Of a DNA stretch of 64,000 nt, positions 1 to 64,000 are shown in pieces. The position numbers and the translations under genes are program-made. The DNA comes from Planctomycetota bacterium. GTDB taxonomy: Bacteria > Planctomycetota > Planctomycetia > Pirellulales > Lacipirellulaceae. A model generated the notes under the pieces. The model was not told the origin of the DNA and ran no database searches. It saw nothing but the letters and a program-made list of their open reading frames with translations. Location: the NCBI GenBank assembly GCA_029259945.1, contig JAJDEF010000008.1, positions 124,001-188,000 on the forward strand, written 5' to 3'. The number at the start of each line of letters is the position of its first letter. The first letter of the stretch is position 1.

Positions 1-438
1 ACGTTGATGAAAGAAAGCCTGGATTCGATTGGCATTGTTTGTCACGTAAAGCCAACTGAGTTTACGGTGCTCACCGAGATGCAGCGAAACCATAAATTCC
101 AGGCTGCTTTTGCGGGGTGGGGGAGCGGTGCTGACCCAGATTCGACTAGCAATATCTTTGTGACCGAAGCGGGTCGCAATTACGGAGGGTACTCGAACTC
201 TCGTGTGGATGATCTTTTTGAGCAGGCGCGTCGAGAGTTTGACGAAGACAAACGATACGAATTATATGGAGAGATCCACAAAGAGATGTGGGAGGATCAG
301 CCGTACACATGGCTATTTTATCGCAACTCGTTTTACGGATTCAATAAGCGTCTTAGAGGCTATAACTTCAGTCCACGGGGACCGTTTCATTATGGCCCAG
401 GTTTTAGCAGTTTCTACATGCCTGCTGCGGCCCCTTGA
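1..438 (+). CDS. Peptide-type ABC transporter substrate-binding protein, C-terminal part
   Basis: This is the last 145 codons of a gene that begins before the window. The reading frame is open from base 1. The residues match the C-terminal lobe of family 5 (SBP_bac_5, DppA/OppA/YejA-like) binding proteins: an FAGWGSGADPD segment followed by N-rich and YGGYSNSRVDDLFEQAR motifs, then the typical YGEIHKEMWEDQPYTWLFYR segment. Such proteins bind peptides or similar solutes outside the inner membrane and deliver them to a permease pair. Two permeases and a fused ATPase follow on the same strand, so it is the first visible gene of an importer operon. The solute cannot be told from this fragment, and the signal peptide is outside the window. 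Confidence 0.9.
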   Translation, partial: TLMKESLDSIGIVCHVKPTEFTVLTEMQRNHKFQAAFAGWGSGADPDSTSNIFVTEAGRNYGGYSNSRVDDLFEQARREFDEDKRYELYGEIHKEMWEDQPYTWLFYRNSFYGFNKRLRGYNFSPRGPFHYGPGFSSFYMPAAAP

Positions 439-513
439 CCGGGGAAGTCGAAAGGGAGATTTGAGTGGCGATGTTGCCAGTATGTCAGCGAGAATGGGTG
501 CGGACGGTAGAAC

Positions 514-1497
514 ATGGCTAGTTATTTAATCCGCCGCTTGGCACTGGCGTCGTTGACGTTGCTGTTGATCACGTTTGTGGTCTACGCGTTAATTCGCAAT
601 ATGCCTGGAACGCCATTGACGGCTGATCCGGCCATGATGGATCCGAGCAAGCAGATCAGCCCCGAAGAGATCGACCGACTTAATCGTTTGTATGGGCTCG
701 ATAAGCCGTGGCATGTGGCGTATTTTTCTTGGCTGAAAAATGTGGTGCAGCTCGATTTTGGACGTTCGATTAGCCAAAACAACGCGCCTGTGGCAGAGTT
801 GATTCGCGAACGCGTGCCGGCAACGATGTTGCTTTCGGTGAGTTCGTTGGTGCTGACCTATTTGCTTTCGATTCCGCTAGGTTTGTGGTCGACGGTAAAA
901 TCGGGGACTCGCACGGAACGCACGGTGAGTACGGTGCTGTATATGCTGTACTCGTTGCCTTCGTTTGTAGCGGCTCTTTTTTTGCAGATTCTTCTAGCGG
1001 TGAAACTGCAATGGCTGCCGTTGTACGGGATGAGCTCTGATAACTTCGAGACGCTGTCGACGGTGGGCAAGACGTGGGATGTTTTTCTTCACGCTTTGAT
1101 GCCGATTATCTGTTTTACGTATGGCAGCTTGGCCTACTACTCGCGATTTATACGAGCGAATATGCAAGAGGTCGTTCGGCAGGATTATATTCGGACAGCT
1201 CGGGCAAAAGGTGTTTCGCCGGGGGTAGTGGTGTGGCGGCATGCATTTCGGAACACCCTTATTCCGCTAGTGACCTTGATAGGTTTGACGTTGCCAAGTT
1301 TGTTGAGCGGGGCGGTGATTTTGGAGCAGATATTTACCTGGCCTGGGATGGGGCGGCTGTATTTCGAGGCCATTGGACGCCGCGACTATGACACCATAAT
1401 GGGGCTGACGTTGATGTTTTCGGTGCTGACCCTGTTGGGGCAATTGCTGGCAGACCTGCTGTACGCGGTGGTTGATCCGCGGGTGACTTATGATTAA
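514..1497 (+). CDS. ABC transporter permease, DppB/OppB/YejB-like
   Basis: A 327-residue inner-membrane permease of the BPD_transp_1 family. It shows an N-terminal membrane helix (LALASLTLLLITFVVYALI), the periplasmic LNRLYGLDKPWHVAYFSWL segment typical of DppB/YejB proteins, several more hydrophobic segments, and the EAA-type cytoplasmic loop near residues 225-245 (YIRTARAKGVSP) that docks on the ATPase. The ending VDPRVTYD is typical of the family. It starts at ATG 514, 75 bases after the binding-protein gene, and its last 8 bases overlap the start of the next permease, which suggests translational coupling. Family assignment is secure; the substrate is not known. Confidence 0.93.
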   Translation: MASYLIRRLALASLTLLLITFVVYALIRNMPGTPLTADPAMMDPSKQISPEEIDRLNRLYGLDKPWHVAYFSWLKNVVQLDFGRSISQNNAPVAELIRERVPATMLLSVSSLVLTYLLSIPLGLWSTVKSGTRTERTVSTVLYMLYSLPSFVAALFLQILLAVKLQWLPLYGMSSDNFETLSTVGKTWDVFLHALMPIICFTYGSLAYYSRFIRANMQEVVRQDYIRTARAKGVSPGVVVWRHAFRNTLIPLVTLIGLTLPSLLSGAVILEQIFTWPGMGRLYFEAIGRRDYDTIMGLTLMFSVLTLLGQLLADLLYAVVDPRVTYD

Positions 1498-2611
1498 GGA
1501 CCAAATGCCTGAGCCTACGAACAACATGATGATGGAAGAAAACGACCAAGCCTCGTTAGGGTTCTGGGGCGAAGCTTGGCAGCGGTTTCGTCGTCGCCGG
1601 TTGGCGATGTTGGCGTTGTGCTTCGTGGTGTTTATGTGCCTGATGGCGATGTTTGCCCCGTTGATCGTGGGGACGAAGCCGATTGTTTGCAAATACAAGG
1701 GCAACATCTACTTTCCTTGCCTTGGGTACTATAATCGGAGTTGGGAGAATCCGATCTTCAGAAAGGATCGCTTTCGGAATAGGTACCCCAAAAATCTGAA
1801 AACGAAAGACCCAGAAAGTTGGGCATTTTTTCCGCTGGTTTATCAAGATCCCTATCGCCGCGTGCGTGATGGCGAATGGGAAGATCGGCCAGGGAACCCC
1901 TCGGGAACGGACGGATCTCCGAGTCGGCTCAATTGGTTTGGTACCAATCAACAGGGATACGATGTGTTTGCCCAAATGGTGCACGGCACACAGATTGCGT
2001 TGAGTGTTGGTTTTGTGTCGATGGGGATTGCCGGGGTGATAGGTTTGACGATTGGTGCGTTGGCAGGCTATTTGGGTGGGTGGGTCGATGTGTTGTTGAG
2101 TCGGGTTATTGAGTTGGTGATGTGTATTCCTTCTCTGGTGTTGATTCTTGCACTGGTGGCGATGTTGGATGATGTGACCAATTTCCATTTGATGGCCATT
2201 GTTGGTTGCACGAGTTGGACGGGTATCGCGAGGCTTGCGCGCGCTGAGTTTTTGAAATTGAAGCAGATGGAATTTATTACAGCGGCGCGAGCCATGGGTG
2301 CGAGCCGTTGGCGCATTATGTTTCGCCACGTGCTGCGAAACTCGCTGGCCCCGGTGTTGGTGCCAATTACGTTTGGCATTGCCGCAGCGATATTGATAGA
2401 GAGTGGCCTAAGTTACTTGGGCTTTGGTGCCTCGCCACCGAACCCCAGTTGGGGGACGTTGCTCAAATCGGGCCGTTCGACGATTCAACAAACTTGGTGG
2501 CTGATTGTGTTTCCTGGGGTAGCGATTTTTTTGACTGTGTTGGCTTATAATTTGATTGGTGAAGGGTTGCAGGAAGCAACCGATCCGCGGTTACGGCAAG
2601 ATAGCCATTGA
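1490..2611 (+). CDS. ABC transporter permease, YejE-like
   Basis: A 373-residue permease that pairs with the one upstream. After the first membrane helix (about residues 37-60) there is an unusually long extracytoplasmic insert of about 95 residues (YKGNIYFPCLGYY, then WAFFPLVYQDPY). This precedes the conserved WFGTNQQGYDVFAQMVHG motif and the remaining helices. From memory, such an insert is typical of YejE, the permease of the microcin C/peptide importer, more than of plain DppC. The EAA loop (FITAARAMGAS) and the ending EGLQEATDPRLRQ fit the family. The chosen start overlaps the previous stop; a later ATG at 1505 is possible. Confidence 0.92.
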   Translation: MIKDQMPEPTNNMMMEENDQASLGFWGEAWQRFRRRRLAMLALCFVVFMCLMAMFAPLIVGTKPIVCKYKGNIYFPCLGYYNRSWENPIFRKDRFRNRYPKNLKTKDPESWAFFPLVYQDPYRRVRDGEWEDRPGNPSGTDGSPSRLNWFGTNQQGYDVFAQMVHGTQIALSVGFVSMGIAGVIGLTIGALAGYLGGWVDVLLSRVIELVMCIPSLVLILALVAMLDDVTNFHLMAIVGCTSWTGIARLARAEFLKLKQMEFITAARAMGASRWRIMFRHVLRNSLAPVLVPITFGIAAAILIESGLSYLGFGASPPNPSWGTLLKSGRSTIQQTWWLIVFPGVAIFLTVLAYNLIGEGLQEATDPRLRQDSH

Positions 2612-2615
2612 GCAA

Positions 2616-2643
2616 TGTGGAATGACGAATGCGGAATGACGAA
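2616..2643. repeat. Two direct 14-bp repeats
   Basis: Two adjacent 14-bp units, TGTGGAATGACGAA and TGCGGAATGACGAA, lie just after the permease stop codon. They differ at one base. They are simple tandem sequence with no open gene. Confidence 0.8.
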
Positions 2644-2705
2644 GCTGAGAGAGGGTTTTTAGAAAAAGTGGTTGACTTGCAATCGAATGTAGCGCTAATC
2701 TTTCC

Positions 2706-2761
2706 TGACCCCTGACCCCTGACCCCTGACCCCTGACCCCTGACCCCTGACCCCTGACCCC
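2706..2761. repeat. Heptamer tandem repeat, eight copies of TGACCCC
   Basis: Eight perfect copies of TGACCCC run from 2706 to 2761 and stop two bases before the ATG of the ATPase gene. No purine-rich ribosome site fits between the array and the ATG, so the array takes the place of the normal leader. Because 7 is not a multiple of 3, the TGA triplets put stops in all three forward frames. Confidence 0.95.
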
Positions 2762-2763
2762 TT

Positions 2764-4629
2764 ATGTCACAAGCAGTAATCGATGTTAACGATCTTCGGA
2801 CCTACTTTCACACCGACGAGGGAGTGGTGCGTGCGGTGGATGGGGTGACGTTTCGCGTGGATGCTGGGCATACGCTGGGCATTGTTGGTGAAAGCGGTTC
2901 GGGCAAGTCGGTGACTTCGCTATCGGTGATGCAGTTGTTGGCATCGTCGGCGAAGATTGAGTCGGGCAAGATTGCACTGCTAGGGAAAGATTTGGTGGGG
3001 TTGCCCGAGCCCGAGATGCGGGGCATTCGTGGCAAAGAGATCAGCATGATCTTTCAGGAGCCGATGACTTCGCTTAATCCGGTGTTTACGGTAGGCAATC
3101 AGGTTGCTGAAGCAATTATTCTGCATCAGGGGAGTAGTAAAGAAGAAGCTCGGCAGCGGACGATCGAGTTGTTTCGCGAAGTGGGCATCCCCGAGCCTGA
3201 GCAGCGCGTCGATTCGTATCCGCATCAGATGTCGGGAGGGCAGAAGCAGCGGGTGATGATTGCGATGGCGCTGTCTTGCAATCCAAAGCTGTTGATTGCC
3301 GACGAGCCGACGACTGCTCTGGATGTGACTATCCAGGCACAAATTCTTGACATGCTACGGGAACTTCGCGACCAACGTGGGATGGCGATTTTGTTTATTA
3401 CCCATGATTTGGGGGTCATTGCAGAGATCGCCGACGAAGTGTTGGTGATGTACCAGGGCGAAATGGTTGAGTACGGGCCGGTGCTAGATATCTTTGCCAG
3501 TCCCAAGCACCCGTATACCAAGGGTCTGTTGGCCTGTCGGCCGCGGCTGGATAGTGAGTACCGCCGTTTGCCGACGGTAGACGACTTTATGGAAGCCGAA
3601 GAGGTGGAAGGCCATCTGCAAGTCGTCGAAAAGCAGATGGATAATGCACGGCTGAAGGAGCTTACGGAGCATGGCCGTGGGCGACTTTTGCACAGCAAGT
3701 CGGAGCTGACCGAAATGGGACATCCCTGGGACCACACACCCAGAGATGCGGACACAACAGCCATCGACGCGGGGACGAAACCGCACCTAGAGGTAGAAGA
3801 TCTCAAGGTACATTTTCCCGTTCGTCGGGGGATTTTGTCGCGAGTGGTCGACCACGTTCGTGCAGTGGATGGAATTAGTTTTCGGGTGTATCGCGGGCAG
3901 ACGCTTGGACTGGTGGGTGAGTCGGGATGTGGTAAGACGACCGCCGGACGGGCGATCTTGCGACTGATTGAACCCACGGGTGGTTGCGTGCGATTTGATG
4001 GGGTTGATCTTTCGACATTGGGAACTCGGAAACTACGTGAGATGCGCAGCCGCATGCAGATCATCTTTCAAGATCCGTATGGTTCGCTGAATCCACGAAT
4101 GACGATTGAGTCGACACTGACCGAGCCGATGGTGATCCAAGGGATTGGGGGATCACGGAAAGATCGACGAGATCGAGCAGCCGCATTGCTGGAAGAAGTT
4201 GGTATGTCGTCGATTCACTTGCGACGCTACCCGCATGAATTTTCTGGTGGGCAGCGTCAGCGGATTTGTATTGCCCGGGCGATTGCCGTCGAGCCGGAGT
4301 TTATTATTTGCGACGAGGCGGTGTCGGCCCTGGATGTTTCCGTACAGGCACAGGTATTGAATCTTCTGAACGATTTGCAGGACAAGCGAGGCTTGACTTA
4401 CATCTTTATCAGCCATGACCTTAGCGTTGTGAAGTTTATGGCTGACATGATGGCGGTGATGAATCAAGGCAAGATTGTGGAGTTTGGCCCGTCGCAAGCG
4501 ATCTATGCTGAACCTCGTGAGGAGTATACTCGCCGTTTGATTAGCGCCACGCCGAACGACGATTTGGAGCATATTCGTCATCTAGTCGAGCAAAGAAAGC
4601 AGCGACGTCAGGCGGCTAGCTCGACTTAG
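2764..4629 (+). CDS. Fused double ABC ATPase of the peptide importer, YejF-like
   Basis: A 621-residue protein with two complete nucleotide-binding domains, powering the importer encoded upstream. The first half has Walker A GESGSGKS (near residue 42), Q-loop [10 protein letters not shown], signature MSGGQKQR, Walker [13 protein letters not shown] and the switch histidine in ITHDLG. A charged linker of about 70 residues follows. The second half has [39 protein letters not shown] and ISHDLS. Each half ends in an oligopeptide-ATPase tail ([18 protein letters not shown]). Most Dpp/Opp systems use two separate ATPases; the fused form together with the YejE-like insert points to a YejABEF-type system. 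The start lies two bases after a heptamer array. Confidence 0.95.
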
Positions 4630-4633
4630 CGGA

Positions 4634-4649
4634 TTTCTGATATCAGAAA
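4634..4649. other. Perfect 16-bp palindrome after the importer operon
   Basis: TTTCTGATATCAGAAA is a perfect palindrome five bases after the ATPase stop codon and just before a large hairpin. It could be a protein-binding site or part of the transcript end; nothing decides between these. Confidence 0.5.
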
Positions 4650-4653
4650 ATGA

Positions 4654-4703
4654 CAAAACCGCGTGGAAAGCCTGAGGGGACTAGGCTTTCGCACGCGGTT
4701 TTG
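4654..4703 (+). terminator. Long hairpin closing the ABC importer operon
   Basis: The arms pair over about 20 bp with one bulged G: CAAAACCGCGTGGAAAGCCT on the left and AGGCTTTC-G-CACGCGGTTTTG on the right, with a loop of nine bases. It sits 25 bases after the ATPase stop. The run of four Ts lies inside the right arm, so it resembles a bidirectional terminator more than a classical one. Confidence 0.65.
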
Positions 4704-4907
4704 CGTAGGAGGGACTTCTCGTTTGGAATAGGACGACGCATGTCTTGGTCCGAAAAATTCAGATTACTGCCAAGGAAGCCATAAGTGATTTGTATGAAAC
4801 CAGTTGCAATAAATTGGACTGCAGAAGCGAAAGGGTTCCCCTGGTGGGATGGGGGTAAATTTCAACATAAGAGACCAGGGCATGTTGCGAGAGAGCAACA
4901 GAGAGGC

Positions 4908-5906
4908 TCACCTGCTGGCGTGTACTAATGGGCCCGCAGGGCCCACTTCGCTACGTCCTAGGACGACATCTTGGGCGTGGCGTCCGGCGGCGTGCTTTCG
5001 ATCTTCGTTGAGATAGAGGTGGTCGATGTTTTCTTGCGACAGAAACAGCTTGATATATCGGCTGCTGAGATCTTGAAAAAGAACGTTCTGACCGCAACCC
5101 TCGTGGTTGGCGCTTTGGAAGCCTGCGACCGAGAGACTGGGAGTATCCGCCATCATGGGCGCGGTATTTAGTCGGACAAAACGGACTTGGCGATAGGTAC
5201 CCGCTCTGTCGTTATAGCCCAGGCGATAAGCATAGCTACCCGCCATGAGTTTTTGGACTCGTGCGAGAACCTCTGTCGACATGGCGTCGAGTTGTTTTTG
5301 GGTGGGGATTTGTAATCGTACGCGGCCAGCGAAGACGTCGTCGGCGAGGGGCGAGGAAGGACAGACGAGCAATTCGGCCAGTTGTTGGCGGTCGAGGATG
5401 CCACTGTCGGCAAGTTTGATGACAAAGATACCGGCATTTTCATTCGATTTCACGTGTGGCAGGCCGTGGCCAAACTTGTCGGCGTATTCAACCAGAGAAA
5501 CGCCCAGCTGGTAGAGGTTGTTTTGGCAATCTATTCGTCTGGCCGAGTCGCGACTATCTCGCAGGGCGGGTAGGAGGAGTGAGGCACCAACGATCAGTAC
5601 TAGGACAGCAACGGCGAGATCGGTAATGGAATAGCGTTTTTTACCGACAAGACCATCGCGAGATTCGGTGAGGGTGGCCGACTTGTGATTGGTACCAGTG
5701 TTATGGCGAACAAAAGTACAGGTTCGATTGACGAGGTCGCTGGGAGGGAGAGCGTTTTTAGGATCGGTGGCGTACTCTTGCATACACCGGCGAAGTCGCT
5801 CTAACTCGTTTTTCCAGATGGGGTCGTTTTCTAGCCGCTCCTCAATACGTTGGCGTTCTTGCGGAGGAACGTCGTCCAAGAGATAGGCAAGGAGTGAGTC
5901 TCTCAT
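4908..5906 (-). CDS. Membrane anti-sigma-like protein with a DUF1559-like (pseudopilin-like) outer domain
   Basis: A 332-residue protein encoded just downstream of an ECF sigma factor on the same strand. Residues 1-70 resemble the short helical N-terminus of planctomycete anti-sigma proteins (LLAYLLDDVPPQERQRIEERL). A single membrane helix follows near residues 93-115. The rest looks like planctomycete DUF1559 proteins: directly after the helix comes a SARRIDCQNNLYQLG motif like the one after the pseudopilin helix in that family, and the end (LYLNEDRKHAAGRHAQDVVLG) matches their usual C-terminus. I infer a regulator that holds the sigma factor at the membrane and senses something outside the cytoplasm. 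I see no zinc-binding HxxxCxxC motif in the N-terminal part. Confidence 0.7.
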   Translation of the reverse strand: MRDSLLAYLLDDVPPQERQRIEERLENDPIWKNELERLRRCMQEYATDPKNALPPSDLVNRTCTFVRHNTGTNHKSATLTESRDGLVGKKRYSITDLAVAVLVLIVGASLLLPALRDSRDSARRIDCQNNLYQLGVSLVEYADKFGHGLPHVKSNENAGIFVIKLADSGILDRQQLAELLVCPSSPLADDVFAGRVRLQIPTQKQLDAMSTEVLARVQKLMAGSYAYRLGYNDRAGTYRQVRFVRLNTAPMMADTPSLSVAGFQSANHEGCGQNVLFQDLSSRYIKLFLSQENIDHLYLNEDRKHAAGRHAQDVVLGRSEVGPAGPLVHASR

Positions 5907-5908
5907 TT

Positions 5909-5925
5909 CCTGGGAGCCTCCCAGG
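5909..5925 (-). promoter_or_regulatory. Palindrome masking the ribosome-binding site of the anti-sigma-like gene
   Basis: On the minus strand the 17 bases CCTGGGAGGCTCCCAGG form a palindrome three bases before the start codon. The only good Shine-Dalgarno sequence, GGGAGG at 5917-5922, lies inside it at a normal distance of about 10 bases. Folding would hide this site. Confidence 0.5.
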
Positions 5926-5932
5926 TGTAAAA

Positions 5933-5967
5933 CACAAGCCTGACACCTTCGAAGGCGTCAGGCTTGT
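5933..5967 (-). terminator. Terminator-like hairpin between the sigma and anti-sigma-like genes
   Basis: The arms CACAAGCCTGAC and GTCAGGCTTGTG pair, with an inner CCTTCGAAGG that also pairs. Read on the minus strand it is followed by TTTT. It lies 74 bases after the sigma stop codon and before the anti-sigma-like gene, so it could lower expression of the second gene. Confidence 0.7.
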
Positions 5968-6041
5968 GAATAAACTTAGAGGCAGCGAGGCAGGGCACCC
6001 ATTGGTAGGTTGCCATCAAGCCCAGCATCCAACCTAAATGT

Positions 6042-6710
6042 TTAAGAACGTGAGGCAAGGTGGAATTCGCGCCACGACTGACCCAATTGTCGAATCGCGG
6101 AGTGAAGTCGACTCTTGACTGTACCGACTGGTACCGACATGACCCTAGCGGCATCACGATACTTCATCCCCCGAAAGTAAACCAGTCTGACGGCGTTCTG
6201 CAAAGGATCTGGCAATCCGGCCACTTCGTCACGAACCCACGCGGCTCGTTCTTGGCTTTCGACGACCTCGAAGGGACTGGAGTCCTTGGTGGCAACAACC
6301 TCCATGAGGGCCCCAACATCCTCGCCTCCGGCACTATGCGTCTGGTCGAGACTCAGGCGTCGGTGACGGCGGTTTCGACGTTGGGCGTCGATCGCTTGGT
6401 TGGTTGCAATCGTGTAGAGCCAGGGGCGGAATTTGCGACCGGGCTCAAATAGATCGCGTTTCAAATGTACTTGCAGGAAGGTAGTCTGAAAAACGTCTTC
6501 TGCCATCGCTGCATCAGACAAAAAACGCCTTAGGTAGTTGTATAGTTCTCGTTCGTAGCGGGAAACTAGCTCAGAGAATACGGTCGAGCTTTCGGTCGAC
6601 TGATACTCGATGAGTAGCTCTTCGTCACTAAAACTGCCCATAAGACGCTGCGAAGCAGCGGTGGATGGGGTGGTCGTTTCGGTCAAATCTTCCTTGTGGT
6701 GCTTTATCAT
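6042..6710 (-). CDS. ECF-type RNA polymerase sigma factor
   Basis: A 222-residue extracytoplasmic-function sigma factor. Region 2 lies around residues 45-115 (SRYERELYNYLRRFL, AMAEDVFQTTFLQVH, then FRPWLYTIATNQAIDAQRR). Region 4 lies around residues 160-212, with the recognition helix near YRDAARVMSVPVGTVKSRL. The start at ATG 6710 is chosen because GAGGAG lies nine bases upstream; the frame stays open for 54 more codons, but that part looks unlike a sigma factor. It recruits core polymerase to stress-type promoters. The next gene on this strand looks like its membrane anti-sigma partner, separated by a terminator-like hairpin. Confidence 0.92.
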   Translation of the reverse strand: MIKHHKEDLTETTTPSTAASQRLMGSFSDEELLIEYQSTESSTVFSELVSRYERELYNYLRRFLSDAAMAEDVFQTTFLQVHLKRDLFEPGRKFRPWLYTIATNQAIDAQRRNRRHRRLSLDQTHSAGGEDVGALMEVVATKDSSPFEVVESQERAAWVRDEVAGLPDPLQNAVRLVYFRGMKYRDAARVMSVPVGTVKSRLHSAIRQLGQSWREFHLASRS

Positions 6711-7382
6711 TTCTACGAACTCCTCGTACCGAGAGTTCGACGATAACCAGGAGAAAATCCTTTCTCCCTTCCGTCCGATATAAAATCCGCTGACCCTCAC
6801 CAGTAAACCGAGGCGAATCCATGGGTTGCGAAAAGTGTGGCGCCGGTCGTCAAAAGCCAAATTTTGCCACATTTCCCCGCTGCGGGGTAATTTTTGCAGG
6901 TGGCCAACTTGGCACTTGACTCGTGTTCCGTAGTGAAAAGCAACTTCTGTGCCACTAGGTAAAACGGAGTTCCATTTTACCTAGCTAGCAAACCCCCAAC
7001 TACTGAATAGCCAATCTCTTACGCAGGACAGTGGGGTGTTCGTTCGGAAAAATCGATATAATTTTTCGTCTGTCATTATTGCAAAAAGCGATAGAGAGAA
7101 CAGAGTTTTTTCTTAATTTTGGGAGCAGTTGTGATCAATTTTGCTACGTTTGTCTCATTCTGCGTGGCCCCTATGATGGGGGGATGGTTTTCCCCAAGTG
7201 GAGTTTGGTCGTACTGGTTTCTCTGGCATTAGGCGGGTTTTCTGGGGGAATAAGAGCAAAGGCTGCATTGCCTTTTGCCAGCAAGCGACCCAGACTTGCG
7301 CATGTGGGTACCTGGGAATTTACCGCCGAATTTAGTTTTCTTAATTGTCGTGACCGAACGAGACAAGGGTGGGATGGCGTGC
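6711..7382. other. Spacer upstream of the sigma factor gene, no convincing gene
   Basis: About 670 bases between the sigma gene and the 3-prime end of dprA. It holds an inverted repeat (6955-6984) and presumably the sigma promoter. A plus-strand frame starting at ATG 7184 after a run of Gs would begin with a signal-peptide-like stretch, but its later residues look random and it runs into dprA in the opposite direction, so it is not called as a gene. Confidence 0.5.
6955..6984. promoter_or_regulatory. Perfect 10-bp inverted repeat upstream of the sigma gene
   Basis: CTAGGTAAAA and TTTTACCTAG are separated by ten bases. The element lies about 245 bases upstream of the sigma start codon. It could be an operator or the end of an RNA; no T-run follows on either strand beyond the arms. 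Confidence 0.45.
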
Positions 7383-8507
7383 TTAAACCCGTGCGACACG
7401 GTTGCCACCCATGCGGCGGATGAGGCCGCGCATTTCGAGGACGTGGATGGTCGACAGCACTCGGTGGACGGCTAGCCCGCTGGCGACGGTGACGTCGTCG
7501 ATAAGAGAACCTTGGGTATCGATTGCGCGGAGCACTTTTTGTTCAATTTCGTTGAGTGTTACTTCGGCGGGGACTCGCAGGATAGTGCCATCTTTTTGCT
7601 CAGCCTCATGAGCCATCGGGCCAAGTTCTTCAAGGACGTCGTCGATCGAAGTGACAAGTTTGGCGCCGTCGCGTAGCAGTTGATGCGGGCCATGCGAGAG
7701 ACGACTATCGATGGGGCCTGGCACAGCAAAGACTTCACGGTTTTGCTCCCATGCGTGTCGGGCGGTAATGAGAGCGCCTGAGCGATCGGCAGCTTCTACC
7801 ACAATCGTGCCGAGAGTCATGCCGCTGATAATACGGTTGCGTTGAGGAAACATCCCGCTGATTGGAGGCATCGTAGGGGCGGCTTCGCTAAGTACGCATC
7901 CTTGTTGCGAGATTCGATCAGCTAGGTTTGCATTTTCGGGCGGATAGGGTTTGAGCACCCCGCTGGCTAAAACGGCGATAGTACGTCCCCCGGCTTCAAG
8001 GACAGCGTGATGGACAGCGCTGTCGATTCCTCGAGCCATGCCACTGACTACGGTAAATCCGGCCGTGGAGAGACTAGAAGCGAGTTGTGTTGCTTGCTTG
8101 ATGCCGTAACGGGTGGCATGACGGGTACCGACGATGGCGATGGCAAGGCGGTCGACGGGCAGTAGGTTTCCGCGAGCGAACAGCACCCCGGGCGGGTCGT
8201 CGATTTCGCGAAGCAAGGGAGGGTACTCGGCGCTCGATTCAAGGAGAATCCCGATGTTATTTTCGTGGCAAAGTTGAATTTGTGCGTCGACATCAATTTC
8301 TTGCTCGGCGAGTACAATCTGTTTGGCAAGTTTTGGGCCAATGCCAGAGACCGATTGCAAGTCAGATGAAGAAGCGGCGAGGATGCTTGCGGGCGAGCCA
8401 AAACGGGCCAGAAGACGCTGTCGCATTAGGGGGCCAATGCCGGGAACCATCGCCAGTCGTAATTGTTGGCGGATGGTGGCGTCGTGGTTGAGATGTGTTT
8501 CGCTCAC
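7383..8507 (-). CDS. dprA: DNA processing protein DprA (Smf)
   Basis: A 374-residue cytoplasmic protein that protects incoming single-stranded DNA and loads RecA during natural transformation. An N-terminal helix-hairpin-helix-like part (MVPGIGPLMRQRLLARFGS, then SVSGIGPKLAKQI) precedes the Rossmann-like core, which shows VGTRHATRYG, FTVVSGMARGIDSAVHHAVL, GRTIAVLASG and AVPGPIDSRLSHGPHQLLRDGA. A C-terminal winged-helix-like part (LRAIDTQGSLIDDVTVASGL) completes the long form of the family. It starts with GTG 12 bases after aroB ends on the same strand, so the two are probably co-transcribed. DprA also occurs in bacteria not known to be transformable. Confidence 0.96.
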   Translation of the reverse strand: MSETHLNHDATIRQQLRLAMVPGIGPLMRQRLLARFGSPASILAASSSDLQSVSGIGPKLAKQIVLAEQEIDVDAQIQLCHENNIGILLESSAEYPPLLREIDDPPGVLFARGNLLPVDRLAIAIVGTRHATRYGIKQATQLASSLSTAGFTVVSGMARGIDSAVHHAVLEAGGRTIAVLASGVLKPYPPENANLADRISQQGCVLSEAAPTMPPISGMFPQRNRIISGMTLGTIVVEAADRSGALITARHAWEQNREVFAVPGPIDSRLSHGPHQLLRDGAKLVTSIDDVLEELGPMAHEAEQKDGTILRVPAEVTLNEIEQKVLRAIDTQGSLIDDVTVASGLAVHRVLSTIHVLEMRGLIRRMGGNRVARV

Positions 8508-8519
8508 AGGCTTAGTGCC

Positions 8520-9611
8520 CTAAGGTACTAGCGATTCTAAGATATCGTCGGTGCGAATATCTTTGACAAGTTCGACGTGCCCCATGCGATCGGGTAAGAC
8601 AAACCGTAGCTTCCCTTCGTCTACTTTTTTGTCGCGCCGCATGAGGGTGATTAGGTCATCATGATTATGATCTGGGGTCGCAGTTGGCAAGCTGAGTGAT
8701 TCGAGAAGTGCATGTTGCCGTTTGACAAAATGGGCGTCCATACGGCCTAAGCGAGTGGCTAGGCGAGCGGCGCACATCATGCCGATCGACACGGCTTCGC
8801 CGTGCAGTAGTGAGTCGTAGTTGCCAGCGGCCTCGAAGGCGTGTGCAAAAGTATGGCCGTAATTCAAAACGGCGCGCAGGCCAGTCAGTTCACGCTCGTC
8901 TTGCTCGACCACATCGGCTTTGAGTCGGCAGCATCGCTCGACCACATAGCGGAGTGCTTTTGCTTGACGGTCGTTGATGGCCTGGGTGTGCTGTTCGAGA
9001 TATTCAAAGAAGTCGGCATCGAGGATCACGCCATACTTGACGACTTCGGCTAGGCCGGCGCGGTATTCGCGGTCGGGCAGTGAGTCCAGAACGTTGACGT
9101 CGACCAAAACGCCCAGAGGTTGCCAGAAGGCACCGACCATGTTTTTTGCGCCAGGCAAATTGATGCCAACTTTGCCGCCGACAGAGCTGTCGACTTGAGC
9201 GAGCAAGGTGGTTGGAACCTGAAAAAAACTTAGCCCACGGGTAAAAGTGGCTGCGACAAAGCCGGCTAAATCGCCGACGACCCCGCCGCCCACGGCGAGA
9301 ACGATCGACTGTCGATCTGCTCCTTCTTCGAGCATGGTTTCCCAGAGATCGATAGCAACTTCAGAGCTTTTGCTACGTTCGCCGGCATCGACGACTAAGA
9401 GGTGAACTTCCCATTGATCGTCGGCAAGTTGGTCTCCCAGCTTGTCGGCATAGAGAGCATCAACGTTGTCATCGGTGATGATTATTGCGTGATTCGATTT
9501 GGTACGTTCGCGCAGAAAGGGCACCAAGTGGGTAAGATTCCCGCTGCCAATTTGGATGTCGTAGCTACGCTGGGCCAAATCGACTCGAGTAATGTTGGCC
9601 TCGTTAGCCAC
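8520..9611 (-). CDS. aroB: 3-dehydroquinate synthase
   Basis: A 363-residue enzyme that turns DAHP into 3-dehydroquinate, the second step of the shikimate pathway, using NAD and a divalent metal. Recognisable parts are GGGVVGDLAGFVAATFTRG (NAD-binding glycine-rich loop), QVPTTLLAQVDSSVGGK with the active-site lysine region, the metal-ligand segments YRAGLAEVVKYG and LNYGHTFAHAFE, and LLHGEAVSIGM with a metal histidine. The length fits. Translation starts at GTG. dprA follows 12 bases later on the same strand. An aroE-like gene lies far away at 60738. Confidence 0.97.
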   Translation of the reverse strand: MANEANITRVDLAQRSYDIQIGSGNLTHLVPFLRERTKSNHAIIITDDNVDALYADKLGDQLADDQWEVHLLVVDAGERSKSSEVAIDLWETMLEEGADRQSIVLAVGGGVVGDLAGFVAATFTRGLSFFQVPTTLLAQVDSSVGGKVGINLPGAKNMVGAFWQPLGVLVDVNVLDSLPDREYRAGLAEVVKYGVILDADFFEYLEQHTQAINDRQAKALRYVVERCCRLKADVVEQDERELTGLRAVLNYGHTFAHAFEAAGNYDSLLHGEAVSIGMMCAARLATRLGRMDAHFVKRQHALLESLSLPTATPDHNHDDLITLMRRDKKVDEGKLRFVLPDRMGHVELVKDIRTDDILESLVP

Positions 9612-9693
9612 GATTATTGGTCCTTATGTGGAAAAGGTTGGGTAAGGGGTCGTAGGTGATTTTTAGGCGCTGGAAATTGTTTCAAATCGTCCC

Positions 9694-9912
9694 CTAGCTG
9701 ATGCGTTCGAGATCTTCGGGCGTAACGACAATGCGACGGCAAAAGCCGGTGTGTGTACGCACATATTCGAGTTCAGCAGCTTCGTCGGGGCTTTCGTGGA
9801 GTAGGGCTTCGAGCCGGACGCGTGTGCGAGGGTCGGCCTCGTAGTCTTCGGGCCATTCGGTTGCACATTCTACAACGAGCGATTCGCGGTAAGGGTCGAA
9901 TTTGTCGGCCAT
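9694..9912 (-). CDS. Small conserved-looking acidic protein of unknown function
   Basis: A 72-residue protein upstream of aroB on the same strand. It is rich in Glu and Asp, has one Cys in the middle and one near the end, and lacks a signal peptide or membrane helix. Its even composition, ATG start and position suggest a real gene; similar short proteins are common in planctomycetes, but I recognise no named domain. The sequence reads like a short helical protein (PDEAAELEYVRTHTGF). Function unknown. Confidence 0.6.
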   Translation of the reverse strand: MADKFDPYRESLVVECATEWPEDYEADPRTRVRLEALLHESPDEAAELEYVRTHTGFCRRIVVTPEDLERIS

Positions 9913-10007
9913 AGGTCAGGTTTCCGATTCTCTACGTGTCGGTTTGCAAAAGTGACAGTATACTAGGCGATCTAGTGCCGCGGAAAGCCGTCAAGCGAGA
10001 TCATTTT

Positions 10008-10086
10008 ACAGCCGGTTTCAAAACCCACTTACAGCACGAAAATCTCCGTCCGTGGGATACTTTTCTGGGTTTTGAAACCACTTCCG
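10008..10086 (+). repeat. Dispersed palindromic repeat, copy A
   Basis: About 80 bases with a perfect 14-bp outer stem: GGTTTCAAAACCCA (10014-10027) pairs with TGGGTTTTGAAACC (10066-10079). An inner stem CACG/CGTG (10035-10038 with 10051-10054) encloses AAAATCTCCGTC. It lies between two divergent genes and ends about ten bases before the ATG at 10096. Three related copies occur near 13892, 14546 and 33948. Confidence 0.9.
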
Positions 10087-10095
10087 GGTAATGCA

Positions 10096-10644
10096 ATGGA
10101 TCAATCAGGGAAAAAACTAGTTTTTGTGTTGGCCGGCTTGGCTTTGGCGGCAGGGGTGACTTCGTGGTGCTATCGCTACGAGGCGGCTCATCAAGCCACG
10201 GCTTTCTGGGGTACGGAGTCGGCACCACTGATTGCCCAACCTGCGCCGGTTGAAATCTACGAATTGAAGCTGCTTGGTGGAGAGGGTGCGTCTGAAAAGG
10301 AAGCTGGGTTACTCAACCTTGGGCGAAGGTATCAGGTAGGCGATCCAAGGGAACTTACCAATGCTCGCGGGATGGTGCATCTACGACATGCGCTGATGAG
10401 CGACAGCAATTTTAGGTGGGAAATGCCTGCTGAGTCTGAAAAAACCGATTGGCGGTGGTGCTTGCGGTTTTACGATGCGAAGCATGAGGTGCGGGTTGTG
10501 TTGTCAGCTGATTTGGCAACTATCGGGCGAATGACCACGGGAGAGCCGTTTCCGATAGAGGCTTTCTCATGTCGTCCGATGACGGAGAGTTTGCAGGTGT
10601 ACTTCGAGGATTTGGGGCTCATCAGTGCTAGCACTGTGGAATAG
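10096..10644 (+). CDS. Membrane-anchored protein of unknown function
   Basis: A 182-residue protein with an uncleaved-looking N-terminal membrane helix (KLVFVLAGLALAAGVTSWCY, about residues 7-26) and an outer domain of about 150 residues. The outer part has a repeating charged and aromatic pattern (LRHALMSDSNFRWEMPAE, then WRWCLRFYD) that looks like a small beta-rich fold. I recognise no domain. ATG 10096 is preferred over a TTG eight codons earlier, because that TTG lies inside the palindromic repeat copy. It is followed 108 bases later by parA on the same strand. Confidence 0.7.
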   Translation: MDQSGKKLVFVLAGLALAAGVTSWCYRYEAAHQATAFWGTESAPLIAQPAPVEIYELKLLGGEGASEKEAGLLNLGRRYQVGDPRELTNARGMVHLRHALMSDSNFRWEMPAESEKTDWRWCLRFYDAKHEVRVVLSADLATIGRMTTGEPFPIEAFSCRPMTESLQVYFEDLGLISASTVE

Positions 10645-10752
10645 TGCTCTGGGATAGGGTTCAGTCGGTGCCTATAATCCGCCGCCCGAAAAAAATAGAG
10701 AGGGGCAATTTGGCAAGGGACCGGTACCTATCGAGAAGGACTGTGGAGCGCC

Positions 10753-11598
10753 ATGCGATCAATTGCGATCATCAATCAAAAAGGTGGGGTAGGTAAGACC
10801 ACCACGGCGGTGAATTTGAGTGCCGCATTAGCAGCCAGTGGGCATCGCGTTGGGCTGATCGACTTGGATCCCCAGGCTCACGCGTCGCTGCACTTGGGGC
10901 TAAGCCCCATGCAAGAGTTGCCGACGGTTTACGACTTGCTAACCAGTGAGGTGAAACTTGCTGAGATTTGGCAATCGGTAGGCGAGAATCTCAAGGTGGC
11001 TAGCTCGCATATTGATTTGGCAGCTGCCGAGGTGGAATTGGCGGGTGTGGTTGGCCGTGAGGTAATATTGCGCGACAAGCTAGCCTTAGAGCGGGAGCAA
11101 TTCGACTATGTGTTGATTGACTGTCCCCCTTCGCTGGGGATTCTTACGCTCAATGCCCTTTCGGCCGTGGACGATGTTTTTCTGCCGTTACAGCCGCATT
11201 TCCTTGCCCTTCATGGTTTGAGCAAACTCCTTCAGACGATTGATTTGGTTTCGCGACGGTTGAATGATCGGCTACGTCTGGCGGGTGTGATCATGTGTCT
11301 CTACGAGTCAGGGACGCGATTGGCAGCGGAGGTGACGTCGGATGTGGAATCGTTTTTCGACGAGGCGGCATCGACAGAGTCTGCCTGGCGGGATGTGCAT
11401 TTGTTTGCGTCGCGGATTCGACGAAATATCCGCCTGGCAGAGGCACCAAGTTTTGAGCAATCGATTTTCTCTTATTCACCCCAGTCGGCGGGGGCAGCGG
11501 ATTATCGCGCCTTGGCGGACGAAGTGATTTCGATGTATGCCGCGAAGTTGCAAAAGGGATCGTCTGAGTCCCTGGGCGAGAGTCGTTTGGTGGCGTAA
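10753..11598 (+). CDS. ParA/Soj-family partition ATPase (orphan)
   Basis: A 281-residue ATPase of the ParA/MinD group. The deviant Walker A box KGGVGKTT lies at residues 9-16, followed by VNLSAALAASGHRVGLIDLDPQ with the Walker A-prime aspartate. Walker B is around DYVLIDCPPSLGILT. There is no N-terminal HTH, so it is the short chromosomal (Soj) form. Such proteins move DNA or protein cargo over the nucleoid. No ParB gene is next to it; the only ParB-like gene in the window is inside the prophage-like block. Its partner may therefore be elsewhere, or it may position another structure. GGAG lies five bases before the ATG. Confidence 0.93.
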   Translation: MRSIAIINQKGGVGKTTTAVNLSAALAASGHRVGLIDLDPQAHASLHLGLSPMQELPTVYDLLTSEVKLAEIWQSVGENLKVASSHIDLAAAEVELAGVVGREVILRDKLALEREQFDYVLIDCPPSLGILTLNALSAVDDVFLPLQPHFLALHGLSKLLQTIDLVSRRLNDRLRLAGVIMCLYESGTRLAAEVTSDVESFFDEAASTESAWRDVHLFASRIRRNIRLAEAPSFEQSIFSYSPQSAGAADYRALADEVISMYAAKLQKGSSESLGESRLVA

Positions 11599-11969
11599 GC
11601 AGCAGCCCGTTTATTGGGTTCTTCTGATTCTTGAATTACGGCGACTTGTCCTGGTGGTACCGTTGCGCTTGGGCAAGATTTATCGACTCCGTAATTCTTG
11701 CTTGTCAAAGATTGCAGGTTGCGCCGGTTGCTCTTCTTGCTAGCAAGAAAACCTTTGCTTAGATCGTTACCCTTTCCGATGGGTGGCAGCAGTGTCGGTC
11801 GATGGGATTTTAGGGACGGTGTGGACTGTTCCTCAGCGCACGATATGACCACCCCGCCAATGCAGCCGGGACGCGAGAGTTGGATAGTCATCTATTTCTC
11901 GCGTCAGGCGTGCGTAGGCGTTTTGGCCCGCAAGGATGTGGGCGACCCACCGCAAAGGAGACGATTCGA
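11599..11969. other. Spacer between parA and the BBP7-like gene
   Basis: About 370 bases with no convincing gene. Reading frames crossing it lack a ribosome site and have random composition. It presumably carries the promoter of the following outer-membrane-type gene. Confidence 0.5.
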
Positions 11970-13826
11970 ATGCGACTTTCTAGGACTTTTAGACGCTGGC
12001 TGGCGGCACTGTCTGGGGCGATTGTGGCCCTGCATGGGGCTGGTTTTGCCGATGCCCAGTTTGCGCCGATCAGCAATCCCAGCCAAATCAATAGGCAGCA
12101 GCCTACGGCGTACAATCAAACCCAGAACTATGCACAGGCTCCGCAGCCTCAAAGTTATCCGAAAACTCAGGGTTATGGTCAAACTCAAGTTTATGGCCAG
12201 CCTCAGGCGAATGCTTATGTACAGGTTCCTGGCAATAGGCAGGTTCAGCAGCAACCGCCGACTTACAATCCTTCACCGAGCCAAGCTTACGGTCAGACCT
12301 CAATGTACCGCCTGCCCCAGGTTCAGCCGCAATACACCGCCATGGCTTACCAGGGCAATCAATCCGAGGTGCTGTATCAACCGGCTGAAACCGTGGTACC
12401 CAGCAGTGCCCCAGTAGGACCGAGCATTGTTTCTGGCGCACCGAGCTGTAATTGTCAAACAGCTCCAGTTGCGAACTATACGCAGGCAGCTCCTATTTCC
12501 AATTACGGAGGGTGCGCTACGGGTAGTTGCGGCTACGACACATTTGCCGGTGGCCACGGTGTGGGCCGATGGCTCGGCTCGCATCGCAACTGTGGCCGTC
12601 GTTGGTTTGGTGGCATTTATGGCCTCTACATGGAACGTGACAATGCCAACGATGTGTCGTTGGCTTTTGCGAGTTCGACCGCCAATGCGCCTCCTTATTA
12701 CCCAACAGATTCAGAAATTTCGTTGAGAACCTCGAATGCTGACATCGGATTCCAAAGCGGTGCTGAGGTGCGTTTTGGCGCAACCTTAGGAGGAAGCCAT
12801 TTCGGTAGTGGTTGTAGTGCAGGCGGTTCTTGTGACTCGGGTTACAATACGTTTGCGGGTGGGTCTTGTGGTTGCCCTACATCGTGTGGGCCGACACATG
12901 CTTGGGAAGTTGTTTATTGGGGACTCGAAGAAGATGAGGGGACAAGCCTAATCACCGACATTACAGGCGACGCGACGCGTATCTACGGCATGGTCGATTT
13001 TCGAGGTTTGGAGTACGACCCAGGCACCGGCTATCGCTCGGTCAATGTCTATTACGACTATGGACCGCCAACCACTGATTACAGTACACCGTACGATGTC
13101 GAAGTGCGATCGTTTACCACGCGTAGCCGGTTTTCAGCTCAGAACATAGAACTCAATCTATTGCGATTGCCCGTTTTGAGTGGTGGCTGTGGATTGGGAG
13201 GGTGTGACTCGGGTGCCTGCGGCTGCGACTCAGGTGGCTGCTGTGGCAGTGGAAGCTGTGGTTCGACTCGTCCGCGTTATGAAGTCACCACGTTGGTTGG
13301 TGCTCGATATATGCGATTTGATGAAGACTTTTACTTCCGCACGGACTACGAGCGAATGGACACCAATGCAACCGGTTATTTGGCCTACAACTCCGAGGTG
13401 GATAATCACTTGATCGGTTTGCAATTAGGTTGCAACGGCGTCTATCGTATGGGGTGTTGCGGTCGGTGGGCTCTCCACTGTAATTCGACAGTCGGTGTTT
13501 ATGGCAACCGGATTGAAGCACATCAGTGGATAGCTTCGCCAGCGGGTAACGTGAGATATGTCAACGGCACTAATGCCAATTTCGACATCGAGTCGAAAAA
13601 AGACGATGTGGCGATGATTGCAGAATTGCGTCTTGGTGGAAGCTACCAGTACAGCTGTAACTGGCGATTCTATGGAGGTTGGCGGGCAATCGGAGTTACT
13701 GGCATTGCCTTGGCGACGGAGCAGATTCCCACCGCGTTCATCACCCCGGGCCAAGTTAGTCAGGTCGCCTCAAACGGTTCGTTAATCCTTCATGGCGTCC
13801 AGGCAGGTGTCGAGTACACCTACTAG
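11970..13826 (+). CDS. BBP7-like outer-membrane beta-barrel protein
   Basis: A 618-residue exported protein. The signal peptide runs to about residue 30 (ALSGAIVALHGAGFADAQ). Residues 30-170 are rich in Gln, Tyr and Pro and look disordered. From about residue 205 the protein resembles the planctomycete BBP7 family: GGIYGLYMERDNAN, an alternating polar/aromatic strand pattern, VVYWGLEEDE, ELNLLRLPV, TLVGARYMRFDEDF, NHLIGLQLG and a C-terminal strand ending in Tyr-Thr-Tyr, as in many barrels. Two inserts are very rich in Cys and Gly (around residues 280-310 and 405-430). ATG 11970 is chosen because AAGGAG lies about ten bases upstream; a frame extension to 11880 lacks a signal peptide start. A strong terminator follows. 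Confidence 0.8.
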   Translation: MRLSRTFRRWLAALSGAIVALHGAGFADAQFAPISNPSQINRQQPTAYNQTQNYAQAPQPQSYPKTQGYGQTQVYGQPQANAYVQVPGNRQVQQQPPTYNPSPSQAYGQTSMYRLPQVQPQYTAMAYQGNQSEVLYQPAETVVPSSAPVGPSIVSGAPSCNCQTAPVANYTQAAPISNYGGCATGSCGYDTFAGGHGVGRWLGSHRNCGRRWFGGIYGLYMERDNANDVSLAFASSTANAPPYYPTDSEISLRTSNADIGFQSGAEVRFGATLGGSHFGSGCSAGGSCDSGYNTFAGGSCGCPTSCGPTHAWEVVYWGLEEDEGTSLITDITGDATRIYGMVDFRGLEYDPGTGYRSVNVYYDYGPPTTDYSTPYDVEVRSFTTRSRFSAQNIELNLLRLPVLSGGCGLGGCDSGACGCDSGGCCGSGSCGSTRPRYEVTTLVGARYMRFDEDFYFRTDYERMDTNATGYLAYNSEVDNHLIGLQLGCNGVYRMGCCGRWALHCNSTVGVYGNRIEAHQWIASPAGNVRYVNGTNANFDIESKKDDVAMIAELRLGGSYQYSCNWRFYGGWRAIGVTGIALATEQIPTAFITPGQVSQVASNGSLILHGVQAGVEYTY

Positions 13827-13853
13827 GCAGACAGGAATTACAGGAATGTTACA

Positions 13854-13891
13854 AACCCCGGTGAGTGCTATGCACTTGCCGGGTTTTTTTT
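13854..13891 (+). terminator. Intrinsic terminator of the BBP7-like gene
   Basis: Arms CCCGG and CCGGG with an inner GTGC/GCAC stem, followed by eight Ts (13884-13891), 28 bases after the stop codon. A classical Rho-independent terminator. Confidence 0.88.
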
Positions 13892-13972
13892 CTGCCGGAT
13901 TTAAACCCACTTTCGGCTCGGAAATCCCCGGTCGTCGGATGCTTTATGAGAGTTGCAAAACTGCTTCTAGTA
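13892..13972 (+). repeat. Dispersed palindromic repeat, copy B (decayed stem)
   Basis: This copy follows the family consensus (GCCGGATTTAAACCCAC, then CGGAAATCCCCGGTCG, then CTTCTAGTA) but has lost most of the outer pairing. It starts right after the BBP7 terminator. Its right end contains CTA (13967-13969), which is the stop codon TAG of the minus-strand TPR gene. Confidence 0.75.
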
Positions 13973-14482
13973 CATCCCGGTAAGGTTCTGAAAGAGCGGG
14001 TCGTTTCGTAGAGGGTCGAAGTCGGGTTCGTCGGGAATGAAATCGCGAAAGTTCCCGTCGATATCTAGGGCATTGGATAGGCAGCGCAGAGCCTGATGTG
14101 GGGCATGAGCTAGGCTCCAATAGCAGGCCAAGTTGTAGTGCAGGATTGCTTGGCCAGGTTCTACGTCTACGGCATGCTCCAGCGACTCGATGGCGCGGTG
14201 GACAAGCCCGACGCGTTTGTAGCACCAGGCGAGAGCCATCCAGACGTGGATGTCGTCGGGGATGAGTTCCAAACTGCGGCGGAGGGGCGAAATGGCCTCG
14301 CGATACTGACATAACTCACGTAGACACTCGCCCAAGAAATAGCAAGCGCAGGCATCGTTATGCACCATCTTGCTGTGGCGCTGTAGCGATTGCAGGGCGT
14401 GCGCAGGCATACCTAGTTCGAGATAGCCTTCCGCTTCGCGGCGGATACGTATCAGTCTTTTCCTGACAAGTGTTGGCATCAT
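13967..14482 (-). CDS. TPR-repeat protein
   Basis: A 171-residue soluble protein built of tetratricopeptide repeats, which act as protein-binding scaffolds. Repeats are visible as ACACYFLGECLRELCQYREAI, VWMALAWCYKRVGLVHRAI and a third unit beginning ILHYNLACYWSLAHAPHQAL. The C-terminal tail (DEPDFDPLRNDPLFQNLTG) is the ending often seen after TPR arrays in planctomycete proteins. There is no signal peptide. The start at ATG 14482 is preferred over a TTG five codons upstream; ATG 14479 is equally possible. Its stop codon lies in the end of palindromic repeat copy B, and copy C lies 64 bases upstream of its start. Confidence 0.8.
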   Translation of the reverse strand: MMPTLVRKRLIRIRREAEGYLELGMPAHALQSLQRHSKMVHNDACACYFLGECLRELCQYREAISPLRRSLELIPDDIHVWMALAWCYKRVGLVHRAIESLEHAVDVEPGQAILHYNLACYWSLAHAPHQALRCLSNALDIDGNFRDFIPDEPDFDPLRNDPLFQNLTGMY

Positions 14483-14545
14483 AAGCAACTTTGGCAACGA
14501 GCACCTACAAGGGCTAGCCTAGTAATGCGTCTCTAGTACGCGTTT

Positions 14546-14627
14546 GCAGCCGGTTTCAAACCCACTATTGGCACGAAAATCTCCGGCCGTGGGATACTTT
14601 TTTAGAGTCTTGAAACCGCTTCTAGTA
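14546..14627 (+). repeat. Dispersed palindromic repeat, copy C
   Basis: Left end GCAGCCGGTTTCAAACCCAC, inner GCACGAAAATCTCCGG and CCGTGGGATACTTT, right end CTTGAAACCGCTTCTAGTA. The inner CACG/CGTG stem is kept and the outer stem pairs with a few mismatches. A second TCTAGTA lies just outside the left end (14532-14538). Confidence 0.9.
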
Positions 14628-15135
14628 AGTTAGTGGACCGAACGTCCGATTGGATGAGTTTTGTGAAAAGCTACTTGATTCTACTCGGTAAATGCGCACC
14701 GTCCAAATTATGCGCGTCAATTCGTGTCGTAACTTGAGGGCTGATAAGCGATAACGAATTGAAAAAAGAGTTGCGCGAAATTTTCGATTGATTGGACAAA
14801 GTAAACTCTTGCAACACACGTTTGGGGTGTGTAGGGCTTGAGGGGGACTTGGCCGCTTCTGAGGTATCGGTTGGCAGTTGATATTTACTTCTGAGCGAAG
14901 TTTATTCCGTTTCGCATTTACCACAGATTTTCTTAGAATGTGGTGTTCTTGCTACAATTTCGTAGGGCTTTGCTGGTCGCCTTGATTGGTTTTGCACGAC
15001 ATTTCTAGGGTTTTCTTGGCCATTCTGGCTATTCGCAGCTTTTTCCGCAGTAGCGGGCATGAGGCTTGCGTTCTGTCTCGTCGACGTCGCCGCTTTCTCG
15101 GCTTTGGTTTTTCGCGTCTCTAGGGAGTCTCGCCT
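14628..15135. other. Spacer with no clear gene
   Basis: About 500 bases between repeat copy C and a small membrane-protein gene. Frames on both strands have random composition and no ribosome sites. It probably carries promoters only. Confidence 0.5.
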
Positions 15136-15468
15136 TTGTATCGTTCGCTGCTGACCATCACTGCCGTTGCTGCAATAAGCTATTGCTTGGCTCATTTCGA
15201 GCAGGCGCTAGGACAAAAGCCCGCTTCGACAGACTGGGTACGTACCTCAGATGGATGGCAGTCAAGCGCCGTATTGCGGTTGGATGAGCGATCAAACACC
15301 TCTCCGGCGTTGCATCCGGCGCTTGTAGCCAGTTTTCTGCTAGGGGCATCCTTGTTTGGCCTATTGGCATTTCCAAATCGAGTGCCAAGGTGCCAGCAGG
15401 CAGCGATAGGTCGGGTGCGGCGTGTAAGAATTCGGGGTTCTCGACGCAAGGCCACGCTTGAGGCTTGA
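15136..15468 (+). CDS. Possible small membrane protein
   Basis: A 110-residue frame with a TTG start ten bases after GGGAG. It has a hydrophobic N-terminal helix (SLLTITAVAAISYCLAHF), a polar middle part and a second helix (LVASFLLGASLFGLLAFP), then a strongly basic tail. The hydrophobic pattern and ribosome site support a real gene, but the start codon is weak and I recognise no family. It could be a two-helix inner-membrane protein. It precedes the 758-residue membrane protein by about 150 bases on the same strand. Confidence 0.4.
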   Translation: MYRSLLTITAVAAISYCLAHFEQALGQKPASTDWVRTSDGWQSSAVLRLDERSNTSPALHPALVASFLLGASLFGLLAFPNRVPRCQQAAIGRVRRVRIRGSRRKATLEA

Positions 15469-15620
15469 TAAGCCTGTTAGGGTGTAAAAAGAATTTCCGG
15501 CAAAGAAAATCGGGAATTTTGCACGAAATCTCTGGCTAATCGCCACTATTACTTCTGGATAAGCTTTGGCCCGTCGTTTCCATCGGACAAAGCGCAAGTT
15601 CTTATTTCAGAGGTATTTCG

Positions 15621-17897
15621 ATGCGACTCACTCTCCGTACTCTGTTGGCTTATTCCGATGACATTCTTGATCCAGCCGATCATGAAGAGCTTGGTAAAAA
15701 GATCGAAGCAAGCGATTTTGCTTCTGAATTGATCCATCGTGCACGAGACACAGTGCGGCGGCTACGGCTTGGTGCACCCGATGTGTTGGCTGACGGTGGC
15801 GATGGCGTGTTGGACACAATTTGCGTCTCTGATGCCAACGCGGTAGCGGAATATTTGGATAATACGATGGCGTCGGAAGATGTCGCTGATTTTGAAAGGA
15901 CGTGTCTTGAGATAGGCAACGAGGCAGATATGCATCTGGCAGAAGTGGCTTCCTGCCACCATGTGCTGACCATGGTGTTGGGCGAGCCTGCGGAGATTGG
16001 TACGGATGTGCGTAGGCGGATGTACGAACTGTCGGCGGACTTAGTTGCGGGTAAGAAGTTGCGTATCGAGCCTGCGCATGTGCCTCCGCAACAATCGGTA
16101 GCTGCTCCGGTGGCACCTCCCGAGGTTCAATTGCCTGACCCAAGCGAAACGGAAGTGCCCGACTATTTATTGGAAGCAGCTCGGGCAAATGGGCGAGGGA
16201 AGCGAAGGCTGCTGATCGCGACGCTGTTATTAATTGCGGGAGCTGTGGGGTACTTTGCTTTTTCGCCGGTTGAACAACCGTCGGCTCCGGCGGAAATCGC
16301 AATGGAAGATTTGGCAGGAATTGAGGGAGAGTTGGAGATCGGGGGATCTGATGTAGGGGTGAACAGCCCCACTGGCGTCGTTGCAGGGAAAGAAGGCGAG
16401 GCACCTCCATTTAAGACCGATACGGAAACGGCAGGGACGGAAGCCCCTGCGTTTAATTCGAACGCAGGCGTAGACAGTCTCGATCTGACGGTAGAGATTC
16501 CCAAAGTCGCAGTGGACAATACGGAGACAACTTCCAATGTGACAACAGGGCCTACCCAGGAGTCGGAGCTTCCGGAAGTGACTGAGCCCGTAACGCCGGC
16601 TGATGAAATTGAAGGAAACGAAAGCGAAATCGCTGATGGATCTTCACGAATCGCTTCTACTGCTGGGTCGAGGAGTAGCGTGTCAGGTGACACCCAGGAG
16701 ACCGCAGCCAAATCAGCCAGTCCAGTACAGTTGGGCAGTTATTTAGGGAACAACGATGTATTGCTTCGACATGATGACGCGTCTAACCAGTGGATACGAC
16801 TGCCCCCCCGAAGTGCGATCTTGACGGGAGATCGGTTATTAACATTGCCGACGTTTCGTACGCATGTTGTGTTGGCTGATGTGAACACTTATCTATCGGG
16901 TGGTACGCAGGTGGTGTTGGCGGTAGAGGGAGAGACAAGTGAAAAGGAGGAGGTGGATTTGAGATTGGGCATAGCCTATGGAAAGCTACTTCTCAATGCT
17001 GGTTTAAACGGGAGTCAGATTGAGTTTCATGTTGGGGAAGATCAACATTCGTTTCGGTTGTCGGGCTCAACGAGTTTGGCAGTTGAAGTGCGACGCATTT
17101 TTGTGCCAGGAAACGACAATGAAAATCAATCCTCGCCAGTCGAGGCGGTTTGGTATCTCACAAGTGGTAGTGTCGATTGGTCGGGGATGTCGGGAGAGAC
17201 CCGGTCGATTGAGGCCCCGGCGACTTGGAAAACGGTTGATGGCATCGACGATTTGCCACGGGCAATCGAGGATCTTCCTGAATGGATTGATCGAGAGCCG
17301 ATGACGGATACGCAACGACGAGCGCGCACGTCGTTGATAGATGAGTTGGAGCCGGGGATGCCAGTCCGGCTTCGTTTACTGGAGCTAAGCGATCAAGACG
17401 AGAAGGGGAGAAAGCGAGAAGTACGAACCTTGGCTTCGGAGGCGAGTGTGTACATTGGTGAGTTTGAGCCATTTGCGAAAGCGCTTAGCGACAAAGACCA
17501 AAAACGTGCTTGGAGAACGCATATCACTGCCTTGCGGCAGGCATTAGCTTTGAGTCCTCATGCGGCGGCTGGGGTACGCGAGGCGTTTGTGAACTTGCGA
17601 GGCGAAGCTGCCGGCGGGGACTTGATGGAGATGGTTGCTGGCTACAGCCAAGACCAAATTGGTCGAACGCGGGAGGCTTACCAGGATGGGGCAGTGTCAA
17701 AGCTGATTCGTTGGCTGGAGAATGACAGCCTCGACTACCGAGTACTGGCCATTCACAATTTGAATGATATTAAGGGGGTCGAAGGACCCGCTTCTTTGAA
17801 AGGATTTCGGCCGGATGGCCCCCTTCGGCAGCGCAAAATTTCGATTGCCAAGATCTGGGAGGGTTTTGAGTCGAATGAATTTTTCCCTAGCCGCTAG
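15621..17897 (+). CDS. Large single-pass membrane protein of unknown function
   Basis: A 758-residue protein. The N-terminal 150 residues form a helical cytoplasmic part that starts MRLTLRTLLAYSDDILDPAD, with a second similar unit (DANAVAEYLDNTMASEDVADFE); both resemble the short anti-sigma-type helices of planctomycete regulators. A Pro-rich linker leads to a membrane helix near residues 194-212 (RLLIATLLLIAGAVGYFAF). A low-complexity Glu/Thr/Ser-rich spacer follows, then a beta-rich outer domain (about 375-535, with LPPRSAILTGDRLLTLPTF and SFRLSGSTSLAVEV) that resembles FecR-type domains. The C-terminal 180 residues are helical. I infer a surface-sensing or structural role. The start has AGAGG at a good distance. 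Confidence 0.75.
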   Translation: MRLTLRTLLAYSDDILDPADHEELGKKIEASDFASELIHRARDTVRRLRLGAPDVLADGGDGVLDTICVSDANAVAEYLDNTMASEDVADFERTCLEIGNEADMHLAEVASCHHVLTMVLGEPAEIGTDVRRRMYELSADLVAGKKLRIEPAHVPPQQSVAAPVAPPEVQLPDPSETEVPDYLLEAARANGRGKRRLLIATLLLIAGAVGYFAFSPVEQPSAPAEIAMEDLAGIEGELEIGGSDVGVNSPTGVVAGKEGEAPPFKTDTETAGTEAPAFNSNAGVDSLDLTVEIPKVAVDNTETTSNVTTGPTQESELPEVTEPVTPADEIEGNESEIADGSSRIASTAGSRSSVSGDTQETAAKSASPVQLGSYLGNNDVLLRHDDASNQWIRLPPRSAILTGDRLLTLPTFRTHVVLADVNTYLSGGTQVVLAVEGETSEKEEVDLRLGIAYGKLLLNAGLNGSQIEFHVGEDQHSFRLSGSTSLAVEVRRIFVPGNDNENQSSPVEAVWYLTSGSVDWSGMSGETRSIEAPATWKTVDGIDDLPRAIEDLPEWIDREPMTDTQRRARTSLIDELEPGMPVRLRLLELSDQDEKGRKREVRTLASEASVYIGEFEPFAKALSDKDQKRAWRTHITALRQALALSPHAAAGVREAFVNLRGEAAGGDLMEMVAGYSQDQIGRTREAYQDGAVSKLIRWLENDSLDYRVLAIHNLNDIKGVEGPASLKGFRPDGPLRQRKISIAKIWEGFESNEFFPSR

Positions 17898-17967
17898 CAG
17901 GCCAGAGGTTTGAAAGCGGTAGATTTGACATTGGGGACCATCGCTGCCGTGAATTTCAGCTAGCTCG

Positions 17968-17998
17968 AACGGCCATTTACCCTGGAGAGGCCGTTTTT
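17968..17998 (+). terminator. Intrinsic terminator
   Basis: AACGGCC and GGCCGTT enclose ATTTACCCTGGAGA, followed by a T-run (TTTTT). It lies 70 bases after the stop of the large membrane protein gene. Confidence 0.85.
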
Positions 17999-18147
17999 CG
18001 GCCTAAAATCGAGTGGCAAGAGCCGGTTTGTCGGCCAGCATAAAAACCGCTAGAATGAGGTTCTTAGCAGGATCGGTTGCCCGTTTAGCCGAGCAGCTGA
18101 TTCTGCAGCTAACTAGGATTTTAGAGCATTGAGCAAAGGTGCCAATC

Positions 18148-18501
18148 GTGCAACTAAGTATTGCTACACGCCACGGACATTTAAGTGAGGCGTCTCAGGA
18201 AAAGTTAAAAGGTCGAGTTGAGAAGTTGGGTCGCTATTTCGACCGATTGATGTCGATCGAAATTATCGTAGATATCAGCGACCCCCAATCCCCGCAAGTT
18301 GATATTAAAGTATCCGCTGAGCATAAACACGATTTTGTTGCTCATGAGAAGTCGGACAGTCTGCTCGCTGCTACTGATGGTGCGGTGCAAAAAATCGAGC
18401 AGCAATTGCGGAAATACAAGGATCGAGTTCAGCAGAAACATCGAAAACCGCAGTCACGTCGGGAAGAGATGCCTGCCGAAAGCGACGCGGTAGAAGAGTG
18501 A
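18148..18501 (+). CDS. hpf: Ribosome hibernation promoting factor (HPF/YfiA family)
   Basis: A 117-residue protein of the HPF/RaiA family that binds the 30S subunit near the decoding centre and keeps idle ribosomes inactive. The usual beginning QLSIATRHGHLSEASQEKL is present, followed by the FDRLMSIEIIVD strand and the basic helix DGAVQKIEQQLRKYKDRVQQKH. It is the short form, without the C-terminal dimerisation domain of long HPF. GTG 18148 is chosen because it aligns with the family's usual start and AGG lies about nine bases upstream; GTG 18139 is possible. Its neighbour ptsN fits the common hpf-ptsN pairing. Confidence 0.92.
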   Translation: MQLSIATRHGHLSEASQEKLKGRVEKLGRYFDRLMSIEIIVDISDPQSPQVDIKVSAEHKHDFVAHEKSDSLLAATDGAVQKIEQQLRKYKDRVQQKHRKPQSRREEMPAESDAVEE

Positions 18502-18678
18502 GAAATTAGGGCAATGCAGAGGGTGTTTGCCGAAGAAAAATCGAACGTAACGGTGCTAAGTAAGCAGCAATTCACAACAGAGACGATAGTGGTGGCACGG
18601 CCTGAGATTGTGTTTTGCCGTGAGTCAATGACCATCCAAACCGTCTGCGACAGAGCAATAGAAGGATAAGTAGAGATT

Positions 18679-19152
18679 ATGAAGTTTGTTGATTTTATGA
18701 GTCGCGATGCGATTCGCACAAGCATTGACGTTGACGACAAGGAAACGGTGATTCGGACAATGGCATCGGCTTTGCTCGAAGCCGGAAAAATTTCAGAAGA
18801 AGAGTACGAGAGCACCGTCGAGGCGATCCTCAAGCGAGAAGAGCTTGGTAGTACGGGCATCGGTCGTGGTGTTGCGGTACCGCATACTAAGCATCCCAGT
18901 GTGAGTGAATTGGTTGGCACGGTGGCGGTCAGTGAGAATGGAGTTGACTTCGATAGTTTGGATGGCGAGAAGGTCCACCTGCTATTTTTGCTTGTTTCGC
19001 CACCAGATCGTCCTGGGGATCATCTCCGAGCGCTTGAAAATATTTCTCGTCAATTACGGGACGAAACTTTTTGCCGTTTCCTCAAGCAGAGCAAGACAGC
19101 AGATGAGGTCTGGCAGTTGCTCGAAGAAGCCGATAATAACCAGTTTGTTTAA
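18679..19152 (+). CDS. ptsN: PTS IIA-like regulatory protein (PtsN family)
   Basis: A 157-residue EIIA domain of the fructose/nitrogen-regulatory family. The phosphorylation site histidine is in GRGVAVPHTKHPSV (about residue 73). The rest (ALLEAGKISEEEYESTVEAIL, then LLFLLVSPPDRPGDHLRALENISRQL) is typical. It accepts phosphate from HPr, here encoded 70 bases downstream. No EIIB or EIIC genes follow, so it is more likely a regulator, for example of nitrogen or potassium balance or stress responses, than a sugar carrier. The gap to hpf is about 180 bases. Confidence 0.93.
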   Translation: MKFVDFMSRDAIRTSIDVDDKETVIRTMASALLEAGKISEEEYESTVEAILKREELGSTGIGRGVAVPHTKHPSVSELVGTVAVSENGVDFDSLDGEKVHLLFLLVSPPDRPGDHLRALENISRQLRDETFCRFLKQSKTADEVWQLLEEADNNQFV

Positions 19153-19223
19153 AGGACCAAGCCAATTTATTCAGCTGTTGGCTGCATGGTAGCTGAGGCT
19201 GGTGAATTGATTTGGAGGCCTTC

Positions 19224-19529
19224 ATGGAATCGCCGGTCGTAGAAAGATCCGTCGTGATAACAAATCCACAGGGGCTGCATGCGCGGCCTGCCGATTTGTT
19301 TGCTCGGCTGGCGATGAAGTTTGATTCAAAGATCGAAGTGATTCGTGACGACCATTGTGTTGATGCCAAGAGTATTCTGCACATGCTGACTTTGGGTGCT
19401 GCTCAGGGGACTGAATTGATCCTGCAAGCCCAGGGGCCTGATGCAGAGGAAGCACTTGATGCGATTGCACGTTTGGTTGAAAGCGATTTTGCAGCCGATG
19501 AAACACTGAGCCAAGGGAGTTCGAGTTAG
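19224..19529 (+). CDS. ptsH: Phosphocarrier protein HPr
   Basis: A 101-residue HPr. The histidine that carries phosphate is in NPQGLHARPADLF (about residue 18), and the regulatory serine motif is present as AKSILHMLTLGA. HPr passes phosphate from enzyme I to EIIA proteins in the cytoplasm. The protein is slightly longer than E. coli HPr at both ends. ATG 19224 is chosen over an in-frame TTG at 19212 because GGAGG ends five bases before it. Enzyme I follows on the same strand after a 313-base gap. No HPr kinase gene is visible in the window. Confidence 0.95.
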   Translation: MESPVVERSVVITNPQGLHARPADLFARLAMKFDSKIEVIRDDHCVDAKSILHMLTLGAAQGTELILQAQGPDAEEALDAIARLVESDFAADETLSQGSSS

Positions 19530-19842
19530 TAATTAGTGCCATTCGGCGATTTCTAATGAGAGATTGTCAGTGCGTTCTCAATACTCGTACTCTCTTTGGC
19601 CAAAAACACGTGCGTCCAGCGGAAGTGCTGGTCGGCAAGCGTGCAGCGCGGGAATATTAACTTGATATTCTTCGAAAGACGACTGATTGAAATCGGTTAT
19701 TTCTGATAGTCGTCTGAGGGAAAGTGCGTGGCTAGTTTTTAACTTGGTTGAAGACGCAGTCTCGACATTGTTCCTGTGAAGTTGATTTTTCTGCTTAGCA
19801 TGCGACCCGTCTGCCTACGCTGGCGTTCGGTATGAGGGCGCA
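19530..19842. other. Spacer between ptsH and ptsI
   Basis: About 310 bases without a gene. This is a long gap for genes that usually sit together, so ptsI may have its own promoter here. I see no clear hairpin or operator. Confidence 0.5.
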
Positions 19843-21585
19843 ATGGACCGCCTCCAAGGTATTGCCGTATCGCCAGGCATAGCGATCGGCGAGGCACTCG
19901 TTTTAGATAACGAGGGATTTCGGATCCCTCGGCGGTTCCTTCCGCGCGATGTGGTCGAGCAAGAGCTTGAGCGATTGAACGGTGCCTTTGCCGCGGCTGT
20001 CGGCGAGGTGGAACACAATCGTAAGCAAGTTGCCGATCAGTTGGGCGACGAATATGCGGCGATTTTCTCTGCTCATCTGCAGATGCTTCGTGACCGTCGA
20101 TTGCACGAAGAAATCGAAGAGATGATTCGTGATCGTCATTACTCTCCTGAATATGCGGTCAGTCGGGCTCTGCGCCGCTATGCCAAAGTCTTCCAGTCGT
20201 TAGAAGGCGAATATATGGCAGAGCGAGCAAACGATATTTTTGATATCGAGAAGCGAATTCTCCGCAATTTGCTTGGAGCTAGTCGCGAGGAACTATCGCA
20301 AGTGACTTCGCCAGTGCTTGTCTTGGCTCACAATCTGACACCCAGCGAAACGGCAAATCTCGATCCTCAATTTACCTTAGGCTTCGTCACCGAAATCGGC
20401 GGGCCTGGTAGCCATACCGCGATTGTGGCGGAAGGTTTGGGAATTCCAGCGGTTGTTGGTGTGGGGTCGTTTTTGACCGATGTGTCTGGCGGCGATACGG
20501 TAATTATTGACGGCGACCAGGGACAGATTGTCCTATGTCCCGACGAAGAGACCATAGCCCACTACCGTCACGAAGTCGAAGAGCAGCGGTCGTTGGCAGT
20601 GAAGCTGGAGACGCTGCGTGATCTACCTGCCAAGACGACGGATGGAGTAGTGATCCAGTTGCTGGGGAACATTGAATTTCCCTACGAAGTTGAGCCGTGC
20701 CAGCAACGTGGGGCTAGTGGGATAGGCCTTTACCGCACGGAATTTTTGTACTTGGGTCGCGAGGATGATCCCACCGAGGAGAGCCACTACGAAGCGTATG
20801 CATCGGTTGTCCAAGCGATGGGTGATAAACCGGTGATTATGCGAACTCTCGACCTGGGTGCAGACAAGATGCGGTCTTTGCCAGGACCAGAGGATGAGCG
20901 GAATCCTTTTTTAGGTTTGCGAAGCATTCGGCTTGCGCTGCGGAATCGCGATTTGTTTCGGATTCAGTTGCGAGCGATTCTTCGCGCGAGTGCTTTGGGT
21001 GATATTCGCATCATGTTCCCACTGATTAGCACCATCATGGAATTTAGACAGGCCAAAATGGTGCTGGCCGACGCGATGGAGGATTTAGAGGAAGCGGGCC
21101 TGCCATTCGATCGTAATGTCAAGGTTGGCATGATGGTCGAAGTTCCTTCGGCGGTGATGATGATGGATCGTTTTGTGGAGGAGGTCGACTTTTTCAGCAT
21201 TGGTACCAATGACCTGATTCAGTATTGCTTGGCGGTTGATCGCAGTAATAAGGATGTGGCCAGCCTCTACACGGCTGCAGACCCTGCAGTGATTCGGATG
21301 ATCGATTTGGCTGTAAGTACGGCTATACAGCACGAAATACCTATCGGTATGTGTGGTCAAATGTGCGGCAACCCGATGTATACGATGTTGCTTATCGGGC
21401 TTGGGTTGCGAAGTTTTAGTGTGACTCCGGCGGCAATTCCCGAGGTGAAAAGGGTGTGTCGGAGTGTGTCTGTCGAGCAATGCGAGAGTATTGCCGAACG
21501 CGTGCGCCGGTTGGAAAGCGCACAACAAATCAAGACGATTTTGAAAGAAGAACTGACGAAAGTATTTCCGGAGTTTCCGCTGTAG
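19843..21585 (+). CDS. ptsI: Phosphoenolpyruvate-protein phosphotransferase (PTS enzyme I)
   Basis: A 580-residue enzyme that moves phosphate from phosphoenolpyruvate to HPr. The N-terminal domain (QGIAVSPGIAIGEALVL) leads to the phospho-histidine site GGPGSHTAIVAEGLGIPAVVG. The PEP-binding barrel shows GASGIGLYRTEFLYLGR, IMRTLDLGADKM, FFSIGTNDLIQYCLAVDR and the catalytic cysteine in IGMCGQMCGNP. Length and motif order match the family. With ptsH and ptsN it forms a soluble phosphorelay and no sugar permease is nearby, which suggests a regulatory PTS. Confidence 0.97.
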   Translation: MDRLQGIAVSPGIAIGEALVLDNEGFRIPRRFLPRDVVEQELERLNGAFAAAVGEVEHNRKQVADQLGDEYAAIFSAHLQMLRDRRLHEEIEEMIRDRHYSPEYAVSRALRRYAKVFQSLEGEYMAERANDIFDIEKRILRNLLGASREELSQVTSPVLVLAHNLTPSETANLDPQFTLGFVTEIGGPGSHTAIVAEGLGIPAVVGVGSFLTDVSGGDTVIIDGDQGQIVLCPDEETIAHYRHEVEEQRSLAVKLETLRDLPAKTTDGVVIQLLGNIEFPYEVEPCQQRGASGIGLYRTEFLYLGREDDPTEESHYEAYASVVQAMGDKPVIMRTLDLGADKMRSLPGPEDERNPFLGLRSIRLALRNRDLFRIQLRAILRASALGDIRIMFPLISTIMEFRQAKMVLADAMEDLEEAGLPFDRNVKVGMMVEVPSAVMMMDRFVEEVDFFSIGTNDLIQYCLAVDRSNKDVASLYTAADPAVIRMIDLAVSTAIQHEIPIGMCGQMCGNPMYTMLLIGLGLRSFSVTPAAIPEVKRVCRSVSVEQCESIAERVRRLESAQQIKTILKEELTKVFPEFPL

Positions 21586-21864
21586 TGCCGCGTAATTCAT
21601 GCATGCACCATGCAGAAGCGAGGAAAACCTAATGACCAATTTTGTTATGAATAATCGGAGGCCAAGACGAGCCGTAAGCATCGCCTGAATTGCAAGTTGA
21701 ACGAAGTATGCCACCGTTGCTGAGTAAAATCGCGACGATTGCTGGCAACGAACTTGCATTTCGGACATCGGCCGCCGGTTGTTCCTATTCCAGATCAAGA
21801 GATGCTGCAATGCTTTCCCACAAGGTGAAAGTCTTCGTAGTAATCGCTAAGAGAAAGTTGAATT

Positions 21865-23499
21865 ATGAAACAAGAGATGTTGATAAACGTCGCGCAGCCG
21901 GAAGAATGCCGGATCGCGATCGTCGAAGATGGGCAACTCGAAGAACTTTATGTGGAGCGAAGTAGCCAAGACAATTACGTGGGGAATATCTACAAGGGTA
22001 AGATCGTTAACCTTGAGCCGAGTATCCAGGCAGCGTTTGTCGACTTTGGCGTTGGGCGAAACGGTTTTTTGCACATCAGTGATGTCGAGTCACAGTACTT
22101 CCGCCAAGGGGGTTACGATCCTGACAAACCCATTCAGCCTGATGGAACCCAAAATGCCCCGAAGAGGGTTAGTCGGGAGGACGATAGTGACGGTGGGAGG
22201 TCGAACGGGAGCGCAACTGCGACAGCACGTCGAGTTCGGCCGGGTGTTCGGCCGCGGATCAAACCGCCGATCCAAGATATTTTCCGTCGGGGTGACGAGG
22301 TCTTGGTGCAGGTTATCAAAGAGGGAATTGGAACCAAAGGGCCAACCCTCTCGACTTACATAAGCATCCCTGGGCGCTATTTGGTGCTGATGCCGGCGCT
22401 GGGAAGGATTGGTGTTTCTCGCAAGATTGAAGACGACGAGGATCGTCGTCGATTACGTGATATTTTGCGAGAACTCAACCCGCCGAAAGGCGTCGGGTTT
22501 ATCGTTCGGACCGCGGGTACCGATCGTACGAAAAAAGAATTGTCGCGGGACTTGGCCTACCTGCTTCGCCTTTGGAAAGTGATTGTGCGGCGCATTAAGA
22601 AGACGACCGGGCCGATCGATATCTACGAAGAAAGCGACATGATCATTCGCACGATTCGCGATATCTTTACCGGGGATGTCGATGCCATTCACATTGACGA
22701 GCCCGATGCGTTCGAACGAACCAAGGAGTTTTTGCAAGTTGTCATGCCTCGATATGTCAATCGGTTGCACCTTTACGATGGCAAGGAACCTTTGTTCCAT
22801 AAATATAAGTTGGATGAAGAAATCGCCAGCATTAACCAACGGCAGGTGCCGTTGAAGGGTGGCGGGTCGTTGGTGATTGATCAGACAGAGGCCTTAGTGG
22901 CCATTGATGTGAATAGCGGTAGCTTTCGCACCGACGGGACAGCCGAAGAATCGGCGTATAAGCTCAACCAGATCGCGGCCAAAGAGATCGCTCGGCAGTT
23001 ACGGCTGCGTGACCTGGGTGGTGTCGTGGTCAACGACTTTATCGACATGCGAAGAGAACGTCATCGTCGTTCGGTGGAGCACACGCTTCGAGATGCGGTG
23101 AAACGCGATCGTGCACGCACCAAAATTTTACGTACCAGTCCGTTTGGTCTTATCGAAATGACCCGTCAGCGGATACGCCCGAGTTTGAAGCGTAGTGTTT
23201 ACCGAGAGTGTCCCGGCTGTACGGGTTCAGGCCTGGTGAAATCGGCGGAGAGCATGGCGCTTGAGGTGATCCGAAAGTTGCTTCTATGCAGCCATCAGGA
23301 TCGTATCGCCAAGATTTCGGTCACCGTCGAGGAAGGGGTGGCAAGCTACCTGAATAACCGAAAACGGCGGGAATTGACGAATATGGAGGATGAGCACGGC
23401 CTGCAGGTCTTGGTGCTCAGCCGCGAGGATGTTTCGCCAGAACACCTGAAAATCCAGTGTGAAGACAGCTCTGGACGTGAGGTAAAGGTTAATGTTTAG
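21865..23499 (+). CDS. rng: Ribonuclease E/G family endoribonuclease
   Basis: A 544-residue RNase of the E/G family, closest in size to RNase G but with a low-complexity basic insert in the S1 domain. The start MLINVAQPEECRIAIVEDG and YVGNIYKGKIVNLEPSIQAAFVDFG are typical. The catalytic DNase I-like part shows SLVIDQTEALVAIDVNSG with metal-binding aspartates and GGVVVNDFIDM. The zinc link CPGCTGSG holds the dimer. The insert at about residues 85-135 is rich in Arg, Gly and Pro. It cuts rRNA precursors and mRNA at A/U-rich sites. rplU follows, an arrangement also seen in other bacteria. Confidence 0.95.
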   Translation: MKQEMLINVAQPEECRIAIVEDGQLEELYVERSSQDNYVGNIYKGKIVNLEPSIQAAFVDFGVGRNGFLHISDVESQYFRQGGYDPDKPIQPDGTQNAPKRVSREDDSDGGRSNGSATATARRVRPGVRPRIKPPIQDIFRRGDEVLVQVIKEGIGTKGPTLSTYISIPGRYLVLMPALGRIGVSRKIEDDEDRRRLRDILRELNPPKGVGFIVRTAGTDRTKKELSRDLAYLLRLWKVIVRRIKKTTGPIDIYEESDMIIRTIRDIFTGDVDAIHIDEPDAFERTKEFLQVVMPRYVNRLHLYDGKEPLFHKYKLDEEIASINQRQVPLKGGGSLVIDQTEALVAIDVNSGSFRTDGTAEESAYKLNQIAAKEIARQLRLRDLGGVVVNDFIDMRRERHRRSVEHTLRDAVKRDRARTKILRTSPFGLIEMTRQRIRPSLKRSVYRECPGCTGSGLVKSAESMALEVIRKLLLCSHQDRIAKISVTVEEGVASYLNNRKRRELTNMEDEHGLQVLVLSREDVSPEHLKIQCEDSSGREVKVNV

Positions 23500-23651
23500 G
23501 GGCAGTTTAGCCCCAGATTGAGCCGGATAGGTGAAACCATTAATCGGTTCCTCTGGCACCCCCTCGGCGCAACGCAGAATTTGAGATATCCTACAGGGCT
23601 CGATTTTAATGTAGCCGTTTCCCAATTAAGCACAGAAATACGAACAGAACC

Positions 23652-23966
23652 ATGTACGCAATTATCGCCGACGGTGGCCGTCAGTACAAAGTGGAAGAGG
23701 GTCAGGAGTTGACCATCGATTTTCGCGAGATCTCGGCCGGCGAAAAGCTGACCTTTGAGAAGGTGTTGGCGGTGAGTGACGGCCAAGGCGATCTCAAGCT
23801 CGGTGCGCCAACCTTGGATGGCGTCAGCGTCCAAGCCGAAGTGCTTGGCGCCGAAAAAGGCGAAAAGCTGGTCGTTCAAAAAATTCGCCGCCGAAAGAAT
23901 TCTCGCCGCAAGACGGGACACCGTTCGGTGTATACACGCGTGAAGATCGCAAAGATCTCGGCGTAG
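23652..23966 (+). CDS. rplU: 50S ribosomal protein L21
   Basis: A 104-residue L21 with the typical start MYAIIADGGRQYKVEEGQ and the C-terminal signature RRRKNSRRKTGHRSVYTRVKI. It binds 23S rRNA in the large subunit. The RNase E/G gene lies 152 bases upstream. The usual next gene, rpmA for L27, is not present; about 840 bases of spacer and the reductase gene follow instead. A small GGGGC/GCCCC hairpin (23499-23514) lies in the leader and could be the end of the rng message or part of L21 control. Confidence 0.97.
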   Translation: MYAIIADGGRQYKVEEGQELTIDFREISAGEKLTFEKVLAVSDGQGDLKLGAPTLDGVSVQAEVLGAEKGEKLVVQKIRRRKNSRRKTGHRSVYTRVKIAKISA

Positions 23967-23983
23967 AGCTAATCCGCAGTTCG

Positions 23984-24002
23984 CAGAATGGAATCCATTC
24001 TG
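23984..24002 (+). terminator. Weak terminator-like palindrome after rplU
   Basis: CAGAATGGA and TCCATTCTG form a 9-bp palindrome around a single base, 18 bases after the rplU stop. It is followed only by TCATTTCT, so it is a weak candidate. A second small hairpin GGGCC/GGCCC lies at about 24016-24030. Confidence 0.4.
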
Positions 24003-24510
24003 TCATTTCTCCATAGCCGGGCCATCTTGGCCCGAAAAAGACGCCACAGCGCGTGCTGATTTGTGTGCGATAAACGCCAACTTGCGCCCGTGTTCCAGGC
24101 GTGCGATGGCCCAAGATTGACGGATACCGGTCGGGTTAGCGAAAGAAATATGTCAGTCGATCCTCAGTGTAAACCAATAGATATAGAGGTTGCTAGGTTC
24201 ACCTTCATACCCAGTCGAAGTCCAGTTCCCTAACTGATCCACTTGCAGAGGCAAGAACCGGTTTCGATTCAACCGCAATCCCATTTCCGGGTAGAGTCTC
24301 CGGCCAGCATTCAGATGTTGTTGGCGATTTGGGGGAGTGCGCAGGATAAGGTGTTTGATCGGTGCCGAGTGCCCATTTCTTTTCGTAGAATTTTACTCTC
24401 GAGAGTGAAGAGCAGTGACGTGGTTCGGATTGTCGCGAATCACCGAAAAGCAGGGGGTAAACTCAACTTTGGCGAAGGCCGATTACGGCGGTGCTAGCAA
24501 ACTACATTCG

Positions 24511-24526
24511 ACACAACCTGTTGTAT
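24511..24526. promoter_or_regulatory. Weak NrdR-box-like site
   Basis: ACACAACCTGTTGTAT is a near palindrome that matches the remembered NrdR consensus (ACACAAGATATTGTGT on one strand) at about 12 of 16 positions. It lies well upstream of the other two candidates. Confidence 0.3.
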
Positions 24527-24629
24527 GATAGCACCTTAGGAAAACCACAAAACACGATTGACGAGTCGGTTCAATTCTGTAAGATCATGCTCCTCGACCA
24601 CCTGGATGTTGTAGTTCGATGGGCATCTT

Positions 24630-24645
24630 CTACAATATCTAGTGG
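24630..24645. promoter_or_regulatory. NrdR-box-like site, upstream of pair
   Basis: CTACAATATCTAGTGG contains the NrdR core ACAATATCT and GTG, matching about 12 of 16 consensus positions. It lies 62 bases before a second candidate, a whole number of helix turns. Confidence 0.4.
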
Positions 24646-24691
24646 TTATTACTGAAAACTATCTCGTTTTTTACGAGTTATGTCCCTAGGG

Positions 24692-24707
24692 ACGCAAAAT
24701 CTTGTGC
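24692..24707. promoter_or_regulatory. NrdR-box-like site, downstream of pair
   Basis: ACGCAAAATCTTGTGC matches about 13 of 16 consensus positions (ACACAATATCTTGTGT). It lies about 100 bases before the reductase start, where a repressor site is plausible. Confidence 0.45.
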
Positions 24708-24809
24708 AGGTGGTTGACCAAGTGGGTCGACACAGATTGCAGGACGACTGCACAAGTGTACATTAGGTAAGGATGCCCTTGTATCTAAATCGACAACAGG
24801 AGGTTTGCC

Positions 24810-27800
24810 GTGTCTACAGCTGCTGAAGTAAACATACCCCGTACTGATGCTGACAGTGTGGAGGTTGCGAAGAAATTTCATGGACGTTTGAAGTTCGATG
24901 CGACGTTCTGCCCGGAGGATGTAGCTGATCCGTTCGACACGGTCACTTGGGAAATCCGCAGTGCTGCGATCAAGGGCGAAGATGGCGAAGTACTATTCGA
25001 GCAAACGAACTGCGAAGTTCCTTCGTCGTGGAGTCAGTTGGCCACGAACGTCATTTGCAGCAAGTATTTCTACGGTGAGGTTGGCACCGACGAACGCGAG
25101 TACAGCGTTCGACAGCTAGTGCATCGCGTTGCCCGCACGATTAGTGATTGGGGCATGGAAGATGGTTACTTCGCAAGCACTGAGGACGGCGAACGGTTCT
25201 ATCGCGATTTGTCTTGGCTCTGTTTACACCAGCACGGCGCGTTCAATTCGCCCGTGTGGTTCAACGTTGGTTTGTATCATCAATACGGTGTTACGGGTAC
25301 GAAGTGCAATTGGTGTTGGAATCCTGTGACGCAAGACGTTCAGCAGCCAGAGAATCCCTACGAGTTTCCGCAAGGCAGTGCCTGTTTTATTCAGCATGTT
25401 GCCGACAATATGGAAGACATCATGGAGTTGGCGCGCAGCGAGGCCATGTTGTTTAAGTTTGGCTCAGGGACGGGAACCGACTTGTCGACGTTGAGATCGC
25501 AGCGCGAAAAACTATCGGGTGGCGGCAATCCAAGTGGGCCGCTTTCGTTCATGCGGGTGTATGACCAAATTGCCGCGGTGGTGAAATCAGGTGGCAAGAC
25601 TCGTCGCGCGGCGAAGATGCAATCGCTGAAGATTTGGCATCCCGATGTGATGGAATTCATCGAGTGCAAGTGGAAAGAGGAGCAGAAGGCTCACGTATTG
25701 ATCCAGAAGGGTGGCTACGAGGCGAACTTTAATGGCGAAGCCTACAGTTCGATCATGTTCCAAAACGCGAACCTTTCGGTCCGCGTGACCGACGACTTTA
25801 TGCAAGCCGTGGAGAAGAACGAAAACTGGACCACTCGGTGGGTAACGGATAGCAAGATTGAGGGGCCAACTTATCCGGCACGCGAAGTCATGAACCGCAT
25901 GGCGGAATGTGCTTGGCACTGTGGTGACCCTGGAGTGCAGTACGACACGACGATCAACGACTGGCACACGTGCCCCAACAGTGGGCGTATCAACGCGTCG
26001 AATCCGTGTTCAGAGTACATGTTCCTCGACGATACCGCGTGTAATTTGTCGAGCGTTAATTTGTTGAAGTTCCGCCGCAAGGATGGCACCTTTGATGCCG
26101 AGCGTTATCGATCGGCTTGCCGCACATTCTTCGTTGCACAAGAAATTTTGGTCGACCATGCTAGCTATCCAACCCGAGACATTGCTCGGAACAGCCATCT
26201 GTTCCGTCCTTTGGGTTTAGGTTATTCGAACCTGGGTAGCTTGCTGATGTCCAACGGCATTGCCTATGACTCGGAAGAAGGTCGGGGTATTTGTGGCGCA
26301 ATCACCTCGCTGATGCACGGCACAGCTAACCTGACGAGTTGTGAGTTGGCGGAAGCGGTTGGCACCTTTGATGAATACGAAAAGAATCACGAACCGTTTA
26401 TGCAAGTGATGCAGATGCATCGCGATGCGGTCGACAAGATTAATCCTGAGTGCCCGGGTTATTTGCGAGAGGCGGCGTGTAGCTCTTGGGACGACGTGCT
26501 TGCGGCTGGTCGCGTTCACGGTTTTCGCAATGCCCAGTCCACGGTGTTGGCTCCGACCGGTACGATCAGCTTTATGATGGACTGCGATACGACGGGTATC
26601 GAGCCGGATATTGCTCTGGTGAAGTACAAACAGCTGGCCGGTGGCGGCATGCTAAAGATTGTGAACAAGACGGTGCCGCTGGCGCTCGAAAACTTGGGCT
26701 ACGATCAGCCAGAGATCGAATCGATTTTGGCGTACATCGATAAGGAAGATACGATCGAAGGCGCCACCGATTTGAAGCCAGAACATCTGCCAGTGTTCGA
26801 TTGTGCGTTCACCGCCCGCAGTGGTACGCGCAGCATCGCTTGGCAGGCGCATGTGACAATGATGGCGGCGGCGCAGCCATTTTTGTCGGGCGCGATTTCG
26901 AAGACGGTAAACATGCCGCGTAAGACGACGGAGAAAGAAATTGCTCAGGCCTATCTCGATGGTTGGAAGCTGGGGCTCAAGGCTTTGGCGATCTATCGTG
27001 ATGGTTCGAAAGACAGTCAGCCGCTGAATACAAGCACCGAAGCTGATCAGGCCAAAGACAAAGAGGCGGTCTTGGCGAGCAAACCACGTCGCGAGCGATT
27101 GCCTGACACGCGGCAGTCGATTACGCATAAGTTTAGCATCACGGGCCATGAGGGCTACATCACGGTTGGCCTGTTCGACGATGGTCGGCCGGGCGAATTG
27201 TTCATCACGATGGCCAAGGAAGGAAGCACCATTGGCGGCTTGATGAATGCTTTCGGCACCGCGGTTTCGATGAGTTTGCAATACGGTGTGCCGCTGGAGG
27301 ACTACGTCCGAAAGTTCTCGCACATGCGGTTTGAGCCACAAGGCTATACCAAGAACCCCGATATTCGAATCGCGAAGAGTATTATCGATTACATCTTCCG
27401 CTGGTTGGGCATCACTTTTTTGCCTGGCTACAAAGAGGCCAACTTGGGTTTGCTGCCCAAGGAAGCGAAGAGTAACAACTCGGGAGCAAGCGGAGATAGC
27501 GATCTCACCGAGACCAAGCCCGTCGACAAGAAGTCTGGCGGGCAGGTGGAGGCCAAAACGGAAGGCGCAGTGGAGAGGTCGGAGGCTGGAGGTCAGAGGT
27601 CAGGGGGGGATAGCTCGGAGGCGTCCTCAGTGCACTCCAACGGCCACGCAAACGGTTACACCAACGACTTTAGCACGAGGTTGCTCGAACGGGCTGGAGC
27701 GATGTTTGAGGACGATGGTGGTGGTCGTAGCGAGCAGTTTGCCGGCTTCCAGGTCGACGCCCCCAGCTGTGACAACTGTGGCTCGATCACCGTTCGCAAT

Positions 27801-27851
27801 GGCAATTGCTACCTGTGCCACAACTGCGGGAATTCGATGGGATGTAGTTAG
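24810..27851 (+). CDS. nrdJ: Adenosylcobalamin-dependent (class II) ribonucleoside-diphosphate reductase
   Basis: A 1013-residue enzyme that makes deoxyribonucleotides using vitamin B12 instead of an iron-radical subunit. The ten-stranded barrel core shows [23 protein letters not shown], the active-site region [31 protein letters not shown] and the loop [20 protein letters not shown]. Near residues 770-870 there is a TSCPD domain ([20 protein letters not shown]). The end carries paired cysteines ([19 protein letters not shown]) of a zinc-ribbon tail, marking the large NrdJ-Z type. A low-complexity spacer before this tail contains a heptamer repeat. It starts with GTG after AGGAGG. No other nrd gene is visible. 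Confidence 0.96.
   Translation: [1013 protein letters not shown]
27574..27608 (+). repeat. Heptamer array inside the reductase gene
   Basis: Five adjacent 7-base units: AGAGGTC, GGAGGCT, GGAGGTC, AGAGGTC, AGGGGGG. It is the reverse-complement type of the TGACCCC array at 2706 (as AGGGGTC). Five units make 35 bases, so the array is translated as the spacer [11 protein letters not shown] before the zinc-ribbon tail. Confidence 0.75.
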
Positions 27852-27853
27852 AG

Positions 27854-27883
27854 GAGGCGCGAGGCGCTAGTTGTGAGGCGCGA
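27854..27883. repeat. Short direct repeat after the reductase gene
   Basis: GAGGCGCGAG occurs twice, 20 bases apart, immediately after the stop codon. It looks like a small decayed tandem repeat. Confidence 0.7.
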
Positions 27884-27917
27884 GTTAAAAAGCTAGCAAC
27901 TACTTGAGTGACAACGG

Positions 27918-27952
27918 ACGGGTACCGGGGCGCGAGCGCCGGTGCCCGTTTT
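27918..27952 (+). terminator. Intrinsic terminator of the reductase gene
   Basis: ACGGGTACCGG pairs with CCGGTGCCCGT, allowing one G-T pair, and the enclosed bases can pair further. Four Ts follow. It lies 66 bases after the stop. Confidence 0.85.
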
Positions 27953-27965
27953 AATTTGGGGCCAA

Positions 27966-28166
27966 TCAGCCCACCACATCAAGGCGTTGGCCTTTGCCGG
28001 GGGATTTGCTTAGTTGAGCGGTGGCGTTGAGGAGTTCGAGGGCGGCTTCGCCTTGTAGTTTGGTGGCTTTCTGCGATTGGGCAAAGAGAGCGTAGCCGAT
28101 CTGCTGTCGGACGGCAGTCGACTTGGCTTGCAGGACGGCGTTGATGGCGCTGTTGATTGAGTTCAT
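27966..28166 (-). CDS. YjfB-like small protein (putative motility family)
   Basis: A 66-residue protein convergent with the reductase gene. It is one long polar helix-rich chain (NSAINAVLQAKSTAVRQQIGYALFAQ, continuing to LLNATAQLSK) with no signal peptide. It resembles the small YjfB-like family annotated as putative motility proteins in flagellated bacteria; this link is from memory and the function is not established. The start ATG 28166 is the only good one. Most planctomycetes of this type are flagellated in one life stage, which would fit. Confidence 0.6.
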   Translation of the reverse strand: MNSINSAINAVLQAKSTAVRQQIGYALFAQSQKATKLQGEAALELLNATAQLSKSPGKGQRLDVVG

Positions 28167-28330
28167 CCGATGATTCTTCCACTGTAATTATCGGTCACAG
28201 AGCTGGGTGCTTCGGCCGAAAAACGGCCTGAGGGTGCCTTTGTGGCAGGGCGAGGGTTGGTAGATTTCTCCGAGGCCGTACAATCGTTACTAGTTTTGAA
28301 GCCGGCTATAAATCATTACGGTTCTCTATC

Positions 28331-29014
28331 ATGATAAAGCTCTCACGAAAATCGATCGTTGGCGTCGGTGTGGCGGTGTTGGTGCTGGCCCTTGGGGTCA
28401 GCGTGGTGGTCTTGCCCAACGAATATCCAACACGACAGTCGGCGACGCGGACGTTTGTCATCGAGGAAGACTTCACCAAGGTTCGTAAGATTATGGTTCG
28501 CACGAATGCGGCCAAAGAGATCATTACGATGGGTGGAGGAAGCGAGTTTGTCGAACAGCGTTGGACGGGCGGCAGTGTCGATCCAGGTGAGAAAGATTTT
28601 GGCAAGTTGCTGATGCGCAACGTGCTATCGAGCGATCCGAACTGGGGGTTAGAGCTAGATGGCACGCTCAAAGTGCGGACGCTGGACGACTACGTGGGGC
28701 AGAACGTGGTGACCTTAGAGCAGCATGTCGAGATTGTCCCCGATCATCTCCAGTCGGATACCGATTTGATTGAAGGCTCTGAGCGTTTGTTGGACTACGA
28801 AATGACGACACGGCTTGAGCGAGAGGAGGGGCATACCCTGGTTACGCTGAAGCTGACGCAGGAGATAAAGACCCATGCCCCGTGGTTTGCTCATGGCATT
28901 GCCGACAGGCGGGTTCGTGCGTCCGTCGAGCAAACGCTAGCGAATCAGGAAGCGGCGATGCGTGAGTTGATCGAAGAAAATCGCGACAAGAATTGGCTGT
29001 TTCCGTTGCGATGA
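28331..29014 (+). CDS. Membrane-anchored protein, SRPBCC-like outer domain (uncertain)
   Basis: A 227-residue protein with one N-terminal membrane helix (residues 8-28) and a domain of about 195 residues. The domain starts with a strand-rich part (RTFVIEEDFTKVRKIMVRT), has several alternating strands (TLEQHVEIVP, HTLVTLKLTQEIKTHAPWF) and ends with a long helix (VRASVEQTLANQEAAMREL). This order resembles START/SRPBCC lipid- or ligand-binding folds, but no sequence motif proves it. It stands alone between the yjfB-like gene and the aminotransferase gene. It may bind a hydrophobic ligand at the membrane. Confidence 0.6.
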   Translation: MIKLSRKSIVGVGVAVLVLALGVSVVVLPNEYPTRQSATRTFVIEEDFTKVRKIMVRTNAAKEIITMGGGSEFVEQRWTGGSVDPGEKDFGKLLMRNVLSSDPNWGLELDGTLKVRTLDDYVGQNVVTLEQHVEIVPDHLQSDTDLIEGSERLLDYEMTTRLEREEGHTLVTLKLTQEIKTHAPWFAHGIADRRVRASVEQTLANQEAAMRELIEENRDKNWLFPLR

Positions 29015-29120
29015 GTTCTACGCCGGGTGCAAGCAGGGTCTGCTGCCATTGACTGGTTTGTGGAATCTTTCTAAATCTTGCTGTCCCTTTGCTCTGATAA
29101 TGCGCCCCTAGGAAAAGACC

Positions 29121-30317
29121 ATGGCAACACGCCCAAAAACGAACTCCGCGACTGCTAGCATTCCGGTTCCAATGCTCGACGTAAATCGTCAGAACAGCCC
29201 GCTTCGTGCAGAGGTTGATGCCGCGATTGCCGAAGTGTGTGAATCGGGTGCGTTTGTTTATGGCCCCGCTTGCCGGGAGCTCGAGCGCGCGTTGGCGGAA
29301 TACTGCGGTGCGAAATATGCCATTGGCTGTGCGTCGGGCAGCGACGCCCTGCTGTTGGCTTTGATGGCCTTGGATGTGGGGCCAGGCGACGAAGTGGTGT
29401 TACCCAGTTTTACGTTTTTTGCCACGGCCGGTGCAGTAGCGAGATTAGGGGCGAAGCCAGTTTTTGCCGACATCTTGCCGGATACGTTTAACGTGGATCC
29501 CGAAGACGTAGCGCGCAAGATCACCTCATCCACCAAAGCAATTATGCCAGTGCATCTATTTGGCCAATGTGTCGACATGGAGAGCCTGTCGGCAATTGCC
29601 GAAGAAGCCGGCGGTATTCCAATTATCGAAGATGCTGCCCAAGCGATTGGGGCGGAGTACCAGGGTCGACGCGCTGGATTTTTAGGAAAATTCGGATGTT
29701 TCTCGTTTTACCCGACCAAGAATCTTGGTGGCTTTGGAGACGGTGGGATGATCACCACCGACGACGAAAGTGCCGCTGAGCAACTGCGTGTTTTACGAGA
29801 TCATGGCCAGCATCCACGGTATCACCATTCGATGGTTGGCGTGAATAGCCGCCTCGACACAATTCAGGCGGCTGTACTGAATGTGAAGCTGCCTCAGCTC
29901 GACGGTTGGGCAGCGGGACGAAATAGCAATGCTGAACGTTATGAAAAAGCGTTTTCGAAACCGCGATTTGAAGGTGGGTTGCAAGTTCCTACGGTTGCCG
30001 AGGGTTGCCTGAGTGTTTGGAATCAGTATACCGTGCGGGTGGCAGAGGGTCGCCGCGATGAGTTGCAGGAATATCTTGCTTCGCAAAAAGTCGGGTCGGC
30101 GGTTTACTATCCCATTCCGTTGCATCGGCAAGAGTGTTTTGCAGAGTTAGGATATCAGGAGGGAAGTCTCCCGGTCACCGAGCAAGCGGCCAGAGAAGTT
30201 CTCAGTTTGCCAATCTTTGCCGAGCTCGAGGCAGAAGAGCTCGACCAAGTGATCGAGACGGTGGGCAAATTTTTTGCCGAAACGAACGCCAAGGGTAGTT
30301 GTCACCGGGCGGCGTAG
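29121..30317 (+). CDS. DegT/DnrJ/EryC1/StrS-family sugar aminotransferase
   Basis: A 398-residue PLP enzyme that adds an amino group to a keto-sugar nucleotide, used for surface polysaccharides or similar glycans. The cofactor lysine is Lys200 in the motif FSFYPTKNLGGFGDGGM. Other parts are CASGSDALLLALMAL, EVVLPSFTFFATAGAVARLG, the aspartate motif PIIEDAAQAIGAEYQG, and GVNSRLDTIQAAVL. The C-terminal part (AVYYPIPLHRQECFAELGY) is typical. The N-terminal 14 residues before IPVPMLDVNRQ are an extra tail. No other sugar genes are adjacent, so the product sugar is unknown. Confidence 0.94.
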   Translation: MATRPKTNSATASIPVPMLDVNRQNSPLRAEVDAAIAEVCESGAFVYGPACRELERALAEYCGAKYAIGCASGSDALLLALMALDVGPGDEVVLPSFTFFATAGAVARLGAKPVFADILPDTFNVDPEDVARKITSSTKAIMPVHLFGQCVDMESLSAIAEEAGGIPIIEDAAQAIGAEYQGRRAGFLGKFGCFSFYPTKNLGGFGDGGMITTDDESAAEQLRVLRDHGQHPRYHHSMVGVNSRLDTIQAAVLNVKLPQLDGWAAGRNSNAERYEKAFSKPRFEGGLQVPTVAEGCLSVWNQYTVRVAEGRRDELQEYLASQKVGSAVYYPIPLHRQECFAELGYQEGSLPVTEQAAREVLSLPIFAELEAEELDQVIETVGKFFAETNAKGSCHRAA

Positions 30318-30341
30318 TGGACGCCAAGGGGTGGGACGATT

Positions 30342-30446
30342 TCAGTCGTCGGTCTTGGGACGCTTGAAGTTTTTGGCTCGACCGCTAGGACGCAGCGCGC
30401 TGAACGCGCCTGCGATGATGCACAAGATAACAAGTCCCCAGGCCAT
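30342..30446 (-). CDS. Very small single-helix membrane protein
   Basis: A 34-residue frame convergent with the aminotransferase gene. It reads as one membrane helix at the very start (AWGLVILCIIAGAFSAL) followed by a basic tail (RPSGRAKNFKRPK). This compact helix-plus-basic-tail design is the kind of small membrane protein often found in planctomycetes, and the codons look coding rather than random. ATG is at 30446 and TGA at 30342. The ribosome site is weak (AAGAAAG). It may modulate a larger membrane complex. Confidence 0.5.
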   Translation of the reverse strand: MAWGLVILCIIAGAFSALRPSGRAKNFKRPKTDD

Positions 30447-30593
30447 GGTGGGTGCTTTCTTAGAAGTTCAGGGTGGTTAGTCAGTTCGTTCGCCCGGGGG
30501 CAATGCTCCACTCCAGTCTAATTGCTGCTGAGGTCTCAGCCAAGTGGGCCAGGACGACTGTAAATTCGGACCCTAAACCAATAGCGACTCATT

Positions 30594-30665
30594 GGACCAC
30601 AGGGGCACGGAGAACACAGAGAAAAGCTTTTTTTAGGTACTCTGGGTTCTTGGTGTTCTCTGTGG
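30594..30665. repeat. CACAGAG-type inverted repeat
   Basis: The left arm contains ACCACAGGGGCACGG and AGAACACAGAG; the right arm contains GGTGTTCTCTGTGG. The arms can pair imperfectly to form a long hairpin. Sequences of this type occur scattered in many bacterial genomes. The rest of the spacer 30447-30748 shows nothing else. Confidence 0.7.
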
Positions 30666-30748
30666 CAATCCTTCTTTCTTTTTTGATTGAGTGGACCGAC
30701 TTCGCAGTTTTTCTGGGAAAGATGCTGAGTTCGTTTGGCTATCAATTT

Positions 30749-31276
30749 TCAGGCGGGTTGTGAGGTGGCTCCCAGCAGGTCATGGAATGGAAATGCTGCC
30801 TCTCGAAACAGGCGGGTCGGCATCGCCAGCGTTTGCCACTTGGCAGAAAGAGGCCGAGAGAATTGGATGTAGTCGGCCAAGCGAATGGCGAGAAATGCAT
30901 AGCGGTGTTCGCGGAAGGAGTAGAGCTGCTCGGCTGCAAGAGGAGATTTTTCTCCGACGATGTCAAAAGCAAAGACCAGCAGCGAACAACTGCCGACTCC
31001 CAGTTTGTCTTGCCATTGCGACATGCTTTGCAGGTCGTCGCGGGTCGACCAATTGCGCCAATACTGTTTATGGCGTTCGCCCGACGGAAAGCGGCGTCCC
31101 TTGATGTCGATCAACAGCGAGACCGAATCGCAAGGCGAGACGATGAAGTCTAAGCTTTTGAGCGACCCGCGAGTCACTAAAGTGCGTCGCTGTTCGTTGA
31201 CGGCAACATACGCGATGCGGTGCTCGCGAAGATACGACTCGAAAGCTCGCTCATAGTGATTGTGGCGTTTGACCAT
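30749..31276 (-). CDS. HYExAFE-family protein, possible PD-(D/E)XK nuclease fold
   Basis: A 175-residue planctomycete protein. The family name motif appears at residues 7-12 as HYERAF followed by ESYLREHRIAY. A central segment reads SLKSLDFIV, then LLIDIKGRRFP: an aspartate, a short gap and D-I-K, the layout of the PD-(D/E)XK nuclease active site. The first helix with its Glu also fits that fold. I infer a nuclease or nuclease-like protein; its substrate is unknown. It lies upstream of a CACAGAG repeat and downstream of hisS on the same strand, with about 150 bases between. The start ATG 31276 is clear. Confidence 0.75.
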   Translation of the reverse strand: MVKRHNHYERAFESYLREHRIAYVAVNEQRRTLVTRGSLKSLDFIVSPCDSVSLLIDIKGRRFPSGERHKQYWRNWSTRDDLQSMSQWQDKLGVGSCSLLVFAFDIVGEKSPLAAEQLYSFREHRYAFLAIRLADYIQFSRPLSAKWQTLAMPTRLFREAAFPFHDLLGATSQPA

Positions 31277-31429
31277 GATTTTTTATTATGGGGAGGATCG
31301 GGCGAGGTTGGGGGAATTTTCTTGTGCATTGTAGGTGAAGAGGATTGGTGGAGAGAGATTAGTTGGGGAGCTGAAGAGTGACAGATGTTTGTCACTAGGA
31401 GCCGACAGAGTACAGGTTCTAAATAGACT

Positions 31430-32797
31430 CTATTTGGCAAGAATGCTTTGAATCTCGGCGATTAGAGCGGTCGCATGGTTGGTGTAGGCAACGGTTTTGC
31501 TATTGCCGGTGGTCAGATCTTTTACTTGACATTCGCCTGCGTCGAACTCGTCGTCGCCGATGACCAGCGCGATTCGAAAGCCGCGACGGTTGGCGTATTG
31601 CAGCTGTTTCCCAAGTTTTTTGGCCTCGGGGTAGAATTCGACCGCGATGCCTGCTTCGCGTAGGTGGGTGGCCAGCTTTAGGTAGTCGTTGCGCCGATCG
31701 GCAGCAAAATAGGGGATGAAGACTTGAGCGGTTGTGGATGTCTGTTCAAGCCGTCCTAGTTCTTCGAGTGCGGCAAGCAGGCGGTCGAGGCCTAGTGACG
31801 CTCCTACGCCGGGAAGCTGTTGCTTGGTGTAGAGGTCGGCCAGATTGTCGTATCTTCCGCCACTGGCTACGCTGCCGATGCTGGGCAGTTCGTCGAGTGT
31901 GGTCTCGAGCACGATGCCTGTGTAGTAGTCCAGCCCGCGACAGACGGAAGGAGCAAACTGGATGCGGTTTTGAGCTTCGGGCGGAAGTGCATCTTGGGCT
32001 TCGGGCGAAAGTGCCGCAGAGACGGCGGCGAGGGCTTCACGCAGTTGGGCAACGCCAAGCTCGCCCGTTTCGTTGCCAGCGGTGAGCGTCTCGGCTTCGG
32101 CAAGCATTGCTTCGTTGGAGCCAGCGAGGGCTGTCAGGGCAAGTAGCTGATCCGCTTGGTCGGAGGTTGCCTCGGCGGTTTCGGCGAGTTCTTTTCGGAC
32201 GCGATCTTCACCGATCTTTTCCAGCTTGTCGAGCGCACGGAGTACGCTGTTGGCTTTGTTGCTCAGATCTAGCTTTTCTAACAGTCCATTGAGAATGCCG
32301 CGGTGATTCACATGGATAGTAAATTCGCCGACGTGGAGTGCCGAGAGTAAATCGTTGATGACCAAGATCATTTCGATATCAGCGGAGAGCGAGGTGGTGC
32401 CGATGGTGTCGAAATCGCATTGCATGAACTCGCGGTAACGACCCCGTTGGGTATTCTCGCCCCGCCAGACGTTGGCGATTTGATAGCGTTTGTAGGGGGT
32501 GCCAAGCTCTTGGATGTGTTGAGCGACAAATCTTGCGAGCGGCACGGTGAGGTCGAACCGCAAGCCTACGGATCGACCCCCGTGGTCCTCGAATCGATAG
32601 AGCTGTTTGTCGGTCTCTTCGCTGCCGTTGCCTAGCAGGATTTCTAGGTGCTCTAACGAAGGGGTGTCCATCGGGCAGAAGCCGTAGGAACGATAGACTC
32701 GCCGTGCGGTCTCGATAATCCATTCCCGCGGAATCATCGTTGCGGGCGGATAGTCGCGAAAACCTTTGAGTGTGCGGGGTTTTATTTTTTCGGGCAT
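31430..32797 (-). CDS. hisS: Histidyl-tRNA synthetase
   Basis: A 455-residue class II aminoacyl-tRNA synthetase that charges tRNA-His. Motif 1 lies near GFRDYPPATMIPREWIIETA, motif 2 near WRGENTQRGRYREFMQCDFD, the histidine-specific motifs near GLDYYTGIVLET and GGRYDNL, and motif 3 near GVGASLGLDRLL. A C-terminal anticodon-binding domain ends the protein (VFIPYFAADRRNDYLKLA). A helical insert around residues 180-275 is longer than in many HisRS proteins. A YkgJ-type gene sits 12 bases upstream on the same strand. Confidence 0.97.
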   Translation of the reverse strand: MPEKIKPRTLKGFRDYPPATMIPREWIIETARRVYRSYGFCPMDTPSLEHLEILLGNGSEETDKQLYRFEDHGGRSVGLRFDLTVPLARFVAQHIQELGTPYKRYQIANVWRGENTQRGRYREFMQCDFDTIGTTSLSADIEMILVINDLLSALHVGEFTIHVNHRGILNGLLEKLDLSNKANSVLRALDKLEKIGEDRVRKELAETAEATSDQADQLLALTALAGSNEAMLAEAETLTAGNETGELGVAQLREALAAVSAALSPEAQDALPPEAQNRIQFAPSVCRGLDYYTGIVLETTLDELPSIGSVASGGRYDNLADLYTKQQLPGVGASLGLDRLLAALEELGRLEQTSTTAQVFIPYFAADRRNDYLKLATHLREAGIAVEFYPEAKKLGKQLQYANRRGFRIALVIGDDEFDAGECQVKDLTTGNSKTVAYTNHATALIAEIQSILAK

Positions 32798-32809
32798 GGG
32801 AAACCGGCT

Positions 32810-33250
32810 CTAAAGTACTGGCAACAGTTCTGGTTTGCGGCTTCGGATGCTTTTGCCTTTGGGTTGGATGACTGCTTCGGTGTAGTCGCCCACTTGTTCA
32901 GCGGTTTCGAGATAGAACTCGTAGGTCCAGTCTTCTTCGTATTCACAATTATCGGTCGTGTACGCGCGACAGATCTCGGGCCGCGTGTCGTAGATGCCGC
33001 ACATATTGTCGTCTTTTAGGTGCTTGCATTTGGTGTGAACCAATAGGTACCAGTCGTCGTCTTCTTTGAATACCGAAGCCCGGTCGTGCAGCATGAACCA
33101 GCGCAGGTACTCAAGTTCTTCAAAGGTGTCGGGAACTTCGATCGGGAGGGCGAAGTAACGGCAGCATTTGGCGGTGCAGTATTCGCATAATACTTTTCCC
33201 TTCGGGAGGTTCTTTCGGTCAATGCGTTCGACACCAAATGCTGTGGCCAT
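32810..33250 (-). CDS. YkgJ-family cysteine cluster protein
   Basis: A 146-residue protein with eight spaced cysteines that probably bind zinc or an iron-sulfur centre: CEYCTAKCCRYF near residue 21, CKHLKDDNMCGIY near residue 78 and then RPEICRAY and DNCEYE. This spacing is that of the YkgJ/UPF0153 family. The biochemical role of the family is not settled. The gene ends 12 bases before hisS on the same strand, so they are probably co-transcribed. Confidence 0.85.
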   Translation of the reverse strand: MATAFGVERIDRKNLPKGKVLCEYCTAKCCRYFALPIEVPDTFEELEYLRWFMLHDRASVFKEDDDWYLLVHTKCKHLKDDNMCGIYDTRPEICRAYTTDNCEYEEDWTYEFYLETAEQVGDYTEAVIQPKGKSIRSRKPELLPVL

Positions 33251-33363
33251 GATCCGTCCCTTTTATTGATTGATCGTCGCGATTCAGAAAAACACCTGAG
33301 AACGCACAACTTATCACGGTAGGCTAGTGCTGAAAAGGACGTTGAAAAAGCGGCCAGCGTTAC

Positions 33364-33942
33364 CTAGTGGCTTGGCTGTGGCCCTGCCTTTTGGAGCATG
33401 CGTAGGATGCTTTTTTCGTCGGTGACTGCGAGGAGCTCAGGATGGCTGAACCACCTTAGGTCGTTGGATTCGTCGCTGAGGACGAGTTTTTGCCCCTCGG
33501 CTGCAAGGACGAGGAAACGGATGTCGTGGTGCTCGTGGGCATCCTCAATCACCGTGCCCGAGCTGTTGGTTCTGGCGGGAATGAGGTGGACGTCGACATC
33601 GAGGGGAACGATTTCGCCTTGGGTTCGTAGAAGCTCGATTTTGGTAAGGCCCGATTCTTCGCGTACCTCGCGCAGTGCCACGTTGGCGATATTGGAATCC
33701 CCATCGGCGTGGCCGCCCGGTTGAAGCCAGCGGTTCAGTTTGCGGTGGTGGACTAATAGGCAGTGACCGTGGTCGTGTGACAGCACCCATGCCGAACCAG
33801 TCACGTGACCGGGGCGGCAGGCGCGCTCGAAGCAATCGGGCGAATGGGTAACAAGCTGCTTGATCTGCGCCACCACATCCGATTCGTCGCGGTATTGCTT
33901 TTGGTACCGCTGGAGCATGTTGAGTAGTGGTTGACGGTGCAT
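33364..33942 (-). CDS. NUDIX hydrolase
   Basis: A 192-residue hydrolase of nucleoside diphosphates linked to another group. The NUDIX box is seen as GGHADGDSNIANVALREVREESGL: the REVREESGL core with its metal-binding glutamates is intact, although the first conserved glutamate of the box is a serine. The N-terminal 60 residues are helical. ATG 33942 is chosen; the frame extends seven codons further to a TTG that lies inside palindromic repeat copy D, so that start is unlikely. Substrate unknown. Confidence 0.88.
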   Translation of the reverse strand: MHRQPLLNMLQRYQKQYRDESDVVAQIKQLVTHSPDCFERACRPGHVTGSAWVLSHDHGHCLLVHHRKLNRWLQPGGHADGDSNIANVALREVREESGLTKIELLRTQGEIVPLDVDVHLIPARTNSSGTVIEDAHEHHDIRFLVLAAEGQKLVLSDESNDLRWFSHPELLAVTDEKSILRMLQKAGPQPSH

Positions 33943-33947
33943 AGGTT

Positions 33948-34031
33948 CTACAGCCGGTTTCAAAACCCTCTTCTAGCACGAAAATCTCCGGCCGTGGGAT
34001 ACTTTATTGGAGTTTTGAAACCGCTTTTAGG
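33948..34031 (+). repeat. Dispersed palindromic repeat, copy D
   Basis: Left end CTACAGCCGGTTTCAAAACC, inner CACGAAAATCTCCGGCCGTG, right end GTTTTGAAACCGCTTTTAGGA. The outer stem is 11 bp (33956-33966 with 34012-34022) and the inner CACG/CGTG stem is intact. The right end gives TTA at 34027-34029, the stop codon TAA of the minus-strand lipoate ligase-like gene. The left end lies six bases before the NUDIX start codon. Confidence 0.9.
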
Positions 34032-34782
34032 AGTCGGAAGGATTGGAGATGATCCATTTGGGGTCGTTTACATATTTTGTCTGGATGATTTCAGCAACAC
34101 GAGTTTGCGGCCAAGAGGTAAGTGGCTGATTGGCGTCCCAAACAGTTACCAGCGATTGCTCTATGTCTGCGCGTGAGACTGGCAGGTTAATGATGAATTC
34201 CTCATGGGTGCGCCTGTCACGATACGCAGGTTGTCTTGTGGTTGGGCCGAGCAGACGGCTGATTTGGCTTAAATCGAAGTTGTAGAGTAGGGTGCCGTGA
34301 TAGAGGAGGTGGTGGCGTTTGATTCGCAGCGCGTTGCCCGAGAATTTTCTTGCTGTCTTTCCGGTGGGATTTGGACCGAGAATGAGGTCGCTAATTCCAG
34401 CTTTTGCCACGGTGGGTACAAAAGGGGAGAGAGCCTTGGTGAGTCGTTCTAGCACAAAGTGATGAGCAAGATCGACGGCCCGGAGTTGTGGGTAGGAGGC
34501 AAAGTCGAGAACCACGGCATACATCAAACAGCCGGGCCCAGCCACAATCGTGCCGCCACCGCTGGAGCGTCGGAGTACGCCAATGTGGTTTTGCCGGCAA
34601 GTGTCCAGGTTTACCTCGACATGGGCCTTGGACGAGCGTCCTAGGACGATGCCGTGGCTTGGGGCTTCCCACAGGCGTAGCACCCCGCCCGCGATTTTTC
34701 TGGCTTCGTGGGCGTCAAGCAACGCCTCGTCGAGAGCGAGATTTTCTGCCAGTGAGTCGAGTGTGAGAGACAGAAAACGCAT
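34027..34782 (-). CDS. Lipoate-protein ligase A-like protein
   Basis: A 251-residue protein of the biotin/lipoate ligase family. The lipoate-binding motif appears as RRSSGGGTIVAGPGCLMYAVV (near residues 71-91), and the family lysine region as KTARKFSGNALRIKRHHLLYHGTLLYNFDL. Such enzymes attach lipoate or octanoate to 2-oxoacid dehydrogenases and the glycine cleavage H protein, or act as amidotransferases; the exact reaction cannot be read here. It has no extra C-terminal domain, as in short LplA forms. The stop codon is supplied by palindromic repeat copy D. A divergent HEAT protein gene starts about 160 bases upstream. Confidence 0.87.
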   Translation of the reverse strand: MRFLSLTLDSLAENLALDEALLDAHEARKIAGGVLRLWEAPSHGIVLGRSSKAHVEVNLDTCRQNHIGVLRRSSGGGTIVAGPGCLMYAVVLDFASYPQLRAVDLAHHFVLERLTKALSPFVPTVAKAGISDLILGPNPTGKTARKFSGNALRIKRHHLLYHGTLLYNFDLSQISRLLGPTTRQPAYRDRRTHEEFIINLPVSRADIEQSLVTVWDANQPLTSWPQTRVAEIIQTKYVNDPKWIISNPSDS

Positions 34783-34940
34783 AGGTGGAGTGTGTGCGAT
34801 TTTTCCTGGATTTGTCAGGCCTCGCAGGCGGTGAGGCTCTCTGTTAGTCTGGGGGATTACTGGTTGCTTAGGCGGCTGAATTTTTCGCCTAGTAAACTTG
34901 CAGCCTAGCCAAGTTCCCTACCATTTTGCCACGAACTGAC

Positions 34941-36005
34941 ATGTCGTCCAACCCAGTCTCTTCGAATTCGGATTCTGATTCAGGGGCAAATCAGCCCCTT
35001 TCGACCGACGAACTCTTGCCACCGGTCGAGCCGCCCAATGCCGGGTTTATCCTGCAATTGTTTATTGTGCCGGGATTGATCGTCCTGGTCGTTTTTTTAG
35101 GCGTGCTGGTGATTGGCTGGGCACGATCGGCGACAGCAGATCCCGTGGAAAAAATCCAGGCGCTTCGCGTCGGCAATCAGTCGCGATGGCAGCAGGCGTT
35201 TGAGCTGGCACAGATGATGCTCGGCAACGGTGAGCAGTCGGCAGAGATTAAAAATAATTCTGAACTCGCCAAAGAGGTGGGCGTGTTGCTGGAGGAGGAG
35301 TTTGAGGCGAGGCGCGACGATGATAATTCGATCAGCCTACGCTATTACCTGTGTCGAATTCTTGGTGAGTTTCACGTCGACGATGGCTTGGATGTCTTAA
35401 TGCGAGTGGCCCGAGAGGATGGCGAGCGCGACGTGCGCCGCGAGGCAATTAATGCGATCGCGGTGTTGGCGCATTCGCTTCGCTCGTTAGATCCGCCCCA
35501 GTTGGGCATCCAACCAGAATTGATCGACACACTGGTGCAATTGGCCAATGATCAAGACGAGTTGATTCGGTCGCAGACGGCTTATGCAATCGGGGTGGTC
35601 GTGGGACAACAGGATGCCGATCCACAGCTGATCACCGAGCTGGAAAGGTTGGCGGACGATCTTTTTGTCGATGCACGCTACAACGCTGCCATCGCGCTGG
35701 CTCGGCGTGGGAATTTGCATGCGGTCGAGGGGGTGTCCGAGATGTTTGATGCAGAGGCTGTGGCGTTTAGTATCGCAAAAGAGAAGACGCCGGCTTTACA
35801 GGCTTTTAAGCGGAACACCATGTTGCGAAACGCGATCGAGGCGACGCGTCTTTTGTTGAAACAGAACCCGGAACTGGATTTATCTGAACTCACCGATACA
35901 GTGCAGCGATTTGTTGAAACTGCATCGACCTGGACCGAGCCTGCACCTCTGCCCGAAGCGTTGGTCCAGCAAGCAAAGGATTTGTTGGCAAGCGGCACCA
36001 ACTGA
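34941..36005 (+). CDS. Membrane-anchored HEAT-repeat protein
   Basis: A 354-residue protein with a short Ser-rich cytoplasmic start, one membrane helix near residues 35-65 (FIVPGLIVLVVFLGVLVIGW) and a long helical outer or inner domain. Helical HEAT-like repeats are visible, for example YYLCRILGEFHVDDGLDVLMR, VRREAINAIAVLAH, LIRSQTAYAIGVVVG and ARYNAAIALARRGN. Such solenoids bind other proteins. ATG 34941 is chosen; a TTG five codons earlier is possible. The orientation of the repeat domain cannot be decided. Planctomycetes encode many proteins of this design. Confidence 0.8.
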   Translation: MSSNPVSSNSDSDSGANQPLSTDELLPPVEPPNAGFILQLFIVPGLIVLVVFLGVLVIGWARSATADPVEKIQALRVGNQSRWQQAFELAQMMLGNGEQSAEIKNNSELAKEVGVLLEEEFEARRDDDNSISLRYYLCRILGEFHVDDGLDVLMRVAREDGERDVRREAINAIAVLAHSLRSLDPPQLGIQPELIDTLVQLANDQDELIRSQTAYAIGVVVGQQDADPQLITELERLADDLFVDARYNAAIALARRGNLHAVEGVSEMFDAEAVAFSIAKEKTPALQAFKRNTMLRNAIEATRLLLKQNPELDLSELTDTVQRFVETASTWTEPAPLPEALVQQAKDLLASGTN

Positions 36006-36458
36006 GCCGAACGCGATGTAGGGAGTGATCCCGCTAAATACTCAAAGCGGCTAGGTGACCCAGTTGTGTTAAATGGTAGCGGTCGTGATGATTGTAGCGT
36101 TCGCGTCGTGTGGATTTCTTGCTTGTGCCCAGTTCTCCCATTGATGGGGTGATGCTAGCTGAGACAGACTGGATGAGGGCGAAGCCCATAGGTTCCCGGT
36201 CAATTGTGGGTCTCACGCGAATTTGGTGGTTTGCTAGCAGAATTTTCTAGGAAGCATCTAGTTGCCTGGGCGCCTTTTGTCCGCAACACTTCAGTAGAGA
36301 CGGTTAATTCCGATGGCGGCGTTTCTTGTTAAGCGAGGAAGGCTGTCCAGGCAAGTCGGATGGACCTGGTTTTTCAGAGGGCCTTGTTTAGCAGGGAGTC
36401 GCAGCACCAGGCGGCTCCCATGATCTTTTCAAATAATTTTTGGTATGGGGTTGAAGGT
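36006..36458. other. Spacer before the secreted repeat protein
   Basis: About 450 bases. The minus strand holds a possible 35-residue gene (36034-36141). The rest, including in-frame codons upstream of the next gene's ATG, shows no ribosome site or hairpin. Confidence 0.5.
36034..36141 (-). CDS. Possible very small basic, His-rich protein
   Basis: A 35-residue frame rich in Arg, Lys, His and Tyr (SKKSTRRERYNHHDRYHL), ending in a short hydrophobic helix (LGHLAALSI). The composition is unlike random sequence and resembles small basic RNA- or DNA-associated proteins. No good ribosome site is visible upstream of ATG 36141. An ORF of this length can occur by chance. Confidence 0.3.
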   Translation of the reverse strand: MGELGTSKKSTRRERYNHHDRYHLTQLGHLAALSI

Positions 36459-37733
36459 ATGAACAGCAAACGCTGTTGGTTGTCGTTGGCTTTGTTTGTA
36501 GCCATGTTCTGTTTTTCTGAATCACAGAATGTCGCAGCACAATGCGACGTGTGTGAGCAATCAGCCTTTCGAGTGCAGTGCCAGACTGTTTACGAGGAGC
36601 GGCAAGTTACCGCTTATCGTTTGCAGCAAGAGACGGTTTATGAGCAGCAACAGGTAACGCGCAAGGTTCCTGTGTGGGAAACACAAGCCCGCGAACGGCG
36701 TTACGCTGTGATGAAGCCGGTGCGAGAGACGAGCGTCCGCGAAGACCGTTACGTCGTAGAACGTCCCGTCTGGGAGACTCAAGTTCGAGATTGTAGCTAC
36801 AACCGTGTTCGCAACGTGATAGAGACATCGCAACGTGAGGAGCGATATGTGGTGCAGCGTCAGGTGTGGGAAACCAGCGAACGTGAAGAGCGCTATACCG
36901 TGATGCGCCCAGTGACCGAGACGATCGAGCAAGAACGTCGTTACACGGTAATGCGGCCCGTAGTGACCTATCAAACACGCTATGCCGATCAGGGCTGTTA
37001 TGTGGATCAAGTTTCGTACGTTCAGGGCCCGTCTGCCCGACGCCGACTGACTTGGATGCCGGCCTCTCCGGTAGTGAATCCGATCACGGGTGCGTTGCAG
37101 TATCAACGTCCAGGTTTGGTGTGGGCGAATATTCAAGCACCGCCACAACAGGTGGTGAACAAAGTTTGGAAACCAAATCTTGTAGCTCAACAGGTGCCGG
37201 TCACTCGGTACTGTCCACAAGAGGTGGTTCAAAAAATCCCGGTACAAGTTTGTCGGTATGTGCCTGAGCAGGTCGTTCGCAAAGTCCCTGTTCGAGTTTG
37301 CCGTATGGTGCAGGAAGAACGTGTCCGAATGGTTCCGCACACCACCTGCCGTCAGGTAGTCGAACGGGTTGAGCGTAAAGTCCCCGTCCGCGTTTGCCGA
37401 ATGGTCAAAGAAGAGCGGGTGCGTCAGGTGCCTGTGACGGTATGCCGTTATGTCCAAGAAGAGCGTGTCGAGCGATATCAGGTACGGGTATGCAAAATGG
37501 TTGAAAAGAAAGAGACAATCAACGTGGCCAAGACGGTCTGCCGTAAGGTGCCTGTGACCTACACCTACCGCGTGCCTCGGACGATTCTGATGCGAGTCCC
37601 TCTGGACCGGCCTTGCTGCGGTCAATTCAGCGCTAATCCAGCGAAGACGGCCACTAAGTTGGTTGCGATGCGAGTCCCTGCTGAGCAAGGAAAAGAGGGA
37701 GAGCCTGTTGTCGACCTAGCAGATGCTTCGTAA
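36459..37733 (+). CDS. Secreted protein made of two short-repeat arrays
   Basis: A 424-residue exported protein. The signal peptide spans about residues 1-28 (CWLSLALFVAMFCFSESQNVAAQ). Residues 45-200 hold repeats of about 20-25 residues built on ERRYTVMRPV and VWETQ units, with many Arg, Val, Glu and Tyr. A middle part (200-260) is different, with RRLTWMPASPVVNP. Residues 265-390 hold a second array of about 22-residue units built on VPVRVCRMVQEERVR, each with one Cys. The alternating charged and Val/Tyr pattern suggests beta-strand solenoid or fibre structure. ATG 36459 is preferred because the signal peptide begins there; earlier in-frame ATGs would not give one. Planctomycetes export several proteins of this sort; function unknown. 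Confidence 0.72.
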   Translation: MNSKRCWLSLALFVAMFCFSESQNVAAQCDVCEQSAFRVQCQTVYEERQVTAYRLQQETVYEQQQVTRKVPVWETQARERRYAVMKPVRETSVREDRYVVERPVWETQVRDCSYNRVRNVIETSQREERYVVQRQVWETSEREERYTVMRPVTETIEQERRYTVMRPVVTYQTRYADQGCYVDQVSYVQGPSARRRLTWMPASPVVNPITGALQYQRPGLVWANIQAPPQQVVNKVWKPNLVAQQVPVTRYCPQEVVQKIPVQVCRYVPEQVVRKVPVRVCRMVQEERVRMVPHTTCRQVVERVERKVPVRVCRMVKEERVRQVPVTVCRYVQEERVERYQVRVCKMVEKKETINVAKTVCRKVPVTYTYRVPRTILMRVPLDRPCCGQFSANPAKTATKLVAMRVPAEQGKEGEPVVDLADAS

Positions 37734-37841
37734 ACCGAAGCTGAGATTGCTTGGGAGGGGCTCGAAAAGCGTTGACAACTGCAGGTCTGTGCCGGAGACT
37801 ACAGGGTTGTCGGTTTAGCTCCCCTCACATGACTATTTGAC

Positions 37842-39122
37842 ATGGCTTCCTCCCCACATTCGGCTGCAAGTGCCACCGCGATCGAGAAGCGTCTGTCTGG
37901 CCAGCGGGTTGCCTTTGTGGGTAAATTGTCTGGTATGACGCGTCCTGAAGCACGTCAGGCGGTGGTGTCTCAGGGGGGCGATGTGGTGGTCGATGCGTCG
38001 ACATCTGCAACGCTGGTTATCCTCGGAGATGACTGTATCGATTTGGCAAGTGCGTCAGATACCGATAATTTGCTCCATCAGCAATTGCGTAGCGATGTGG
38101 CAGCAGGCCGTGCCGCGCTGCTACGCGAGTCGGAGCTTTGGCGTCGTTTAGGAATGGTCGAGGACGACCAGGATGTAAAACGCTTATATACGCCTGCGAT
38201 GTTAGCCGACTTGCTTGAGGTGCCGGTGACGGCAGTTCGCCGTTGGCATCGTTTTGGGGCACTGGTAGCTTGCCGTAGTGTGCGACGTTTGCCTTATTTT
38301 GACTTTGCCGAAGTCGGCGTCGCGCGGCATCTTGCCGCATTATTGAATGCAGGCTGTTCGCTTCGCGTGATCGAGCGAAAGTTGGGTGAACTTTGCCGTT
38401 CGCTCCCCAATGAGGATCGCCCGTTAAGCAATCCGGCTTTGGTGGTCTCAGGTCGACAGCTGTTTTTGCGTCGCGGCGACGATCTTTCTGAGCCGCATGG
38501 TCAGTTGTTGATGGATTTCGATAAGCCCAGCGCGATCGATGACGAGCCTTTTGGGCAAGAGCAGTTGTTGTCGATTACCGATACGAATGCGTTGCCACAG
38601 GAGCCCCCGGAGTTTGCGGACGTGAGCCTTTCGATGCTTGATCAACTGCAGCGAGAGGCAGTGGAGTGGGAGGACGAAGGAGAACTAGAGCGAGCAGCCG
38701 AGACCTATCGTACGATGTTAGTAGCAGGTGGGCCGACGGCAGAGATACATTTTGCCTTGGCGGACGTGCTTTATCGCAGGGGAGATCTACCAGCCGCTCG
38801 CGAACGTTACTATGCCGCCGTGGAGCAGGACGAAGAGTATGTCGAAGCACGGGCGAATTTGGGTTGTGTCTTGGCAGAGAACAACGAGCTAGAGCTAGCC
38901 GTTGCGGCGTTTCAGGGAGCTTTGGCATATCACCCTGACTATGCCGACGTCCACTATCACTTGGCCAATTCTCTTGATCTTCTGTCGAGACAAGAAGAGG
39001 CTGAACGTCATTGGTGTACGTTTTTGGCGTTGGCCCCTGAGAGCGCTTGGGCAGAGGCTGCACGGATGCGTTTAGACTCGGAAGTAGAGGGTCCAAAAAT
39101 TGTTTCTGTACCCACGTCCTAG
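37842..39122 (+). CDS. BRCT, MerR-like HTH and TPR fusion protein
   Basis: A 426-residue cytoplasmic protein with three parts. Residues about 17-100 look like a BRCT domain (LSGQRVAFVGKLSGMTRPEA, QGGDVVVDASTSATLVILG), the type found in NAD-dependent DNA ligase. Residues about 116-185 look like a MerR-type DNA-binding domain (YTPAMLADLLEVPVTAVRRWHRFGAL, then FAEVGVARHLAALLNAGCSL). Residues about 265-405 are TPR repeats (AVEWEDEGELERAAETYRTML, IHFALADVLYRRGDLPAAR and two more). The order BRCT-HTH-TPR is unusual; the parts suggest a DNA-bound or replication-linked scaffold or regulator. No signal peptide. Start ATG 37842 is reasonable, though the first 15 residues are low complexity. Confidence 0.75.
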   Translation: MASSPHSAASATAIEKRLSGQRVAFVGKLSGMTRPEARQAVVSQGGDVVVDASTSATLVILGDDCIDLASASDTDNLLHQQLRSDVAAGRAALLRESELWRRLGMVEDDQDVKRLYTPAMLADLLEVPVTAVRRWHRFGALVACRSVRRLPYFDFAEVGVARHLAALLNAGCSLRVIERKLGELCRSLPNEDRPLSNPALVVSGRQLFLRRGDDLSEPHGQLLMDFDKPSAIDDEPFGQEQLLSITDTNALPQEPPEFADVSLSMLDQLQREAVEWEDEGELERAAETYRTMLVAGGPTAEIHFALADVLYRRGDLPAARERYYAAVEQDEEYVEARANLGCVLAENNELELAVAAFQGALAYHPDYADVHYHLANSLDLLSRQEEAERHWCTFLALAPESAWAEAARMRLDSEVEGPKIVSVPTS

Positions 39123-39225
39123 GGGTTTTAGGGAGCCTTCGCTGGTTGCACTTCGTGACGTAGCGCTTATTCTAGAGTATCGCACGTAACCTCAGATATT
39201 GTTGTTTCATATCAGATAGGCACCG

Positions 39226-40599
39226 ATGCCCGAAGTTCTGTTCCATTACGAGCGAGTCAATCCTACTAGTTGGGCCTATCTGTCGTCGCTGCTGATGTTG
39301 GCATTGTTCTTTAAGTTCAACCGACTAGCGAGCATTCGAAATCTCGATTTGTTTTTGTTGATTTCGCTTGCGCCTGGACTTTTATTGGTGCAGTGGTCTT
39401 GGGAAAATGCGGGGATCGCAGAAAATGCCCCGGTTATCGAGTACATGGGCTTTGTTTGGCTTTTTGCGGCAGGGACTGTGTTGTTGATACGTCTATTGCT
39501 TGACCCAGCCATGATTCGCCGCCCTCTGCTAGAGCCGAATCTTGATGCTGCTGGGTTGGTGTTTCTTGGTGGGGCGTTGTTGTTTTTTTTGATGGCCAAT
39601 GTAGTAACTGGTGAGCCTAATGCAGACGACCTGTCACCTGCCCGCCAAGCGGAAGAATTTAGTGAGGGGGAGATCGCGATTGGTGGACCTCAGCAAGATA
39701 GTTTTTCTACGGATGGACCAGGGTTCTTTTTTCTGTTCAGGCTTCCACGTATTGCAACTCAGACGGTCATCGGTGCGGGCCCGCCGCAGGGCGAAATTTC
39801 TGAAGTAAAAAGAGATCGGCAAGAACTGCAGATCAGAGAAGCAACGGCGAGAGTGATGGCGATCTTGTCACACGTGATGATTGTTCTAGGGGTTATTTTT
39901 ATTGGCTATTGGCATTTCGGCAGTGCAACCGCCGGTATTGCATCGGCAACCATGTATCTCATGTTGCCGTATACGGCGCTTTGGACAGGTAGTGTCGAAC
40001 ATGCGCTGCCCGCTTCGCTGTTGGTGTGGGCCGTCTTACTTTACCGACGGCCAATGTTGGCGGGGATACTGATCGGCCTTGCTTCAGGGACGGTCTATTA
40101 CCCTGCGTTTTTGTTGCCTTTATGGTGCAGTTTCTATTGGCATCGTGGCCTCAAGCGATTTATTTCGGGCGTCCTGTTAATCATTCTGGCACTAATTATT
40201 ACGATGGCATTTACGGCGACCAGTACCGAGCAATTTTTCGATCATTTATTTCAAATGTTTGGCTTGCGATTACCGACGATGACACTGCTCGAGGGTATTT
40301 GGAAAACGTGGAGCCCTTACTATCGGTTCCCGATCATGGCAGCTTTTGTTGGGCTTTCGGTAGGCTTTGCGGTTTGGCCAGCCGAGAAAAATCTGGGAAC
40401 TCTGCTATCTGGTACTGCGGCGATTATGCTAGCCGCCCAGTTTTGGCACGCCTATGACGGAGGCGTTTTCATTGCTTGGTATCTGCCGCTGTTACTGTTG
40501 GTTATCCATCGGCCCAATCTAGAAGATCGAATAGCAATTACTAAGCTGACCGAGGGTTGGCTGATTGAACGACGTAATGCCAAGGCGCCGCGAGCTTAG
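39226..40599 (+). CDS. Polytopic inner-membrane protein of unknown function
   Basis: A 457-residue protein with about ten hydrophobic segments, including SSLLMLALFFKF, DLFLLISLAPGLLLV and a block with LPASLLVWAVLLYRRPMLAGI. A long outer or inner loop (about 125-200) contains a run of Asp and Glu. The pattern in the second half (AGILIGLASGTVYYPAFLLPLWCSFYW) recalls lipid-linked sugar transferases of the GT-C type, but the usual acidic catalytic motif in the first loop is not evident. A function is not assigned. It stands 104 bases after the fusion-protein gene on the same strand. Confidence 0.7.
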   Translation: MPEVLFHYERVNPTSWAYLSSLLMLALFFKFNRLASIRNLDLFLLISLAPGLLLVQWSWENAGIAENAPVIEYMGFVWLFAAGTVLLIRLLLDPAMIRRPLLEPNLDAAGLVFLGGALLFFLMANVVTGEPNADDLSPARQAEEFSEGEIAIGGPQQDSFSTDGPGFFFLFRLPRIATQTVIGAGPPQGEISEVKRDRQELQIREATARVMAILSHVMIVLGVIFIGYWHFGSATAGIASATMYLMLPYTALWTGSVEHALPASLLVWAVLLYRRPMLAGILIGLASGTVYYPAFLLPLWCSFYWHRGLKRFISGVLLIILALIITMAFTATSTEQFFDHLFQMFGLRLPTMTLLEGIWKTWSPYYRFPIMAAFVGLSVGFAVWPAEKNLGTLLSGTAAIMLAAQFWHAYDGGVFIAWYLPLLLLVIHRPNLEDRIAITKLTEGWLIERRNAKAPRA

Positions 40600-40624
40600 G
40601 GTGGTGAAAGTTGGCCGAAAATCC

Positions 40625-41014
40625 TTATTCGGGGTCGTTCAATTCGTGAGGGTTGATGCCGACATCGACAATGCTGCAAGCGACGATTGGCTCTAGCCCC
40701 AGCTCGTGTGCTTTGGCTACAAGCTCTTCACTATCACTGCCCGGATTGAGCCATAGTTCGTCACAACCTTTGGCAGCAATTTCTTCGAGAAGAGACAATC
40801 CCACCATGGGTGGAATGTAGAGGCTTACTCGGCTAAGCCGTTGGACGGGCACGTCTCTTAGATTCTGATAGACAGAGAACCCTTCGATTTCGCCACCTTT
40901 GGGATTCACTGGGTAAACGTCAAATCCCTGGGCTGCATGGGCTCTTACGGACTTATTGCCAAACTTTTTTCTATCGGTGCTGGCTCCGATAATGGCAACG
41001 GTCGGTTTTGACAT
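40625..41014 (-). CDS. CoA-binding protein (YccU-type)
   Basis: A 129-residue single CoA-binding (Rossmann-like) domain, as in small YccU-type proteins. The nucleotide loop reads VAIIGASTDRKKFGNKSVRAH, followed by YPVNPKGGEIEG and the end CSIVDVGINPHE. Such proteins bind CoA or CoA thioesters; a precise role is not known. ATG 41014 is preferred over ATG 41026 because GGAG lies seven bases before it. A HEAT protein gene lies about 30 bases upstream on the same strand. Confidence 0.85.
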   Translation of the reverse strand: MSKPTVAIIGASTDRKKFGNKSVRAHAAQGFDVYPVNPKGGEIEGFSVYQNLRDVPVQRLSRVSLYIPPMVGLSLLEEIAAKGCDELWLNPGSDSEELVAKAHELGLEPIVACSIVDVGINPHELNDPE

Positions 41015-41047
41015 CACAGGCTCCATTACGAGTGTTGGCAGAATGCA

Positions 41048-42250
41048 TTATTTGTCGCGTCGGGCGTCGACATACTCATGCACTTGCTGGTTGATGTACC
41101 ACCGTCGCCAGGCTCTGCTGTTGTATTCAAAATCCTGGCCGCCAGAAAGTTCGACAAGTGCTCGACGTACTTCCAGGTTTCGCTGGTCAATTTTATGTAT
41201 TTTCTGTGAGCCACCCATGCTAAGGCCCCCCCCCCCATTGCCATCGCGAGAAAACGATGCGTTCATATCGCCGGGTGGGGCGTCACCATTCTTGTACTTG
41301 TGAGAGGTTACCAGCGCATCAATGAGTGGGCTTATCGCTTCGGCATTGCCTATCTCCTGCAGTGCTTCCGCGGCACGATTCACCATTTCATTGTCGCGAT
41401 GTTTCAATACTTTTACATAGGGTACCAAGCTGATGGGCTGGTGATACCTAATGAGATGGCCCAAACATTGGAGACGGACCTCGCGATCTGGGTCGTTGAG
41501 CGAGAGATCAACCATGGTTGTTGGAGCCAGCGGATGTCTAAGTGGGGCTAGTGTTTCAATAAGTAGATCGCGGACTTGCTGATCACGTTCGTTCCCCAAA
41601 ATTTTTACGAGAGCAGGAGCCGCATGGGGGTCGTTGGTTTCCGAGATCATTTGGGCTGCTTCAGTTGAGCGACGATTGTCGAGCCAACCTCGCCAACGCC
41701 GAATTTTCCGAAGCCAATCCGTTTCTTCTATCTCTTGTTCTTTTTCGTTTTCGCGTAGTGCGATATCTTGGGTGGTGCGGTAGGCTCCGTCAAAACGAAC
41801 AAGACCACGTTCGACCATGATTTCATCCTGGGTGAGCCAATGTCCGTGATGTCGTTGAAAGCCTAGGCTGACTCGCGCTTGTTCGTCGTTCGGCTCCAAT
41901 TCGAGTAAACGTCGGCGATGATGGTCTGCTAATTGATGGAGCTTTGCTTTCTTGCACCAGTCGATCATCTTGCGGTGTGTTGCTGCTGTGTCGGGTAGCG
42001 AACGATTTAATTTCACATATTCAAGATAACGTTCATCTTGTGCGACAATGCGGCGGACTTGTTTTCGGGTGAGAGTGACAGTCGCGCCATCGGCAGTTTC
42101 TACGACGTACTCGCCATTACCGCCGCGATCGATGAGTGCACCGGTAATTTGGCCACCGTCTTTTAGCTCATAGACGTCTGCCTGTGCCCTGCTCACAGCG
42201 AGCAGCAGCGAGCAGGCGATAGTCAAGATTATTGACGTAAGAGTATTCAT
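41048..42250 (-). CDS. Exported HEAT-repeat protein
   Basis: A 400-residue protein with a signal peptide (TSIILTIACSLLLAVSRAQA, residues 4-24). The first part (DVYELKDGGQITGALIDRG) is strand-rich. A TPR-like or helical hairpin follows near residues 90-130. Residues about 205-320 form HEAT-type repeats (ALVKILGNERDQQVRDLLIETL, EVRLQCLGHLIRYHQ, EMVNRAAEALQEIGNAEAISPL). The C-terminal part holds a Gly run coded by eleven Gs in a row (bases 41226-41236 on the plus strand), a possible slippage site. It is likely a cell-envelope scaffold. Confidence 0.78.
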   Translation of the reverse strand: MNTLTSIILTIACSLLLAVSRAQADVYELKDGGQITGALIDRGGNGEYVVETADGATVTLTRKQVRRIVAQDERYLEYVKLNRSLPDTAATHRKMIDWCKKAKLHQLADHHRRRLLELEPNDEQARVSLGFQRHHGHWLTQDEIMVERGLVRFDGAYRTTQDIALRENEKEQEIEETDWLRKIRRWRGWLDNRRSTEAAQMISETNDPHAAPALVKILGNERDQQVRDLLIETLAPLRHPLAPTTMVDLSLNDPDREVRLQCLGHLIRYHQPISLVPYVKVLKHRDNEMVNRAAEALQEIGNAEAISPLIDALVTSHKYKNGDAPPGDMNASFSRDGNGGGGLSMGGSQKIHKIDQRNLEVRRALVELSGGQDFEYNSRAWRRWYINQQVHEYVDARRDK

Positions 42251-42343
42251 CGCTATCGTTTTATCACAATCAAGTGGTTGCTAGCCCCAGGGGATCTATG
42301 CTCAATTATAAGTGGTAGATCTGAACGAAGTTGGTACAAATTT

Positions 42344-42868
42344 ATGACAAGCCCGTATGAAAGTCCATCGGCGGAGGAACACAGGAAGAATTCTCCTGCT
42401 TCCGTAGGGTGTGCCGTGGTGACGGTTAGCGATACTCGTACTTTAGAGCAGGATTCTAGTGGCCGTACGATGGCCGAAATGCTGGAGGCTGAGGGGCACC
42501 GGGTGGTCGAGCGTACGATTGTTCCTGATGAACCGGCGGTAATAAAGGGGCTTGTTCAGAAACATGTCCAGACACCAGAAATTGAGGTCGTGTTGCTGAC
42601 AGGTGGTACTGGCGTTGCCGCTCGGGATCAAACCACGGATGCCATCGCCGGCTTATTGACGAAAGAGCTGCCGGGCTATGGCGAGCTGCTGCGGATGCTC
42701 AGCTATCAGGAAATTGGTGCTGCTGCCATGCTCAGCCGCGCTTTGGGTGGGGTTGTCGATCAAACGGTGGTGCTGACGATGCCCGGCTCGACCGCGGCAG
42801 TACGACTTGCCATGCAGAAGCTCATTCTCCCGGAGCTTGCGCACATGGTCTCGCTTGCCGGACGCTAG
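42344..42868 (+). CDS. Molybdenum cofactor biosynthesis protein, MoaB/Mog-like
   Basis: A 174-residue protein of the MoCF-binding fold that adenylates molybdopterin or acts in related steps. The core motif is LLTGGTGVAARDQTTDA (near residue 87), followed by ELPGYGELLRMLSYQEIG and a GSTAAV motif in the C-terminal part. The N-terminal 25 residues are an extra tail. ATG 42344 is chosen: frame extension to 42278 adds residues with no family resemblance. The rest of the cofactor pathway is not in the window, so the gene stands alone between a divergent HEAT protein gene and a nuclease-like gene. Confidence 0.88.
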   Translation: MTSPYESPSAEEHRKNSPASVGCAVVTVSDTRTLEQDSSGRTMAEMLEAEGHRVVERTIVPDEPAVIKGLVQKHVQTPEIEVVLLTGGTGVAARDQTTDAIAGLLTKELPGYGELLRMLSYQEIGAAAMLSRALGGVVDQTVVLTMPGSTAAVRLAMQKLILPELAHMVSLAGR

Positions 42869-43056
42869 CAGCGGTTGACCGTCTTTGCAGTGCTAGCAAC
42901 TTAATAGTGCCAATCCCGTCTGGCCCGAATTTTCGATTTTCAGTAGCCTCCCGCGTCGATCTTGGGTCGTCGTGGTCAGGTTCTGAACAGCACTTGGCAG
43001 CGATGGTGTTGCCAGGGTCATGGAATTGACCCACTCGCTCTGCCCAAGGAGGGGCC

Positions 43057-44097
43057 GTGCAACGATTTTTATCGATAGCGACGCTTGCCGTGATGGGCGG
43101 GCTTGGTTTCCTCTTTCTAAAAGGGGGCGGTCTTGACCAAGTGATTGTTGCGCCGCGCGCGAGCCAACCACAGTCGGCGATCGAAAATTTTTCTGCGCCG
43201 AAGCCTTCGAATTTACAGTCCCCATCTCCATCATCTACGGGCAATGGCGGTGTAGCGCAGGTGTCGGCTGGAGCTGCCAAAGGCCCGACGATTCGTATTG
43301 CTTCGTTTAATATCCAGGTCTTTGGCAACAAGAAGGCGAGCAAGCCGTATGTGATGAATACACTCGCCGAGATTGTGCGGAAGTTTGATGTGGTCGCGGT
43401 CCAAGAAATACGTTCGAAGAATCAGTATTTGATTCCCAAGTTTGTCCAGCTCATCAATCAAGACGGCAGAAAATACGACCATGTGATTGGGCCTAGGCTT
43501 GGTGATACGACGGTCAAAGAACAGTACGCCTATCTGTTTGATACCGAGCGGATTGATATCGACCATCAGAGTGTCTATACCGTCGGCGATCCAGATCGTT
43601 TGCTTCATCGGGCGCCGCTGGTGGCCACGTTTCGCACACGGGGAGTCGATCCCGACAATGCGTTTACGTTTACTTTGGTCAATACGCATACTGACCCCGA
43701 TGATGTTCCAGAGGAACTTGCCGCGTTGGCAGAGGTTTACCGAGTGGTGCGCCGTTCTAGCCGAGGTGAAGACGACATCATTCTGCTGGGCGACCTAAAT
43801 ACCGACGATCGTCGGTTAGGACGATTAGGACAACTGCCCAGCATTACTCCACTGATCGCCGGAATTTGGACGAATACTCGGCAGAGCAGCCAGTATGACA
43901 ATCTCCTCATTCATCAGCCGTCGACCAGCGAGTACACGGGCCGATCGGGTGTCTTTGACGTGATACGGTGGTTTAATCTGACGCAAGAGCAAGCTTTGGA
44001 AGTGTCTGATCACTTCCCTGTTTGGGCCGAGTTTAGCGTCTACGAGCGCGACCAAGCGGGTCGTATTGCTAGTCACCGCCGGAATGCAAGTCGTTAA
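43057..44097 (+). CDS. Exported endonuclease/exonuclease/phosphatase-family enzyme (DNase I-like)
   Basis: A 346-residue enzyme of the DNase I-like metal-dependent fold. Core motifs are RIASFNIQVFG, VVAVQEIRS with the metal-binding glutamate, VNTHTDPDD, LLGDLNTDDRR and the final SDHFPVWAEF with the catalytic Asp-His pair. The N-terminal hydrophobic segment (LSIATLAVMGGLGFLFLKGG) is a membrane anchor or signal peptide, and a Pro/Ser-rich linker follows, so the enzyme acts outside the cytoplasm. It may degrade DNA for nutrients or release phosphate. It starts with GTG 43057 after AGGAGGGG. It is the last host-type gene before the prophage-like block. Confidence 0.87.
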   Translation: MQRFLSIATLAVMGGLGFLFLKGGGLDQVIVAPRASQPQSAIENFSAPKPSNLQSPSPSSTGNGGVAQVSAGAAKGPTIRIASFNIQVFGNKKASKPYVMNTLAEIVRKFDVVAVQEIRSKNQYLIPKFVQLINQDGRKYDHVIGPRLGDTTVKEQYAYLFDTERIDIDHQSVYTVGDPDRLLHRAPLVATFRTRGVDPDNAFTFTLVNTHTDPDDVPEELAALAEVYRVVRRSSRGEDDIILLGDLNTDDRRLGRLGQLPSITPLIAGIWTNTRQSSQYDNLLIHQPSTSEYTGRSGVFDVIRWFNLTQEQALEVSDHFPVWAEFSVYERDQAGRIASHRRNASR

Positions 44098-44136
44098 CAC
44101 GACTTCCCAAATTTTCCTGTGGAATTTGTGCCACTT

Positions 44137-44149
44137 AGCGTGATACGCT
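44137..44149. promoter_or_regulatory. Small palindrome upstream of the prophage-like block
   Basis: AGCGT-GAT-ACGCT lies 40 bases after the DNase I-like gene and about 70 bases before the first hairpin of the block. It could be an operator for the block's first promoter. Confidence 0.35.
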
Positions 44150-44216
44150 TGCGTTCACATTGATGGTATCAAACTGAGCCCGAGTGCTTTTACAAAGCAC
44201 TAGCAATTGGGCATCA

Positions 44217-44263
44217 AGAGAGCCCGGTGTTGGAAATAGGTTGCCAACGTCGGGCTCTTTTTG
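44217..44263 (+). terminator. Terminator-like hairpin in the leader of the first prophage-like gene
   Basis: AGAGCCCG pairs with CGGGCTCT, with an inner GTTGG/CCAAC stem, followed by five Ts. It ends only 23 bases before the GTG start of the next gene and about 8 bases before its ribosome site, so no promoter fits after it. Confidence 0.82.
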
Positions 44264-44285
44264 TGTGCCTAGAGGAAATGTCCAC

Positions 44286-44876
44286 GTGGAAGCAGCGAAT
44301 CGCAATCTGGTGAGACTTTCGCAACAGGCGTCGAAGATACGTAGTGGAGATTTGTTGCTGTTTCGTGGTCGTGGCCTAGTGTCGCGGCTAATCGGAGTCG
44401 CAGGGCGAACTGATTACACACATGCTGCTCGCGCAATTTGGTGGGGTGACACGTTGTTTTGTTGTGAGGTGCGAGAGTTAAAAGGTGGGCGAGCCGTGAC
44501 GCTTGCGAGTCAAGTTAAGAAGTACGCGGGTTTAATTGACGTGTTTGAAGTGAATCCGAGCCGGCGTTGGCGAAACTACGACCGCTGCGGTGCGGTGCGG
44601 ACTATGCGGCGGCTGGCAGGCTGCGACTATGGATATCTTGGCGTTCTTAAGGCAGCGCTACAGCATCTCCCACTGTGGCGATTCTTAGTTCGCCCAGATA
44701 TGAATGACAAAAAGATGACCAGCCAGCCGCCCTTTTGCTCTCAGGCCTGTGCCATGGCCGATCGCGTCGGTGGGGGTGTCGACCCGGTACCACATTTGGC
44801 AGACCGGGTCACCGAGCCAGGAGATCTCGCGCGTAGTCCGTTCTACCGTTACCGCTTTACCTTGGCAGAGGGTTGA
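44286..44876 (+). CDS. Permuted papain-like enzyme (YiiX/NlpC-P60 type) in the prophage-like block
   Basis: A 196-residue protein of the circularly permuted papain-like (YiiX/YebB) family. The segment IRSGDLLLFRGRGLVSRLIG opens the fold, DYTHAARAIWW gives the likely catalytic histidine and PPFCSQACAMAD the likely cysteine. Members cut amide bonds in peptidoglycan, proteins or lipids, and some occur in phages as lysis or entry enzymes. GTG 44286 is chosen because AGAGG ends 11 bases before it. It has no signal peptide. The next gene, a membrane-bound protease, starts one base after its stop codon. Confidence 0.75.
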   Translation: MEAANRNLVRLSQQASKIRSGDLLLFRGRGLVSRLIGVAGRTDYTHAARAIWWGDTLFCCEVRELKGGRAVTLASQVKKYAGLIDVFEVNPSRRWRNYDRCGAVRTMRRLAGCDYGYLGVLKAALQHLPLWRFLVRPDMNDKKMTSQPPFCSQACAMADRVGGGVDPVPHLADRVTEPGDLARSPFYRYRFTLAEG

Positions 44877-44877
44877 A

Positions 44878-46017
44878 ATGACGGTTTGTCTTTGCAGAAA
44901 TCGAATTCTACGGCAGCCGATCATTTGGCATTGGCTCGTCGTGGCGCTGATTAGCTTCTGTATGTTGGCTCACGCGGATGCAGCGGAAACTCGCTCAGCC
45001 GTCTGTCGTGTCTATCACCAATGGAATGGTCAAAACAACATTGGTAGCGGGACGCTGATCGATCGAACTAGCGATGGCCGCCAGGGTTTGGTGCTTACTT
45101 GTGCCCATTTGTTTACGGAAGGCACCGGCGATATTGTGGTTGATTTTCCTGGTAGCAAATCCCACGGCGCCAAATTAGTAGGAATCGATCGTCAAGCTGA
45201 CCTCGCGGCACTTGTCATTGCCAATCCAAGTGCTACGCCCGTTTCTGTTTCTATCGATGCTGCCCAGACGGTAGAGCTTTATGCCTGTGGTTACGGGGCA
45301 AATGGTAAGTATCGCTGTGCCAGAGGTCTTGTTGTCGGACAAGCTTCTGCATTGGGGCAGACAAGTTTGTTGATCGGCGATGGCGTACGATCGGGAGACT
45401 CAGGGGGAGGCGTTTTCGACAATCATGGCCGCCTTGTGGCGGTCGTGTGGGGTGAGGCTCAGGGGGTCACCTACGCCAGTTCTGGTCAGCCGTTGCGACG
45501 TTTTCTTGCTCGTGCCCTCGGGCAACCGGCTGCGAATACCATTAGCTGTCCGAATGGCCTCTGCCCACTTCAACGACCGTCTAGGCCGGTTGTTGGGCCT
45601 AGTGGGAGTGCTCGAAAACCACAAGTGCAGCCGCCGCATGACCCTCGCTGGGATCAATTGCAGGCGGCGATTCAACGGTTGGAAAATACCAAGCAGGATA
45701 AAGGCAACTTTTTGACGCGGGATGAGTTGCCTGATGTGAGTGGTTTCGCGCGGCGTGAAGACGTGGCTCGAGTTGAGTCGGAGTCAACTAGCCGTCACCA
45801 GTCGATCATTGCGAGACTGGCCGCTATTTCATCCGGCAGAGGATCAACAGTAGGAAAAGCTGCTGGGGCCGCAGCCATCAGTTTGCTCGGCCTAAGTGGC
45901 CCGGCCGGCTGGGCCGTTCTCGCCGGCGGAACGATTGGCGGTTGGCTCATTGGTCAACGGATGCGACGTAAAAATCGCGGCGCTGGGGGTCGCCGCCGCG
46001 AAGTGTTTCCAGGCTAA
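44878..46017 (+). CDS. Trypsin-like serine protease with N- and C-terminal membrane segments
   Basis: A 379-residue protease. The signal or anchor helix is at residues 17-33 (IWHWLVVALISFCMLAH). The chymotrypsin fold shows the triad His77 (LVLTCAHLF), Asp108 (RQADLAALV) and Ser175 (GDSGGGVF). A Pro-rich linker and a coiled-coil-like part (WDQLQAAIQRLENTKQDKGNF, then RREDVARVESESTSRHQSII) follow. Near residues 325-360 there is a glycine-rich hydrophobic segment (AAISLLGLSGPAGWAVLAGG) ending in a basic tail, like a second membrane anchor. It starts one base after the preceding stop, suggesting tight coupling. A role in lysis, virion maturation or host-surface cleavage is possible. Confidence 0.82.
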   Translation: MTVCLCRNRILRQPIIWHWLVVALISFCMLAHADAAETRSAVCRVYHQWNGQNNIGSGTLIDRTSDGRQGLVLTCAHLFTEGTGDIVVDFPGSKSHGAKLVGIDRQADLAALVIANPSATPVSVSIDAAQTVELYACGYGANGKYRCARGLVVGQASALGQTSLLIGDGVRSGDSGGGVFDNHGRLVAVVWGEAQGVTYASSGQPLRRFLARALGQPAANTISCPNGLCPLQRPSRPVVGPSGSARKPQVQPPHDPRWDQLQAAIQRLENTKQDKGNFLTRDELPDVSGFARREDVARVESESTSRHQSIIARLAAISSGRGSTVGKAAGAAAISLLGLSGPAGWAVLAGGTIGGWLIGQRMRRKNRGAGGRRREVFPG

Positions 46018-46069
46018 ACAGGCGTGTCGTTGTGACCACACGGAAGAGGAGGTCACCGCAAAACAAGCG

Positions 46070-46330
46070 GTGCATACGTTTCGAGAAACAAAACAACCCA
46101 TCGAGCGCGACGATGCTGAGGCTCGTCAACTTTTACAACTTTCACGACTCGAAGGACGTGATCCGTTACAAGATGCAGTTGCAGGACGCCTTGCACTCGA
46201 CCGACTCGATGCGGTTGCCGATGGCGAGGGTGACCCGGACGAAGTCCGTTGGGCCGACGCACTAAGGCGAGAGCTACGCGAGCGATTTAACGACATTGCT
46301 CCCACCAAGTTTGAAGTACCTCGTACTTAA
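46070..46330 (+). CDS. Small charged protein of unknown function
   Basis: A frame of about 86 residues between the protease and the next gene. It is rich in Glu, Asp, Arg and Leu (ERDDAEARQLLQLSRLEGRDPL, DEVRWADALRRELRERFND) and looks like a helical protein. The GTG start at 46070 is uncertain: GAGGAGG lies 15 bases upstream, a long spacing, and the frame remains open further upstream. It fits the packed gene order of the block. No family recognised. Confidence 0.45.
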   Translation: MHTFRETKQPIERDDAEARQLLQLSRLEGRDPLQDAVAGRLALDRLDAVADGEGDPDEVRWADALRRELRERFNDIAPTKFEVPRT

Positions 46331-46396
46331 TTTAATTTTGTAAAAAGAATGATTGAATCATCCATACTAATTTGAGACTCCTTAGGAGACCGAATC

Positions 46397-47080
46397 ATGC
46401 CAGCAGGTGACCCCGGAAAAGAACAATTTCGCCGATCCATTACCGAGTTTCGTAATCTGCATATCGTTGCGGCATTGGGGCCGCTGCTCGATTTTCGGAG
46501 TGAAGTCGTCTCGAACGATGAGTTTGGTGTTCGTGGCGGTTTAGACGAAACGACGAAGAACCACTATGTCGAACATCTACTGGCGAGTGATCGCATGCGT
46601 CGACGAGTGACTTACAATCCAGAAAAAACGCCGTTAGGTGATCTCATCGAACAGGCAACGAACTCGAATGAAACGTTACTTGGGTCCACGAATCCTTTTG
46701 GCGGCGATGAAGTCCAAGAGGCTCCAGGCGGTTTGGTGGCCTTGCCTTGGGCACTAGATGGCACCGATTCCAATATCCCACTGGCCAGTCAGCTCAACTT
46801 TCGTAGTCAGAACGCACTCATCCTTTTGGGAGCGGTCGATCGCGCGGTCGTGAATTGGACTCGGCTCGAGAGTCGATTTCGTAGCACCTTTATCTACGTC
46901 AAAGATTCGATGCGAATGTACGGCAATTATTTGCAGATTTTGGAATACCTTAATGCGTTTGCTGGCGATGCGAACCGAGTGGATATGGCGGCTGGAGTAC
47001 GTCCGACTGAGGAACCACTTGGCCCGACCGATTCTCCGAATTTGAGAAGTGAAACGGCCGGTGGCAGCTCGCGTAGTTAA
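46397..47080 (+). CDS. Unknown protein of the prophage-like block
   Basis: A 227-residue soluble protein starting at an ATG after AGGAG. It has no cysteines and no signal peptide. Helical segments (ESRFRSTFIYVKDSMRMYGNYLQILEYLN) and a Gly/Asn-rich part (ETLLGSTNPFGGDEVQEAPGG) are visible. The C-terminal 40 residues are low complexity. I do not recognise a family; it could be a small terminase-like, structural or regulatory protein given its place before the packaging genes. Confidence 0.6.
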   Translation: MPAGDPGKEQFRRSITEFRNLHIVAALGPLLDFRSEVVSNDEFGVRGGLDETTKNHYVEHLLASDRMRRRVTYNPEKTPLGDLIEQATNSNETLLGSTNPFGGDEVQEAPGGLVALPWALDGTDSNIPLASQLNFRSQNALILLGAVDRAVVNWTRLESRFRSTFIYVKDSMRMYGNYLQILEYLNAFAGDANRVDMAAGVRPTEEPLGPTDSPNLRSETAGGSSRS

Positions 47081-47098
47081 CACAAAGGCAGACCAGAT

Positions 47099-47377
47099 TT
47101 GACCAATCCGCAAAGAATAGAACTCGGATGGCCCGCTGCGGCAACCATGATTGCAGCGATGATTGGTGCAGCAGCTACCTCGATCGCTTGGGCGATTGTC
47201 CCCGGTGCATCTGCAGACGAGGCGGCTGGAATTCGCTACGCAACGTCGCGTGAAGTGGGTGAAGTGAAAGCGCGGCTGGAGGCAATCGAGCACTCCAGCC
47301 GCCAGTTGCGAACCGAGTTGCGAGGAGATATCAGAGAGTTACGTGAATTAACACAGCAGCTGCTCAAGCAAAGTTAA
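47099..47377 (+). CDS. Small single-helix membrane protein with coiled coil
   Basis: A 92-residue protein: one membrane helix near residues 11-35 (WPAAATMIAAMIGAAATSIAWAI), then a polar coiled coil (VKARLEAIEHSSRQLRTELRG, continuing RELRELTQQLLKQ). The size and design resemble holins or spanin-like proteins, or a membrane stirrup; a holin role next to the protease and papain-like genes is possible but not shown. The start is TTG 47099. It ends just before the ParB-like gene. Confidence 0.55.
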   Translation: MTNPQRIELGWPAAATMIAAMIGAAATSIAWAIVPGASADEAAGIRYATSREVGEVKARLEAIEHSSRQLRTELRGDIRELRELTQQLLKQS

Positions 47378-47397
47378 CCAACGGAGAGGATGTTTTC

Positions 47398-47961
47398 GTG
47401 CAAATTCGCGATCGAATTAAGGAGTTGCGGCGGGTACGGGCGGGCGATTTGATTCCCCACGCTAAGAATTGGCGTACTCATCCCGATGCACAGCGTGATG
47501 CCTTGAGAGGCGTGCTCGCCGACGTAGGCTATGCCGACGCACTCTTGGTGCGAGAGCTTCCTGCGGGAGGTTTGCAGATTATCGACGGACACCTGCGTGC
47601 AGAAACCACGCCAGACGTTCAGGTGCCCGTGCTGATACTCGATGTGACTGAAGAAGAGGCGGAGAAAATTTTACTCACGCACGACCCACTAGCCGCCATG
47701 GCAACTGCCGATCAAAAACAAGTTCACGATCTGATCCAGTCGAGTGCGTTTGAAAACGAGCATGTGACAGAAATGCTCAACCAGCTTGAACGCGATATCC
47801 AGCGGTCAAACCAGGCATTGAAAGACCCCGTGGATGGTGTTGAAGTTGAGATTCCCGAGTTGTTTCAAGTGGTTATTGAGTGCCGCAATGAGGAAGAGCA
47901 GCAAACGATGTATGAGCGGATGCGAAAGGAGGGCTATCGATGCCGAGTCTTGACCTTGTAG
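47398..47961 (+). CDS. ParB-like nuclease-domain protein
   Basis: A 187-residue protein with the ParB/sulfiredoxin-like domain in its first 110 residues: LIPHAKNWRTHPDAQRDALRG, VLADVGYADALLVREL, IIDGHLRAET with the GHxR-type motif, and VPVLILDVTEEEAEKILLTHDPLA. It lacks the HTH of true ParB. In phages and their relatives, such proteins often sit beside DNA-modifying enzymes or act as nucleases or CTPases. The C-terminal 75 residues are helical and end in FQVVIECRNEEEQQTMYERMRKE. The last 22 bases overlap the next gene, which points to coupled translation. Start GTG 47398 has AGAGGA upstream. Confidence 0.82.
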   Translation: MQIRDRIKELRRVRAGDLIPHAKNWRTHPDAQRDALRGVLADVGYADALLVRELPAGGLQIIDGHLRAETTPDVQVPVLILDVTEEEAEKILLTHDPLAAMATADQKQVHDLIQSSAFENEHVTEMLNQLERDIQRSNQALKDPVDGVEVEIPELFQVVIECRNEEEQQTMYERMRKEGYRCRVLTL

Positions 47962-49058
47962 TGAGCTGCCCGGTATTCGATTCATTTCGTGTCCAGCAAG
48001 TGGCAGGCATGTTTGATGTGTCGCTTGCCGATAAGTGCACGGAACAGTTCAAGGTGGATTTGCCATCGCAGGAAGAGTCATGGCAGATCGGACTCATTGT
48101 GGGGCCTTCAGGCAGCGGTAAGAGCACCGTGGCACGCGAGGTTTATGCCGGAGAGCTTTACGGCCAGTTTGAATGGCCCGCTGACAAGGCGGTGATCGAT
48201 TGTTTCGGAGATATTCCGGTACGACAAGTGGTCGAACTCTTCACCGCGGTGGGGTTCAGCTCACCGCCTGCTTGGGTAAAGCCGTATCACGTATTAAGCT
48301 GTGGCGAGCAGTTTCGTTGCGATCTTGCTCGTGCGTTGGGATCGAAAAGCAGTGGCTCCAATGATTCGAGCAACATGACAGAAACGCCATTGGTTGCTTT
48401 CGATGAGTACACCAGCGTAGTTGATCGCAATGTGGCGAAAGCTTGTTCGATGGCCATCGCTAAAGGGATTCGAAGCGGGGCGATTCCATGTCGGTTTGTT
48501 GCAGTGACCTGCCACTATGACGTGGCAGAATGGCTTGAGGCTGACTGGGTACTGGACATGGCCACCGGGCGGCTAGAACGGAGGCGTCTTCGGCGTCCCA
48601 GTATCGACCTGGAAATCCATCGCTGCAGAATGGCGGCTTGGAAATTGTTTGCGCGCCATCACTATTTAAGTGGTTCGTTAGCACCTGGTGCCCGTTGTTA
48701 TTTGGCGACTTGGCAAGGAGAACCGGCTGCGTTTTGTGCAACCTTGTCGGTAATTGCTACGAAAAATCATCGGCGATTCACGCGAATTGTCACATTGCCT
48801 GACTATCAGGGTATGGGAATTGGAATGCGTATGGTTGCTGCCGTCGCGTCACTTCATCGCCAGGACGGGTATCGAATCAACGTTACCAGCAGTCATCCTG
48901 CGCTGATTCGTCACTGTCGACATTCAGAACAATGGAAGACGGTTTGTGTAAAGAAGACGGGTTCCAGCAAGAGTTTGTTTTCGTGTTTTAACACGTCGGC
49001 CAAGTATCGAAGCTCTACCGGCCGAGCGGTGGTGTCATTTGAATACGTGGGTGCCTAG
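47940..49058 (+). CDS. ABC-type ATPase fused to a GNAT acyltransferase (Mom-like possibility)
   Basis: A 372-residue cytoplasmic fusion. Residues 50-205 form a soluble ABC-type ATPase: Walker A GPSGSGKST (55-63), signature LSCGEQFR, Walker B LVAFDEYTSVVD and a switch histidine in TCHYD. No membrane segments, so it is not a transporter. From about residue 225 it is a GNAT-type acyltransferase: HHYLSGSLAPGARCYLATW, VTLPDYQGMGIGMRM with the acetyl-CoA loop. The HHYLSG stretch resembles the motif I remember for Mom-type DNA modification acyltransferases; this is a weak clue. The gene overlaps the ParB-like gene and is followed by terminase, so a role in DNA modification or packaging is plausible. 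Confidence 0.7.
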   Translation: MPSLDLVVSCPVFDSFRVQQVAGMFDVSLADKCTEQFKVDLPSQEESWQIGLIVGPSGSGKSTVAREVYAGELYGQFEWPADKAVIDCFGDIPVRQVVELFTAVGFSSPPAWVKPYHVLSCGEQFRCDLARALGSKSSGSNDSSNMTETPLVAFDEYTSVVDRNVAKACSMAIAKGIRSGAIPCRFVAVTCHYDVAEWLEADWVLDMATGRLERRRLRRPSIDLEIHRCRMAAWKLFARHHYLSGSLAPGARCYLATWQGEPAAFCATLSVIATKNHRRFTRIVTLPDYQGMGIGMRMVAAVASLHRQDGYRINVTSSHPALIRHCRHSEQWKTVCVKKTGSSKSLFSCFNTSAKYRSSTGRAVVSFEYVGA

Positions 49059-49077
49059 CGTGATAGTTGGTTCACTC

Positions 49078-50652
49078 ATGACAAAAAGCTATTCCCGAAT
49101 GTTGTTTGCGGCACAAGAACGATTCGCCCCTAAGGCTCGCGAGACAGCGGCCCCGGATTCGCTCGGCACGCTTTCTTGGGGTCGGCGATATCTTGTCGAG
49201 CATTTTCGTCGGCCGCCATCGCAGATGCACCGTTGGTTAGGAGATCAACTCGATAGTATTCGAGAAAAGCGAGGAACGAAGATTAATGTCATCGGGCCGC
49301 GTGGCGGAGCAAAGTCTACGATTGGCACACTTTGCTACGTGTTACGCGTCGCGGTTGAAGGTTGGGAACCATACATTTGGATTGTTTCTGATACCAAGAA
49401 CCAAGCGCAAACGCATCTGGAGAATATCAAGAACGAGCTGGAGGAGAATGAACGTTTAGCACGAGACTACCCAGAGGTCGTCGGCCAAGGCCCCTGTTGG
49501 CGAGCAACCACTTTGCAATTAAGGAACGGGACGGTTATCGAATCGTTTGGCACCGGACAACGATTGCGAGGACGCCGTCGACGGGAGAATCGACCCACAC
49601 TGATCATTTGCGACGACTTGCAGAACGATGCACATATGGCCTCGGCAGCGCAGCGTGAAACTAGTCGGCAGTGGTTTCACGGTACGTTGCTCAAGGCGGG
49701 GACGAAGAGCACGAACATCGTGAACTTAGCAACGGCGCTGCATCGTGACGCACTAGCCATGCAATTGCATCGCACGCCGGGATGGGAGTCCACCCAGTTT
49801 CGGGCAATTCAGCGTTGGCCAGATGACACGAAGTTGTGGGCGGAGTGGGAGGAGATTTATTGCGATGTCGAAAATCCCACTGCCCGTAGCGAGGCGTCTG
49901 CTTTTTATCGTAAGAACCAGTCCGATATGGATCGTGGGGTCGATCTGCTGTGGCCTGAGGAAGAAGACCTCTACACGCTCATGAAAATGCGTGTCGAGGA
50001 GGGACGCACTGCTTTTGAACGCGAAAAGCAAAGCTCGCCGATTGATCCCGAACGATGTGAATGGCCAGAAAATTACTTTGGCGAGCATATTTGGTTCGAT
50101 CAATGGCCCGAACAACTGCAATTCAAGACCCTAGCCCTTGACCCCAGTAAAGGCTCGGATGCCCGGCATGGCGATTATTCGGCGCTAGTGGTGCTTGGTG
50201 TTGATCGACAGGGGATTCTCTATGTCGAGGCAGACTTGGCTCGTCGGCCCACACCCCAAATGGTTGCCGATGGGATTTCGCTATGCCAAAAACATCGAGT
50301 CGATGCCTTTGGCGTAGAGGCAAATCAGTACCAAGAGCTTTTGGCGGGTGAATTTTCAGCCGAGTTCCTGCGGCGCAACATTCAGCGATCCTCGCCCTTG
50401 GCGATCCATAATTATGTGAACAAGCAGCTACGCATTCGGCGGCTAGGGCCCTATTTGTCTCAGCATCGTCTGCGATTCCTCAAGAGAAGTCCCTCCACTC
50501 AATTGTTGGTAGATCAATTACGAGACTTTCCGCTTGGCGGTCATGACGATGGGCCAGACGCGTTGGAAATGGCTTTGCGATTAGCCGAGGAGCTAAACCA
50601 CCAAGGGGCAGTGGATGACGGGCTAGGTAGCCGTATTCCTGTAGGCGATTAG
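49078..50652 (+). CDS. Phage terminase large subunit
   Basis: A 524-residue motor of DNA packaging. The ATPase domain has Walker A GPRGGAKST (73-81) and Walker B LIICDD (near 180), plus the coupling region LATALHRD. The nuclease domain has the RuvC-like metal sites LALDPSKGSDARHGDYSALVV and, near the end, GGHDDGPDALEMAL. The order and length match terminases of tailed phages. ATG 49078 is used; an in-frame TTG at 49039 inside the previous gene is possible. No small terminase subunit is recognised beside it; the unknown gene at 46397 could be one. Confidence 0.95.
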   Translation: MTKSYSRMLFAAQERFAPKARETAAPDSLGTLSWGRRYLVEHFRRPPSQMHRWLGDQLDSIREKRGTKINVIGPRGGAKSTIGTLCYVLRVAVEGWEPYIWIVSDTKNQAQTHLENIKNELEENERLARDYPEVVGQGPCWRATTLQLRNGTVIESFGTGQRLRGRRRRENRPTLIICDDLQNDAHMASAAQRETSRQWFHGTLLKAGTKSTNIVNLATALHRDALAMQLHRTPGWESTQFRAIQRWPDDTKLWAEWEEIYCDVENPTARSEASAFYRKNQSDMDRGVDLLWPEEEDLYTLMKMRVEEGRTAFEREKQSSPIDPERCEWPENYFGEHIWFDQWPEQLQFKTLALDPSKGSDARHGDYSALVVLGVDRQGILYVEADLARRPTPQMVADGISLCQKHRVDAFGVEANQYQELLAGEFSAEFLRRNIQRSSPLAIHNYVNKQLRIRRLGPYLSQHRLRFLKRSPSTQLLVDQLRDFPLGGHDDGPDALEMALRLAEELNHQGAVDDGLGSRIPVGD

Positions 50653-50719
50653 CAAGTAGGACTCGCGAGGTTGCTTTGGAATTAATGAGTTGTGAACTAT
50701 TTTATGGAGGACGAAGAGA

Positions 50720-52090
50720 ATGACCGAGTCGATTCACGCCGATCGTTTGGAGCACCGCCTGAGCGAAGCTTGTGATGCGTTGTGGGATCAGTTAGTCGAT
50801 CCACGTGAAGCATATCTTGATGGTGATGGGGTCTGGTGGGATAGCGTTTATGTGGAAGGACATTCTACGGGAGCTTTGAGTGTTCCTTTTAGCTCAGAGA
50901 AGCATTTGGAAGACATCCGGCATCAATCGCGGCATTTGGCCACAAACAATGAGTATGCGATTAACGGCATCGAGAATCGCATCAGTTATCTCATCGGTAC
51001 GGGACACAATTATCGAGCTTCGAGTCGCAAAGGAGCAGATGGGTCTGCAGGATTAGAAGCCGATGTTCAGCAGGTGCTGGATGAGTTTTTGGAAAAAAGC
51101 CGCTGGCACGCACGCCAGCAGGAGATCGTCCGCCGAATGGATCGCGACGGCGAGGTCTTCCTGAGATATTTTGTCGATCCTGACGGAACGACCAATGTCC
51201 GATTCGTAGAACCAGACCAAATCCAAACGCCCAAGGAATTAGCGAACTTTCCAGCCGCAAGTTTCGGAATCCGCACTGAACAGAACGACGTGGAATCGGT
51301 GCTCGGATACTTCGTTGATGGCGAGTTGGTGGATGCTAGTGCCATGCAACATCGCAAGGCGAACGTTGATGTGAACGTAAAACGCGGCCTGCCATTGTAT
51401 TACCCCGTGCGAAAGAATTTGCGCCGGATAGAGAAACTCTTGCGTAATATGAGTGTGGTCGCTGAGATTCAATCGGCGATTGCGCTGATTCGTAAGCATC
51501 GGGGCACTACTCGTAATGGTGTTGAACAATTTGTTGCGGATCAAAGTGTTACGGCAAATTCTGGAAGCCGGGCGAAGTCTCTTTCTCAATACGCCCCAGG
51601 TACAATCCTCGATGCACCTGCTGGCTTGGAATATGATTTCCCGGCATCAGGAATTGATGCAAGTAACTTTGTTACCGTGCTGCAAGCGGAACTCCGTGCG
51701 GTTGCTTCTCGCCTGGTCATGCCTGAGTTTATGTTTACATCGGACGCATCGAATGCCAACTATGCTTCGACCCTTGTTGCTGAAGGGCCTGCAATAAAGA
51801 TGTTCGAGCGATTGCAAGCGAATTTGAAGAATGATGACCGTCACGTAATGTGGCGGGTGCTAAAGAATGCAGCTGCGGCAGGACGGCTACCTCGAGATGT
51901 TCGTCAACGAGTCGATATTCAGATCACTCCGCCATCACTTCGAGTGCGAGATCAAACTCGGGAGTGTAAAGTAGAACAGATCGCATTCGAAAATGGTTTG
52001 TTGTCGCCCCAAACTTGGAGTTTGCGATTGGGGTTGGATTACGATCAAGAGCAAAAGAATATTTCAATGCACGGCATTGAGGCGACGTGA
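50720..52090 (+). CDS. Phage portal protein
   Basis: A 456-residue portal protein of the type found in tailed phages (lambda or SPP1-like). It has an N-terminal helical part (RHLATNNEYAINGIENRISYLIG), a central barrel-like part (RRMDRDGEVFLRYFVDPDG, VRFVEPDQIQTP) and the long helix typical of portal wings (LQAELRAVASRLVMPEFMF, then SNANYASTLVAEGPAIKMFERLQ). Portals form the ring through which terminase pumps DNA. GGAGG lies about ten bases before the ATG. It directly follows the terminase gene. Confidence 0.9.
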   Translation: MTESIHADRLEHRLSEACDALWDQLVDPREAYLDGDGVWWDSVYVEGHSTGALSVPFSSEKHLEDIRHQSRHLATNNEYAINGIENRISYLIGTGHNYRASSRKGADGSAGLEADVQQVLDEFLEKSRWHARQQEIVRRMDRDGEVFLRYFVDPDGTTNVRFVEPDQIQTPKELANFPAASFGIRTEQNDVESVLGYFVDGELVDASAMQHRKANVDVNVKRGLPLYYPVRKNLRRIEKLLRNMSVVAEIQSAIALIRKHRGTTRNGVEQFVADQSVTANSGSRAKSLSQYAPGTILDAPAGLEYDFPASGIDASNFVTVLQAELRAVASRLVMPEFMFTSDASNANYASTLVAEGPAIKMFERLQANLKNDDRHVMWRVLKNAAAAGRLPRDVRQRVDIQITPPSLRVRDQTRECKVEQIAFENGLLSPQTWSLRLGLDYDQEQKNISMHGIEAT

Positions 52091-52189
52091 AAAGATAGCT
52101 GCACAACCGTTCTATGACGTGTTCGTAATTTGCCGGTGGCTAAAAGTAGTTAATGAAATGGCGTGACTGATTTGTTAAGCTGTTGCATC

Positions 52190-52369
52190 ATGAGAGTAAC
52201 AAAGCAGATCGATATCAATGAGAAGAATAGCCGGGCAAAAGCCGAGTTTGCCAAAATGATTGAATCGGTTAGTAGTCGAGGTTTTTTTGGATCAGCGAGT
52301 GTTACTGTCAGTATTCAGGATGGACACATTCAGTTTACGCGAGTGGCTGTCGATCGCATGATTCGATAG
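52190..52369 (+). CDS. Small conserved-looking protein
   Basis: A 59-residue frame starting MRVTKQIDINEKNSRAK and ending IQFTRVAVDRMIR. It has one helical part and a strand-type segment (FGSASVTVSIQDGHIQF), as in small YezD-like or related folded proteins. The ATG 52190 is preferred over an earlier TTG-type extension; no ribosome site stands out. The gene lies in the gap between portal and protease and precedes a terminator-like hairpin. Function unknown. Confidence 0.5.
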   Translation: MRVTKQIDINEKNSRAKAEFAKMIESVSSRGFFGSASVTVSIQDGHIQFTRVAVDRMIR

Positions 52370-52450
52370 TGTGAAATCGGGTAGCTGATTTCAAGTTTGT
52401 TAAGGTATTGTACTGAGCTTGTGCCGTGATGTCGGCCAAGTATCAAGTCG

Positions 52451-52498
52451 AGCCCCGTTCGAGAGATTTCCTAGGAAAGTCTCGAGCGGGGCTTTTTT
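52451..52498 (+). terminator. Terminator-like hairpin in the leader of the prohead protease gene
   Basis: AGCCCCG pairs with CGGGGCT, and TTTCCTAGGAAA and CGAGA/TCTCG pair inside; a run of six Ts follows. It ends about 38 bases before the ATG of the protease gene and 24 bases before its ribosome site. Too little room remains for a promoter, so the message of the next gene probably begins before the hairpin. Confidence 0.85.
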
Positions 52499-52535
52499 GT
52501 GCCAACATTTTTCTTCAACAAGAGGAAAGGGCAAA

Positions 52536-53522
52536 ATGGTAGAAGCACTGCAAGAGTATTTCGACTCACGTGACGTCACGGTTCGGGTTGATCGAGGCCA
52601 GAGTGTTTTAAGAGGCGTTAAACTTATTGGCTTAGAGTCGCGAAATGGACGTCGATATCGTGATTCGACCTTGGATCAAGCGGCATCGCTCTACGAAGAG
52701 GCGAAGGTCAATGTCAACCATCCCAAAGAGGGGCCGTTGTCGCCCCGAGATTATCAAGATCGCCTAGGGGTGATTCGTGGTGTTGAGCAGCGGACTGGCG
52801 AAGGATTGTTCGGCGACCTTCACTTCAACCCCAAACATGTTCTGGCGGAACAGTTGGTTTGGGATGCAGAGCACAACCCTGGCAATGTGGGGTTTTCTCA
52901 CAATGTCTTGGCACGGCTGTCGCACGAAAGCGAAACCACGGTGGTCGAAGAAATTACTCGTGTTTTAAGCGTTGATTTAGTTGCGGATCCAGCCACCACC
53001 CAGGGGCTTTTTGAGCAGGCCAAAGAATCGGCAGCCGCGGATGAGTCAACGCGGTTGTCATCTTCGTGGGATGCGCTCACGTTGGAAACCGTGAAATTGC
53101 ACCGCCCCGATCTGTTTTCAGAGATCGAATCGTCCGAGTTGGAACAACTGCGAGCCCAGTTGGAGGTGTCACAAGCACAAGCCGCGATGCTTCAGCGCCG
53201 ACAGCGGATCGTCGAACTACTCCGCGAACACCAGTTGCCGGTCCCGGCAGAAGAGATGTCGCCTACGGAAGGATTCGATGAGGGAAGCCACATCGTTAGC
53301 CAAGCATTTTTTGAGACATTGATGGGGGTGGATGACGGGGAGCTTGAAAGTCTGATTATCGAACGGGCCGAGTTGGTGCGGAGTGTATCACACTGGAGTC
53401 ATCGTCTTGCCAGTGTTTTGGGGCCTCAATCCCGCGATCAAATGTCGATGTTTGCAGCGACAAGTCCTGAGGGTCCCATGGTTCAAGATTTTGCGAAGTC
53501 GCTAAAGACGATGCGTCATTAA
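52536..53522 (+). CDS. Prohead maturation protease with scaffold-like C-terminus
   Basis: A 328-residue protein. The first 180 residues look like a phage prohead protease: GVKLIGLESRNGRRYRDSTL, NVNHPKEGPLSPRDYQDRLG, GFSHNVLARLSHE and VEEITRVLSVDLVADPAT. The serine or histidine residues of the active site are probably H in NHP and S in GFSH. The remaining 145 residues are helical, with an Ala/Gln-rich coiled coil (LEQLRAQLEVSQAQAAMLQRR) like a built-in scaffold. Phage proteases of this class cut scaffold and capsid during maturation. ATG 52536 fits a purine-rich AGAGGAAAGG upstream. Confidence 0.78.
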   Translation: MVEALQEYFDSRDVTVRVDRGQSVLRGVKLIGLESRNGRRYRDSTLDQAASLYEEAKVNVNHPKEGPLSPRDYQDRLGVIRGVEQRTGEGLFGDLHFNPKHVLAEQLVWDAEHNPGNVGFSHNVLARLSHESETTVVEEITRVLSVDLVADPATTQGLFEQAKESAAADESTRLSSSWDALTLETVKLHRPDLFSEIESSELEQLRAQLEVSQAQAAMLQRRQRIVELLREHQLPVPAEEMSPTEGFDEGSHIVSQAFFETLMGVDDGELESLIIERAELVRSVSHWSHRLASVLGPQSRDQMSMFAATSPEGPMVQDFAKSLKTMRH

Positions 53523-53609
53523 GCAAGAGGTCTCGCTCGAATGAGTGGTTTGGCGAGTAGCTTCTTTTGAAGAAACCCATTACCTATTTAAAGCCGGAGG
53601 AAAAAAGAG

Positions 53610-54083
53610 ATGGCAAACACGATGCGTTGGAGATATGGGGATACAAGCCCAGTTGTATTACCGACAAATACGAATTACGAGGTTAATATCGGGGATTTAT
53701 TGTACTTAGAAGTCAATCACGTTCGCCCTTCTTCAGCCCAAGCTGACCAAGCGACACTGATAGCTAACCAAGAGCTGTTTCATGACAAGTTTGTCGGCAT
53801 AGCGATGCAAAGCTCCCCGGCAGGTAATTCTGATCCTGTGCGAGTTGCCACACGAGGTGTATTTGAGTTCGATAGCCCTCTGTCGACGCATGAAGTCGGC
53901 GAATTATTGGGTGCTAACGAGGATGGAACTGGAACGCAGTTGGAAGAGCAAAGCGTCATTGGAGTCGCGACACCCAATCTGGCAATAGGCAGATGTGTGA
54001 AGCGAGTTGCGACCGCGAGTACACGCGTCCTTGTCGATATTGTCAGCACGGTGGTAAGTGGAGGCCCTCAGGCGGCGGCTTAA
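53610..54083 (+). CDS. Head decoration or cement-like protein
   Basis: A 157-residue beta-rich protein starting after GGAGG. It begins MANTMRWRYGDTSPVVLPT, has a FVGIAMQSSPAGNSDPVRVATRG segment and ends in VLVDIVSTVVSGG. This is the usual shape of DUF2190-type capsid cement or decoration proteins that bind the outside of the head. Its place between protease and capsid genes fits this. No membrane or signal segment. Confidence 0.72.
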   Translation: MANTMRWRYGDTSPVVLPTNTNYEVNIGDLLYLEVNHVRPSSAQADQATLIANQELFHDKFVGIAMQSSPAGNSDPVRVATRGVFEFDSPLSTHEVGELLGANEDGTGTQLEEQSVIGVATPNLAIGRCVKRVATASTRVLVDIVSTVVSGGPQAAA

Positions 54084-54174
54084 CCTTTTTGGATGGTCGA
54101 GCAAGGATGAGTAGATTTCAACTAGCTGACAAGTCATAGATCAAAACCAGATAAACAAGTATAGGAGAATTTTC

Positions 54175-55335
54175 GTGACACTCAATTATCGCGAACTCAA
54201 ACGACGCTATGATCTCGATGGTGCCGATCGAACGGTTGATCATCTTTCCGAGTCATTGCGAGAAGGGCACCTTTGCCCCGAAGATTTTAGTCTACGCGAC
54301 TTAGCCGAGGCGCTTGTGCCCGATGGTCGCCAATGGGTGAGAATGCTGGATCCAAGATCCAGTGGAAATGTTAGTGTGACAGAAGCTGGCGATGGCGTTG
54401 ATGTCACGGCATTCTTGAACATTACTGGGCAAGTTATCTATTCCAAGATACTTGATGCCTACGAACAGGAAAATTTCGTCGCCTCGAAACTCGTGCAGCA
54501 TATCCCCACCCGACTTGATGGCGAAAAGATACCTGGTATTTCGCGTGTTGCAGACGGCATTGATGAAATCGCGCCTGGGATGCCTTATCCGAACCTTGGC
54601 TTTGGCGAGGACTACATCGAAACCCCTTCGACCGCCAAGCGAGGATTTATTGTGCCTGTAACAAAGGAGGCAATTTTCTTCGATCGTACCCATCTGGTTT
54701 TAAGTAGGGCAGCTGAAGTTGGCGAAGTATTGGGTCTCAATAAAGAAAAGCGAATTCTTGATGTTATCATCGGGGCGACCAATAACTACAAAAGCAATGG
54801 CGTTAGCTCAAACACCTATTCCACGACGGGATCGTGGGTCAATGAACTCGCGGTCAACGAGTTGGTTGATTGGACCAACGTCGATGCAGCCGAGCAACTT
54901 TTTGCCGAAATGACCGACGACCATACGGGCGAACCTGTGTTGGTTCGAGGAACAACGGTACTTGTCATGCCCGCCTATCGGCACGCAGCACACCGTGTTT
55001 TTAATGCGGCAGAGATTGCTTATTCGGGAGCAGGCTCACCCACTGCGACGACCGCCTCGAATCCGCTGGGGAATTACCAAGTTGAAGAGAGTCGCTTGGC
55101 TTATCGTCGAATCTTGTCTTCGGGCGTCATTGCTGCTGACGCAAAGAAATGGTGGTTTGTGGGTGATTTCCGCAAGGCATTTGCTTATATGGAAAATTGG
55201 CCAATTACCATCACCCAAGCACCAATTAATAGCGAAGCCGATTTCAATAATGACATTGTGCTGCGATTCAAAGCGAGCGAACGCGGCGCGGCAGCGGTCT
55301 TGAATCCGCGGTATGTCGTGAAGTCTACCGGTTAA
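54175..55335 (+). CDS. Major capsid protein
   Basis: A 386-residue protein in the place of the capsid gene, right after protease and decoration-like genes. The N-terminal about 60 residues (YRELKRRYDLDGADRTVDHL) are charged and helical, like the part removed by the prohead protease. The rest has the HK97-type layout: a long helix region (LTAFLNITGQVIYSKILDAYEQ), central strands and the C-terminal segment NWPITITQAPINSEADFNNDIVLRFKASERGAAAVLNPRY. This end is typical of capsid proteins. It starts with GTG after GGAGA. Confidence 0.75.
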   Translation: MTLNYRELKRRYDLDGADRTVDHLSESLREGHLCPEDFSLRDLAEALVPDGRQWVRMLDPRSSGNVSVTEAGDGVDVTAFLNITGQVIYSKILDAYEQENFVASKLVQHIPTRLDGEKIPGISRVADGIDEIAPGMPYPNLGFGEDYIETPSTAKRGFIVPVTKEAIFFDRTHLVLSRAAEVGEVLGLNKEKRILDVIIGATNNYKSNGVSSNTYSTTGSWVNELAVNELVDWTNVDAAEQLFAEMTDDHTGEPVLVRGTTVLVMPAYRHAAHRVFNAAEIAYSGAGSPTATTASNPLGNYQVEESRLAYRRILSSGVIAADAKKWWFVGDFRKAFAYMENWPITITQAPINSEADFNNDIVLRFKASERGAAAVLNPRYVVKSTG

Positions 55336-55352
55336 ACGCGCAGTTAGGTCGA

Positions 55353-55385
55353 GGAGCCGGCACAAGCGATCTTGTGCCGTGCTCC
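55353..55385 (+). terminator. Strong hairpin after the capsid gene
   Basis: GGAGC-CGGCACAAG pairs with CTTGTGCC-GT-GCTCC around a CGAT loop, 18 bases after the capsid stop. No T-run follows, so it is more likely an mRNA-stability or processing structure than a full terminator; strong hairpins after capsid genes often keep the message for the most abundant protein. Confidence 0.65.
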
Positions 55386-55435
55386 CCACACCTTTCGTCT
55401 TCTCCAAAGATAATCTGGATAGGAGAACATAATTC

Positions 55436-55921
55436 ATGGCATCAGGCGATTCATTGCTTTTGTTTGATCCACTTTCCAATCGACCACCGGTAGCAAATTA
55501 TGCGTCTGTGGATTTGCGGAATGGATTCGTCGTGTTGGATTTTGACGATGCGACCAACGAAACAGCCCAATTCCTTGCCGTCTTACCCAGCCACTATGGC
55601 GGAGGACAGTTATTGGCAGTTGTGACTTGGACAACCACTACGGCTATTACCGACAATGCAAAACTTCGGGTTGAAGTCACTCGCCTTGGCGGAGGTGCCA
55701 GCCTTGCTGTGCTACCAGCAGTCGATGGGAGCGTTGATATGACGGTAACCGCACCGGTTACTAGTGGGCAATTAGTTCTATCCCAGTCATCCGCAATACT
55801 CGCAGGTAATGCCGTTGCCGGTGACCAACTGTTGGTGGGGCTCACAAGACTTGCAGCCGACGTAGCTGATGTGCTGGTGGGCGATATCGAATTCGTCTCG
55901 ATAGAAATTCGCGAGGTCTGA
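55436..55921 (+). CDS. Beta-rich structural protein of the prophage-like block
   Basis: A 161-residue protein with a long run of short strands and Gly, Ala, Thr and Val (LLAVVTWTTTTAITDNAKLRVEV, TVTAPVTSGQLVLSQS). It resembles small virion or fibre proteins, for example the neck or tail-tip type in tailed phages and similar proteins in capsid-only elements. No named domain is recognised. AGGAG lies about 11 bases before the ATG. It starts a second short gene run with tight overlaps. Confidence 0.55.
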   Translation: MASGDSLLLFDPLSNRPPVANYASVDLRNGFVVLDFDDATNETAQFLAVLPSHYGGGQLLAVVTWTTTTAITDNAKLRVEVTRLGGGASLAVLPAVDGSVDMTVTAPVTSGQLVLSQSSAILAGNAVAGDQLLVGLTRLAADVADVLVGDIEFVSIEIREV

Positions 55922-55923
55922 GA

Positions 55924-56697
55924 ATGGCATTTTCTGTCAACGCCACCAATCTGGTTTTTAGCACAATAGCGCCAATCGCTGGCTATCCGTTTTCGTTAAT
56001 GGGTTGGTTTCGTGTGCCCGACGTGAATATGCAATTACCTCTAATGGGGATATGGGATGTTTCTGGCGTAGCGCAAAGCAACGTATTGTTTGCAGGCGAT
56101 ACGACCAAGGTTGCGATGGCAAAGGTAAAGAACGGCATCTTGGAAGCTGTCACAGAGTCGAGTTTGATGACTCCAGAAACGTGGCATCATTTAGTGGCCG
56201 TCTATGCGTCGGATACGCTGAGGGTAATTTATCTAGACGGCGTCAATGTGGAAGTGAACACCGACAATGTTCCAATAACACCGCTGAATTTGGCCTATTT
56301 CGGCAACTATGCAGACGGCGTGTTTGTTGACATCGCTGAGGTTTCGATTGTCGAGGCAGAGGTGAGCGCAGAGCAGGCAGCGGAATTAGCAAGTAGGCAA
56401 CCAATGTTGTCAACACCGCTCGCAAAACATGCTGTAGCCTATCAAGACTGCATTCGCCAGCGGAATCACCCTGGCCTGGGGCCTGCCTTCTCCTTTGCAG
56501 GAGCATCAATAATCGTTGATCACCCCAGCATTCTCCTTCCGACTAGAGGTGTCTCGGCGGTCATGCCAGTGAGATTTAGAGGGCCATGGCAAACAGACCA
56601 AACAGAGTTACAGGCATCGTCGACTGACATCGGTCAGCTTGCTATGGCTGGTGTTGTGTCCCAAAACTCAATTCTTTCCGGAGAGGTAACTAGCTGA
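55924..56697 (+). CDS. LamG/concanavalin-like fold protein
   Basis: A 257-residue protein. Residues about 20-160 follow the laminin-G-like or concanavalin sandwich: YPFSLMGWFRVPDVNMQLPL, ETWHHLVAVYASDTLRVIYLDG and LNLAYFGNYADGVFVDIAEV. This domain binds sugars or other ligands and is common in phage fibres. The last 100 residues are mixed and end in ILSGEVTS. Its stop overlaps the next start (TGATG). Confidence 0.72.
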   Translation: MAFSVNATNLVFSTIAPIAGYPFSLMGWFRVPDVNMQLPLMGIWDVSGVAQSNVLFAGDTTKVAMAKVKNGILEAVTESSLMTPETWHHLVAVYASDTLRVIYLDGVNVEVNTDNVPITPLNLAYFGNYADGVFVDIAEVSIVEAEVSAEQAAELASRQPMLSTPLAKHAVAYQDCIRQRNHPGLGPAFSFAGASIIVDHPSILLPTRGVSAVMPVRFRGPWQTDQTELQASSTDIGQLAMAGVVSQNSILSGEVTS

Positions 56698-57095
56698 TGG
56701 CGGTTGCAAAAGATATTCACGCGACGGTGTTTCGTAATGCTACGGCGACATTCATGGCACGGGTAGAGAATGCTACTGGCCAGGCGATTAACCAAGTGTC
56801 AATTGCCTCAATTCGTTACACAGTCTACGAACTTGATTTTAGCGATCCCAGCATACTGCTACCCATCACGGGTCACGATCAGGCGTTGCTTTTGAAGACG
56901 GATGTCGTATTCGACACTTTGCAGCTGGATGCTGTCTGGACGGTCGACGCTATAGGATACAACTTCAGGCACGAGCTAGATGTTTCGCTCAACGAGGCGT
57001 TTCCAAAAGCAGGCGGAGTCTATCAGGTCCGCTACGAGTTGACACCTGTTCTAGGGCAGAAGATTGTATTTCGATTTCATATGAGGTGCATTTAA
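56697..57095 (+). CDS. Beta-rich protein of unknown function
   Basis: A 132-residue protein with a regular strand pattern (VSIASIRYTVYELDFSDPSILLP, VYQVRYELTPVLGQKIVFRFHMR). It begins with an overlapping TGATG, so it is translated with the previous gene. It looks like a small structural or accessory virion protein; no named family. Confidence 0.55.
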   Translation: MAVAKDIHATVFRNATATFMARVENATGQAINQVSIASIRYTVYELDFSDPSILLPITGHDQALLLKTDVVFDTLQLDAVWTVDAIGYNFRHELDVSLNEAFPKAGGVYQVRYELTPVLGQKIVFRFHMRCI

Positions 57096-57097
57096 CG

Positions 57098-57316
57098 ATG
57101 GCTACTGAAACAGAGCAAATCGCGTCGATTCGTAGTTTAACCTTGGCGCAGTTAGAGCAATTGCGAGCTAGCCCTAAGCCAACCTATTCCATCGATGGGC
57201 AGCAAGTCTCTTGGACCGCCTATATCGAGTCATTGCAACGGACGGTGGATTGGTGCGATTCAAAACTAGCAGACTACGAACCGTTTGAAGTTCAATCTCA
57301 AGGGATGACGGGATGA
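57098..57316 (+). CDS. Small helical protein of the prophage-like block
   Basis: A 72-residue acidic protein (MATETEQIASIRSLTLAQLEQL, then YIESLQRTVDWCDSKLADYEPF). It starts three bases after the previous stop and overlaps the next gene by an ATGA. This type of small protein is often found between virion genes as an assembly helper, but it has no recognised domain. Confidence 0.6.
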   Translation: MATETEQIASIRSLTLAQLEQLRASPKPTYSIDGQQVSWTAYIESLQRTVDWCDSKLADYEPFEVQSQGMTG

Positions 57317-57960
57317 TTATCGATCACAATGCGGCTACCGATTTCTCAGACATCATAGATGGAACTGAAAGTCTGGTTTTACGCCGGCAAAATAACTTGC
57401 AAAGTGTGTCGATCATCGCTGCTCGGCGTCAAAGTGTGGTGACGCAAGAGGCGGTGCCAAGTGGTGGTGCAGCCCAGCAAGCTGATGCGGTATGGCATTT
57501 TCCGCTGCCTGTTGGAGAATTGGCTCCCAAATTAGGCGATGCTTTGGTAGATGGACAAGGTGGTCGATGGACAATTCTTGAAATTCGAGAGTTGCCATCA
57601 CTGGGGCGTTGGAAATGTGAGACACGCGAGTTGAGCGTTGCTTACGGCTGCGTAGATCGCGTCGATATTGAACGCGCGGTTTGGGGAGATATTGGTTCAG
57701 GCCCCGAAATCGTTGCTTGGGTGTATGCCTTTACGGCACTACCCGTCAAAATCCAGCCAGAGGACATGAAAGTCGTGGCTGGTTCGGTGCCGACTGTGAC
57801 CAACTCGCGGTTCCACATTATTTTGAGCGAGTCGATCTTGTTAGAGCCGGATGATCGGTTTCTGGCTGAGGATGGCACCATCTATACGCTAGAATCTTAT
57901 GAGCAGACTGATCGTATCGATGCATTACCGATTGCAAAAGTGTTACGGCAGGATGTTTGA
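57313..57960 (+). CDS. Head-to-tail connector-like protein
   Basis: A 215-residue protein starting at the ATG of an ATGA overlap. It has strand-rich segments (SLVLRRQNNLQSVSIIAARR, ADAVWHFPLPVGELAPKLGDAL, ESILLEPDDRFLAEDGTIYTL). The last part resembles head-completion or stopper proteins at the neck of tailed phages, as do its position and size. It is the last plus-strand gene of the block; no tail tube, tape measure or fibre genes follow. Confidence 0.5.
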   Translation: MIIDHNAATDFSDIIDGTESLVLRRQNNLQSVSIIAARRQSVVTQEAVPSGGAAQQADAVWHFPLPVGELAPKLGDALVDGQGGRWTILEIRELPSLGRWKCETRELSVAYGCVDRVDIERAVWGDIGSGPEIVAWVYAFTALPVKIQPEDMKVVAGSVPTVTNSRFHIILSESILLEPDDRFLAEDGTIYTLESYEQTDRIDALPIAKVLRQDV

Positions 57961-57961
57961 T

Positions 57962-58507
57962 TTACTCAATGGAAGTCACTTCTCGAAACAACATCGCGGT
58001 GAATTCGCGCATGAGATTTGCCTTGTCACTCTCTAGAATGACCGCAACTTGGTACATTAATTCCTGGCGAGTGTTCATCTCTTTGGCTGATGCGAGTGTG
58101 CCTTCTTTCGTGAGCTCGCCCCCAACGGCCATGCGGCTGTATAACTCATCAAAATCGGTCTGTGTCCAACTCGCAAATAGGTCCGGATGCTCACCAATCA
58201 CATCGGCGACGATCGGGTTGGTGGCACGATCGAACAGTGCTTGCCCTGCTTGATAGGGGTCTTTGAATAATTCGTCGGTCGAGACGCCGAACCCCTCAGC
58301 CAGTTTATGCAGCGTACGGGCATGTGGACGCGAGACACCCTCTACGATGTTTCTTATAGTCCGATGGTCAAGGCCCGTCGCTTCGACGACTTCGAGCAAA
58401 GTCATGTCTAAGCGAGCCATCAAGCGCCGAACGTTGGCGCCGTGGAGTGTGCGGAGGCCGGTCGGTAGGGTTGAAGACGGTGTCCTAGGCACGATGTGAA
58501 CTACCAA
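57962..58507 (-). CDS. XRE-type HTH regulator
   Basis: A 181-residue regulator whose 3-prime end lies one base from the connector-like gene, in opposite direction. The N-terminal HTH (ANVRRLMARLDMTLLEVVEATGLDHRTIRNIVEG, then RTLHKLAEGFGVSTDELF) is a lambda repressor-like domain. The C-terminal half (ATNPIVADVIGEHPDLFASWTQTDF) is a planctomycete-type extension with unknown use. The start is uncertain: TTG 58507 or GTG 58492. It is the natural candidate for repressor of the block. A palindromic operator lies about 35 bases upstream of its start region. Confidence 0.75.
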   Translation of the reverse strand: MVVHIVPRTPSSTLPTGLRTLHGANVRRLMARLDMTLLEVVEATGLDHRTIRNIVEGVSRPHARTLHKLAEGFGVSTDELFKDPYQAGQALFDRATNPIVADVIGEHPDLFASWTQTDFDELYSRMAVGGELTKEGTLASAKEMNTRQELMYQVAVILESDKANLMREFTAMLFREVTSIE

Positions 58508-58539
58508 GAATTGTGAAGGATTCCCCCATGCGGGTCACA

Positions 58540-58553
58540 TATACACGTGTATA
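58540..58553. promoter_or_regulatory. Perfect 14-bp palindrome TATACACGTGTATA in a divergent promoter region
   Basis: The palindrome lies between the HTH gene and the monooxygenase gene, overlapping AT-rich sequence that resembles a minus-10 box (TATAGTAT). It is a good candidate operator for the adjacent repressor and for the neighbouring promoters. Confidence 0.6.
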
Positions 58554-58633
58554 GTATATGGTCGGATAGGTCAAGGGCATTGATCGTATCAGGCGGTGTG
58601 CATGGGGGGGGTTATGAGTCATAATGGCAGGCT

Positions 58634-59965
58634 ATGCCTTACTGTACGTCCACAGATGCTGAAACAGATACTGCAGAGCGATTCTGCATTTTAGGGGCCG
58701 GTACGTCTGGATTGGCCGTGGCCAAGAACTTCAAACAGGGCGGACTTCCGTTTGATTGTCTAGAGCGAGAGGACAATATTGGCGGTAATTGGTACTTCGG
58801 GAAATCTGCAAGCAGCGTCTATGCTTCGACGCATTTGATTTCGTCGAAACAGCTCACGGAATACACCGATTTCCCGATGCCGGAGGAATACCCCGAGTTC
58901 CCTAATCACCGGCAAGTCTGGGAATACTTGTGTCGTTACGCCCAGCGTTTTGGACTTTACGAACATATCAGGTTCAATACGACCGTCACGCGAGTTGAAC
59001 CCTGTGTTAAGGGTTGGCGAATCTCACTAGCTGACGGAACGGCGAGTATTTATCGCGGTGTGGTCATTGCTAATGGCCATAATTGGGATCCTCGTATGCC
59101 GAGTTATCCGGGCAAGTTTACGGGCGAAATTTTACATTCGGCCGACTATAAAATCCCAGACGTACTCCGAGGTAAGCGAGTGCTGGTCGTAGGGGGAGGC
59201 AATTCGGGTTGCGATCTGGCAGTGGAAGCTTCGCTTCATGCAGACAAGGCGTTTCATAGTATGCGTCGTGGATACCATGTGTTGCCAAAGTTTTACAAAG
59301 GCAAACCCATCGATCAGTGTGGCGAGTTTGTCCTTTCTCTTCGCATGCCCTTGTGGGTACGTCGTTTGGCGGCAGCGATGGTGATCCGTCGGGTTTTAGG
59401 GCCTGCTGAGCTTGCTGGCTTGCTACGTCCTGACCACCGATTGTTTGAGTGCCATCCGATCATCAATTCGCGGCTTTATCATCAAGCGGCACATGGCGAT
59501 CTCGCCATTCGACCTGATATTGCAGAACTCAAGGGTGATTGCGTAAGGTTTGTCGATGGCACCGAGGAGTCGATAGATCTGATTCTTTATGCGACAGGAT
59601 TTCACCTAAGTTTTCCGTTCATCGATCAAGAACATTTGAACTGGTTCGAGGGCCGGCCGCAGTTGTTTATGAACGTATTCCATCCCGATCGGGACGATTT
59701 ATTCATTGCCGGGCTAATCCAGCCAGATAGCGGACAGTGGGGGTTAGTGGACTACCAAGCTCAATTAATCACTTGCTATCTACAGTCGCTCGAAAAGAGC
59801 CCCACAGCAGCAAAATGGTTCGGTAAGCTCAAAGCCTCAAACGCCACGAATTTGAATCAAGGGATTCGCTACATGGATACCCCGAGACATCGTCTAGAAG
59901 TCGAGCATTTTTTCTATCGGAGGAAGCTCAAGAAAATGATCCAAAAAATGGCTAAGAACCTGTAG
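58634..59965 (+). CDS. Flavin-containing monooxygenase
   Basis: A 443-residue FAD and NADPH enzyme that adds oxygen to a nitrogen, sulfur or ketone substrate. The FAD site is GAGTSGLAVA (22-31); NADPH binds at VVGGGNSGCDLAVEA (near 185). The FMO fingerprint is FTGEILHSADYK. The central parts VYASTHLISSKQLTEYTDFPMP and the C-terminal FLSFPFIDQ-type region fit class B flavoprotein monooxygenases. Helical C-terminal 60 residues are basic. Substrate unknown. It has GGCAGG upstream of ATG 58634. It stands just outside the prophage-like block, next to the putative operator. Confidence 0.88.
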   Translation: MPYCTSTDAETDTAERFCILGAGTSGLAVAKNFKQGGLPFDCLEREDNIGGNWYFGKSASSVYASTHLISSKQLTEYTDFPMPEEYPEFPNHRQVWEYLCRYAQRFGLYEHIRFNTTVTRVEPCVKGWRISLADGTASIYRGVVIANGHNWDPRMPSYPGKFTGEILHSADYKIPDVLRGKRVLVVGGGNSGCDLAVEASLHADKAFHSMRRGYHVLPKFYKGKPIDQCGEFVLSLRMPLWVRRLAAAMVIRRVLGPAELAGLLRPDHRLFECHPIINSRLYHQAAHGDLAIRPDIAELKGDCVRFVDGTEESIDLILYATGFHLSFPFIDQEHLNWFEGRPQLFMNVFHPDRDDLFIAGLIQPDSGQWGLVDYQAQLITCYLQSLEKSPTAAKWFGKLKASNATNLNQGIRYMDTPRHRLEVEHFFYRRKLKKMIQKMAKNL

Positions 59966-60045
59966 CGACGGTCTCAATTTTCAACTGGTTTGAGAACAGT
60001 AGTCGTTTCCTCATGTAGTCGCAGGTCAGAACGATCCACCGTAAG

Positions 60046-61583
<1,538 letters not shown>

Positions 61584-61724
61584 ACGGCTCTCGGTCGGGG
61601 AAGGGGACGCTAACGGGTCAGCACAATCGGCCAAACAGCCTATTCTGACCACCAAGCCGCCAGTTTTCAACGCCAGCTGCAAAACACTTGGTGGGCAGAC
61701 CACTTATAGAAGCTAGGATTCTTA

Positions 61725-61780
61725 TGGGAGGCGTCTCTGACGCCGATAATCGCAACCTTCGGCGTCAGAGACGCCTCCCA
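61725..61780. repeat. Large inverted repeat with 21-bp arms
   Basis: TGGGAGGCGTCTCTGACGCCG and its exact reverse complement are separated by 14 bases. It lies between the aroE-like and a membrane protein gene, 39 bases before the ATG of the latter. It could form a strong hairpin or cruciform and looks like one unit of a dispersed repeat. Confidence 0.85.
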
Positions 61781-61818
61781 CAGCAAATGGAGTCCATTCT
61801 CGACCACCAAAACGTCCC

Positions 61819-62616
61819 ATGTTCATTACCCAACCCCTAACTTGGCTATTTATCACAGCGACCATCATGGTCGATCTGACGCTGATGGTCGTTCGAATTG
61901 ATACGGAGAAATATTGGGCAGTTGTTTTAGCGTATGGGTTCGGGCAAGTTGCTGCGCTGGCGATTTGGGCTGTTCGTGGTCGTATTCATCGTTTGCTGCG
62001 AGTAAGCTGCTTCGTTCTTGCTACGGGGCTGTTGGCTCACTTCATAGACCCTCGTACGTACGACTGGCCGAGAGCAGTCTTCATCTATGCCATGTCCATC
62101 TTTATTGTTGCCTTACTTATTGAAGTGGTGCGTAACATACCTAGTGCCAAAGCTGGTGACATCGATCAGAGAAAACGGTGGCAATTTCCTGTCATCGAGT
62201 TTTTTGGCTGGACGATCATCATAGCCGTGGTGAGTCTTGGTTGCCGCGAGATGGAGTTCAGAGAGGCTTTTGATGGCCCAATATGGCTAGGACTTGTTGC
62301 TTTAATCGCGGTACCTATTTTGTTGGTGTTGTTTACCCGAAAAGATCTGCGCGATCTGCGGGTAATCACAATTCTGATAATCGTCGGCGCCGCAATCACT
62401 GCTGAATGGTATATCACCTTTTTCATTGTCGCCACGCAAGCAGCCTACCTAGTCGCTTGGATGACCGTACTCACGTTCGACAACATTTTATCCGAAGTCA
62501 ACAAGGTGCAGGAAAAACGGCAAGACGAAACCGATGCAACCAATCCCCCCAAACTCTACGACCCCCATCCAAAAGATAAATCAGGATATCAGTCTGTACC
62601 CGACGACATTGCCTAA
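61819..62616 (+). CDS. Polytopic membrane protein of unknown function
   Basis: A 265-residue protein with about seven membrane helices (for example LTWLFITATIMVDLTLMVV, AVFIYAMSIFIVALLIEVV and WYITFFIVATQAAYLVAWM). The last 40 residues are polar and helical. I recognise no family; the helix spacing resembles small transporters or sensor input domains. It starts 39 bases after the large inverted repeat and its stop overlaps the next gene's stop by four bases in opposite direction. Confidence 0.7.
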   Translation: MFITQPLTWLFITATIMVDLTLMVVRIDTEKYWAVVLAYGFGQVAALAIWAVRGRIHRLLRVSCFVLATGLLAHFIDPRTYDWPRAVFIYAMSIFIVALLIEVVRNIPSAKAGDIDQRKRWQFPVIEFFGWTIIIAVVSLGCREMEFREAFDGPIWLGLVALIAVPILLVLFTRKDLRDLRVITILIIVGAAITAEWYITFFIVATQAAYLVAWMTVLTFDNILSEVNKVQEKRQDETDATNPPKLYDPHPKDKSGYQSVPDDIA

Positions 62617-63503
62617 CCTCTGCGGTAAAAAAGATTAGGCCGTAAACCACCAACGGCCACCAATGCCATCGCGAGTAGGGATGCCGAAGTCGGCTCTGGA
62701 ACTAGCCCCCCCAAGGCGCTGGATGCGATAGTCACCGCGTCGAGTTCAAAATTCAGCGAGGTGCCAACATTGTTGTCGTCGGCCACACTGAATCGAATCC
62801 ACGAGATTTCGTTTAACCCCGTGCCAGAAATGTCGAGCCAAGTTCCGCCGCCCGAGCCCGCCAACACGTCCAGCACATCGGTCGCACTGCCGTTGAAATA
62901 GTCGAGCCCCGCAAAGTCGTCGAGGACGCCGGTGAAGGGTTGGTCGAAATTAGCGGGTACCGCGCCAGGTGTACCAGAAAATGGATTAGTCAGATCGGTG
63001 TAACCGCTGGTGGGGATGTCAAATAATTGCTCTCCCAAGCTTGTCCAAACCAATCCATCTTCGCTCACTTCCACCAATGCCGAATCGGTGCCAAACGTAC
63101 TCACCGGCGCTGCACTAGCCGTCGCAGCAGGGTTTGAGAAATCGCCATCCACGTCTGCGATGGTCGCGTTGGTAAAGATGCCCAATTCTGGGCCCGATGC
63201 ATCCGGCGTCACCAAATTTGACAGCTGCAAAGTCAGATGTCCCCCCTCGCCAATCGAAACCAATTCGGTGTTAAGAAAAGGCGAATTGAATGGAGACACA
63301 ACGCCAGGAAAAACGCCTTCGCCCGTAAGTCGCTCGGGCGAGCCTAGCGCAGTCGCGGGATCAATATACCCACCCGGCGCCGGGGTACTCCCTGCGTTGT
63401 AAGAATCAACAAACAATGCCGTGCTAAGTGCGAAGGCATTTGTGGGGACGGCAACCAAGATAGTTGCGAACGCCATCGCCGCGAATACAAAGTAGTCTCT
63501 CAT
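62613..63503 (-). CDS. PEP-CTERM exported protein
   Basis: A 296-residue exported protein. The signal peptide is about residues 1-25 (AAMAFATILVAVPTNAFA). The outer domain (about 30-255) is rich in Gly, Asp and Thr with strand-like parts (GHLTLQLSNLV, LVEVSEDGLVWTSLGE, GTWLDISGTGLNEISWIRFSV); this resembles proteins carrying ligand-binding beta sandwiches. The C-terminus is the sorting signal LVPEPTSASLLAMALVAVGGL followed by a basic tail. A processing exosortase would attach or release it at the cell surface. Function unknown. Confidence 0.85.
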   Translation of the reverse strand: MRDYFVFAAMAFATILVAVPTNAFALSTALFVDSYNAGSTPAPGGYIDPATALGSPERLTGEGVFPGVVSPFNSPFLNTELVSIGEGGHLTLQLSNLVTPDASGPELGIFTNATIADVDGDFSNPAATASAAPVSTFGTDSALVEVSEDGLVWTSLGEQLFDIPTSGYTDLTNPFSGTPGAVPANFDQPFTGVLDDFAGLDYFNGSATDVLDVLAGSGGGTWLDISGTGLNEISWIRFSVADDNNVGTSLNFELDAVTIASSALGGLVPEPTSASLLAMALVAVGGLRPNLFYRRG

Positions 63504-63565
63504 AAGGTCAGTCCTTTTCCATCAAACTAAGGAAATCAAAAGGTGCCAAAGGTTACGGTAAAATT

Positions 63566-64000
63566 TCATTGTCTTCGGTGGCAAGCGGATTTAAGGAGGA
63601 GGCAAGTACCCCAAAGTAGCAGCCCAATGCTACTTGGCTCAGGAACCGTCGCACCGGCAATACTTGCTGAACCAACGGCAGCCGTCAGGCCGAATTCAGC
63701 GCTCCAAAGTTGTAGGTCGTTGCCATCGACCGTTCCGTTGCCATCCGCATCGCCTTGGGCGAGCATCGCGCCAGAAGCGATGCCAAAGCCTCGTTGCCAA
63801 ATAAGAAAATCGGCCCCATCAACCTTGCCGTCCAAGTTGAAATCAGCAGCCGGGCCAGGAGCCGCAGCCGCAACGGGATTTTCTGCAAAGGCGGCAAAGT
63901 TGAATGTTGGCGAGAAGGTCCAGCTATCCCAATCGCCGTCCGTTAGCGTTCGCGATGACATGCCACCGCCGCTATCTACCCAGCTCCCACCAGCAAATGG
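63566..64000 (-). CDS. PEP-CTERM protein with dockerin-like repeats, C-terminal part
   Basis: The frame stays open to the window end, so only the C-terminal 144 residues are visible. Two calcium-binding dockerin-like repeats occur: DFNLDGKVDGADFLIWQRG and GDADGNGTVDGNDLQLWSAE. The end is a PEP-CTERM signal (VPEPSSIGLLLWGTCLLL plus a basic tail). Together with the previous gene this indicates surface sorting by exosortase. The N-terminal domain is not in the window. Confidence 0.85.
   Translation of the reverse strand, partial: PFAGGSWVDSGGGMSSRTLTDGDWDSWTFSPTFNFAAFAENPVAAAAPGPAADFNLDGKVDGADFLIWQRGFGIASGAMLAQGDADGNGTVDGNDLQLWSAEFGLTAAVGSASIAGATVPEPSSIGLLLWGTCLLLKSACHRRQ

Follow-up and report, generated by a model that had tools for sequence, protein, structure and literature searches.

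At 44.2-58.5 kb of the window, by which we mean the whole stretch analysed, 64,000 nt of GCA_029259945.1 (contig JAJDEF010000008.1, positions 124,001-188,000; family Lacipirellulaceae, order Pirellulales), lies a block of genes that is probably a domesticated phage head-and-packaging system, that is, a viriform resembling a gene transfer agent (GTA), which is chromosomally fixed in Pirellulales and vertically inherited, and which has lost its tail in Lacipirellulaceae. The genes stand in phage order, a large terminase being followed by a lambda-type portal, a probable maturation protease, a cement protein, the capsid and a stopper-like neck protein; ParB-like and ATPase-GNAT genes precede them, and a convergent HTH gene closes the block. 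The same genes occur in the same order in many related loci, and the order is therefore more than chance. A scan of 20 ORFs of 44184-59965 against Pfam and PHROGs, from which the small gene at 52163 was left out, found neither a tail nor an integrase family in the block, and the sole names from tail, integration or replication were three weak ones: a tail sheath match on the capsid (E 0.02) and, at the P-loop encoded by the ATPase gene, matches to a DNA transposition protein (0.05) and to a DnaA-like protein (0.1). Profile searches of the block proteins thus bear out a sequence-only reading of this DNA, which had described the named genes as open and in this order, ending at the HTH gene and without tail, integrase or replication genes, and its observation as a whole is confirmed. 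No small terminase was recognised for the block, and no RNA families or tRNAs were found in the window.

The large terminase subunit (TerL; 49039..50652, on the + strand, as are all block genes except that of the HTH protein) matches phrog_38 at E 2e-78 and Terminase_6C at 1.5e-9. Its nuclease and motor residues D368, E427, D503, D504 and D507 are invariant in 58/58 aligned copies, and K92 and D192 in all 56 copies with letters there. It matches 182 of 50,697 phage records, all below 60% identity, with 32-36% among the 15 matches listed. The portal protein, of the lambda family (50720..52090; Phage_portal_2, E 2.5e-23; dN/dS 0.049), is, like TerL, present in all 22 family genomes whose block was examined, and so is a small conserved protein in the gap between portal and protease (52163..52369), for which an NCBIfam search gave no match. 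The next gene probably encodes the head maturation protease (52419..53522); the match to phrog_207 is weak (E 2e-4), and H101, S160 and H161 are invariant in 77/77 aligned copies. It is followed by a capsid cement (decoration) protein (53610..54083; Phage_cement_2, E 1.2e-5) and the major capsid protein (54175..55335; Phage_capsid_4, E 1.1e-15; dN/dS 0.038). The latter had a match to Mu gpT below threshold (E 0.006), no match at E 1e-5 in the 50,697-record phage set and, as a profile, no sequence relative in the PDB at E<=0.1. Terminase, portal, protease, cement and capsid are under strong purifying selection.

Downstream of the capsid, a protein without assigned function (55436..55921), possibly a head decoration or fibre base, occurs in 11/85 loci and precedes a LamG/lectin-like protein (55924..56697; Laminin_G_3, E 2.3e-9), possibly a head fibre, whose gene, missing in many loci, reaches a dN/dS of 0.24, above all others in the block. 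Beside it lie a further protein without assigned function (56697..57095; 36/85 loci) and a small protein conserved across families (57086..57316), which was found in 70/85 loci and 21 of the 22 family genomes examined and is 93% identical to its nearest relative. The neck/stopper-like protein (57313..57960) was assigned by fold. Its model (pLDDT 89) suggests that a head-completion (stopper) fold is probably present in the C-terminal half, since the best Foldseek matches in the PDB are neck and stopper proteins, including SPP1 gp16 and an RcGTA chain, at E 2e-3 to 7e-3 with none below 0.001; residues 112-188 also give a profile match to SPP1 gp16 at E 0.055. The convergent HTH gene (57962..58507, - strand; HTH_3, E 4e-8) is a candidate regulator of the block: among 97 genomes, 62 have both HTH and TerL, 11 TerL alone, 3 HTH alone and 21 neither.

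Immediately upstream of the terminase are a ParB-like protein (47398..47961; phrog_620, E 4e-11; 49/85 loci), possibly a DNA-recognition partner of the terminase, and a fusion of an ATPase with a GNAT acetyltransferase (47940..49058; phrog_11143, E 2e-99), with relatives in 51 phage records, every one below 60% identity. These two genes of the conserved block had gone unnamed in the sequence-only reading, as had the cysteine-peptidase-like and trypsin-like genes at 44184-46017. The product of the former, a papain-like protein (44184..44876; start codon uncertain), matches phrog_1128 at 6e-13 and, weakly, the cysteine peptidase PDB 3kw0 (E 0.0013), while a Pfam search gave nothing; it may be a wall hydrolase, and a homologue is found in 30/85 loci. 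The trypsin-like protease (44749..46017; Trypsin_2, E 3e-14; 36/85 loci; dN/dS 0.23) has hydrophobic stretches by eye, and its true start is probably later than annotated. A protein without assigned function (46397..47080) is encoded by the most constrained gene measured (dN/dS 0.024; 95% identity to its nearest relative); it had no match in Pfam or PHROG, its predicted structure gave no usable fold (pLDDT 36), and in other genera a different family (c50) occupies its position. Next to it is a small protein, membrane-like by eye (47099..47377), in 10/85 loci.

TerL (E<=1e-60) occurs in 36/43 Lacipirellulaceae genomes, including 27 of the 28 that are at least 90% complete, and a further 37 TerL-positive genomes belong to other families of the order. 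Cultured members of the family with the block include Botrimarina colliarenosi and Adhaeretor mobilis. The block sits in a largely fixed chromosomal place, with flanks common to several genera: an endonuclease-like gene at 43057 recurs with it in 16/85 loci and an FMO gene at 58634 in 9/85, and the upstream endonuclease-like gene is near the block also in families f2, f3 and f18. The same block at the same place in related genomes, a check that the sequence-only reading had proposed, was thus found, and since TerL is so widespread in the family and the same flanks recur in several genera, the block is not the remnant of one strain; presence in a single strain with frameshifts, which that reading had named as counter-evidence, is false. 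TerL distances follow those of rpoB with a Mantel rho of 0.73 (28 genomes), or 0.65 within the family (17), and capsid distances with 0.72 (18 genomes). The TerL and rpoB trees have 13 of 24 splits in common, against a maximum of 3 in 2000 shuffles, and 11 of the 24 are at odds with rpoB. For 17 block genes, dN/dS against the nearest relative was 0.024-0.244 (dS 0.84-1.93), below one, the threshold that the sequence-only reading had proposed to test.

Some copies are damaged or rearranged. In G028 the ATPase gene is split, in G038 some 12 kb interrupt the capsid gene, in the draft G001 the terminase lies in two frames, in G003 part of the block is in opposite orientation, and G013 (97% complete) is without TerL and HTH; among the 22 family genomes, 14 have a full-length neck gene, 2 have half of it and 6 have none. 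The interruptions in G028, G038 and possibly G001, the variable loss of the neck gene and the want of a tail or integrase family among the scanned proteins are what a decaying prophage remnant might leave, but this explanation is very improbable in view of the order-wide conservation at common flanks, the dN/dS of 0.02-0.24 and the conserved motor residues; a cryptic prophage is characterised by relaxed selection and sporadic distribution, whereas here dN/dS is 0.024-0.244 and 27/28 near-complete family genomes carry the block. A head without a tail is also found in capsid-forming satellites: cf-PICI encode a head and its packaging machinery but no tail, and these satellites integrate and move, with an integrase. 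That the block might likewise be a satellite with its own capsid, borrowing tails from a helper phage, we regard as hardly credible, because no integrase was found among the scanned block proteins, the block is in a common location at common flanks and congruent with the host tree, and few family genomes (4/43 over the cut-off) have the tape-measure gene of a possible tailed helper. Taken with the strong purifying selection, the common flanks, the 27/28 near-complete genomes and the co-diversification with the host thus disfavour both degraded prophage and satellite. Of the four readings offered from sequence alone, the GTA-like and domesticated capsid systems are those that are supported, and distribution, synteny, congruence and selection speak against the other two.

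We searched for tail genes genome-wide with a tape-measure Pfam model and four tail models derived from relatives. In other families, 31/37 TerL-positive genomes have a clear match to the four tail models, and the tail genes of these relatives lie directly after the block, whereas 0/36 TerL-positive Lacipirellulaceae genomes have one; the absence of a tail in the family is therefore probably a derived loss. The tape-measure model was over its cut-off in 4/43 family genomes, and in 9/43 at E<=0.001, the genome of the window being in neither set. Weak partial matches were seen with a 288-residue tail-set model in G014 (E 9e-6, 61/291 positions) and G031 (5e-5), and with a tube model in G011 (9e-4). 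These matches could be read as traces of a complete tailed GTA whose tail genes sit at another locus and have diverged too far for models built from relatives. GTA genomes are indeed described, in the part of PMC9662315 on their defining features, as fully endogenised and often spread over several loci; in some genomes outside the family (G050, G076, G086) the block occupies two or more contigs or sites, and the neck protein is full-length in 14/22 family genomes. The four tail models nevertheless gave no clear family match, the tape-measure hits are few and exclude the window's genome, and the neck protein is lost in 6/22 genomes, so that we think a tail elsewhere rather unlikely. With the weak partial matches set aside, no common candidate for a second tail locus emerged from the four models and the tape-measure model, and the suggestion that tail genes might be found elsewhere as the rest of the same prophage found no clear match.

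If the block is indeed a domesticated, GTA-like head-and-packaging system, it would pack and release host DNA. The HTH regulator would control the block, the capsid would assemble and be matured by the protease, and the terminase would pump host DNA, not the block's own, into it by way of the portal, the ParB-like and ATPase-GNAT proteins perhaps standing in for a recognised small terminase subunit. The stopper-like protein, where present, would seal the head, and lysis, perhaps aided by the peptidase-like gene, would free tail-less DNA-filled heads, which LamG-like head fibres might attach to neighbouring cells, and recipients might take up their DNA by the ComEC-type uptake machinery of the family. 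The competence family is found in 40/43 family genomes and 28/28 near-complete ones, but also in 10/14 control genomes, and being so common it lends the uptake reading weak support. According to PMC10218006, RcGTA appears to need its tail fibre to bring DNA into the periplasm, and tail-less heads may therefore not deliver DNA. A domesticated capsid with a role other than transfer, be it DNA protection, storage or degradation in the cell or lysis as an altruistic or defensive act, would account for the loss of the tail, and often the neck, with the motor kept, as is expected if delivery is irrelevant; nothing speaks positively for it, and the LamG-like protein suggests extracellular binding, albeit fast-evolving and missing in many loci, so we consider it unlikely. 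Returning to the GTA-like system, we only tentatively extend it to a host function in which the whole family makes phage heads that are filled with DNA, with the tail discarded, the DNA released or stored protected and uptake left to the competence of the recipient. If true, this would be a tail-less viriform belonging to a broader lineage of planctomycete head blocks, of which many have tails.

Among known systems, the terminases of RcapMu, KS10 and Pseudomonas JBD26, which we take to be Mu-like transposable phages, are about 32-36% identical to that of the block over most of their length, among the matches listed. Mu-like phages are mobile, with tails and transposase, neither of which is shown by the block. 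The cf-PICI mentioned above resemble the block in having no tail genes, but the block lies at common flanks, no integrase was found in it, and the integrase and mobility of satellites are not seen among its scanned proteins or in its common place. Encapsulins are HK97-fold capsids kept by a cellular host without terminase, portal or protease, whereas the block keeps all three, conserved, and a capsid without motor or portal is not what is found where TerL and portal are present in 22/22 family genomes examined. RcGTA (Rhodogtaviriformidae, the alphaproteobacterial GTAs), like the block, has phage-derived head, terminase and neck genes that are chromosomally fixed and co-diversify with the host, and its chain 6tba_3A resembles the window's neck protein in fold (E 5e-3). 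RcGTA has a tail, the Lacipirellulaceae block shows none, the host phylum differs, and for the block particles and transfer are predictions. BaGTA and BhGTA (of Bartonella and Brachyspira) are, in a section of PMC9662315, domesticated tailed phages in the chromosome; this domestication is the likeness to the block, and the reported particles are tailed, although the same section mentions early reports of Bartonella particles of which some were without tails.

Excerpts of PMC9662315 further characterise GTAs by Caudoviricete-derived proteins and caudovirion-like particles, the encapsidation of mostly random host DNA and its delivery to other cells, a head too small to package their own genome fully, and mostly vertical inheritance with host co-diversification. 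The block proteins are phage-derived, with no clear tail genes in the family, and are seen as genes rather than particles; the block is endogenised, with flanks common across genera and families and no integrase found in it; and its inheritance is mostly vertical (rho 0.73; 13/24 splits), with 11 splits that disagree. A planctomycete GTA was not found in the titles and abstract openings of the open-access PMC papers searched (preprints being outside this scope). PMC7947584 places the terminase of a prophage of the planctomycete Zavarzinella near RcGTA-like ones, and according to PMC11841831, a recent review, the search for GTAs has paid off in alphaproteobacterial lineages and is difficult in bacteria further removed from them. 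In Planctomycetota, a head-and-packaging block that is vertically inherited across a whole order would be a candidate for an independent domestication in another phylum, and families with and without tail genes make it testable whether the tail is needed for the selected function or whether DNA packing and release are enough. A defence system was also considered and rejected, its sole basis being weak PADLOC matches of the trypsin-like gene to RT-Protease (2e-7), the ATPase gene to mad3 (7e-9) and the HTH gene to capH (4e-7). Codon usage did not clearly separate the block from its neighbours (p 0.07), and its GC3 is slightly lower than theirs, at 0.51 compared with 0.57.

The block at 44184-58507 consists of close-packed forward-strand genes and a single convergent gene. 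By profile searches, its 5' part encodes cysteine-peptidase-like, trypsin-like, two unknown, ParB-like and ATPase-GNAT proteins, its head part a terminase large subunit, portal, probable maturation protease, cement protein and capsid, and its 3' part an unknown, a LamG-like protein, two small unknowns, a neck protein (57313-57960) and an HTH regulator. The sequence-only reading had described packaging and capsid genes lacking recognisable tail or integrase genes, and this description held: chance-level matches aside, neither kind of family was found in Pfam or PHROGs among the 20 ORFs of 44184-59965. The GC content of the block is about that of its surroundings, its codon usage is similar to that of 27 neighbour genes (p 0.07), and the capsid gene is single-copy in the genome (G000; 3.48 Mb, 44 contigs, 92% complete). 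Relatives of the ATPase-GNAT fusion (47940-49058) occur in 51 phage records, and in some of these the matched stretch is annotated as ParB/Srx or DNA methylase.

The terminase was matched in 80 of the 97 family and order genomes at E<=1e-3, and in 73 at E<=1e-60; within the window's family 36 of 43 genomes have it, as do 27 of the 28 with a completeness of 90% or more. Second matches in some genomes were weaker (about 46% identity or lower). The gene is split over two frames in the G001 draft; G015 and G028 were each flagged with one in-frame stop, yet their matches are spanned by open frames of 525 and 702 residues. The same block is present in Botrimarina colliarenosi, whose genus NCBI places in Lacipirellulaceae, Pirellulales. 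Scanning GTDB contigs with the capsid protein returned 74 loci, with planctomycete titles throughout, and profile searches found capsid relatives in 104 of 347 class genomes and 21 of 343 phylum genomes, two samples that overlap. Profile matches with E below 1e-150 lie within the order, those in other orders of the class are weaker, down to about 1e-17, and one lies beyond the class (G435, 2e-50). The terminase also occurs on 12 IMG/VR contigs. Three IMG/VR contigs (L032, L033, L037) carry the block with host flanking genes and thus look like chromosome fragments, not free phages; viral databases thus probably count the block as an uncultivated virus.

What follows the neck gene differs between families. 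Elsewhere in the order the next genes encode a tail terminator (Tail_completion_gp17, E 4e-12), a phrog_22694 protein, a tube-like protein (Phage_tube_2, 0.012, below cut-off) and one of about 288 residues; a second tail set, in other genomes, pairs an unambiguous Phage_tube_2 protein (2e-19) with a large one that has no family match and is called "hub" by its position. At E<=1e-3, the 288-residue, terminator, tube and hub models matched 31, 28, 25 and 7 of the 97 genomes. Outside the window's family, 31 of the 37 terminase-positive genomes had at least one clear tail match; the other six are G059 and G061; G049 and G070, in which the block lies on short contigs; and G075 and G077, where tail absence is provisional. 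Within the window's family, in contrast, these four models gave a clear match in none of the 36 terminase-positive genomes. Weak partial matches were seen with the 288-residue model in G014 (9e-6) and G031 (5e-5) and with the tube model in G011 (9e-4), and a tape-measure model scored above cut-off in 4 of the 43 family genomes, a number that rises to 9 at E<=0.001. Since related species may share one inherited loss, the 36 tail-less genomes do not represent 36 events. All 22 family genomes compared at the block have the terminase, portal, 52163 gene, protease and capsid (interrupted in G038), and 21 each have the cement and 57086 genes; the neck gene is full in 14, half in 2 and absent from 6. 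The head and motor therefore persist while the neck erodes.

Terminase and rpoB distances correlate (Mantel rho 0.73, 28 genomes; 0.65 for 17 within the family), as do capsid and rpoB distances (rho 0.72, 18 genomes). In trees of 27 genomes, terminase and rpoB agree on 13 of 24 splits, against a maximum of 3 in 2000 label shuffles; the other 11 conflict, so that exchange or error is possible. Relative to the nearest relative, G008, dN/dS ranged from 0.024 to 0.244 over 17 genes (terminase 0.052, portal 0.049, capsid 0.038) and exceeded 0.13 only in the trypsin-like and LamG-like genes; all values lie below one, the check that the sequence-only reading had proposed. In most more distant pairs synonymous sites are saturated. 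The nuclease acids of the terminase are unchanged in all 58 sequences, those of the probable protease in all 77; their catalytic roles are assigned from these protein families. Within the block, constraint is strongest on 46397-47080, a gene unassigned to a family, which in other genera gives way to an apparently different protein (c50) at the same position.

Synteny was compared over the 85 of 137 loci that span 9 kb or more, among which the capsid was present in 82, protease in 77, cement in 72, portal in 58 and terminase in 57; because many loci end at contig ends, absences are not to be equated with losses. An endonuclease-like gene upstream (43057) and an FMO gene downstream (58634) flank the block repeatedly in several genera, and the former is no more than about 5 kb away in genomes of families f2 (G043, G086), f3 (G063) and f18 (G075). 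Looking for the same block at the same place in related genomes, a check that the sequence-only reading had suggested, thus found it beside shared flanks in several genera, though its position is not wholly stable. It is permuted in G047 (L127, L139, L156) and G093 (L150), with the terminase after the tail genes and not before the capsid. In the complete genomes G005 (L118, L141) and G029 (L119, L155), about 4-5 kb of other genes, host-like by eye, separate the portal from the block gene that comes after it, which means that the block is not necessarily a single operon. In G003 (L129, L231) the protease-to-HTH half has changed both strand and side relative to the terminase half, as after an inversion; the neck gene is absent. 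The G038 capsid gene is broken after about residue 278 by about 12 kb (L125 near 5166; L230 near 12575) with a recombinase-like gene at the start and a terminase-like gene inside, both named by eye, and this seems to be a separate mobile phage element that landed in the capsid gene of a domesticated block; past it follow the remaining capsid gene, the 57086 gene and the HTH gene, the neck gene being absent. At about 14.3 kb on L127 of G047, a homologue of the window's 56697 gene is upstream of the ParB gene, not after the capsid.

The HTH gene was found in 65 of the 97 genomes and co-occurs with the terminase (both 62, terminase only 11, HTH only 3, neither 21; Fisher p 2e-10, uncorrected for kinship). 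Its best match lies at least 40 kb from the terminase in G025, G030, G033, G018, G035 and G058, which would fit a regulator acting from afar; possibly these distant matches are paralogues.

The AlphaFold model of the neck protein is confident and mainly strand (pLDDT 89). Its top Foldseek matches in the PDB are phage and RcGTA neck/stopper proteins at E 2e-3 to 7e-3, with none below 0.001; PilZ-type proteins rank 6 and 7 (lower probability) and SaPI1 ranks 12. It matched 34 viral models at E<=0.001, several of which carry head-tail joining or head closure names, and its profile matched SPP1 gp16 weakly (E 0.055, residues 112-188). Given these neck/stopper structure and profile matches, the C-terminal half is probably a plug that would close the filled head.

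The gene anatomy suggests that heads would be assembled, matured and filled, and sealed in most species examined. We infer from fixation, the lack of mobility genes and GTA precedent that host DNA would be packaged. A competence (ComEC-type) family is present in 40 of 43 genomes of the window's family, so it is conceivable that DNA freed from heads could enter cells by ComEC-type uptake; it is also present in 10 of 14 control genomes. DNA delivery by RcGTA, however, appears to require the tail fibre (PMC10218006), so transfer without a tail would be a bold reading. Of the six features defining a GTA in PMC9662315, the block shows two, being endogenised and co-diversifying. For a third, caudovirion-like particles, it has phage-derived proteins but no clear tail genes in the window's family, and the remaining three concern what particles would carry and deliver. 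We therefore describe it as GTA-like and not as a GTA. A divergent relative of the block in family f15 (G127, G145, G175, G056; L193-L198, L203-L204; capsid E about 1e-79) has a longer tail set in several genomes, and may be a sister element with a tail or a candidate for a full GTA.
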